DNA of 26,630 nucleotides, taken from positions 1-26,630 of IMG/VR virus record IMGVR_UViG_3300030117_002201; one strand, 5' to 3'. This document shows, one piece after another, positions 1-26,630 of this stretch. The notes under the pieces are model-generated. The model made no database searches. It was not told the origin of the DNA and worked only from the letters and a program-made list of their open reading frames with translations. Both the position numbers and the translations under genes were made by a program. Origin of the DNA: a virus. Position 1 is the stretch's first letter, and every line of letters starts with the position of its first letter.

Positions 1-243
1 AAGGTAGAAGCCTTGGAAGGTGATGACTTATTTAAAAATATGTCTAACACGCTGAAGGATAGGCTTGGGAACTGCAAGACAGCAGCTGAATTGAAGGTGG
101 TGCTGGAAGAGACTTGGCAACCCTTAAAAACCGCTTTCACTGGCAAGCAAGATGACGAACTCGCCGTTCTTGCTGATCTCATCAGGGAACATATGGTGAG
201 AATAGAAAACATAGGTAAGCAATCAGAAGAAGGAGAATTTTAA
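1..243 (+). CDS. C-terminal part of a phage protein, possibly an annealing recombinase (5' end outside window)
   Basis: The frame is open from the first base (K-V-E-A-L-E-G...), so the gene very likely begins upstream; a TTG at 13 is the first possible start inside the window but has no convincing ribosome binding site. The visible 80 residues are charged and helical, with a CKTAAELKVVLEETW segment. That segment resembles the helical tails of phage single-strand annealing proteins (ERF/RecT/Sak type), which often read C-K-T-x-x-E-L-x-x-V-W. The next gene is of a kind often found behind such recombinases, and an HNH-like gene follows, which fits. The catalytic or DNA-binding core is not visible, so the assignment is inference. 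The stop TAA overlaps the next ATG by one base (TAATG), suggesting coupled translation. Confidence 0.55.
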   Translation, partial: KVEALEGDDLFKNMSNTLKDRLGNCKTAAELKVVLEETWQPLKTAFTGKQDDELAVLADLIREHMVRIENIGKQSEEGEF

Positions 244-479
244 TGGCTGAATGGGAACGAAGAGATATGCAATCGAATGTCTTTCCGAACAAGAAGAAGG
301 AACTGGATTGGCATGCCGATTACAGGGGCGACATCTTGGTCGAGGGTAAGGATTACTACATCGATATCACTAAAAAAACCGCGAAGACAGGCAACACTTT
401 CTTGTCTGTTAAACTGAAGCCAAAAGAAACATTGGCTAAGGAATCTATCTCTAACTCATTTGATGACATAGAGATATGA
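243..479 (+). CDS. small conserved phage protein, recombination-operon companion, function unknown
   Basis: This 78-residue soluble protein has no signal peptide or membrane segment. The start ATG overlaps the previous stop and follows an AAGGAGA-like ribosome binding site at about 228-234. The N-terminal part (MAEWERRD...) followed by a D-Y-x-G-D-I-x-V-x-G-K-D-Y-Y-I core resembles small phage proteins encoded directly behind ERF or RecT genes. Those usually have a short beta-rich core with the G-K-x-Y pattern seen here at about residues 38-43. No catalytic motif can be seen. The role is unknown; association with single-strand annealing is inferred from position. Its TGA overlaps the next ATG by four bases. 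Confidence 0.75.
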   Translation: MAEWERRDMQSNVFPNKKKELDWHADYRGDILVEGKDYYIDITKKTAKTGNTFLSVKLKPKETLAKESISNSFDDIEI

Positions 480-760
480 GTCGCACCAAATCATATGTGA
501 TGGACTTGGAAGAGAAGCTAAACGAAAGAGAGCGCGAGATACGCAGACGTAGGCGCGAGCTTGCGGAGTTTGGTGTGAGCGTCAGGACTATCAACAAAAA
601 AGAGTTCGATGAGGATGTGCTTACAAATATTCATGAACGTTTAAACGAAGCTGAAAGTTTAATACGAGCCATGAAAGTTGGACTTCACAGAGCCATTGAT
701 TTAAGGACAGCGTTGTTAGATGACGATAGAAAAAGAGTGGTCAAAAAAGATAAGAAGTAG
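476..760 (+). CDS. coiled-coil protein of unknown function
   Basis: The product has 94 residues and is extremely rich in charge (K, R, E, D). Residues 8-30 (EEKLNEREREIRRRRRELAE) and about 50-75 look like helices able to form a coiled coil. There is no membrane segment, metal site or catalytic motif. The start ATG overlaps the preceding stop in an ATGA junction, and the 3' end overlaps the next gene by 41 bases in another frame. One GTTTAAAC palindrome lies inside it (639-646), encoding part of E-R-L-N-E. I do not recognise a family; context suggests an early or recombination-module protein. Confidence 0.65.
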   Translation: MSRTKSYVMDLEEKLNEREREIRRRRRELAEFGVSVRTINKKEFDEDVLTNIHERLNEAESLIRAMKVGLHRAIDLRTALLDDDRKRVVKKDKK

Positions 761-1001
761 GAAGCACCTACAGTATATCAGGGAACAGGGTTGCCTAATC
801 TGCTATCGCCCTGCACAGGCCCATCACCTGACCTTCGTGGATAGTGATGGCTTGCGTGGTATGCGTAGAACAGGCGATCAATTTGCTGTTCCCTTGTGTG
901 ATGACCATCACCGTCAGCTACACGCACATGGTAACGAGGAAAGATGGTGGGCGATGCAGGGTGTAGACCCGATTGGCTGGCTGTCAGAACAATTTAATTA
1001 G
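720..1001 (+). CDS. HNH-like putative nuclease (DUF968/Ref-like zinc-binding fold)
   Basis: The 93-residue product has a clear metal-binding pattern: C25-x2-C28, H35-H36, then VPLC60-x2-H63-H64-x3-H68, followed by G-N-E-x-x-W-W and a V-D-P tail. This Cys/His layout matches the small HNH-like proteins in alphaproteobacteria and their phages that carry C-L-V-C-G-R, A-H-H-L and V-P-L-C-x-x-H-H-x-x-L-H. It also recalls DUF968 and the RecA-dependent nuclease Ref of phage P1. Its expected role is metal-dependent DNA cleavage, probably in recombination. The ATG at 720 is the first possible start, because an in-frame TAG lies immediately before it; this gives a 41-base overlap with the previous gene. 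Nuclease activity is inferred from family resemblance. Confidence 0.75.
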   Translation: MTIEKEWSKKIRSRKHLQYIREQGCLICYRPAQAHHLTFVDSDGLRGMRRTGDQFAVPLCDDHHRQLHAHGNEERWWAMQGVDPIGWLSEQFN

Positions 1002-1020
1002 GACATATTCGGGAGATCAT

Positions 1021-1644
1021 ATGGCTTATAAGAAAAAAGCTCTGGTGGAAAAAGAACTAGAGATGGCTAACGAAAAGGTGGCGTTCTTAGAAGATCGTTT
1101 AAACGGAATGGAAAGGAGACAGAAAGCAGAGGTAGCGCATGGGCTTGAGTTGCAGACTAAGCTAAATAAAGCGGAAGCCGATTTGCTGGATCAAGAAAAA
1201 ACATCTGCAAGGTTGCGTAGCGCAATGAACAGATTAACTGATAGACCATATAGTGCTACTGATGTTTGGGACTTGGCTTCTCAGATTTCTCTCAAGGATC
1301 TGAGCAATCTGCTGTTTAACTTTAAAGAGTTAGTTAACTACGATCTTGGCCCTATGGTGCATATGGAATTAAACACCGAGTACGATCCTATCTCGGTTGC
1401 CGAAGGAGAAGTCTATGTCAGTTTGACCCTGCCAGAAACTCTATGCGAAGAAGATACGCCCATGACGTTGCAGGATATATTTGCAGACCATGAAGATGAG
1501 GACGATACAGGGGAGCCTATGGCTTATGACCTGAGTTTCGATTACTTCAACAGTCGGTTCGTAGCTACAAGCGTTCATGTTTGCCATGAGCACAAGACCG
1601 TAACGATTGGTTTGGATTCAACTGGAGAGTACCTTGGAGAGTAA
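1021..1644 (+). CDS. unknown phage protein with N-terminal coiled coil and acidic C-terminal half
   Basis: I place the start at the ATG at 1021, preceded by GGGAGAT at 1010-1016. The in-frame upstream start at 973 would overlap the previous gene and lacks a binding site. The product is 207 residues. Residues 4-70 are a heptad-like charged helix (ALVEKELEMANEKVAFLEDR...). Residues 75-110 look globular, and residues 140-170 are very acidic (an E-D-E-D-D run). A GTTTAAAC palindrome at 1097-1104 encodes part of D-R-L-N-G. There is no catalytic motif, signal or membrane segment, and I do not recognise the family. Confidence 0.7.
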   Translation: MAYKKKALVEKELEMANEKVAFLEDRLNGMERRQKAEVAHGLELQTKLNKAEADLLDQEKTSARLRSAMNRLTDRPYSATDVWDLASQISLKDLSNLLFNFKELVNYDLGPMVHMELNTEYDPISVAEGEVYVSLTLPETLCEEDTPMTLQDIFADHEDEDDTGEPMAYDLSFDYFNSRFVATSVHVCHEHKTVTIGLDSTGEYLGE

Positions 1645-2077
1645 AATTGCAGAGCACTTCGAGGCAAAGAAGTATGCTTACAGACAGACTAAAGATGGTG
1701 TCATCTTGAGTTTTGTGCTGCATCCAGATGATGTACCCAAGGAGATGGCTCTTGCCAACATAGGTCAGAGGTACATGGTTGCTTGCGCACAGATAGATGA
1801 CTTCGAGAATCCGATACGCCCAGCAGCTGTAACTGAGGGTGAACGTGCGGTTGCCAGAGCTAATCTGATTTGCAGGGATGCGTCATATCAATCTTGGGTT
1901 AGACGCAACAGAGGCGAGTGGCCCCATGTAGACTTTGAGAATACAACTGACGAAGAATATGCAGCACAGGTAATTAGAAGTGTGTGCAATGTTGAGTCGC
2001 GGTCTGAATTAAAACATAGTGAAACAGCTAGAACGCTTCTATCTGATCACATGAAAGAGTTTGAGAGATCGCTATGA
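1634..2077 (+). CDS. conserved phage protein of unknown function near recombination genes
   Basis: I prefer the TTG at 1634 because GGAGAG (1624-1629) lies just upstream, giving 147 residues and an 11-base overlap with the previous gene. A TTG at 1607 would add nine residues but has no ribosome binding site. The N-terminal segment (Y-R-Q-T-K-D-G-V-I-L-S-F-V-L-H-P-D-D-V-P) followed by I-G-Q-R-Y-M-V-A-C-A-Q-I-D resembles a widespread family of short phage proteins of unknown function. The usual pattern there is K-D-G-x-x-x-S-F-V-I-H-P-x-D-x-P followed by G-T-R-Y. The C-terminal half contains a W-V-R-R-N-R-G segment and helices. Its ATGA junction with the regulator gene downstream suggests co-translation. 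Confidence 0.65.
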   Translation: MESKIAEHFEAKKYAYRQTKDGVILSFVLHPDDVPKEMALANIGQRYMVACAQIDDFENPIRPAAVTEGERAVARANLICRDASYQSWVRRNRGEWPHVDFENTTDEEYAAQVIRSVCNVESRSELKHSETARTLLSDHMKEFERSL

Positions 2078-2337
2078 GTTGGTATGCTGATAGGCTAAAG
2101 CGTCTTAGAACGGATCAGAGGATGTCTCAGCAACAATTAGCTGACAGATCTAACATGACTAAGGCGTATGTTGGACAGGTTGAAAGGGGTGAGCGTAAGC
2201 CAAGCTTCGATGTGGTAGAAAGGATCGCAGCTGCACTGGGCGCGAAGATTTATATCTCGCTTGAGAATCCAGAGCCACCCGCTTTGAACCCAAAGAACAA
2301 ACCGAAAACGTCAATCGCTAGTAGGTTTAACAAATAG
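2074..2337 (+). CDS. XRE-family (Cro/CI-like) helix-turn-helix transcriptional regulator
   Basis: This 87-residue protein has a textbook XRE helix-turn-helix at residues 5-60. It runs L-K-R-L-R-T-D-Q, M-S-Q-Q-Q-L-A-D-R-S as helix 2, T-K-A-Y-V-G-Q-V-E-R-G as recognition helix 3, then R-K-P-S-F-D-V-V-E-R-I-A-A-A-L-G. The C-terminal 27 residues are short, basic and proline-rich, without a peptidase or sensor domain, so it resembles a Cro-type repressor rather than a self-cleaving CI. It is the last gene of the overlapping plus-strand operon (ATGA overlap with the gene before). XRE dimers usually bind palindromic DNA. The repeated GTTTAAAC palindrome and the ATAGGTCAG inverted repeat just behind the gene (2334-2397) are candidate operators, but this is inference. 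Confidence 0.88.
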   Translation: MSWYADRLKRLRTDQRMSQQQLADRSNMTKAYVGQVERGERKPSFDVVERIAAALGAKIYISLENPEPPALNPKNKPKTSIASRFNK

Positions 2338-2342
2338 GTCAG
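2325..2342 (+). repeat. direct repeat copy 1 flanking the GIY-YIG cassette
   Basis: GTTTAACAAATAGGTCAG here matches GTTTAAACAATAGGTCAG at 3152-3169 in 16 of 18 positions. The copy overlaps the last codons and the stop of the XRE gene. The two copies lie 827 bp apart and enclose the endonuclease gene and its leader. Confidence 0.7.
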
Positions 2343-2397
2343 GCGTTCCCCTTACCATTGGACGCGACACAATCCGCGCTGCTCGGAACTGACCTAT
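2334..2397. repeat. inverted repeat behind the XRE gene (ATAGGTCAG / CTGACCTAT)
   Basis: ATAGGTCAG at 2334-2342 pairs perfectly with CTGACCTAT at 2389-2397, leaving a 46-base interior. In RNA this would be a 9-bp stem closing a large loop that has no T-run after it, so it is not a classical terminator. It may be an operator pair for the XRE protein, the border of the inserted nuclease cassette, or part of a structured leader. A third copy of ATAGGTCAG lies at 3161-3169. Confidence 0.55.
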
Positions 2398-2447
2398 AAG
2401 CAGCAAGACCTAGGGCGCAAATTACTCCGTGTCCTTAGAAGCATCGT

Positions 2448-2476
2448 ACCCGCCCGGTGTGGTCGAAAAGGCGGGT
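2448..2476 (+). other. GC-rich hairpin upstream of the GIY-YIG gene
   Basis: ACCCGCC (2448-2454) pairs with GGCGGGT (2470-2476) over a 15-base loop, ending 23 bases before the endonuclease ATG. The last two bases of the stem are the first two bases of a GTTTAAAC palindrome (2475-2482). No run of T follows, so a leader or regulatory structure is more likely than a terminator. Confidence 0.45.
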
Positions 2477-2499
2477 TTAAACGCAACAAAGGTAGAGAT

Positions 2500-3087
2500 A
2501 TGGGTATTTTACATTTCGATAATAGCAATGTGTCTGTTGGTGGCGCGATCTTTTTCAATGATCATGCACAGCAAGTTAGTCTTGACACAGGTTTCGCTAA
2601 CGCTACTGGTGGTGTTTCTGTACAGGCGTTTATTTCTGAAGAAGAAAGGCAGCTGAATAAATTGGGCGGTATGCTTATTAATCAGGAAGCCAGAGTAGAG
2701 AAAGCAGAAGAGCTACTGAAGTCTATACAAAAGGAGAGGGACGCGACTGTAGAATCTATCCGCAAGATCAAAGAAATTTTACACAAAAAAGAAGTCCAGA
2801 GAGATGAAGTAAACAAAGCAATTCTCAGGAAGGGTAGGGGCTTCCATTATAGGGATGACCTATCACAGCCCGGTGTTTACTTGCTGGCAATGGAAGACAG
2901 GATAGTTTATGTGGGTCAATCCAAGAACCCTCATGCAAGGATACCCCAGCACAGGGACAAGGAATTTACCCATTTCCGTATATTGCGTTGCCCAGAACGT
3001 AGACTGACATATTGGGAGAGCGTTCTGATCAAGAAGATAAATCCTGTATATAACAAAACACTAAAAAAATATCGGAGGCGTGGTTAA
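2500..3087 (+). CDS. GIY-YIG endonuclease, probable free-standing homing or regulatory nuclease
   Basis: The 195-residue product has a long charged coiled coil at residues 46-108 and a C-terminal GIY-YIG nuclease domain at residues 122-187. The signatures are G125-V-Y127 and Y137-V-G139, an arginine at 147, the glutamate E173 expected to bind the catalytic metal, and N181-P-V-Y-N. These five positions match the active site described for the GIY-YIG superfamily (UvrC, I-TevI). The N-terminal coiled coil is not the usual zinc-finger/NUMOD architecture. The start ATG at 2500 follows AGGTAGAG. The gene is not overlapped with its neighbours, unlike the operon before it, and lies between two copies of an imperfect 18-bp direct repeat (2325-2342 and 3152-3169), suggesting a mobile cassette. 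Confidence 0.85.
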   Translation: MGILHFDNSNVSVGGAIFFNDHAQQVSLDTGFANATGGVSVQAFISEEERQLNKLGGMLINQEARVEKAEELLKSIQKERDATVESIRKIKEILHKKEVQRDEVNKAILRKGRGFHYRDDLSQPGVYLLAMEDRIVYVGQSKNPHARIPQHRDKEFTHFRILRCPERRLTYWESVLIKKINPVYNKTLKKYRRRG

Positions 3088-3112
3088 CTTTTGCCATTTG
3101 AGGCTATAGTAA

Positions 3113-3189
3113 TATGAGAGTTTTTTGACGAAGGTGAGAGGCAGCATCAGCGTTTAAACAATAGGTCAGATGAAGTACGGACTCTCATA
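3113..3189. repeat. inverted repeat between the convergent transcription units
   Basis: TATGAGAGT (3113-3121) pairs with ACTCTCATA (3181-3189), giving a 9-bp stem with a 59-base interior. It lies exactly between the end of the plus-strand genes and the stop of the first minus-strand gene. T-rich sequence (3120-3126) follows the left arm rather than the right, so a simple terminator is doubtful. The interior holds a GTTTAAAC site and the second ATAGGTCAG copy. Confidence 0.45.
3152..3169 (+). repeat. direct repeat copy 2 flanking the GIY-YIG cassette
   Basis: GTTTAAACAATAGGTCAG begins with a perfect GTTTAAAC palindrome and matches copy 1 (2325-2342) in 16 of 18 bases. It lies 64 bases after the endonuclease stop. 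Together the copies look like target-site or recombination scars, or repeated binding sites for one protein. Confidence 0.65.
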
Positions 3190-3190
3190 A

Positions 3191-3370
3191 TTATTCAGCA
3201 CCGTGAATCTGATCGTCTGCCTCAAACCCCCAGTTCATTGCATCACTCAACAATGCAGTAAGTTGATCTGGTTCTATCGGCTTCATCTTCATGTTTAATG
3301 TTTTAGTTTCGGAGCAGTACTTAACTGTCATCGCCACCTTTTCATTTTCGTACTCGAAGTGTCCTTCCAT
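3191..3370 (-). CDS. small acidic protein of unknown function
   Basis: I choose the ATG at 3370 (59 residues, MEGHFEYENEK...) because GGAGGG lies five bases upstream of it. An ATG at 3388 would add six residues and sits two bases from a GTTTAAAC motif, inside a 16-bp sequence also found at the start of the GNAT-like gene at 19449, so it cannot be excluded. The product has alternating hydrophobic and charged residues (K-V-A-M-T-V-K-Y, T-L-N-M-K-M-K-P-I), suggesting a small beta sheet, followed by a helix (L-T-A-L-L-S-D-A-M-N-W). There is no signal peptide, membrane segment or known motif. It is the last gene of the minus-strand block, isolated from the rest by 244 bases. Confidence 0.6.
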   Translation of the reverse strand: MEGHFEYENEKVAMTVKYCSETKTLNMKMKPIEPDQLTALLSDAMNWGFEADDQIHGAE

Positions 3371-3614
3371 GCTCACCCTCCATGACATCGTTTAAACACC
3401 TAGATATATACACGAAACCATCAGCGTTGAGGATAACTTATACGATATCCTATCGCTGTATTTTTATGACCACTGGTACCCGGAACACAGCAGTAGGTTA
3501 GTAAAGTCGTTTAAACAAACCCGGATAAACACCGTTGTAACGCAGGTATGATAGGTGTTCGCGTTTAAACAAACGTGGTTTTATTACAACAGGAAACAAC
3601 AATACCGCAGTGGG
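3371..3614. promoter_or_regulatory. gene-free strand-switch region with three GTTTAAAC sites
   Basis: I see no coding frame here. It contains GTTTAAAC at 3390, 3509 and 3563. The last two sit in a 13-bp direct repeat, CGTTTAAACAAAC (3508-3520 and 3562-3574), spaced 54 bp apart. Between them AACACC and GGTGTT can pair, and near 3431-3453 AGGATA and TATCCT form a short hairpin. No convincing -35/-10 pair could be settled by eye on either strand. The density of symmetric sites suggests a control region for the genes on the left or an origin-like element. Confidence 0.5.
3508..3574. repeat. paired 13-bp direct repeat CGTTTAAACAAAC
   Basis: The two identical copies occupy 3508-3520 and 3562-3574, 54 bp start to start, which is close to five DNA helical turns. 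Each contains the complete GTTTAAAC palindrome followed by AAAC. They are the only copies in the window with the same 3' extension, so they may form a paired binding site. Confidence 0.65.
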
Positions 3615-3944
3615 TTACTTCTTACCGAACTTCTGCTTCTGTGATTTGGGTGGACTCTTGCTGCTACCGCCTTTGCTCCAGAAAAGTTTGTTTGCCCAGA
3701 AAGCAGCAGATGTTTTTCCCTTCTTTATATTCTTTGCGTGACGAGCCTTGAAGCTTTTACGAGCCTCATCACTGTAGTTGTGTCCCATCTTCTGATCACC
3801 GAATCGAATAATCTTCATCTTGCTACCATCTCTGACAGCAACAACTCCCTTCTTGGTGGGGTGGTTAGGAGTTCTCTTCGGCTTGTTTAAACCTTTCAAG
3901 CCCACTTTCTTCAGCCGGTTCTTTTCCGCATCTGTTAAACTCAT
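3615..3944 (-). CDS. small basic phage protein, conserved in marine phages, function unknown
   Basis: The 109-residue product is strongly basic. The N-terminus (M-S-L-T-D-A-E-K-N-R-L-K-K-V-G-L-K-G-L-N-K-P-K-R-T-P) and the core around residues 60-88 (R-K-S-F-K-A-R-H-A-K-N-I-K-K-G-K-T-S-A-A-F-W-A-N-K) match a small protein I recognise from marine phages, in which the core ends in A-A-Y-W-A-N-K. No function has been established that I know of. The lysine-rich tail suggests contact with DNA or RNA. ATG at 3944 overlaps the preceding stop (ATGA). A GTTTAAAC copy at 3885-3892 encodes G-L-N. It is the last of five consecutive small basic genes. Confidence 0.75.
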   Translation of the reverse strand: MSLTDAEKNRLKKVGLKGLNKPKRTPNHPTKKGVVAVRDGSKMKIIRFGDQKMGHNYSDEARKSFKARHAKNIKKGKTSAAFWANKLFWSKGGSSKSPPKSQKQKFGKK

Positions 3945-4183
3945 TTGCGATACCTCGCTGTTTTCTTGGCAATCTTCTTGGGTTGTGCGCTAAACTGCTT
4001 GCCTTTCTTAGTATCCTTTCTCTTCTTGCGGGATGTCGCTGCATACTCCTTCGCAGACAAAGACTTGATGGCTTTATCTGGTAGATATCGTTCACCTGTC
4101 TTGGCACTAGGCTTACCAGACTTGGTTCTCCACTTCTGTTTTGTCCACTTCTTGAGGGACTTCTGTGACTTCTTGAGAGCCAT
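3941..4183 (-). CDS. small basic phage protein, possibly DUF5872-like
   Basis: This 80-residue protein begins M-A-L-K-K-S-Q-K-S-L-K-K-W-T-K-Q-K-W and continues T-K-S-G-K-P-S-A-K-T-G-E-R-Y-L-P. This pattern recurs in marine phages and I tentatively link it to DUF5872. The remainder is lysine/arginine-rich, with A-K-E-Y-A-A-T-S-R-K-K-R-K and K-K-I-A-K-K-T-A-R-Y-R-K. There is no membrane segment or catalytic motif; nucleic-acid binding is plausible but unproven. ATG at 4183 overlaps the previous stop by one base (TAATG), and the stop overlaps the next ATG by four. Confidence 0.78.
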   Translation of the reverse strand: MALKKSQKSLKKWTKQKWRTKSGKPSAKTGERYLPDKAIKSLSAKEYAATSRKKRKDTKKGKQFSAQPKKIAKKTARYRK

Positions 4184-4302
4184 TATTTTTTCTTCTTCTT
4201 ACCCTTGTTGAGCTTATCGAAATCTGCCTTGGTAATTTTATCTCTAGGCTTCGCAACTCTAGCTAGTTTCTTTTGCTTCGGACTGTACTTTTTGAATGGC
4301 AC
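4183..4302 (-). CDS. 39-residue lysine-rich mini-protein with a GTG start
   Basis: This is a very short gene starting at GTG 4302 and reading M-P-F-K-K-Y-S-P-K-Q-K-K-L-A-R-V-A-K-P-R, then D-K-I-T-K-A-D-F-D-K-L-N-K-G and five lysines. Fifteen lysines and two arginines in 39 residues make it one of the most basic products here. A strong AGGAGG binding site (4309-4314) lies seven bases upstream, and a GTTTAAAC palindrome (4303-4310) fills that spacer exactly. The TAA overlaps the next ATG by one base, supporting coupling. The N-terminus resembles mini-proteins annotated in marine phages. The function is unknown. Confidence 0.75.
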   Translation of the reverse strand: MPFKKYSPKQKKLARVAKPRDKITKADFDKLNKGKKKKK

Positions 4303-4310
4303 GTTTAAAC
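4303..4310. promoter_or_regulatory. GTTTAAAC palindrome forming the SD-to-start spacer
   Basis: Read on the minus strand the sequence is TTAGGAGGTTTAAACGTG: the palindrome begins with the last G of the Shine-Dalgarno sequence and ends directly at the GTG start codon. The same arrangement, TTAGGACGTTTAAACATG, occurs upstream of 17103. Confidence 0.75.
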
Positions 4311-4313
4311 CTC

Positions 4314-4601
4314 CTAACGTTTCTTAGCGTTTGCTCTTCGTATTGCCTCTTTACCTTTCTTCGCTATCTCTGCTTGCTTGTTTTTACCAGCCACCTTAGC
4401 CCTCTGCTCAAGCACAGTGAGGATTTGTATCTTCCTAGCGAATGGTTTCTTTATGTTCTTTACCTTCCTTACAGTGTCCCTAGCGTCCTTCTCTGTGGCG
4501 AATTTTATACTGACGGTATCCTTGGGGTTCTCATCTGTATACAGCCGTCTGCCTGATCCCTTGGGCTTCTTGCCTGTCCCTTTCTTGGGATCTTTGCTCA
4601 C
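4314..4601 (-). CDS. small basic phage protein, conserved in marine phages
   Basis: The 95-residue product starts at GTG 4601, whose GTGA overlaps the previous TGA by four bases. It begins S-K-D-P-K-K-G-T-G-K-K-P-K-G-S-G-R-R-L-Y-T-D-E-N-P-style, a motif I recognise from marine tailed phages. The middle (V-S-I-K-F-A-T-E-K-D-A-R-D-T-V) and a helical basic half (residues 50-95: P-F-A-R-K-I-Q-I-L-T-V-L-E-Q-R-A-K-V) follow. There is no enzyme motif. Strong positive charge and conservation as a set with its neighbours suggest a nucleic-acid-associated or packaged protein, which is inference. Confidence 0.77.
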   Translation of the reverse strand: MSKDPKKGTGKKPKGSGRRLYTDENPKDTVSIKFATEKDARDTVRKVKNIKKPFARKIQILTVLEQRAKVAGKNKQAEIAKKGKEAIRRANAKKR

Positions 4602-4813
4602 GACCTATAGCCCCCACCTTTCTCCTTGTATCTCTTCGCCAGCATCTGAGCCTTTCTTGCGCTCCACTGTCCCGGCTTTCCACCCTTACCACCAGCCTTG
4701 ATAGATTCAAACAATCTCTTCCTCATGGTTGGCTTAGTGTAGTTGCCAGCTTCGTTAACGCGAGACTTACTCTTCTTCTTTACCTTACCGCCCTTCTTAT
4801 ATCTCTTAAACAT
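4598..4813 (-). CDS. small basic phage protein with glycine/lysine-rich N-terminus
   Basis: I prefer the ATG at 4813 (M-F-K-R-Y-K-K-G-G-K-V-K-K-K-S, 71 residues), preceded by GGGTG at a six-base distance. A GTG at 4822 would add three residues without proper spacing. The C-terminal half has the recognisable string Y-T-K-P-T-M-R-K-R-L-F-E-S-I-K-A-G followed by G-K-P-G-Q-W-S-A-R-K-A-Q-M-L-A-K-R-Y-K, conserved among marine phage mini-proteins. The function is unknown; the high pI suggests DNA binding. This is the first of the five basic genes after the lysozyme gene. The gap before it (4814-4842) is one of the few without a GTTTAAAC motif. Confidence 0.75.
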   Translation of the reverse strand: MFKRYKKGGKVKKKSKSRVNEAGNYTKPTMRKRLFESIKAGGKGGKPGQWSARKAQMLAKRYKEKGGGYRS

Positions 4814-4842
4814 TACTATCACCCACCACTAATGTTGTGTAC

Positions 4843-5286
4843 TCACACAGATTCCCAAGCTCTGCCTTCAAATAATAACGCTTCTGCTTGCCTACGTCTT
4901 ATCAAGCCATCCAATACCTGACCACCTGCACGATTCCATCTTTTAATCTGCTCTGGAACACCGCCATAATTACCTTCATTTAAAACTTTAAGTAATGTTG
5001 ACTCTCGCAAGTTGCCTTCGCCTAAATTAAAAGTCCAAGCAACTAACGCATCGAACTGATTCTGCTCTAAATCTACATTAACTAATCGATCAACAGCCTC
5101 CTCGAATACACCTAAATCATCTTTGAGCATATCTTCTGCCTCTTCTTGGGTGCAGGTATCTCCATCCTGTACGCCTAATGTGTGACCATATCCTATAGTT
5201 AACACACCAGCTGAACACTCATAGCTGCTCAACTCACAGCCCTCAAACTTTTTTATTAATGCAATACCTTCTTCACTCGTTCTCAT
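4843..5286 (-). CDS. phage lysozyme (endolysin), glycoside hydrolase family 24
   Basis: This endolysin cleaves the beta-1,4 glycosidic bonds of peptidoglycan to lyse the host. From the ATG at 5286 (GGAGGG five bases upstream) it is 147 residues, the usual length for lambdoid or P21-type enzymes; a longer reading frame from 5388 adds an implausible leader. The active-site pattern is E15-x8-C24-x5-T30 in F-E-G-C-E-L-S-S-Y-E-C-S-A-G-V-L-T-I-G-Y-G-H-T. This is the known variant with Cys in place of the Asp of T4 lysozyme. W-x-F-N-L-G-x-G-x-L-x-x-S-T-L and R-R-R-Q-A-E are the typical C-terminal motifs. There is no signal or SAR segment, so a holin is needed. It overlaps the outer-spanin gene by 14 bases. 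Confidence 0.93.
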   Translation of the reverse strand: MRTSEEGIALIKKFEGCELSSYECSAGVLTIGYGHTLGVQDGDTCTQEEAEDMLKDDLGVFEEAVDRLVNVDLEQNQFDALVAWTFNLGEGNLRESTLLKVLNEGNYGGVPEQIKRWNRAGGQVLDGLIRRRQAEALLFEGRAWESV

Positions 5287-5644
5287 CTTCGCCCTCCTTG
5301 GTATCTGCGCTGCGGTAATACTCAACGATGGATAGTACCTGTCGAATATAACGCTTAACCTCTGCCATATTATACGAAAGATTTTCATAACCTTTTGTAG
5401 TCAATCCATAAAACGCATTAGTAGGTGCGTTACCTTGCTCAAGATCTGCTAAGTATTCACCCATTGTTTGGGGTGTCAATACGATCCATTCAACTGGCAT
5501 CGTGGTAACTTTGTTGGGTAACGGGGGATGGTATAAAGGAGCTTGTTCTACTACCGTAACAACCTCTACAGGTTTTACCTCTGGCAATTGTTTCTGCCAT
5601 GAGCATCCACTAAGTAGTAGGAGCGGTAATAGTTTCCAACTCAT
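5273..5644 (-). CDS. outer-membrane spanin lipoprotein (Rz1-like)
   Basis: From the ATG at 5644 (AGGTG-like site just upstream) the 123-residue product begins M-S-W-K-L-L-P-L-L-L-L-S-G-C. This is a lipoprotein signal with lipobox L11-S-G-C14, so the mature protein would be lipidated at C14 and anchored in the outer membrane. A proline-rich stretch follows. The C-terminal half contains F-Y-G-L-T-T-K-G-Y-E-N-L-S-Y-N-M-A-E-V-K-R-Y-I-R, resembling o-spanin-like phage proteins with a conserved N-x-A-x-x-x-R-Y-I. Its start is nested inside the end of the inner-spanin gene (35-base overlap), the usual Rz/Rz1 arrangement. It would fuse inner and outer membranes at the final lysis step. Confidence 0.82.
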   Translation of the reverse strand: MSWKLLPLLLLSGCSWQKQLPEVKPVEVVTVVEQAPLYHPPLPNKVTTMPVEWIVLTPQTMGEYLADLEQGNAPTNAFYGLTTKGYENLSYNMAEVKRYIRQVLSIVEYYRSADTKEGEDENE

Positions 5645-6008
5645 TAAGCACCTGCTTAGTTCCACGATTAATTATATTTTCTATCAGCTTTGGTTTTCGT
5701 AATGAAAGCACATCCATATCGTGCTTCGCGAACTTTTTTCTGATCTCTTCTACTTCCTCCAAAGCCTTTTGATTTTCTACGGTAAGTGCTGACACACGCT
5801 CTAAAACAATCTTATGTTTTTCTTTTTGCTCCAACAGCTGTTGATTCTGATCAGCAATATTTTTTTCTAACAACTCCTGATTATCGATAGCTAGTTCCAG
5901 CTTAGTCTGTAGCTCTCGTTTCTGCGCCTCTGCTTTGTCATAGTAAGATTTAAAGCCACCCACTAATACCAACATCAAAATACCGCTACCTATAACTAAC
6001 TGCCACAT
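5610..6008 (-). CDS. inner-membrane spanin (Rz-like)
   Basis: This 132-residue protein has one N-terminal membrane anchor (residues 3-21, Q-L-V-I-G-S-G-I-L-M-L-V-L-V-G-G-F) followed by a long coiled coil (about 25-100, rich in E, K, Q and L). That topology (N-in, periplasmic coiled coil) is the hallmark of i-spanins. The lipoprotein gene nested in its 3' end and the lysozyme next to it support the assignment. The start ATG at 6008 shares one base with the stop of the giant gene (TAATG), so it is probably translated by coupling. Sequence identity to lambda Rz is not apparent; the call rests on architecture and position. Confidence 0.82.
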   Translation of the reverse strand: MWQLVIGSGILMLVLVGGFKSYYDKAEAQKRELQTKLELAIDNQELLEKNIADQNQQLLEQKEKHKIVLERVSALTVENQKALEEVEEIRKKFAKHDMDVLSLRKPKLIENIINRGTKQVLNELETITAPTT

Positions 6009-9000
6009 TATCCATCTGTTCCAAACTTAGCAGCACGTTCAGCCTCTTGATCTTGTCTTCTTAAATTACGCATAATCCTAGTTGTGGTCTGACCACTACG
6101 AGTAAGCTCCCGTATCTTGGCTCCATAGGAATCAAGTACACGCTTGTAGTTGTTTAAACGCCTCATTCTTTCTTCACGAGACAGGCTTTGATCCCGCGCC
6201 ACCGAGTTCATAGCGGCCATGATGTTGCTTTTTTCTCGCTCAATATATGACAGTGATATCTGTATCTGTAGCGGATCTATATTTGATAGGTTCAATCCTA
6301 TGAAGCGCAACAGAGACTGATTAATCGTATCGGTTTCCAGACCATTAGGCTTGGTATTGCCACCTAATGCAGTGTAAAGCTTTGATACTGCTCCATATTC
6401 TGTATTTAAAAATCCCGGCAAAATGTATTGATTCGCTGCCCAAAATAAAACATCTGTTAGCTGACCGCGATTGTAAAATGGACGCTCTATTGCATCTGAT
6501 ATAAAGAATGGATCACTTGGATTTACAATAGGTCTTTGTGTAAATGGATCTAGGTTTTGTGATAAGCCGAACAATGACCATGCTGGCCCCCCAAACATAC
6601 CCAAAGTAGATGTAACATCTTTAATATCAAAACCTTTTTCTGCTGGGCCTTTGTTACCTACCAATGATTTACCAGCAATAGCAGCATCAGATATAAGCTG
6701 TGAAAAAGATCCCCACGGATACAGGTATGCAGTATCTAAGAACTGTAATCGACCTTCTGAATCACGAACAGGTATAGGTATCATGCCGGGGTTGCCCCGC
6801 AAATAATCTGGCAAAGACTGCTTAACATCCTCATATTCATCATCATCTATATCAAACGCCGACATAAACAATGACGGCAAGGCATAAGACAAGGCTACAT
6901 ATGGAGCAAATCTCATAGGATTACGAAGCGCAGTTTTAATTAGTGCAGGTAATACCTTATATTGGAATGTAAGAAACGGTATACCCAATGGGCTTTGTCG
7001 TATTTTACGAACCACCTGTGGCACATCAGAATAATCAAATAGATATTCTTGTGCTCGTAAGAAGCCATCATCTGCACTCAGCCCCTCTCGCTCCATGACA
7101 TCTATATTAATAGCTGTCTTGCCTATAACCTCTATGCCCTGATAAACCTTGCTGGCCTTTTGCGCTAACTTTTGCCAAGTATTTAGCTTTAACCACCCAT
7201 ACATACCTATATCTTTGGCATCGACAGAGCTTAAAAAGTCCATCATATCGTCAGCCATTTGCATAAGTTCTTGATCTGTAAAGGATGTTTGCTGTACGCC
7301 CCGCTTTAACATCTCTGCATAGTGTTTAGAGTTCTCGAAGTCGCCCCGGTTGTATGCTCTCACCTCGTTAATAGCTTCAACGAATCTGGGTATCACCCTG
7401 TAAAATGGCACGCCAGAAAGATGCATCAGTATGGCGTTACTGAATAGGTTTCTAGCTATGGTTGGCGGGTTCAACGGTACTTTGATCGTCTTCCAAACAG
7501 CTGTTAGCTCACGACCCTTCGAGGCAATACCCTGCACAGCAGCATCGCCTAGCTGCAACATAGCTCCTGACGCTATAACATCATCAAATATCTCTGTTCT
7601 AACCAAACGCCCGGACAACAATCCATACTTCTTGTTTTTCGGAACCCGTTTAAACTGATCGCCGTAGCCCTGTAACTCTGCTGCAAACCCGGCATCATCC
7701 AATTGTTCGTAGTATTCTAATGGCTGTAGCCCTTTAGCTATAAATGCATCCCTAACAGCATTCTCCATCTCTACTGCATCTTGAGTTAACTTCGCTGCTT
7801 TATCTGGATCAGCTGCACTAAGCGCATCTGCTATTTCGCGCAGTGTTCTAGCCTCATTAGTCAGATAAAAACCGCTGACCTTGATTGGCTCGCCATTCTT
7901 GCCTATATAATCAACAACAAACTGGTCATCTGCAGTAGTCCACGCATCGTTACCCGCAATCGAATTCATAAACTCTATAAACTGCAAGTCTCGTATGGGT
8001 CTTTGTATAGCTCGTGATACTAAAAACGCAGGATCTAGCTCGTTTATTACACCAAGCGACTCTTGTGACTCTTTTGTCATATCTTTACGAGGCTTTAGAT
8101 AGCTAAATGCTGCGTCTCTCTTGTCCTCTAGTACGTGTTTTATGTATATACGAGGTAAATATGACCTTTTATTTGCAAAGAACGTGCGAGGATTTAGAAG
8201 CCCTTTATTGACCAACTCTAAACCTAAATTTTCTATCAGATCTTTGGCCTTTTCTGATGCAGCTGCTGCTCTAGGATCTAATGCTTTAAGTTGTGCCAGA
8301 ACATTCGCTTCCGCATCTGGCTCACCAGTAGTCAGATAGTTAAATATAGTGGTTCTTAACTGCTCTGTATCAGCACGATCCTTCGGCCCTTTTTTAAACA
8401 GGAATTTATTGCCTATTTCATCGCGCAAAAACTCGGCGACTTTGGTAGATCTACCCACTGTACCCAAATACTCAGCACGACTTAGGTAAAACTCTCGCTT
8501 TTGTGGCAAACCGCCAAGAGTGTTAAAAAACGGAATGTTATTGACATAGTTGATGGCTTTCTGTCTGCCATTCTTCATGACGCCACGGAGGTTTTCTGTC
8601 CCATGATTGGTTACAGCAGCAGCTTCATTCTGCTTTTGTGCGTAATATATTTCTGTTGACTCTATAAGTTTGTCAGACACCCTCATATCGTCTGTAATTT
8701 CGTATACTTTTAGCGCATTACGTTGATTAGAAGTAGCAAGGAAAAAGCTCTCGCTAGTAACGGGTAGCTCCTCAGCAAATCCTTCTTCTTCTCTAGCAAG
8801 ATTTTCTGCATCTATGTCAGCAGTCTCTCTCTGAATCCTGCGTATAATTTCAGCGTCCTGACCTCTATCTGCGAAAGGTATTATTCTAGTTGGTTGATCT
8901 TCAATCTCTGAAAGCTCTATAATTTTTGCAGCTTCTACCCTTCTAGGATCTAAGCTACCTAAATATAATCGCTTGCTAGCGTTGTTATCTCTAATATCTT

Positions 9001-12000
9001 TCTTTGCTTTCTTTATTTGCTTAGGTGTATTGCCAGATAGATTAGCTAAACTAGCCTCTAGTATTTGTGGTACTTTTCTATCGTAAAGATTCTCAAATCC
9101 TGACCCAGCAGGGTAATCAATAGCACCAGTAATCCTGCTTTTCATATCCTTAATTGCTGGAATATCTAGCAAAGACTCCGATGCTAGTTGTTCTGGCGTT
9201 AGTGACTGACCATTTTCTTTTTGTAATCTCAAGTTTTCTAACTCGGCATATCGAGTCTGCAAACTCTGCAACAAATCAGGGGCAAAATACGAACCCGTAT
9301 CACCCATTTGATCTCTAATAATTTTAGCTGTGTTATCTCCAATCCAATCGTCTAACACAGGCTGCATAAAAAAGCCTTCTCGTACAGATACAGGCTGTTG
9401 ATCTCCTAATTGAATCACATTTGATAATACAGATGACTTGATCATTTGACCGTTTTCAAAACGTGCCACTGGCACTGTATAAGCAACAGTAAATTGCGTT
9501 GCTACATTCGGATATTTGCGGGACATAACATCTGAAAATGCTCTTGTAGCAATAGCCGATACTAATCGATCTGCATTAGCATCTGATACGTCTATTTCTT
9601 CACTAAACTCTTTCTCAAACGAGTAATTTAAATTATCTAAATATGATCTGGGATCATCTCTGTTTAAACGATATAACAAAGTACCCTGAGATGGGACATT
9701 GAAAATACTATCTATACGTTGTGTGACACCACTCATCACCTGTTCAGACATATCGGCAGACACATCAGAAATTACATCTGTTGTCGCCTCAGATAAAGGT
9801 ATGCCACCTAACTCTCTGGATCTTTCTGTCAATCCTTCAATGTCTACCTCTGGGCCTTCTGCCAAATAGCTTAATCGATCAGCCTGATCTAATATTTCCT
9901 GTTGGGTAATTACTAATCGTATGGGTTCTGCTACTTCTTCTGCAAATGGATCCATGACATCCTGATCATCGATATGAGTTATTTCTATTTGAATAGCATT
10001 CACACCATCAACCACAGTGCTATCTACTCTACTAGAATATCTATCTGTAAAATCACTTATAGAAAAAGTTCTTTGTATATTAATCCCATCGATATGCTCT
10101 TTGAGTTGGTCTCGATATCTTTCTTTATGTCCCTCGCTACCAACAACAGCAATACGGTCATATCCATTTTGAACAGCCATCCGTGTTATTTGATCTAATG
10201 CAAATGCAAGTCTTTGATTTTCATTCTTCAACGGCAGATCGGGTATTTCTTGACCGTACACCTCATCCCTAAACGAATCCTGCATTTCTCTTACAGTATT
10301 CTTTTCCTCTCTGTTTAAACGGAAAAAATCGGGATACCTTATTGACCCCATTTCAAATAGCTCTTTAGTAGCCATGTCTCTCATAGAGCTTTGTGCTCTC
10401 TGATGCATATCAGATTGTATTTCTTCTATAACCAGAACAACTTCGCCGTTATCTAAAACATAGTCGCTTAGTCGTGCGTGTAATATAGGATTCCTAACGC
10501 CTTTAAAGTGAGCGTGTGTAAATGTAGAACCTTTAGGGTTATCTAGCGTGATGGCAAATACGATCTCTCTGTAATTGAATTGATCAAGAGTGCCAGCAGG
10601 ATATTGTGATTCCGGCACACGATCTAAAAAAGATCTACCGCCCATTTGTGTGAACTTTTTGTAATACCCAACGCCCTGCTCTAACCCGACACCAAAATCA
10701 ACGTCAAATGGTTGTGGGCTTCCTAATGGAGAATCCATCCTCATATCCACGTTTTCTTGTGTTGGATATAAACGAGCAGTCTCTAGGTTTACTAACATTT
10801 GCCCTAATGAAACTAGGGACAAAGCATTGTTTGGATCAGCAATATCTCTTTTTAGTTTACCAGCTAATTCTCTGCCATCTTTCTTTTGCTGGGGTGCAAT
10901 TTCTGCTTCATATGTGGCTATATCATCGATAGATTCTGGTAACGGTAGTTTGTTGATAAGATCCACGATGTCGGGGCTAAATACATTATTATCAACATTT
11001 GGATTAGGAGATCCGTTCACTAATATATTGACTATCTTTTTGAGACTGCCAGCTGCTTCCTTACCCTCATATCGATCCGCTTTAATTCTCAAACTTGTCA
11101 ATGCATTATTAGCTACTGATTCATATGCAAGATCATTACGCTCTTCTTGCAAAGCATCTCTATAAGTCTGCTCACTCTTAGCGTCTTTATCACCTGATCT
11201 CGATATTGGTGTACCGTATATCTGTATCTCTAATACTTTCTCTGTTGCCTCAACAAACTCTTCTAGCTCTTTGCCAGATACAGCCTTGTTCTCAGGCAAT
11301 GTAGCTAGATATGTACCCAAAGCAGAGTCGTTGAACTCTTCTATCTTTACACCCTTGAGCTTGCCAGCAACAAACGACTTTCCTTTAGCATCGGTATCAA
11401 TCCTAGCCCACGCTTCTGGCAACGCTTTGTCGTTACCCAAACTACTTAGAGTGCGCTTTAATTTAGAGTGAAAGGCTGGGCGCATACCTGTACTAGCTGC
11501 TACTGGCCCCTGCTTTATCATGTACAGCGGGGTGCTTGAAGAAAGTCCAGACGTATCTAATATCGGGCCGATCTCTTTTCTTAGATCTTTTACAGGCCCA
11601 ACATCAGGTGTTCTCGCACCGACACGGCCTTGACGAACCTGATTGAATATATCCTCTATCTCTGCTGGCAAACGCTCACCCGTAAAAGCTGCCCTAAGCT
11701 GTTTAAACAGTTTAAGAATCTTGCTAAATATACGGCGCAGCGGTGGATTAAACTCTGCTGGAACCTTGCCATCTATATCTAGGCCACGGTTATACAAAGC
11801 AGACGAGTATGCGACTAGCTCGTTTAGCTGTTGGAATGGATTTAACCCATCCATAGCCCTGTTAAACTCTTTATCTCCAAGCTGTCTGCGTACTATGTCT
11901 TGCATACGCCCAACGTTAGCTTGTAGATCTTTCAGTTCTTGTGCGTTGAAAAAACCATTGTTGAATAAGAAGTGTGTTGCTTCATGGTATGCGCGGTTGT

Positions 12001-15000
12001 TGGTATCTAAGAAGCCATCTGTTGTTAGAGATACGGCAACAAGATTGCCAGCCTGTAAGCCTAACGCTTCTTGCATTGAGACTTCTTTGCCATTGATGTT
12101 AACGGTCTGCAAATTAGGATCATCCATCGATCTAGCTGGACCAAACAGCTGTGAGGCAACTTCTATCCTAGCTGTTGGCGCAATAGACTTAATGACCTGT
12201 ACAACTCTGTTGAATTCGTTGATATCAAGTGGTGCTTTAGACTTAACAACACCCGGCCCTAGCTCCGTCATTGTGCCAGCGACCATTTCTCCAGCTACAG
12301 GCTGACCAGTTTTTAACGCAAAATCTAAATCTTTAGCTTGATCAAGAGCATCCAAGTATTCGTTAGCAGAAGAAAAAGCGTTTCGAGCAGAGTCGTGATC
12401 CATACCACCCTGCCTGTATTCGTTATATAGCTTAAGAGCCAGACCCAAAACGGCTGCATCTTGCTTGCCCTCTAAATCTATTAAAACATCTTCGCCTATA
12501 TCTTGTTTTTCTCTTTCAGATAAAACAGTTTTAGGTTCTTTCTTTAGTTTCCGCTTAGTCTTTTTTTCTTCCTTTGCAACCTCTTCTTGTGTCGTTGTTT
12601 GTTCTGTTCTTGGATTGATTTGCGGTACTGAAAAAACAGATTGATTTGCTGCTCTTGCTGCCTCTCCTTGTTCTTTTACTTTTGATCTAACATCTTGCCC
12701 TAATTCACGAATAGTATTTTCTGAAAGATTAAGGCCAGTGCGTTCATAATAATCTATCAAATCCCCCATAATTTCTTGATCAGCTTTAGATCTGCTGCGG
12801 GGATTACCTACAATGTATAAAGCCTTATCTAGTAACGAATCAAATACAGGGGTTTCATCTCTATATTTTGGCTTAGATTTCTCTACACGATCAGATATAA
12901 ATTCGTCGGTAGTAGGCTCATCTTGTATCTCTTCTTCTAATATCTCTTCTGTAGCCTCTGCCTCTGGAGGTCGTGCATCTTTTGCCTCTTGCTGTGCAGA
13001 TGCAGCTGCTGCTGCCTCTTCAATAGCTTGCTTGCGACCCTCTTCACGAAGCTTATTCTCAGCTTCTTCCTGCTTTCTTTGCTCGTTTAAACGCTTTTTA
13101 GTTTGTTGGTGCTGCTGCACTACATCTAATAAATCTATCTTCTGCTGATTGGTCAGCTGTGCTAGATCTGTATCAGGGCTTCCTGTTACCTGTTGTATAT
13201 AATTCTTTCTATCTTTCTTGCTTACCTTTTGTTTCTTTATCTCTCTTTCGATAGCAGATGTTTCTATCTGTGTCTGTAGAGTCTCTGATTCTTCACCTGT
13301 TAAAGCAGCCCTGCCCAATACTGTTGTGGGGTTAGGCTCGTTGATAAGTCCACTCAGGGTCTGTTCGATATTGTCTGATAGGTCGCCACTATCTACCGCC
13401 TCGGTAGTTTCTGCGTCTTGTAATATGCTTGCGACACCGACCTCTACATTGGATTTATAGTCTGGGTTGCGTCTTTCTTTTTCTTTCTCTACTGCCTTGA
13501 GGTTATATACGCTATCAGGCTTGGCTTGCGCCTGTGCTTTGTCACCCTGTTGTGTAGCTTTGATTGCATCCTTGAGAGTAATGTTGCCAGCCTCTACCTG
13601 TGGCAATAACTCTGGCGATACGAATGGCTTTAGCCCCTCTTCGTAAAGCTCTTGTGTAGTCATCTCACCTACAGCTTTATCATTAATGCGATATTTAGGA
13701 CTGAGCAAATCAGCATCACTAGCAAACGACAGTCCAGTATCGGGGTCTACCGTCTGATTCTTGGGCAGATAGGCTATGTCCTCGTCGTTAACTAATACTT
13801 TGACCTTATCGCCTTCTACTCCCAATACTTGCGCTGACTGCATATTGCCATCTGCATCGTATACAGATATTGACTGCTCACTCTGCTGCATCTCTGCAAG
13901 CTGTTCATCTGATAGAGCTGGTAAATCTGGGGCAGACTCAAGCTCTTGTCGTAGCTGCTTTTCTGACTTGGGATATTTAACTTTGCCACGTACAAGTAGA
14001 TCAAAGATCGCACCTGCACCAGCACCATAACCAAAGTCTGACAACATACTGTCAGTCAATGGCATATCAGGATCATAGTTATTTCGGGCTGCAAACTTTT
14101 GCAAGAACCCTGCTACCAATTCCTGACCGCCTTCAGCTATACCTGTAGTGGATGCTTCCGCTAATCTTTGGACTACCTGACTCTTTACATTCTGCCCGAT
14201 AGTTTTGGGTATACCACGGAGAACCATCTCTACTGGCAAGAGTTCTAAGAATCCTATCGGCACACCTAACGCTATAGCTAGGTTACGTTGCCCTACCGTG
14301 TAATCATTGCCAGCTGCTTTGTATGCTTCTATCAGTGAGCTTGCTTCACCCGCTCCAACCCCCGGCGCAAAAGCACCGTACTGTATGCCTTTCAATCCCT
14401 TGGCTAACTTGTTGACACGAGTAGCTGCTGCTGCATATTCGCTACCCTTAGCTGCAAGTGCTGCCCCTCTACTGGCTGCTCCAGCTGCCCCTAGTCCGGG
14501 TACAGCAAATAACAGTATGCTTCCTAGAGCTTCTGCCAGTTTGCCTACGACAGTCTCTTCATTGCCTACAAAAGCTTTTGCTTCTTGTAATGCCTTGAAT
14601 GCTTCTGATGACTCAGGATCTAGCGCATCTTCAAAGCCCGCTACATTAGTTACGGTATCTGCTATTGAGAATAAACCCTCTCCGATAGTGAGTGCAGTCT
14701 GACCTACACCTCTAGCTATGCCTCTTGGTACAGCCAGTAATGGGTTTTGACTTTCTTCTTCTTCTATTACTGGCAATGGGGTTTGAGCAAAGCCAGTTCC
14801 AAAACCTGCAAATAAATCTGGAACTGTTTGCGGATCAGGAGAGGGTCGCGGTGGCACAGCTGCCTGTGATTGGGAGATCGGGGCTTGTGCTGCTGCACCA
14901 TCCGCGAAAAAACTACCGGGCTGTATTGGAGATAATGTTTGGTTTATTGCTCTTAACTGGCTTCTTCGTGGCGGTACGTCGAATTGCGATACCGCATTAG

Positions 15001-15055
15001 TAGAACCCTGCAATGCATTAATTAATGCTTGTATTCGTTCTTCTTGAGTCGCCAT
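6008..15055 (-). CDS. giant 3015-residue polyvalent virion protein with HEATH zincin-like motif
   Basis: This one gene fills a third of the window. Residues 1-380 are glycine/alanine-rich with amphipathic stretches (e.g. V-P-G-L-G-A-A-G-A-A), suited to membrane contact. A long, charged, Q/E/K-rich region follows to about 900. H1024-E-A-T-H1028 in R-A-Y-H-E-A-T-H-F-L is a zincin-type HExxH motif. A segment around 1495-1640 contains N-Y-R-E-I-V-F, H-F, E1544-E-I-Q-S-D1549-x-H-Q and N-G-Y-D-R-I-A, matching a domain common in large polyvalent phage proteins. About 2500-2900 holds N-P-P-T-I-A-R-N-L-F-S-N and hydrophobic segments, also typical of such proteins. Size, position before the lysis genes and domain mix suggest a virion protein ejected with the DNA. 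Six GTTTAAAC copies lie inside. Activity is untested. Confidence 0.85.
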   Translation of the reverse strand: MATQEERIQALINALQGSTNAVSQFDVPPRRSQLRAINQTLSPIQPGSFFADGAAAQAPISQSQAAVPPRPSPDPQTVPDLFAGFGTGFAQTPLPVIEEEESQNPLLAVPRGIARGVGQTALTIGEGLFSIADTVTNVAGFEDALDPESSEAFKALQEAKAFVGNEETVVGKLAEALGSILLFAVPGLGAAGAASRGAALAAKGSEYAAAATRVNKLAKGLKGIQYGAFAPGVGAGEASSLIEAYKAAGNDYTVGQRNLAIALGVPIGFLELLPVEMVLRGIPKTIGQNVKSQVVQRLAEASTTGIAEGGQELVAGFLQKFAARNNYDPDMPLTDSMLSDFGYGAGAGAIFDLLVRGKVKYPKSEKQLRQELESAPDLPALSDEQLAEMQQSEQSISVYDADGNMQSAQVLGVEGDKVKVLVNDEDIAYLPKNQTVDPDTGLSFASDADLLSPKYRINDKAVGEMTTQELYEEGLKPFVSPELLPQVEAGNITLKDAIKATQQGDKAQAQAKPDSVYNLKAVEKEKERRNPDYKSNVEVGVASILQDAETTEAVDSGDLSDNIEQTLSGLINEPNPTTVLGRAALTGEESETLQTQIETSAIEREIKKQKVSKKDRKNYIQQVTGSPDTDLAQLTNQQKIDLLDVVQQHQQTKKRLNEQRKQEEAENKLREEGRKQAIEEAAAAASAQQEAKDARPPEAEATEEILEEEIQDEPTTDEFISDRVEKSKPKYRDETPVFDSLLDKALYIVGNPRSRSKADQEIMGDLIDYYERTGLNLSENTIRELGQDVRSKVKEQGEAARAANQSVFSVPQINPRTEQTTTQEEVAKEEKKTKRKLKKEPKTVLSEREKQDIGEDVLIDLEGKQDAAVLGLALKLYNEYRQGGMDHDSARNAFSSANEYLDALDQAKDLDFALKTGQPVAGEMVAGTMTELGPGVVKSKAPLDINEFNRVVQVIKSIAPTARIEVASQLFGPARSMDDPNLQTVNINGKEVSMQEALGLQAGNLVAVSLTTDGFLDTNNRAYHEATHFLFNNGFFNAQELKDLQANVGRMQDIVRRQLGDKEFNRAMDGLNPFQQLNELVAYSSALYNRGLDIDGKVPAEFNPPLRRIFSKILKLFKQLRAAFTGERLPAEIEDIFNQVRQGRVGARTPDVGPVKDLRKEIGPILDTSGLSSSTPLYMIKQGPVAASTGMRPAFHSKLKRTLSSLGNDKALPEAWARIDTDAKGKSFVAGKLKGVKIEEFNDSALGTYLATLPENKAVSGKELEEFVEATEKVLEIQIYGTPISRSGDKDAKSEQTYRDALQEERNDLAYESVANNALTSLRIKADRYEGKEAAGSLKKIVNILVNGSPNPNVDNNVFSPDIVDLINKLPLPESIDDIATYEAEIAPQQKKDGRELAGKLKRDIADPNNALSLVSLGQMLVNLETARLYPTQENVDMRMDSPLGSPQPFDVDFGVGLEQGVGYYKKFTQMGGRSFLDRVPESQYPAGTLDQFNYREIVFAITLDNPKGSTFTHAHFKGVRNPILHARLSDYVLDNGEVVLVIEEIQSDMHQRAQSSMRDMATKELFEMGSIRYPDFFRLNREEKNTVREMQDSFRDEVYGQEIPDLPLKNENQRLAFALDQITRMAVQNGYDRIAVVGSEGHKERYRDQLKEHIDGINIQRTFSISDFTDRYSSRVDSTVVDGVNAIQIEITHIDDQDVMDPFAEEVAEPIRLVITQQEILDQADRLSYLAEGPEVDIEGLTERSRELGGIPLSEATTDVISDVSADMSEQVMSGVTQRIDSIFNVPSQGTLLYRLNRDDPRSYLDNLNYSFEKEFSEEIDVSDANADRLVSAIATRAFSDVMSRKYPNVATQFTVAYTVPVARFENGQMIKSSVLSNVIQLGDQQPVSVREGFFMQPVLDDWIGDNTAKIIRDQMGDTGSYFAPDLLQSLQTRYAELENLRLQKENGQSLTPEQLASESLLDIPAIKDMKSRITGAIDYPAGSGFENLYDRKVPQILEASLANLSGNTPKQIKKAKKDIRDNNASKRLYLGSLDPRRVEAAKIIELSEIEDQPTRIIPFADRGQDAEIIRRIQRETADIDAENLAREEEGFAEELPVTSESFFLATSNQRNALKVYEITDDMRVSDKLIESTEIYYAQKQNEAAAVTNHGTENLRGVMKNGRQKAINYVNNIPFFNTLGGLPQKREFYLSRAEYLGTVGRSTKVAEFLRDEIGNKFLFKKGPKDRADTEQLRTTIFNYLTTGEPDAEANVLAQLKALDPRAAAASEKAKDLIENLGLELVNKGLLNPRTFFANKRSYLPRIYIKHVLEDKRDAAFSYLKPRKDMTKESQESLGVINELDPAFLVSRAIQRPIRDLQFIEFMNSIAGNDAWTTADDQFVVDYIGKNGEPIKVSGFYLTNEARTLREIADALSAADPDKAAKLTQDAVEMENAVRDAFIAKGLQPLEYYEQLDDAGFAAELQGYGDQFKRVPKNKKYGLLSGRLVRTEIFDDVIASGAMLQLGDAAVQGIASKGRELTAVWKTIKVPLNPPTIARNLFSNAILMHLSGVPFYRVIPRFVEAINEVRAYNRGDFENSKHYAEMLKRGVQQTSFTDQELMQMADDMMDFLSSVDAKDIGMYGWLKLNTWQKLAQKASKVYQGIEVIGKTAINIDVMEREGLSADDGFLRAQEYLFDYSDVPQVVRKIRQSPLGIPFLTFQYKVLPALIKTALRNPMRFAPYVALSYALPSLFMSAFDIDDDEYEDVKQSLPDYLRGNPGMIPIPVRDSEGRLQFLDTAYLYPWGSFSQLISDAAIAGKSLVGNKGPAEKGFDIKDVTSTLGMFGGPAWSLFGLSQNLDPFTQRPIVNPSDPFFISDAIERPFYNRGQLTDVLFWAANQYILPGFLNTEYGAVSKLYTALGGNTKPNGLETDTINQSLLRFIGLNLSNIDPLQIQISLSYIEREKSNIMAAMNSVARDQSLSREERMRRLNNYKRVLDSYGAKIRELTRSGQTTTRIMRNLRRQDQEAERAAKFGTDG

Positions 15056-17103
15056 TAAAGAGGAATGTTGCTTGTTAAATATTCGTCATTTAGCCAAGGA
15101 AAATCTTGTTTGAATTCTATTCTTGCTTTTTTCTTAGCCTCTGCATCTGGTGCGTTTGCTATCTCTGCAAGTTTATCACCATATTTATAAAGCACAGCAT
15201 CATATCCAACTTCGTTATTTTTGTTGAAATCTGCTTTAACTAAACCTCTAGCTATCCTAGACAGTTCTTGTGGACTAGCACCGGGATTTGCCTCTTGAGC
15301 TACCTTATAAAATTTAGCTAGTCTCGGTATGATGACCTCAAACGACTGATTTACTAATCGTCTAGCCTCTGGAACATATCTCTCTTCAAAACCACCAGCT
15401 GCTAATCTTATTCTAGCTTGTTCTATTGGAACAGTAAGCTGCTGTTCTGTTTCAGTAAATTTCAAAGCTGTATTATTAAAACTATTGATAGATGCGTTTA
15501 CATCATCTGCAATTTTTCTAAGATCCTCTGCCTCTGCTTTAGATACATCTAATCCAAGCCGAAGTGCTTTAAATAAGTTGTCTTGCATACCCTTATTTAT
15601 TGCTATTGCATTAGCATCTGCTGCTGTCCTATAAGTTGCCTCTAGCTTACGAGCGTCATTAATACGCTTAAGATTGTCTTGTTGTCTTTGATAAGCCGTA
15701 TTAGCTTTATCTTTCTCTCTTCCGTAAGCATCAATAGCGTACTGATAAAGTTCTTTCTGCTCTTGACCAGAAAACTTATTCATCACATTAGATGCGCCAG
15801 CCAAACCTCTTGATATTGTTTCTATAAAACTAGGTGTTGCGTTCCCTGCTGCATTAAAAAATGCAGATGCTACACCAAGATCTGTTTGCTTTTTAATTCT
15901 TTCTTTAATGTTGTCTTTACTTGGTAGCTCGTTTTCCAATTCTTTTAGCTTGTTAAGAGAGTTATCTACTTCGGTCTTGTATTGCTTTTCTCTAGCTATT
16001 AAATCACTAAACATCTGATTGCTAACGCCTGTAGCAGTTTGTTTAAACGTATTAGCTCCCACACTATCTTGCGTCCCGCCGACAGGAATCGATGAATCTG
16101 CACTAGCTAATCGCGCCAAACCAGCAAATTGAAAATTATCCATAGCCCTTGGGTTTGTTAAAAACTGCTGCATCAACTGACTATAGGTGGGAAGCGTTTT
16201 AACATTTACTGGCCCTTGTCCACTTTGACCTAAATTAGATGATTGATCTTGACCTGATTGACTATCCTCAAGTGCTGCATCTACCTGATTATCTGTCTGC
16301 CCAGATGTAACAGACGGTTGCTGTCCACCTGTAGGCGTCCCGCTCATTGGAACGTTTAAACTAGGTCTTGTTAAAACAGGTGGCAAACCTTCTCGCATAC
16401 TTGAAACTGCTCTGTAAGTTTCATCAAATGGTTTTATTAAAGCCGTATCACCCGGATCAGATAATCCCAAAGCTCTTCCAAATCTACTGGACTTTGCTAG
16501 TCGCGCAAGGTTTCCAAGTGCTGATGCACCAACCAACCCTAAATCCACTACACCAGCAGCTGACTCCAACGCGCCAATTCCAAATTGTTTTAGCGCAGTT
16601 CTATCATTTATTGATTGAACAAGCTGCTCTTGTTCAGCTGGAGACAAGGATCGATATTGATCCTCAGTTACGCCAACGTTTTCTAATGCACCGAAAAAGT
16701 TAGCTAAATTATTATTCTGTAACCCTATAGTTCCCTGCGTTCCTGATTGGAATCGTCTAACTAACCCGCCAACCTTTGCCATAGGCATTGGTGCTGGCTG
16801 CATAGACTGCAATGTCATCATCGGATTAGGCATAGGCTGTTGCATCTGAGGTTGCATCGGGCCTTGTGCCATAGGGCCAGCTGGCATAGTGGGACGCATA
16901 GCTGTAGCCAAAAGCTGATTTATGACAGGGGGCTGTGGCATATTCTGCATAGCAGAAGCTTCTTGCCTAATATCATTACGAGCTTTCATTTCACTCGCAG
17001 CGATAACTCCTTCGATCCCTCCAGCCTGTGTTAGCTGGGCTAGAGCTTGATCTGGCAACCCCTCTGTTCTATCCGCAATCCTAAGTAGATCTTCCATTGC
17101 CAT
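15055..17103 (-). CDS. virion-associated protein, Met/Pro/Gln-rich N-terminal region
   Basis: The 682-residue product shows three parts. An N-terminal helical segment (about 1-50) is followed by a low-complexity M/P/Q region (about 52-110, repeated P-M-x-x-P-M-Q) ending in K-V-G-G-L-V-R-R-F-Q-S-G, a motif seen in marine-phage internal or tail proteins. A hydrophobic patch lies near 175-205, and a long helical, coiled-coil-like C-terminal half has many charged residues. ATG at 17103 follows TTAGGAC with a GTTTAAAC palindrome as spacer. The end overlaps the giant gene by one base (TAATG), so the two are probably co-translated and act together, for example as ejected internal proteins. That role is inferred; I find no enzyme motif. 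Confidence 0.72.
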   Translation of the reverse strand: MAMEDLLRIADRTEGLPDQALAQLTQAGGIEGVIAASEMKARNDIRQEASAMQNMPQPPVINQLLATAMRPTMPAGPMAQGPMQPQMQQPMPNPMMTLQSMQPAPMPMAKVGGLVRRFQSGTQGTIGLQNNNLANFFGALENVGVTEDQYRSLSPAEQEQLVQSINDRTALKQFGIGALESAAGVVDLGLVGASALGNLARLAKSSRFGRALGLSDPGDTALIKPFDETYRAVSSMREGLPPVLTRPSLNVPMSGTPTGGQQPSVTSGQTDNQVDAALEDSQSGQDQSSNLGQSGQGPVNVKTLPTYSQLMQQFLTNPRAMDNFQFAGLARLASADSSIPVGGTQDSVGANTFKQTATGVSNQMFSDLIAREKQYKTEVDNSLNKLKELENELPSKDNIKERIKKQTDLGVASAFFNAAGNATPSFIETISRGLAGASNVMNKFSGQEQKELYQYAIDAYGREKDKANTAYQRQQDNLKRINDARKLEATYRTAADANAIAINKGMQDNLFKALRLGLDVSKAEAEDLRKIADDVNASINSFNNTALKFTETEQQLTVPIEQARIRLAAGGFEERYVPEARRLVNQSFEVIIPRLAKFYKVAQEANPGASPQELSRIARGLVKADFNKNNEVGYDAVLYKYGDKLAEIANAPDAEAKKKARIEFKQDFPWLNDEYLTSNIPL

Positions 17104-17111
17104 GTTTAAAC
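17104..17111. promoter_or_regulatory. GTTTAAAC palindrome adjacent to start codon
   Basis: The whole gap between two virion genes is 11 bases (17104-17114) and eight of them are GTTTAAAC. On the minus strand the order is TTAGGAC, then TTTAAAC, then ATG, matching the arrangement at 4303-4310. Confidence 0.75.
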
Positions 17112-17114
17112 GTC

Positions 17115-18989
17115 CTAAGCTGCTCTATTCAAAGCTGCTGCACCTAGTAAGAAGTTGAATAATTGACCTGCTTGATTAGCGGGTGGTTGTGCTTGAGCCA
17201 CCGTCCTATCCATTGGGCCAGATTGCGCACCCCTGAGAATATTAGAGTAAAACTGCAGCTGATCTCTTGGGAAGTCACGCTGTCTGAGGAAGTCTTGATA
17301 ATCCGCATCCAATATACGCTGCTGATCAGCCCTGAGATCTGCCCCAGCTGCTTGCAATGCACCAATTCTTTGAAGATCCAATGCTTGCTCTTGTGCATCA
17401 ACATTAATACCAAACCTTGCGAGCGTGTCTAGTCTTGCCTTTTCTTGTGCTAACGCTCTTTGATTTGCGATTGCAGCTTGTAAACCCTGCGCCCCTGCTG
17501 CTTGACCTGCTTGTTCTAACGCTGAGAATGCTCTAATTGCTTGCTCTCCTCCTCTAGCTTTGAGATCTTCTGATGCTAGTGCGGCCCTCAAAGCCTGTTC
17601 ACCGGCCTTTTGTGCAGATGAATCTGCTGCAAACAATGCTCTTAACGCTTGCTCACCTGCTGCTCTGCTAGATGCATCACTTAACTGTGCAGCTTGCAAG
17701 CCTTGTGCGCCAGATGCTCTACGTGCTGCGTCAGATGCTATAGCTGCTTGGAGACCTTGCGCACCAGCAGCCCTGCTTGCTGCATCACTTAATTGTGCAG
17801 CCTGTAAATCTTGTGCTCCTGCTGCTCTTTGCGCTGCGTCTGTGAGTTGTGCTGCTTGCAATCCTTGCGCACCTAATGCTCTTAATCCAGCATCAGTAAG
17901 CTGTTGAGCTTGCAAATTTTGCACACCAGCTGCTCTTCGAGCAGCATCCGTTAATTGCTGTGCTTGAAGACCTTGTGCTCCCGCTGCTTGAGCAAATCTG
18001 CCTGTGGCAATCTGACCTTGTAGGCCCAAACCAGCTGCTGCCCGTCTTGATGCGTCTGTAAGTTGTTGTGTTCTAATTCCCCTATCGATATCAGCCAAAG
18101 CAGTGGCTGTTGCTTTATCAAATCCTTTTAATAACAAGTCAGCTTCTGTAGCTGCTTGCCTATCTCGAAATGCTCTTTCTGCTTCTAAGTTTGCCAGAGT
18201 GCCTCTTGCACCGAATGCACTAGCCCCACCAGCGCGAGTTGCTTGTAGACCTCTTTGTGCTTGTTGTGTGTTGAATGCTCTTTCAGCTCTTTCTTGGGCA
18301 ACATCTAAAACCTGTTGCTGAAAAGGATTCTGAAAATCCGCAATACGACTAGCTAGATCTGGCCTAGTAAATTCTCTCCCTCTGTAATCTGTGCCTACAT
18401 TTGCCCCTTTGAATTGTGACGTTATTGTTTGAGGATTATATGTGCTAGTTATGGCTTGAGGATTATAACCCGTTGTGATAGTGCCGGGTTTATAAGTAGA
18501 TGCTATTTCTCTACCTTGATAGCTAGTTCCAATAGTACCCGGTTGATATCCAGATGTGATTTCTCTACCAGTATAATTAGAAGCGAAAGAAGCTGGTGCT
18601 GTATATGTTGAACTTACTGTTCCCGGCGAAAAAGTAGTTGGGCCTGTAGTTGGAGCCGTGTATGAAGTGGTCGCGTCTGTGACACTAGCTCCTCTAGGAA
18701 GCCCTGTAGCTGGATCTACTAATTGGTTAGCAGTGAAAGACCTAGCATCATCGATGCCGGGAAGAGAGCGAGAAGCAAGACCAGTAATACCTTGAAAAGC
18801 AGCCTGTTGTTCTGGAGTATAAGCAGCAACTCTTTGGCCTTCATATGGTATATAGTCCTGTTGTAGTAGAGCATCTGCTTGCTGCAAACTTTTTTGCAGA
18901 TATGGATAAAACTCTTGAGGTATATTTGTATTGGTGACAGTCGTTTGGACATTCTGTACACCACCGCCACCACCGCTACTACCGCCCAT
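17115..18989 (-). CDS. repeat-rich virion protein (internal core or tail component)
   Basis: The product is 624 residues. It starts M-G-G-S-S-G-G-G-G-G, then F-Y-P-Y-L-Q-K-S-L-Q-Q-A and T-P-E-Q-Q-A-A-F, a N-terminus I associate with phage structural proteins. About residues 139-210 contain eight 9-residue repeats of the type Y-x-x-x-x-I-x-S-x. About 310-507 contain eleven 18-residue repeats of the type L-T-D-A-A-x-R-A-A-G-A-Q-G-L-Q-A-A-Q. The Ala/Gln/Leu periodicity predicts a long helical rod. Between them lies F-Q-N-P-F-Q-Q-Q-V-L-D-V and a glutamine/arginine-rich helix. The start ATG at 18989 has GGAGG six bases upstream and overlaps the GNAT-like gene by 11 bases. Context points to tail or internal virion structure. 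Confidence 0.75.
   Translation of the reverse strand: MGGSSGGGGGVQNVQTTVTNTNIPQEFYPYLQKSLQQADALLQQDYIPYEGQRVAAYTPEQQAAFQGITGLASRSLPGIDDARSFTANQLVDPATGLPRGASVTDATTSYTAPTTGPTTFSPGTVSSTYTAPASFASNYTGREITSGYQPGTIGTSYQGREIASTYKPGTITTGYNPQAITSTYNPQTITSQFKGANVGTDYRGREFTRPDLASRIADFQNPFQQQVLDVAQERAERAFNTQQAQRGLQATRAGGASAFGARGTLANLEAERAFRDRQAATEADLLLKGFDKATATALADIDRGIRTQQLTDASRRAAAGLGLQGQIATGRFAQAAGAQGLQAQQLTDAARRAAGVQNLQAQQLTDAGLRALGAQGLQAAQLTDAAQRAAGAQDLQAAQLSDAASRAAGAQGLQAAIASDAARRASGAQGLQAAQLSDASSRAAGEQALRALFAADSSAQKAGEQALRAALASEDLKARGGEQAIRAFSALEQAGQAAGAQGLQAAIANQRALAQEKARLDTLARFGINVDAQEQALDLQRIGALQAAGADLRADQQRILDADYQDFLRQRDFPRDQLQFYSNILRGAQSGPMDRTVAQAQPPANQAGQLFNFLLGAAALNRAA
17469..18062 (-). repeat. 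eleven tandem 54-bp coding repeats (18-residue helical units)
   Basis: The units read like L-T-D-A-A-R-R-A-A-G-V-Q-N-L-Q-A-Q-Q and diverge toward the C-terminal side (A-S-E-D-L-K-A-R-G-G-E-Q-A-I-R-A-F-S). A period of exactly 18 residues is close to five helical turns, so side-chain faces repeat and a straight rod or bundle is expected. Codons differ between units, so the array is old enough to have drifted at the DNA level. Confidence 0.8.
18360..18575 (-). repeat. eight tandem 27-bp coding repeats (9-residue units)
   Basis: The units run Y-T-G-R-E-I-T-S-G, Y-Q-P-G-T-I-G-T-S, Y-Q-G-R-E-I-A-S-T, Y-K-P-G-T-I-T-T-G, Y-N-P-Q-A-I-T-S-T and so on to Y-R-G-R-E-F-T-R-P. Aromatic residue 1 is kept in all eight and Thr/Ser is frequent at position 8, suggesting short beta strands with turns. 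Confidence 0.75.
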
Positions 18990-19449
18990 TCACGACCTCC
19001 AATACTGGCTGCTCTGCATCTACTTCCTCATAGTTTACAGGCTTTGTCATTAATACATATTCTTTCACAAAACCATTATCAGACCATTTCTTTTCTAATG
19101 CCGGTGCAGTAGATGTCTCTAGTCCATCTAGTTGTAATGTTTTTGCAAACACCTCACAGACCTCTAAAGCCTGTTCTCCCCACTCCTTCAATCTAACACC
19201 ACTCAAGGTATTTAAATCTAAATATTTTTTCCTTGGATATACATTCACACCGCAAATGAAAAACCCTATGGGATTTTCTTCTTCCCACACGATCCAAACA
19301 AAATAAGGAAGCTCAATCATTTGATGAAGAATGTCTGCAGTATTATATCTACCATGACTTCTTCTCTCTAAGTTTTCTGCATGATGAGATATCTTAGGCC
19401 ACAAATCTAATATCTTATCTTTTTCAATAAGCTTAATATCAAATGACAT
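18979..19449 (-). CDS. GNAT-like acetyltransferase or related phage protein
   Basis: The 156-residue product has the order of elements of a GNAT fold. An N-terminal helix (K-I-L-D-L-W-P-K-I) is followed by strands in Y-F-V-W-I-V-W-E-E-E-N-P-I-G-F-F-I-C-G-V. A helix follows (W-G-E-Q-A-L-E-V-C-E-V-F-A-K), then C-terminal K-K-W-S-D-N-G-F-V-K-E-Y-V-L-M-T-K. Similar proteins occur among tail or core genes of marine phages. The Q/R-x-x-G-x-G/A acetyl-CoA loop is not obvious, so catalytic activity is doubtful. The ATG at 19449 stands one base after a GTTTAAAC palindrome and has no strong Shine-Dalgarno sequence. The gene overlaps the structural gene downstream by 11 bases, so it is expressed with virion genes. 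Confidence 0.55.
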   Translation of the reverse strand: MSFDIKLIEKDKILDLWPKISHHAENLERRSHGRYNTADILHQMIELPYFVWIVWEEENPIGFFICGVNVYPRKKYLDLNTLSGVRLKEWGEQALEVCEVFAKTLQLDGLETSTAPALEKKWSDNGFVKEYVLMTKPVNYEEVDAEQPVLEVVNGR

Positions 19450-19450
19450 C

Positions 19451-19458
19451 GTTTAAAC
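19451..19458. promoter_or_regulatory. GTTTAAAC palindrome at a gene junction
   Basis: It lies between the GNAT-like start (19449) and the stop of the gene upstream (19453), overlapping its final codons. With the bases downstream it forms ATGACATCGTTTAAAC (19443-19458 on the plus strand), identical over 16 bp to 3382-3397. Confidence 0.7.
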
Positions 19459-19992
19459 GTACCGTTCTGGTCGCCTCATATCCATGACTATCTGCTCTGG
19501 GGTTTGATCCATTTCATCAGGTTGAATAGTAGTTGCTGTCTTTTCCTTACGAATGTTGTCAATCATTTGATCTAGCAACTCGCCACCCCTTGTAGTGCTG
19601 CCATCTCCTATATGAGACACAACATCTGCCGGTATGACATATTCATCTCTTGACAATAAAACAGGCTCCATTCCCTCTATATTTGCCGGAACTACATCGT
19701 CCATACCGCCACCAGCACCCGGTACTAATCCCTCAAAAAAAGAAGTTTTTATTTCTAATTGCCCGCCATGAGCATATTTAGGAACCAACCCGCCAAATGG
19801 CTTTTGTTTTTTCTGAGTGAATCTTTGTTGATAAAGATCTCTTAACTGATCCATTGTCATATTTTCTAAATCAAAAGCTTTTGTCATGCTTTTCAATTCG
19901 TCTTTAGTCCGATCAGCCATTTTTTTTGACTGCCTCAACCTTTCTTCCTGCAAGCCTCTTAGTTGAGAAAGCATGGTTTTATTCATGTTCAT
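19453..19992 (-). CDS. conserved virion-associated protein of marine phages
   Basis: From the ATG at 19992 (AGGAGG eight bases upstream, start overlapping the previous TGA by one base) it is 179 residues. The N-terminal 70 residues are a charged coiled coil. The middle carries F-G-G-L-V-P-K-Y-A-H-G-G. The C-terminal half has a strongly recognisable motif: G-G-G-M-D-D-x-V-P-A-N-I-E-G, then P-V-L-L-S-R-D-E-Y-V-I-P-A-D-V-V-S, then I-G-D-G-S-T. D-E-Y-V-I-P-A-D-V-V-S and G-D-G-S-T recur in phage structural or internal virion proteins. The molecular role is unknown. Its position inside the tail/core block supports a structural role. Confidence 0.75.
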   Translation of the reverse strand: MNMNKTMLSQLRGLQEERLRQSKKMADRTKDELKSMTKAFDLENMTMDQLRDLYQQRFTQKKQKPFGGLVPKYAHGGQLEIKTSFFEGLVPGAGGGMDDVVPANIEGMEPVLLSRDEYVIPADVVSHIGDGSTTRGGELLDQMIDNIRKEKTATTIQPDEMDQTPEQIVMDMRRPERYV

Positions 19993-22694
19993 CAACCAAA
20001 CCTCCTAGCAACATTTATGGGTACTGAGGGAACAAAGGCAGCTGTTTGTGTTTGTTTTGGCAATGCGGCTAATGATGTTGCTAACGTATTTATCTGCTGT
20101 TGCAAGCTTGAAGGATCAAATGCCGTAGGCAAATCCGCTGCTGTAAGAAATGAAGATGTATCAAATGTTGGCAAATCAGCTGCTGTTAAAAATGCGGATG
20201 TATCCACTGCTGCCGGTAGATCCGCAGCCGTTAAGAAACTAGACGTATCGATTGCAGCTGGTAGATCAGCCGCTGTTAAAAATGCAGATGTATCTATTGC
20301 TGCCGGAAGATCTGCTGCTGTAAGGAACGACGATGTATCTACTGCCGCTGGTAAATCAGCTGCTGTTAAAAATTGTGATGTGTCAATGGCTGTAGGTAAA
20401 TCAGCTGCTGTAAGAAAACTACTCGTATCAAATACTGGGAGATCTGTTGCAGTTAAAAATTCGCTTGTGTCGAACGTTGGTAAATCACTAGCAGTTAAAA
20501 ACTGGCTTGTATCAATTGCCTCATATGTAGGCAAATCAGCAGCCGTCAGGAATTCGCTAGTATCTATTGCAGCTGGAAGGTCAGCTGATGTAAGAAACTG
20601 TGAGGTGTCTATTGCAGCAGGAAGATCAGCTGTTGTTAAAAAATTACTTGTATCAATACCCGGATCAAAATCAGATAACGCTGTACTTAAATCGTCTGCA
20701 GTAATAAAACCTGTTGTGTCAATACCGGGGTTGAAATCAGATAAAGCTGTACTTAAATCATCTGCCGTAATAAAACCTGTCGTGTCTATACCGGGATCGA
20801 ATCCTGCCAATTCAGTGCTAAGATCTTCAGCGGTAATAAAGCTACTTGTATCAATACCGGGATCAAAATCAGTTAATGCAGTACTTAGATCTTCAGCTGT
20901 AATAAAGTCACTTGTGTCGATACCGGGATCGAATTCCGATAAAGCTGTACCCAAATCATCTGATGTTATGAATTGAGTAGTGTCAACTCCAGAAAAAGGA
21001 TCGAAGTCATCTAATTGTGTAGTGAGATCCTCTGCTGTAATAAAGTCAGTTGTATCTATACCCGGATCATATTCAGATAAAGCTGTAGTTAGATCATCTG
21101 ATGTTAAAAATTGGGTTGTGTCTATGCCGGGATCAAAAGGATTTGCCTCCAAATAATCAGCTATATAATCATCTATATCGTCTGCCAAAATATAATCATC
21201 TAAATTAAAACCAGCAGCATCTCCACCCGGAATTCCTGTTCCTGTAGTACCCGCACCCGTTGTAGTCGTTGTGCCTGTAGTACCCATACCCGGCTCTCCC
21301 GGTGTTTGTCCCGGTGTAGTCGTTGTGCCTGTGGTATTCCCACCCTCAAAATCAGAACCCAGAGCACCCCCCGGATCTTGGTTCGGATCAGTGGTAGCAT
21401 CTGTAGGGTCAGATGTAGTTGTGGTTGTAGTCTCCTCTACTAAAGTTTCTGGCAATGCAATCGGTGTACTTTCATATGTCGTTCTTGTAGCTGTTGGATC
21501 GCCAAATAATCTTCGGTTGTAATCTATAACAGGAGCATCTGCAAAACCCCTTGTGCCTAACGTCAGTGGCGTGTCCAGTGCTCTGGGAGTAAATAGTTGA
21601 TATTGCTCAGTGCCTACCGGAGTTAAATTTTGAAATATAGAATCTCCAGCAGCTTGGGCTGTTGTATTTGCCGTACCGCCTACCGCTGGATTAAACGGGC
21701 CTGTCGTTGGTCCATATAAAGGATCATCAGCGTTTTCTAAATATTGAGTACCCGGCCCACCTACCGGACCACCTGTTTGAAAAGCCCTCGTATAACTGAA
21801 TGGGTTAGCAAAGTAATCTTTCTCTGACGATCTGCCACCTCTTGCTACAGCAGGGAATCTGACACCTCTATCATCAAGAGTTACAGGAACATAAAAGTCA
21901 TCATCATCATCTGCCATACCCAACGGCATATTCATTAAGTTGTATTGATCAGTTAGCCCCTGACCTGTAAGAGCAGCTGCGCCGATAGACCCTAGTTCTC
22001 TAGGAGTTATAGTCGCAAATTCACTACCTATTTTTTGGAATATATTTTGTGTAGCAGCATCTGTTATAGGTTTATTAACAGCAGCCCTGCCAGCCTCTTG
22101 CAAAGTTTGAGCAGCAGCTGGACTAAATCCCAATGGAGCTTGTGTTGCAATATTTGATAAAACATTCTGCCCACCGACACCAGCAGCCTGTTTAAACGCT
22201 TCACTCCCTCCCGTTTGGAGAAGTTCAGAACCCCCCTGTTGAACCAATTGTTCTGTAGTTTGTTTAGTACCTTCTTTTAAAAGCTCCTGACTACCTTGTA
22301 GCCCCTCTCCCAAAAACTTACCACCAATACTGCCCAGCACTCCGCTTATAAGACCGGCCTTTAACCCCTCCTCTAAACTTCCTGTTTCGATTGCTGTGCC
22401 AACACCAGAACCTATTGCAGCTAATCCAGTGGCTCCTCCAAGAACTCCTAACGCTCCTATTGGAGCTGTTGCTCCCAGCAAACCACCACCTAATGCTAAC
22501 AATAATGGTAGAAAAGCTTCTGGTTGGCCTGTATCGGGATTTATAGTGAGCGCATTATTTGGGGTCATAGATCGTAGAACATCTACTTCTCGCGGGTTCA
22601 TGTGAACCAACATCGAGTCTCCATATCTACCCTTAGAAGCCAACATATCAGCTTGTTGTTTAAACGGCTGATCTTTCTGGAATGCTCTATTCAT
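19992..22694 (-). CDS. large repeat-rich virion protein
   Basis: The product is 900 residues. The N-terminus contains Y-G-D-S-M-L-V-H-M-N-P-R-E, then I-N-P-D-T-G-Q-P-E-A, a motif familiar from marine phage virion proteins. A long Gly/Ala/Leu-rich hydrophobic stretch follows (about 65-130) that could contact membrane. A Thr/Gly-rich linker lies near 410-490. Then come seven 22-residue repeats centred on D-P-G-I-D-T-x-x-F-I-T-A-x-D-L and about a dozen 13-17-residue repeats centred on I-D-T-S-x-F-L-T-A-A-D-L-P. The start ATG at 22694 has only a weak binding site, with a GTTTAAAC palindrome 16 bases upstream. Two more copies lie at 22190 and 22658 inside the gene. The architecture suggests a fibrous or ejected protein; the exact role is unknown. 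Confidence 0.75.
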   Translation of the reverse strand: MNRAFQKDQPFKQQADMLASKGRYGDSMLVHMNPREVDVLRSMTPNNALTINPDTGQPEAFLPLLLALGGGLLGATAPIGALGVLGGATGLAAIGSGVGTAIETGSLEEGLKAGLISGVLGSIGGKFLGEGLQGSQELLKEGTKQTTEQLVQQGGSELLQTGGSEAFKQAAGVGGQNVLSNIATQAPLGFSPAAAQTLQEAGRAAVNKPITDAATQNIFQKIGSEFATITPRELGSIGAAALTGQGLTDQYNLMNMPLGMADDDDDFYVPVTLDDRGVRFPAVARGGRSSEKDYFANPFSYTRAFQTGGPVGGPGTQYLENADDPLYGPTTGPFNPAVGGTANTTAQAAGDSIFQNLTPVGTEQYQLFTPRALDTPLTLGTRGFADAPVIDYNRRLFGDPTATRTTYESTPIALPETLVEETTTTTTSDPTDATTDPNQDPGGALGSDFEGGNTTGTTTTPGQTPGEPGMGTTGTTTTTGAGTTGTGIPGGDAAGFNLDDYILADDIDDYIADYLEANPFDPGIDTTQFLTSDDLTTALSEYDPGIDTTDFITAEDLTTQLDDFDPFSGVDTTQFITSDDLGTALSEFDPGIDTSDFITAEDLSTALTDFDPGIDTSSFITAEDLSTELAGFDPGIDTTGFITADDLSTALSDFNPGIDTTGFITADDLSTALSDFDPGIDTSNFLTTADLPAAIDTSQFLTSADLPAAIDTSEFLTAADLPTYEAIDTSQFLTASDLPTFDTSEFLTATDLPVFDTSSFLTAADLPTAIDTSQFLTAADLPAAVDTSSFLTAADLPAAIDTSAFLTAADLPAAIDTSSFLTAADLPAAVDTSAFLTAADLPTFDTSSFLTAADLPTAFDPSSLQQQINTLATSLAALPKQTQTAAFVPSVPINVARRFG
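20118..20666 (-). repeat. about twelve tandem coding repeats of mostly 42 bp
   Basis: The core is A-I-D-T-S-x-F-L-T-A-A-D-L-P, with small length changes (F-D-T-S without the preceding I, or an inserted Y-E). It looks like the 22-residue repeat next to it with the T-A-L-S-D-F-type segment removed, so the two arrays probably arose from one another. The array is coding, not CRISPR, because the reading frame is kept throughout. Confidence 0.85.
20667..21134 (-). repeat. seven tandem 66-bp coding repeats (22-residue units)
   Basis: The units follow D-P-G-I-D-T-T-x-F-I-T-A-x-D-L then T-x-L-x-x-F. Unit 3 carries two extra residues (D-P-F-S-G-V-D-T). Many acidic residues recur at fixed positions, which would allow divalent metal binding but does not prove it. 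Confidence 0.85.
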
Positions 22695-22710
22695 GGCCCA
22701 CTCTATAAGC

Positions 22711-22718
22711 GTTTAAAC
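22711..22718. promoter_or_regulatory. GTTTAAAC palindrome in the 25-base gap between two virion genes
   Basis: The gap 22695-22719 holds one copy, flanked symmetrically as GCGTTTAAACGC, a perfect 12-bp palindrome. It is 16 bases upstream of the ATG at 22694. Confidence 0.75.
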
Positions 22719-22719
22719 G

Positions 22720-23055
22720 CTATGTTATCTCAAGTAATGAAACAAATATATCAAAGTAATCAGCTGTTCCAGCAGTCATTCTCAATTTATCTTTTGACTC
22801 CAAAACAATTACTTCGCCCCCTGTAAGATACCCTTTCCTAGTCTCTGCTGCTATCGCAGCGGTCTTTTCAAACTCTGTTGTGCCAGATGCACTGTTATCG
22901 AATATATGAAGAATCAGTGACGCTGGGTTAGATGCATTAGTATTATAAGCACTAACCGTCTTGAGTATAGCAGTTGCCCCTTGTGGGCATTCATATACAT
23001 CTGTAATAGATGTGGAATCCAATGTCTTAATGGCATTTTGATACGTGGTAGGCAT
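22720..23055 (-). CDS. small beta-rich virion protein, decoration or tail-associated
   Basis: I use the ATG at 23055 (111 residues), because it shares one base with the stop of the newly found gene upstream (TAATG); a GTG at 23070 would add five residues. The product is mostly beta strand: T-S-I-T-D-V-Y-E-C-P, A-T-A-I-L-K-T-V-S-A-Y-N, A-S-L-I-L-H-I-F-D-N, E-V-I-V-L-E-S-K-D-K-L-R-M-T-A and F-D-I-F-V-S-L-L-E-I. This resembles the compact sandwich of phage decoration or tail-fibre accessory proteins. I do not recognise a named family with certainty. Its neighbours are structural, which supports a virion location. Confidence 0.7.
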   Translation of the reverse strand: MPTTYQNAIKTLDSTSITDVYECPQGATAILKTVSAYNTNASNPASLILHIFDNSASGTTEFEKTAAIAAETRKGYLTGGEVIVLESKDKLRMTAGTADYFDIFVSLLEIT

Positions 23056-23234
23056 TACGACATGAACCACGACATTGCAGATGATTCATCTTCAACATCT
23101 TGTTTTGATGGTATCAACTCAAAAACAATACGAAGCTGATTTATTAATCGCAGCATATAGTCCTCTTGATATTCTACAGTCGGTAACTCTAAAGGCAGTC
23201 TATGCTCTGCGCCGCTTGCAGTTTTAGTTGTCAT
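23055..23234 (-). CDS. 59-residue protein between structural genes
   Basis: A short gene reading M-T-T-K-T-A-S-G-A-E-H-R-L-P-L-E-L-P then V-E-Y-Q-E-D-Y-M-L-R-L and ending A-M-S-W-F-M-S. Its ATG overlaps the stop of the structural gene upstream by four bases (ATGA) and its TAA overlaps the next ATG by one (TAATG), so both ends are locked into the operon. This explains why no other frame fills 23056-23230. The product is one amphipathic helical domain without cysteine, signal or membrane segment. Virion assembly is a guess from context. Confidence 0.78.
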   Translation of the reverse strand: MTTKTASGAEHRLPLELPTVEYQEDYMLRLINQLRIVFELIPSKQDVEDESSAMSWFMS

Positions 23235-25078
23235 CGCCTTCCATCCTGCCTCACATCAAGACGAACATCGCCAAGCCTCCAACCGTTCTGAATATCTGTG
23301 CTTTCTACTCTGACTCTAACTTGCCTAGCTCTAGCTCTAACGTTAGATAAGGCAAACTCGCTAGTAGTAGTAACTGATGTTGTGGACTCCGATGTTAGTG
23401 TACCACCAGCGTTATCTCTAGTTTTAATCGTATAATTTAAAGTTGGGCTATCTGCAGACCCAACAAAATCACAATCAGGTAATAACCTTCTTACAAATGC
23501 AAAATGATCTCCATCATCAATATCAAAATCAGCTGTTTCTATAAATGCTGTTAATGCAGAACCATCATCATCGAATCCAATTTCATGCTCAAATAAATAT
23601 CCTACATCATTAGTTGTTTTTACAGCTATTGGATTATCAGTTGATGCACCTGCATCATCCCAAAAATCTCTTTCTAACGTTGCTATAGTCCAATGATTTT
23701 CAACATAGTTGTACACAACCATTGCATTTAACGTTGTTGAGTCACCTGTTGGATAAAACCAACCAACCTCATTAAATCCTGTATTAGCAAATGCAACTAT
23801 TTGATTTGCTTGTATTTGATTTAAATTGTCAAACACATAAGCACGAACAGTACATGGCAATACTTTTGCTGATCCCGAATAAACATAAAAGTTTCTACGA
23901 TCCATAAAAAATATTACATTGTTTGCTGTAATAGCAGCATTCTGCGATATCAAACTAACGCCATCTGTTATTAAGTTAGCCTTAAAAATAAAAGGTGCGC
24001 CTACAAACTGGACGCTATATAGTGCTGCATCAGTCCATATTGCTACTTCTTGTCTACCTCTCAATGCACCAATAATTTCAGATCCTACAGAAAGTCTTAA
24101 ATCTCCAGCTGTATTAGTAGTTTTAGGAGTCCAATCTAATACGTTCTCTTGCGTACACCATCGTATCTGCATTAAATCTATATTACTTTCACCAAATGGG
24201 TTACATCCAATCGCTAATACATGACGATCTTGTGTTGATACAACTATCTGTAAGCACTCAGTTGGTGGATTATCATTGCCAGATATAGCAGTAAGTTCTA
24301 AAGCTCTGTTAGTTGGATTCGTAGCATCCCACAAATAAATAGATCCGAGTCTTGGGTTTAATACCAAGTCCTCTCCAAAGTTATCTAAGCTCCACAATCT
24401 AAGAGTATTAGTAAGTGTATCACCAGAAGATGTACCCCATGTTCCAGCACCCCAAGGGCCAGCACCCCAGCCACCACCGGGAACTGCCACATCCAATCCA
24501 ATATTTATTTGATATGCAGCTACAGTGCTGCTTCCACCATTACCTGTGTCGCTACTATTAGCCGTTACCGTAGAACCTGATGTATCTTTAGCTGTAAATG
24601 TAAAAGCATTAGCAGAACTAATTTCTGTAATTTCATACTCTTGATTTAATACAGCTGCTGTTATATTGCCGCCTAAACTAGCTGCGCTACTAAAAGTAAC
24701 AAAATCACCAAGCACTGCTCCATGACCTGTTTCATTACACGTAATAGTTGATGATCCATCGCTAGCAGAAAAAGTTGGATCTCCTGCGTTAGTTGTTAAA
24801 CGTATTGGTGTTACATCATTAAATACATTACCAGAAACAACATATGTTTTTTTAGTTGTGCCTAATCCTATATATCTAATACCCGCCAAAGATACCCATT
24901 GTTTTATTTTTCTACACACACCAACAAAACTAGAAGTAAACTTTTTTTGCCACCCCCCCATTTTTTCTGGCTTGCCAGATCTAAATCTTACAAACGATCC
25001 ATCATAAAACCTTCCTTCATTACTGTAGGCAGTACCTTCTTTGTAAATTCCCGGCTTGAAATTAAATCGCTTTAACAT
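23231..25078 (-). CDS. phage structural protein, probable tail hub or head-tail stabilisation protein
   Basis: The 615-residue protein begins M-L-K-R-F-N-F-K-P-G-I-Y-K-E-G-T-A-Y-S, then G-R-F-Y-D-G-S-F-V-R-F-R-S-G-K-P-E-K-M-G-G-W. This N-terminus is highly conserved in a family of tailed-phage structural proteins that I place near P22 gp10-like stabilisation/tail-hub proteins. A Thr/Ser-rich insert (about 97-190) resembles an immunoglobulin-like surface domain. It is followed by the characteristic glycine/tryptophan hinge P-G-G-G-W-G-A-G-P-W-G-A-G-T-W-G. The rest is beta-rich with V-A-I-W-T-D-A-A-L-Y and V-V-Y-N-Y-V-E-N-H-W. The start ATG abuts the previous stop without a clear Shine-Dalgarno sequence. 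The equivalence to gp10 is tentative. Confidence 0.8.
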   Translation of the reverse strand: MLKRFNFKPGIYKEGTAYSNEGRFYDGSFVRFRSGKPEKMGGWQKKFTSSFVGVCRKIKQWVSLAGIRYIGLGTTKKTYVVSGNVFNDVTPIRLTTNAGDPTFSASDGSSTITCNETGHGAVLGDFVTFSSAASLGGNITAAVLNQEYEITEISSANAFTFTAKDTSGSTVTANSSDTGNGGSSTVAAYQINIGLDVAVPGGGWGAGPWGAGTWGTSSGDTLTNTLRLWSLDNFGEDLVLNPRLGSIYLWDATNPTNRALELTAISGNDNPPTECLQIVVSTQDRHVLAIGCNPFGESNIDLMQIRWCTQENVLDWTPKTTNTAGDLRLSVGSEIIGALRGRQEVAIWTDAALYSVQFVGAPFIFKANLITDGVSLISQNAAITANNVIFFMDRRNFYVYSGSAKVLPCTVRAYVFDNLNQIQANQIVAFANTGFNEVGWFYPTGDSTTLNAMVVYNYVENHWTIATLERDFWDDAGASTDNPIAVKTTNDVGYLFEHEIGFDDDGSALTAFIETADFDIDDGDHFAFVRRLLPDCDFVGSADSPTLNYTIKTRDNAGGTLTSESTTSVTTTSEFALSNVRARARQVRVRVESTDIQNGWRLGDVRLDVRQDGRR

Positions 25079-25399
25079 TTATTTTTTACTCATGTATGCA
25101 GTAGCACCAAAATACAGTCCTACTACCGATGCCTGACTCAAGAATAACATATCACTCAAAGATGCTAGAGTGTTTAAACGTTCTTCTGGTATAAAAGGTA
25201 GTAATGGCAATAGCGCAAAAACACACATAGATATCATTGCAACCCACGCCATTTTTTTTTGTGAGTCTGCTTTTTCTTCTTGCAATTCTAGCTGCAACAT
25301 TTCTTGGTGCTTAGTAAGCTCTTCGTCGGTAACAGTACCATCACCATCTGTATCATATTCAGCGTATCTTGATTTTGGCTCTAACTTTTTAGGAGTCAT
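25079..25399 (-). CDS. EF-hand protein with two membrane segments, holin candidate
   Basis: Residues 16-27 form a complete 12-residue EF-hand loop (D16-T-D18-G-D20-G-T22-V-T24-D-E-E27), which in other proteins binds calcium. A charged helix follows (about 28-48), then two membrane segments (about 50-70, M-A-W-V-A-M-I-S-M-C-V-F-A-L-L-P, and 83-103). Proteins with this EF-hand plus two-TM plan occur in marine phages. A small two-TM protein is also the shape of a holin, but this one sits among head/tail genes 20 kb from the lysozyme. A GTTTAAAC copy at 25172-25179 encodes R-L-N between the two TM segments. The start ATG overlaps the previous stop by four bases. Confidence 0.75.
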   Translation of the reverse strand: MTPKKLEPKSRYAEYDTDGDGTVTDEELTKHQEMLQLELQEEKADSQKKMAWVAMISMCVFALLPLLPFIPEERLNTLASLSDMLFLSQASVVGLYFGATAYMSKK

Positions 25400-25620
25400 A
25401 CTGTTACCAAAATATGTTGGCCAGTAACCTTTGGAGTTGTATAGCTTAGTTGCCCACCCTTATATGTATAAACTTTAGCATCGTATATCGTTGTAACAAT
25501 CTCTTGCTTTGCGTTTGTTTCTCTGCCTTGCATCCGCTCTGTATCTATTTTTTGTATCTGATGCTTAGGTGCTGGCTGCACAGCATTTACGCTATTAGGA
25601 AATGGAGGTATATCAGTCAT
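25396..25620 (-). CDS. small protein of unknown function
   Basis: From the ATG at 25620 (AAGAGAGAAG directly upstream) it is 74 residues; an in-frame start at 25674 would lie deep in the preceding gene. The N-terminal half is proline-rich (M-T-D-I-P-P-F-P-N-S, Q-P-A-P-K-H-Q-I-Q), and the C-terminal half looks like three or four beta strands (V-T-T-I-Y-D-A-K-V-Y-T-Y, Q-L-S-Y-T-T). There is no signal or membrane segment. It overlaps the gene upstream by eight bases and the EF-hand gene by four, so it belongs to the same operon. I do not recognise the family. Confidence 0.68.
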   Translation of the reverse strand: MTDIPPFPNSVNAVQPAPKHQIQKIDTERMQGRETNAKQEIVTTIYDAKVYTYKGGQLSYTTPKVTGQHILVTV

Positions 25621-25876
25621 CTTCTCTCTTGATAATCGGGTCTCGAAAAATATACTTACCTTTCCCCGCTTCACTTTGAGGAATAAGCCTTACCTCGCAG
25701 TATGCATCAAACTTATTTGTCTTACGACCAACTACATAGTTATGAATGTGGGTAGACTGCATAACCAGTGCGTCACGATATTCAAGGCAGCTAGTAAGTT
25801 CTTGAAATGCAAGCTCAACCCCGGTTTTGTTCCCACCCGCATCAAGCATAATCAGTATAAAGATCATTAACGTCAT
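25613..25876 (-). CDS. small secreted or membrane-tethered protein of unknown function
   Basis: The 87-residue product starts with a short hydrophobic segment (M-T-L-M-I-F-I-L-I-M-L) that could be a signal anchor. An alternative ATG three codons in keeps most of it. The rest is soluble, with two cysteines (C-L-E-Y-R-D and A-Y-C-E-V-R) which could form a disulphide in the periplasm, and a charged tail. The start ATG overlaps the stop of the open frame upstream (ATATGACG). The function is unknown; membrane association is inferred from the N-terminus. Confidence 0.65.
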   Translation of the reverse strand: MTLMIFILIMLDAGGNKTGVELAFQELTSCLEYRDALVMQSTHIHNYVVGRKTNKFDAYCEVRLIPQSEAGKGKYIFRDPIIKREDD

Positions 25877-26157
25877 ATACGCCTTTTCTTTTTGATTGCT
25901 TGAGTTTTTTCAGCTTGAGGTGCAACAAGCTCCCATGTCAAAACATCCACATCCACTTGATGGGCTGTTCCTAACACTCTTGGCATTGTGTTTCTAACGT
26001 AAATCATTGCTCCATAACCACATTGCTGATGATTAAACCTTAACCATTCCATCGCGACTTGATGGCGTTTCGCTGGAGGATTTACGAGTTTTAACTTATT
26101 CCACTCTCGCAGGTCGCAAAACCGATCAGGGTTTTCGGGATCATAATCTAGTCTTAC
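25873..26157 (-). CDS. conserved-looking phage protein with no ordinary start codon
   Basis: A clear coding frame ends at TGA 25873-25875 and reads V-R-L-D-Y-D-P-E-N-P-D-R-F-C-D-L-R-E-W, then P-P-A-K-R-H-Q-V-A-M-E-W-L-R-F-N-H, then M-P-R-V-L-G-T-A-H-Q-V-D-V-D and a lysine-rich tail. The sequence looks like a real protein, and it fills the space between two overlapping genes exactly. No ATG, GTG or TTG occurs in frame from the preceding stop (near 26325) to the internal ATG at about 26052. I give the GTA at 26157 as an arbitrary left limit; a CTG lies at 26112. The upstream gene ends C-A-A-A-A-G-C-A-G-T-A-A, and a -1 slip on AAG would enter this frame. Either an unusual start, a frameshift or a lesion explains it. 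Confidence 0.6.
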   Translation of the reverse strand, partial: VRLDYDPENPDRFCDLREWNKLKLVNPPAKRHQVAMEWLRFNHQQCGYGAMIYVRNTMPRVLGTAHQVDVDVLTWELVAPQAEKTQAIKKKRRI

Positions 26158-26459
26158 TGCTTTTGTAGCATTATCTGGATCAGTTGAGCCAGCTTCTCGT
26201 CCGTTGACTTTAGAGTCTCCTGCTGTTGACTCAGGCTGTCCACTACTGCTTTGATCTGTGTCTGATTTACTGCTGACAGTTGCCCGTTGGCTACTGCCTT
26301 CTCCGCTGTTTCCTTTACCACCTGCTCAATTCGAGCCACCTCCGAGCTAGTTGCTGCTGCTTGAGCTTGCATAGACCCCCACGCTATTGCGCCGGACAGT
26401 GCTGCTGCACCTATAGGCAATGCCCATGTAGGCACTTTAATTGAGTTACCATCACTCAT
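26154..26459 (-). CDS. membrane-anchored coiled-coil protein
   Basis: The 101-residue product starts at an ATG with a strong AGGAGG site seven bases upstream. Residues 11-35 (T-W-A-L-P-I-G-A-A-A-L-S-G-A-I-A-W-G) form one membrane segment. Residues 38-98 are a regular coiled coil rich in Q, E, K and V, ending Q-L-I-Q-I-M-L-Q-K-Q. The topology resembles an inner spanin or a holin-associated protein, but a spanin pair already exists at 5273-6008, so a virion or membrane role cannot be separated. Its last codons overlap the start-less frame that follows. Confidence 0.7.
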   Translation of the reverse strand: MSDGNSIKVPTWALPIGAAALSGAIAWGSMQAQAAATSSEVARIEQVVKETAEKAVANGQLSAVNQTQIKAVVDSLSQQQETLKSTDEKLAQLIQIMLQKQ

Positions 26460-26460
26460 C

Positions 26461-26630
26461 TTATCCTCCTAAAAATTGTGGAACTAGGATTGCTCCAATA
26501 ATTAAAATAATAACGCCCCATAGCATTCTTTCTATTCGATCAAATCGTCGCTGTCCATCAGCCAATCTTTCTTCAATTCTTTCATAGCGAAGAGCACACT
26601 CTCTTTCATGTGTGTTTATCTCTTGCAAAG
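26461..26630 (-). CDS. C-terminal part of an XhlA-like membrane protein (5' end outside window)
   Basis: The frame is open from the window edge to TAA 26461-26463. It reads L-Q-E-I-N-T-H-E-R-E-C-A-L-R-Y-E-R-I-E-E, then R-L-A-D-G-Q-R-R-F-D-R-I-E-R-M-L-W-G, then one membrane segment V-I-I-L-I-I-G-A-I-L-V-P and Q-F-L-G-G. A charged coiled coil ending R-F-x-R-I-E-x-M-L-W-G before a C-terminal TM segment is typical of the haemolysin XhlA family and its phage relatives, sometimes linked to holins. Its final codons GGA-GGA supply the Shine-Dalgarno sequence of the next gene. The start lies outside. Confidence 0.65.
   Translation of the reverse strand, partial: LQEINTHERECALRYERIEERLADGQRRFDRIERMLWGVIILIIGAILVPQFLGG

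Follow-up and report, generated by a model that had tools for sequence, protein, structure and literature searches.

An exact DNA octamer dispersed in unrelated bacterial viruses tracks the zinc ribbon of a SprT-like protein, its candidate reader

We found that several unrelated groups of bacterial viruses, including actinophages, carry dozens of copies of one exact 8-bp palindrome, GTTTAAAC, and that across these groups the presence of the octamer tracks a phage-encoded SprT-like protein, specifically its C-terminal zinc ribbon (KQ[GST]TR..K..C..). We propose that this ribbon probably binds the octamer as a gene-control switch, although binding and its effect on transcription are inferred from sequence. 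The starting point was a window comprising bases 1-26630 of a 28,715-base IMG/VR viral contig (IMGVR_UViG_3300030117_002201), for which a first-pass annotation had reported 23 copies of the palindrome, had argued that selection acts on the DNA rather than on the encoded protein, and had suggested the HIP1 palindrome of cyanobacteria and the stoperators of mycobacteriophage L5 as parallels. The over-representation was confirmed. The interpretation, in contrast, was only partly supported: selection on DNA holds, the HIP1 parallel fails for the host classes tested, and the stoperator parallel is plausible as a way of working.

Enrichment, exactness and conservation of the octamer

GTTTAAAC occurs 23 times in the window, whereas 100 dinucleotide shuffles gave a mean of 0.52 and a maximum of 3 copies, and Markov models predicted 0.66 (order 0), 0.51 (order 1) and 1.09 (order 3). 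It is the top 8-mer of the window, the pattern read backwards occurs 0 times, and the last 2 kb of the contig hold no further copy. Of the 37 TTTAAA in the 28.7 kb contig, 23 lie in GTTTAAAC. The sites, given without strand, are as follows:

639..646, site in ORF 476-760
1097..1104, site in ORF 973-1644
2475..2482, intergenic site, 17 bp before the start codon of ORF 2500-3087
3152..3159, intergenic site
3390..3397, intergenic site, 1 bp before the start codon of ORF 3191-3388 (-)
3509..3516, intergenic site, paired with 3563 (54 bp apart)
3563..3570, intergenic site
3885..3892, site in ORF 3615-3944 (-)
4303..4310, intergenic site
6152..6159, site in the 3015-aa ORF 6008-15055 (-)
7648..7655, site in the 3015-aa ORF
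9662..9669, site in the 3015-aa ORF
10313..10320, site in the 3015-aa ORF
11701..11708, site in the 3015-aa ORF
13085..13092, site in the 3015-aa ORF
16041..16048, site in ORF 15055-17103 (-)
16354..16361, site in ORF 15055-17103 (-)
17104..17111, site abutting the start codon of ORF 15055-17103 (-)
19451..19458, intergenic site, 1 bp before the start codon of ORF 18979-19449 (-)
22190..22197, site in ORF 19992-22694 (-)
22658..22665, site in ORF 19992-22694 (-), paired with 22711 (53 bp apart)
22711..22718, intergenic site, 16 bp before the start codon of ORF 19992-22694 (-)
25172..25179, site in ORF 25079-25399 (-)

Among the genes carrying sites, the 3015-aa open frame (6008-15055, -) has no PHROG match, and the product of 3615-3944 (-) is a small basic protein of unknown function (cluster c9), found in all contigs compared of groups A and B (see below).

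The closest relative of the window contig, a 54 kb contig (G001), has 48 copies, and other long contigs of the same group (group A), of 42-58 kb, have 38-47. In six group A contigs, there are 236 copies against 6.2 expected, whereas nearly all one-mismatch variants are at or below expectation. In contig G010 (57% G+C), all 37 TTTAAA are GTTTAAAC. Copies in coding DNA use only the two frames without an in-frame stop, in a ratio of 183:169 across 15 contigs.

The sites are conserved position by position, far beyond neutral expectation. Between contigs G002 and G003 (83% identity), 19 of 21 sites are perfectly conserved; between contigs at 58-62% identity, roughly 40% are perfect and almost none have one mismatch, whereas neutral decay would leave one-mismatch sites commoner. 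Furthermore, third bases of conserved amino acids are identical in 57/58 cases inside octamers against 73% elsewhere between G002 and G003. Selection therefore acts on the DNA.

Distribution among viruses and cellular genomes

The first-pass annotation had named relatives sharing the proteins but not the motif as a finding that would count against it. Relatives with 54% identity or more in one structural protein almost all share the motif, whereas more distant ones (47% or less) lack it completely. Pattern scans of viral contigs identified further carriers, namely the actinophage-like group B (with WhiB and a Streptomyces-phage-like terminase), group C (distant kin of group A), group D (G010), group E (G015) and others. 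False positives of these scans were G408, with repeats in one gene, and L394 and L400, with short arrays. A partial scan of genome contigs for triplets gave mostly local repeats.

GTTTAAAC is not a host motif in the classes tested: in 371 alpha- and gammaproteobacterial genomes, a set that left out actinobacterial hosts, it reaches at most about 0.05 per kb against about 0.85 per kb in the phages. A mild cellular enrichment was seen in an Aquimarina MAG and an Omnitrophota MAG, with 382 and 289 copies, about 9-11 times the reversed control.

A SprT-like zinc ribbon as candidate reader

Across groups A, B, C and E, the shared protein family was a SprT-like metallopeptidase (phrog_6361). Its phage form ends in a zinc ribbon in which Q, T, R, two Cys and an Arg are the only invariant residues of the family alignment, Q, T and R forming an invariant Q-x-T-R arm. 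HExxH is present in groups A, C (G014, G016) and E and in the isolates, but is lost in group B, in which the gene is often reduced to the 53-58 aa ribbon alone, matching phrog_34373, a family of unknown function; this group has the highest local motif density. The Pfam SprT profile (PF10263) matched above the cut-off only for phage Bernstein and below it for the others, whereas phrog_6361 matched strongly. The predicted model of the G001 protein (mean pLDDT 83) places the start of the K-Q-x-T-R arm in a low-confidence stretch before the ribbon, and its best solved-structure match is 6mdx, titled 'Mechanism of protease dependent DPC repair', a weak match to SPRTN (Foldseek E 0.016, probability 0.84). 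The predicted structure of the mini-protein alone was poor (pLDDT 56).

We then examined cultured phages encoding SprT, of which Venkman and R5C were picked for their SprT before counting, Venkman only for its ribbon. Methylophilales phage Venkman has 34 copies of GTTTAAAC (control 0) and Dinoroseobacter phage R5C has 17 at 61.5% G+C (0.04 expected), followed by Mica with 7, ep3 with 4, Mano with 4 and F_TK1718 with 2. The cultured actinophages had no GTTTAAAC enrichment but instead carry a one-base variant, GTGTAAAC, with 41 copies in Henoccus (22:19 on the two strands), 39 in Bogota, 21 in Crewmate, 17 in Emotion, 17 in Caron, 17 in Maureen (15 in the 40 kb first analysed) and 14 in Percival, control 0; expectations for Henoccus, Emotion, Percival and Maureen were 0.02-0.19. 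The ribbon of Caron and Crewmate is inferred from tblastn matches only. By contrast, three phages whose SprT keeps the protease but lacks KQxTR (CN1, Epa5 and Bernstein) have 0-1 octamer, and five relatives in which a profile search found no SprT (DSL-LC04, HTVC027P, MinM2, JXY1 and WRightOn) have 0-1 copies of either octamer.

However, the correlation is not complete. Some motif-rich contigs show no ribbon, namely G010 (37 copies), G412 (26), G405 (12) and the G403 family (SprT core only), all possibly incomplete or diverged, and G407 has a variant ribbon. Gram-negative isolates such as ep3 and Mano have only 2-7 copies. The isolate set is small, not phylogenetically independent and analysed without phylogenetic correction, and another co-inherited gene is not fully excluded.

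Other repeats were observed in some of these phages. Arthrobacter phage Emotion carries seven copies of a longer, parS-like palindrome, GTTTCACGTGAAAC, separate from the GTGTAAAC sites. In E. coli phage ep3, AACAANNNTTGTT occurs 7 times against 0.14 expected and is probably the operator of another regulator. In Pseudomonas phage Epa5, whose SprT lacks KQxTR, CCCTGGGC occurs 53 times against 9.9 expected, so that a different motif may be in play. Phage MinM2 has many copies of a CTGAACCGGA/TCAGCCTGAA-type repeat.

Position of the sites

Octamers are about five-fold denser between genes (3.5/kb) than in coding DNA (0.69/kb), and sites within 35 bp before start codons number 48 against 10.1 expected in group A and 11 against 1.5 in group E. 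In the window, 5 of 9 sites outside the curated ORFs lie within 17 bp of a start codon. An octamer lies within 120 bp upstream of sprT in 42 of 59 genes (10.9 expected; the set is not fully independent, and start codons were chosen automatically), and about 10-18 bp upstream in Mica, Mano and F_TK1718, whereas the nearest site in R5C is 381 bp from sprT. In Emotion and Maureen, 7/17 and 4/15 octamers, respectively, lie 0-1 bp after the -10 box of TTGCGT-N17/18-TAGACT-like promoters (0.03 and 0.02 expected), a repeated promoter also found upstream of sprT. Thus, sites were found where an operator at the protein's own promoter is expected. The arrangement directly after the -10 box was found only in these two actinophages, and adjacency of sigma70-like promoters to the sites in groups A-E was about at chance level.

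Proposed role and alternatives

The explanation we favor, with moderate confidence, is that GTTTAAAC is the binding site of a phage-encoded DNA-binding domain, the C-terminal zinc ribbon of the SprT-like protein (phrog_6361; stand-alone form phrog_34373), read by a flexible KQ[GST]TR arm plus the ribbon. The protein would probably bind next to its own promoter, resulting in autoregulation, at the +1 region or in short gaps before start codons of other genes as operators, and at many sites inside genes, where it may act as a transcription roadblock like the L5 stoperators. The window contig carries the sites but does not include its sprT gene, which in this view lies beyond the end of the contig and is seen in G001 (18140-18745), outside the part that aligns to the window. 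Our analysis demonstrates the enrichment, exactness, conservation and position bias of the octamer and its correlation with the domain, whereas binding, repression and roadblock action are inferences.

More broadly, it appears somewhat more likely than not that tailed phages of different bacterial phyla share a sequence-specific DNA-reading zinc-ribbon family, attached to or freed from a SprT-like protease, each with matching octamers across the genome (GTTTAAAC, or GTGTAAAC in the cultured actinophages) that serve as a genome-wide regulatory or protease-targeting code. If so, this would give a function to two unknown phage protein families (phrog_6361 and phrog_34373) and to the SprT-like proteases annotated in many Arthrobacter and Microbacterium phages, provide a 55-residue sequence-specific DNA-binding module with two apparent specificities, and show a dispersed-operator system shared by unrelated phages that is directly testable in cultured phages (Venkman, R5C, Emotion and Henoccus).

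Among the alternatives, the one that survives best, although we consider it unlikely, is that the octamers are address labels bringing the SprT protease to phage DNA to remove DNA-bound proteins (host silencers, defence proteins or crosslinks), as SPRTN does, with gene control being secondary. The HExxH motif in groups A, C and E and in the isolates, the match to 6mdx and the spread of sites over whole genomes, also in late genes, are compatible with this possibility. However, group B lost HExxH or the whole protease domain yet has dense sites, and sites lie at promoters and upstream of sprT.

It is also unlikely that another co-inherited DNA-binding protein reads the motif, with SprT as a hitchhiker. 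In group A, the candidates are the XRE protein (window 2074-2337), encoded in all six contigs, and a double-HTH protein (cluster c53), encoded in five, but neither family was found outside group A, and loss of KQxTR, not of the whole SprT gene, goes with loss of the motif. The product of ORF 1607-2077 was likewise rejected as a shared factor, being present in groups A and C plus one motif-free phage.

Very unlikely, in our assessment, is that the motif is the target of a phage modification enzyme (an orphan methyltransferase or base-exchange enzyme), with the enrichment marking self DNA. Sharp all-or-none specificity is typical of enzymes, and some carriers (G005, G015 and L112) appear from sequence to encode methyltransferases, but none was seen among the subset of proteins of G001, G012 and G010 scanned against Pfam, a search that was not systematic, and the placement at promoters and upstream of sprT would remain unexplained. 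Finally, a HIP-like or Chi-like genomic signature of shared hosts, suggested by the exact palindrome, the high copy number and the coding copies, is least likely given the lack of enrichment in the proteobacterial genomes counted, the different phyla infected by the carriers and the sharp differences between phage relatives.

Comparison with known systems

In the literature search, no paper contained two of GTTTAAAC, GTTTACAC, GTGTAAAC and the phrase 'bacteriophage genome'. The stoperators of Cluster A mycobacteriophages (L5 gp71-type repressor; PMC9283540) similarly comprise dozens of short sites dispersed over one phage genome, in promoters and in short intergenic gaps. However, the L5 sites are asymmetric 13-mers oriented with transcription and read by a two-domain HTH/Stoperator repressor, whereas here the site is a palindromic 8-mer with many copies inside genes, the candidate reader is a SprT zinc ribbon, not an L5-type repressor, and the carriers include a phage, R5C, described as lytic, without integrase or repressor genes (PMC5454422). 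HIP1 of cyanobacteria (PMC4390886) is also an over-represented exact octameric palindrome occurring in coding DNA, but it is a property of host chromosomes tied to orphan methyltransferases, whereas the octamer described here is a phage property and is not enriched in the host classes tested. The start-associated sequences and intergenic repeats of actinophages (Microbacterium clusters EC, EF and EG; PMC7302621) are conserved repeats just upstream of start codons as well, but they are other sequences, in 5-12 copies, intergenic and with no reader named, and no GTTTACAC motif was found in the parts of that work consulted. For the SprT/SPRTN DNA-dependent metalloproteases, no sequence-specific site turned up in our searches; they have an HExxH fold with a C-terminal zinc-binding domain, which the phage proteins that keep HExxH appear to share (weak structure match to 6mdx), but the phage forms can lose the protease and keep the ribbon.

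Follow-up and report, generated by a model that had tools for sequence, protein, structure and literature searches.

GTTTAAAC is an eight-letter DNA palindrome that is present in tens of copies per genome in many bacterial viruses that are not related to each other, and this word, together with one gene shared by its carriers, points to a virus-borne DNA-recognition system that has not been described before. The stretch of DNA analyzed here (hereafter, the window, 26.6 kb) is most of a 28,715-bp IMG/VR record of a tailed phage that encodes an endolysin, a spanin and virion proteins; tRNA genes, which we looked for as a clue to the host, were not found. The window contains 23 copies of GTTTAAAC, compared to 0.52 expected from dinucleotide shuffles (standard deviation 0.73), and none of the 100 shuffles attained this number. 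Relatives of 54, 42, 57 and 58 kb have 48, 38, 47 and 40 copies, respectively, and five motif-free outgroup records have 0-1 copies each. One outgroup record (G019, loci L107-L109) carries another iterated word, CCCGACCC, with 23 copies versus 0.98 expected. Under a second-order Markov model, GTTTAAAC was the highest-ranked 8-mer in all seven clade genomes tested. The exact word accounted for 390 strand-counts versus 11 expected, and its one-mismatch variants were found at 0.16-2.0 times the expectation, i.e., without enrichment and in some cases with depletion. An origin by chance or from base composition was rejected by the shuffles, the Markov expectation and reversed-pattern controls.

The sites of the window, placed relative to ORFs called with a simple script, are listed below together with one protein gene that is discussed later; the palindromic sites are given without strand.

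639-646, GTTTAAAC site, within ORF 476-760
1097-1104, GTTTAAAC site, within ORF 1021-1644
2074-2337, plus strand, XRE-type HTH protein (HTH_3) of 87 aa, a rival candidate reader found in the window's phage group only
2475-2482, GTTTAAAC site, intergenic; ORF 2500-3087 starts 17 nt on
3152-3159, GTTTAAAC site, between convergent gene blocks
3390-3397, GTTTAAAC site, one base ahead of the ATG of ORF 3191-3388 (minus strand); also present in G001 and G002
3509-3516, GTTTAAAC site, intergenic
3563-3570, GTTTAAAC site, intergenic
3885-3892, GTTTAAAC site, within ORF 3615-3944
4303-4310, GTTTAAAC site, exact spacer from the SD-like AGGAGG to the GTG at 4302 (minus strand); present in G001 and G002, absent from G012
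6152-6159, GTTTAAAC site, within the 3015-aa ORF
7648-7655, GTTTAAAC site, within the 3015-aa ORF
9662-9669, GTTTAAAC site, within the 3015-aa ORF
10313-10320, GTTTAAAC site, within the 3015-aa ORF
11701-11708, GTTTAAAC site, within the 3015-aa ORF
13085-13092, GTTTAAAC site, within the 3015-aa ORF
16041-16048, GTTTAAAC site, within the 682-aa ORF
16354-16361, GTTTAAAC site, within the 682-aa ORF
17104-17111, GTTTAAAC site, abuts the ATG at 17103 (minus strand); six relatives with diverged flanks have it, G015 has lost it
19451-19458, GTTTAAAC site, one base ahead of the ATG at 19449 (minus strand); kept in G001, G003, G008 and G012, lost in G002 and G013
22190-22197, GTTTAAAC site, within the 900-aa ORF
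22658-22665, GTTTAAAC site, within the 900-aa ORF, close to its start
22711-22718, GTTTAAAC site, 16 nt ahead of the 900-aa ORF start; shared by six relatives
25172-25179, GTTTAAAC site, within ORF 25079-25399

Although ORF calls cover about 96% of the record, 8 of the 23 sites are intergenic; 14 are within ORFs and one lies across a gene edge. The copies inside ORFs occupy frames 1 and 2 only, frame 0 being a stop. Several other features of this DNA should be recorded. The 900-aa tail-like gene contains an array of 17 imperfect 45-bp units (20124-21128), spaced by 66 bp in its second half; a 54-bp repeat is found six times in an array within a 624-aa gene (17648-18025); and the 3015-aa protein (6008-15055) has no PHROGs match, with only three related loci retrieved by the search. 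Locus L005 (~6461-6664) has unresolved bases (XXXX in the translation) at or just past the window end.

The first-pass annotation noted that the octamer forms the exact spacer between the Shine-Dalgarno sequence and the start codon, and the leaders match exactly: on the minus strand, TTAGGAGGTTTAAAC is followed by the GTG at 4302 and TTAGGACGTTTAAAC by the ATG at 17103. The gene at 4302 is a 39-codon ORF only, with homologues in three relatives. The copies at 3390 and 19451 end one base ahead of an ATG, as had been stated. This first observation is correct, but it is one corner of a larger pattern, as 4 of the 23 sites of the window lie 0-1 nt from a start codon and start-adjacent copies are a minority. 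Across seven genomes, an ATG directly follows 19 of 508 strand-sites, compared to 6.6 expected from other AAAC contexts. Based on the deposited annotation of phages R26L, Sue2 and Venkman, the sites are enriched 4-6-fold in intergenic regions and 3-4-fold in the 80 nt that precede starts (9 of 20, 8 of 17 and 15 of 34 sites, versus 2.4, 2.4 and 4.9 expected, respectively). Six site-to-start gaps in Sue2 are 27-31 nt long, and six in Venkman are zero. Sites are spaced more evenly than by chance in R26L, Pan1, Sue2, UNTPL and G003; their spacing is random in G001 and G013, and they are clustered in Venkman and G029.

The sites are conserved in position. In relatives with nucleotide identity of ~72% (71-73%), 13-17 of 16-21 aligned sites are kept, i.e., 68-94%, compared to ~10% for all octamers; at 90% identity, 20 of 20-21 aligned sites are kept. 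Alignment of the leaders, which had been proposed as a check, likewise found the start-adjacent copies conserved in position, with the 17103 leader traced in seven genomes that are otherwise diverged there. Losses of leader sites were found at 17103 in G015, at 19449 in two relatives, and at 4302 in one. Because sites are kept at 71-73% identity while individual leader copies are lost, the sites are upheld place by place, yet they are not obligatory for the gene behind them. Judging by these alignments, strong selection keeps the fixed positions of GTTTAAAC. Once symmetrised, the flanks favor C or T at position -1. In the window's clade, position -5 also tends to be a purine and position -6 a pyrimidine; freshwater group B retains chiefly the preference at -1. 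Flank position 1 is conserved at 0.86, compared to 0.71 for the background. Given this preference and this conservation, the flank pattern looks like that of a protein-contacted site, not of a bare eight-letter word, and GTTTAAAC is very probably a DNA site recognized by a protein. The putative recognition site is GTTTAAAC with a flanking pyrimidine/purine (YGTTTAAACR).

Relatives of the window were gathered through its 615-aa virion protein. All contigs with at least 54% identity (L006-L042) have the word, at roughly 0.15-0.7 per kb, and none of those with 47% identity or less (L043-L085) has it. A pair-pattern scan of IMG/VR yielded at least 120 stretches, at least 85 of them word-dense; those listed include the window's group, AT-rich contigs, and a freshwater group that is actinophage-like and has a terminase closest to those of Streptomyces phages. 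The density of GTTTAAAC is up to 4 per kb. Cultured carriers, which were reached by searching cultured phages with the SprT-like protein considered below, include Methylophilales phage Venkman (34 copies), Dinoroseobacter phages R26L (20) and R5C (17), and Pseudanabaena phage Pan1 (16); the expectation is 0.02-0.04 for R26L, Pan1 and R5C (0.02 for R26L, with a genome of 62.6% GC). Achromobacter phage Mano has relatives with 4-8 sites, among them E. coli phage Bas97. In enterobacterial phages such as Bas97, which has six sites with one of them upstream of the SprT gene, the word is weaker than in other carriers, and the count in ep3 (4 versus 0.93 expected) is unremarkable alone. The marine phages CRP-902 (Roseobacter) and HTVC027P (Pelagibacter) have 0-1 copies. 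SprT-bearing phages of Arthrobacter, Microbacterium and Streptomyces lack GTTTAAAC; their top 8-mer is GTGTAAAC/GTTTACAC, and GTTTACAC is present in 25, 23 and 39 copies versus 0.04-0.11 expected, with strand counts of 17/8, 8/15 and 16/23. One SprT subclade has mixed words (GTTTAACC, GTTTAAAT, GTTTACAC and GTTTAAAC), and the type of word tracks the SprT tree.

These distributions bear on the level at which the word acts. A translational element, in which the GUUUAAAC spacer controls initiation at the RNA level, agrees with the exact geometry of SD, word and start in several genes and with the six zero gaps in Venkman; it is nonetheless barely credible, as most sites are intragenic, the actinophage copies are in both orientations, and the gap in Sue2 is ~29 nt. 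In addition, G015 (at 17103) and G012 (at 4302) keep the gene without the palindrome, which argues against translation or RNA pairing as the primary level. The pairing of RNA palindromes between transcripts, which the first-pass annotation had raised, also finds evidence against it, because GTTTACAC is non-palindromic and is found on both strands. Its other proposal, a bound protein, is the best reading in view of the symmetric flank preference and the copies in ORFs; the SD-start spacer as the defining place of the word was not supported, since most copies are in genes.

The bound protein could belong to the host. A factor conserved across bacteria and exploited by phages of many hosts would fit the presence of the same word in phages of Methylophilales, Dinoroseobacter, Pseudanabaena and enterobacteria; however, CRP-902 and HTVC027P are nearly or fully devoid of the word, and the word variant tracks a phage gene, that of SprT. 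We consider the host factor highly improbable.

HIP1, GCGATCGC, an exact octameric palindrome that is highly iterated in the coding DNA of cyanobacteria, is a feature of cellular genomes and the nearest cellular analogue of GTTTAAAC in sequence behavior. The enrichment of the exact word but not of its near-variants is HIP1-like, and it is unusual for a regulator site. Together with the high maximal density, it would fit a methyltransferase or repair system that acts on the exact octamer, with no regulatory role. This reading is very unlikely. A methyltransferase common to the carriers was not found: one C5 methylase was detected among 48 scanned proteins of three genomes, and one each is annotated in Venkman and ep3. 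The flank preferences, the non-palindromic GTTTACAC and the enrichment just upstream of starts would not be expected either, and in a scan of cellular genomes the matches listed were mainly local clusters and tandem arrays, on which ground a host-imposed HIP-like word was provisionally rejected. Unlike HIP1, GTTTAAAC is phage-borne, conserved in position, linked to a phage gene, and accompanied by a sister word, GTTTACAC. It should be noted that, in one protein alignment (A1; G013, G015 and one G001 protein), a SutA RNA-polymerase-binding domain, a C5 DNA methylase and a 2OG-Fe(II) oxygenase were each matched by a single protein.

Protein families common to several carrier groups include the SprT-like protein, a primase-helicase and the terminase, of which SprT is the informative one. 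SprT is encoded in 15 of the 17 motif genomes. The other two, G026 and G028, were rejected as SprT-less exceptions, since their contigs stop in the TerL-primase gap, the place of SprT in relatives; the record of the window also ends short of the SprT position, and G001, 90% identical to it, has SprT at 18140. With a fixed threshold, 67 of 80 SprT loci have GTTTAAAC and/or GTTTACAC, a figure that is biased toward the relatives of known carriers, because the query alignment was built from phages mostly already known to carry the word, and the 80 loci are not independent. The 43 distant relatives without GTTTAAAC (L043-L085) are all SprT-free. In a scan by the word only, SprT was found in 45 of 103 word-positive contigs and in none of 13 word-negative ones. 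In the 200 nt ahead of SprT, 15 of 20 genomes have a copy of the word (five of these 15 being related), compared to 2.1 expected from the summed listed probabilities; the five genomes without it include G001, the close relative of the window.

There are exceptions to this association. The SprT-less Mano relatives PPpW-3, FoX1 and M29 have two GTTTAAAC sites each, one of them in TerL over the PSFKR codons (TCG TTT AAA CGN) with the octamer unchanged; since they keep the sites, another reader may exist. The SprT-bearing phages Epa43, PSA20 and Dismas have neither GTTTAAAC nor GTTTACAC, and no iterated word resembling GTTTAAAC is evident in them. (Pseudomonas phage Epa43, loci L417-L419, has 46 copies of CCCTGGGC versus 5.1 expected.) The SprT-less carriers and the word-free SprT phages weaken SprT as the reader. 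The word could instead be read by another phage DNA-binding protein, in the manner of a stoperator or operator repressor, with SprT merely a frequent member of the regulon; in the window's group, this would be the XRE HTH protein (2074-2337), which has a typical DNA-binding fold and is conserved at 56-100% in five relatives and at 26% in G015. The sites retained in PPpW-3, FoX1 and M29 fit such a reader. Conversely, this HTH family is found in 6 of the 17 motif genomes, far behind SprT, and no HTH family is common to the motif-bearing groups, so that a reader of this kind is unlikely. As a universal reader, the XRE HTH protein was rejected, because its homologues outside the window's group are on word-free contigs and the family is not common to the groups. 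The CobS/CobT neighbors were rejected as determinants, as they are missing from most other carriers.

The SprT-like protein itself is predicted to have an SPRTN-type zinc metalloprotease fold with a C-terminal zinc ribbon. PF10263 was matched in 27 of 43 members, and H93, E94, H97 and H106, which make up HExxH and a third histidine, are invariant. The model, of good confidence (mean pLDDT 89), is closest in structure to the SPRTN protease domain 6mdw (Z 8.4, rmsd 3.6, 106 aligned residues). This match comes from a second aligner and from sequence; Foldseek by itself returned nothing under E 0.001, and the sequence gave no match among solved structures. A portion of a CMG helicase chain aligns with residues 166-209 (Z 4.3), in agreement with a zinc ribbon built from the conserved cysteines. 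The predicted protein thus resembles the SPRTN/SprT DNA-protein-crosslink proteases (6mdw, 6mdx) in its fold, in HExxH with the later histidine, which define the family, and in its cysteine-rich C-terminus.

Our leading explanation, to which we assign a little less than an even chance, is that GTTTAAAC is a DNA-level recognition site, iterated genome-wide, for a dedicated phage-encoded DNA-binding system. The SprT-like protein is a plausible but tentative candidate for its reader, as gene and word co-occur, the word varies along the SprT tree, and a copy often precedes the gene. SPRTN-type proteins are, to our knowledge, not established as sequence-specific binders, and we know of no DNA word for SPRTN. 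In the proposed mechanism, the SprT-like protein would read GTTTAAAC, by itself or together with a partner, and would control its own gene via the upstream site. The occupied sites would act on transcription as an operator or an elongation roadblock just upstream of starts, and/or tether the protein to phage DNA, for example, for clearing proteins off the DNA. Sites at gene junctions fit transcription control, and intragenic, regularly spaced sites would fit tethering. The chances that occupancy serves transcription control appear evenly balanced; sites deep within a 9-kb late gene are a poor fit to promoter control and are hard to explain. That the spacing is even in some genomes and clustered in others also counts against the leading explanation. 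The most specific version is somewhat doubtful. In it, the SprT/Spartan-like protein would act as a self-regulating, sequence-specific genome-marking factor on an exact octamer, GTTTACAC for actinophages and GTTTAAAC for most carriers, and, being tethered to no DNA but that of the phage, would govern transcription or strip proteins there.

Among known systems, cluster A mycobacteriophages (L5, TipsytheTRex) have stoperators, asymmetric sites of 13 bp that follow the direction of transcription and are read by an immunity repressor with HTH and Stoperator domains (PMC9283540). The present word resembles stoperators in being a short site with tens of copies per phage genome (23 in the window, 38-48 in the long relatives) that is found near gene starts; stoperators are read by one phage protein and are proposed to act on transcription. 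By contrast, GTTTAAAC is an exact 8-bp palindrome, the asymmetric GTTTACAC is in both orientations, many copies are intragenic, and the common factor is an SprT-like gene in phages that are unrelated and whose hosts span several bacterial phyla. As to a possible repressor, an 87-aa XRE HTH protein is found in the window's group only. Start-associated sequences (SAS) are known from cluster K mycobacteriophages and from cluster EF, where SAS is a 13-bp asymmetric motif in ten leaders and other repeated motifs of Microbacterium phages are described as well (PMC7302621); they are similar in that they are conserved words located ahead of starts, where the ribosome binds. Start adjacency is, however, a minority position of the genome-wide GTTTAAAC (4 of 23 copies are no more than 1 nt away from a start, and 14 lie in ORFs). 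Because the defining features of both fail, we do not class GTTTAAAC as a stoperator or an SAS. No earlier description of these words or of SprT-linked palindromes in phages was found in the literature searched, and the available portions of two Microbacterium/Arthrobacter phage papers contain no report of the word.

One word kept in position and in many copies across unrelated phages, with a sister word and a shared gene, suggests a modular, horizontally spread regulatory or genome-marking system. Phage SprT-like proteins form a large family, for which GTTTAAAC is a candidate sequence target open to testing.
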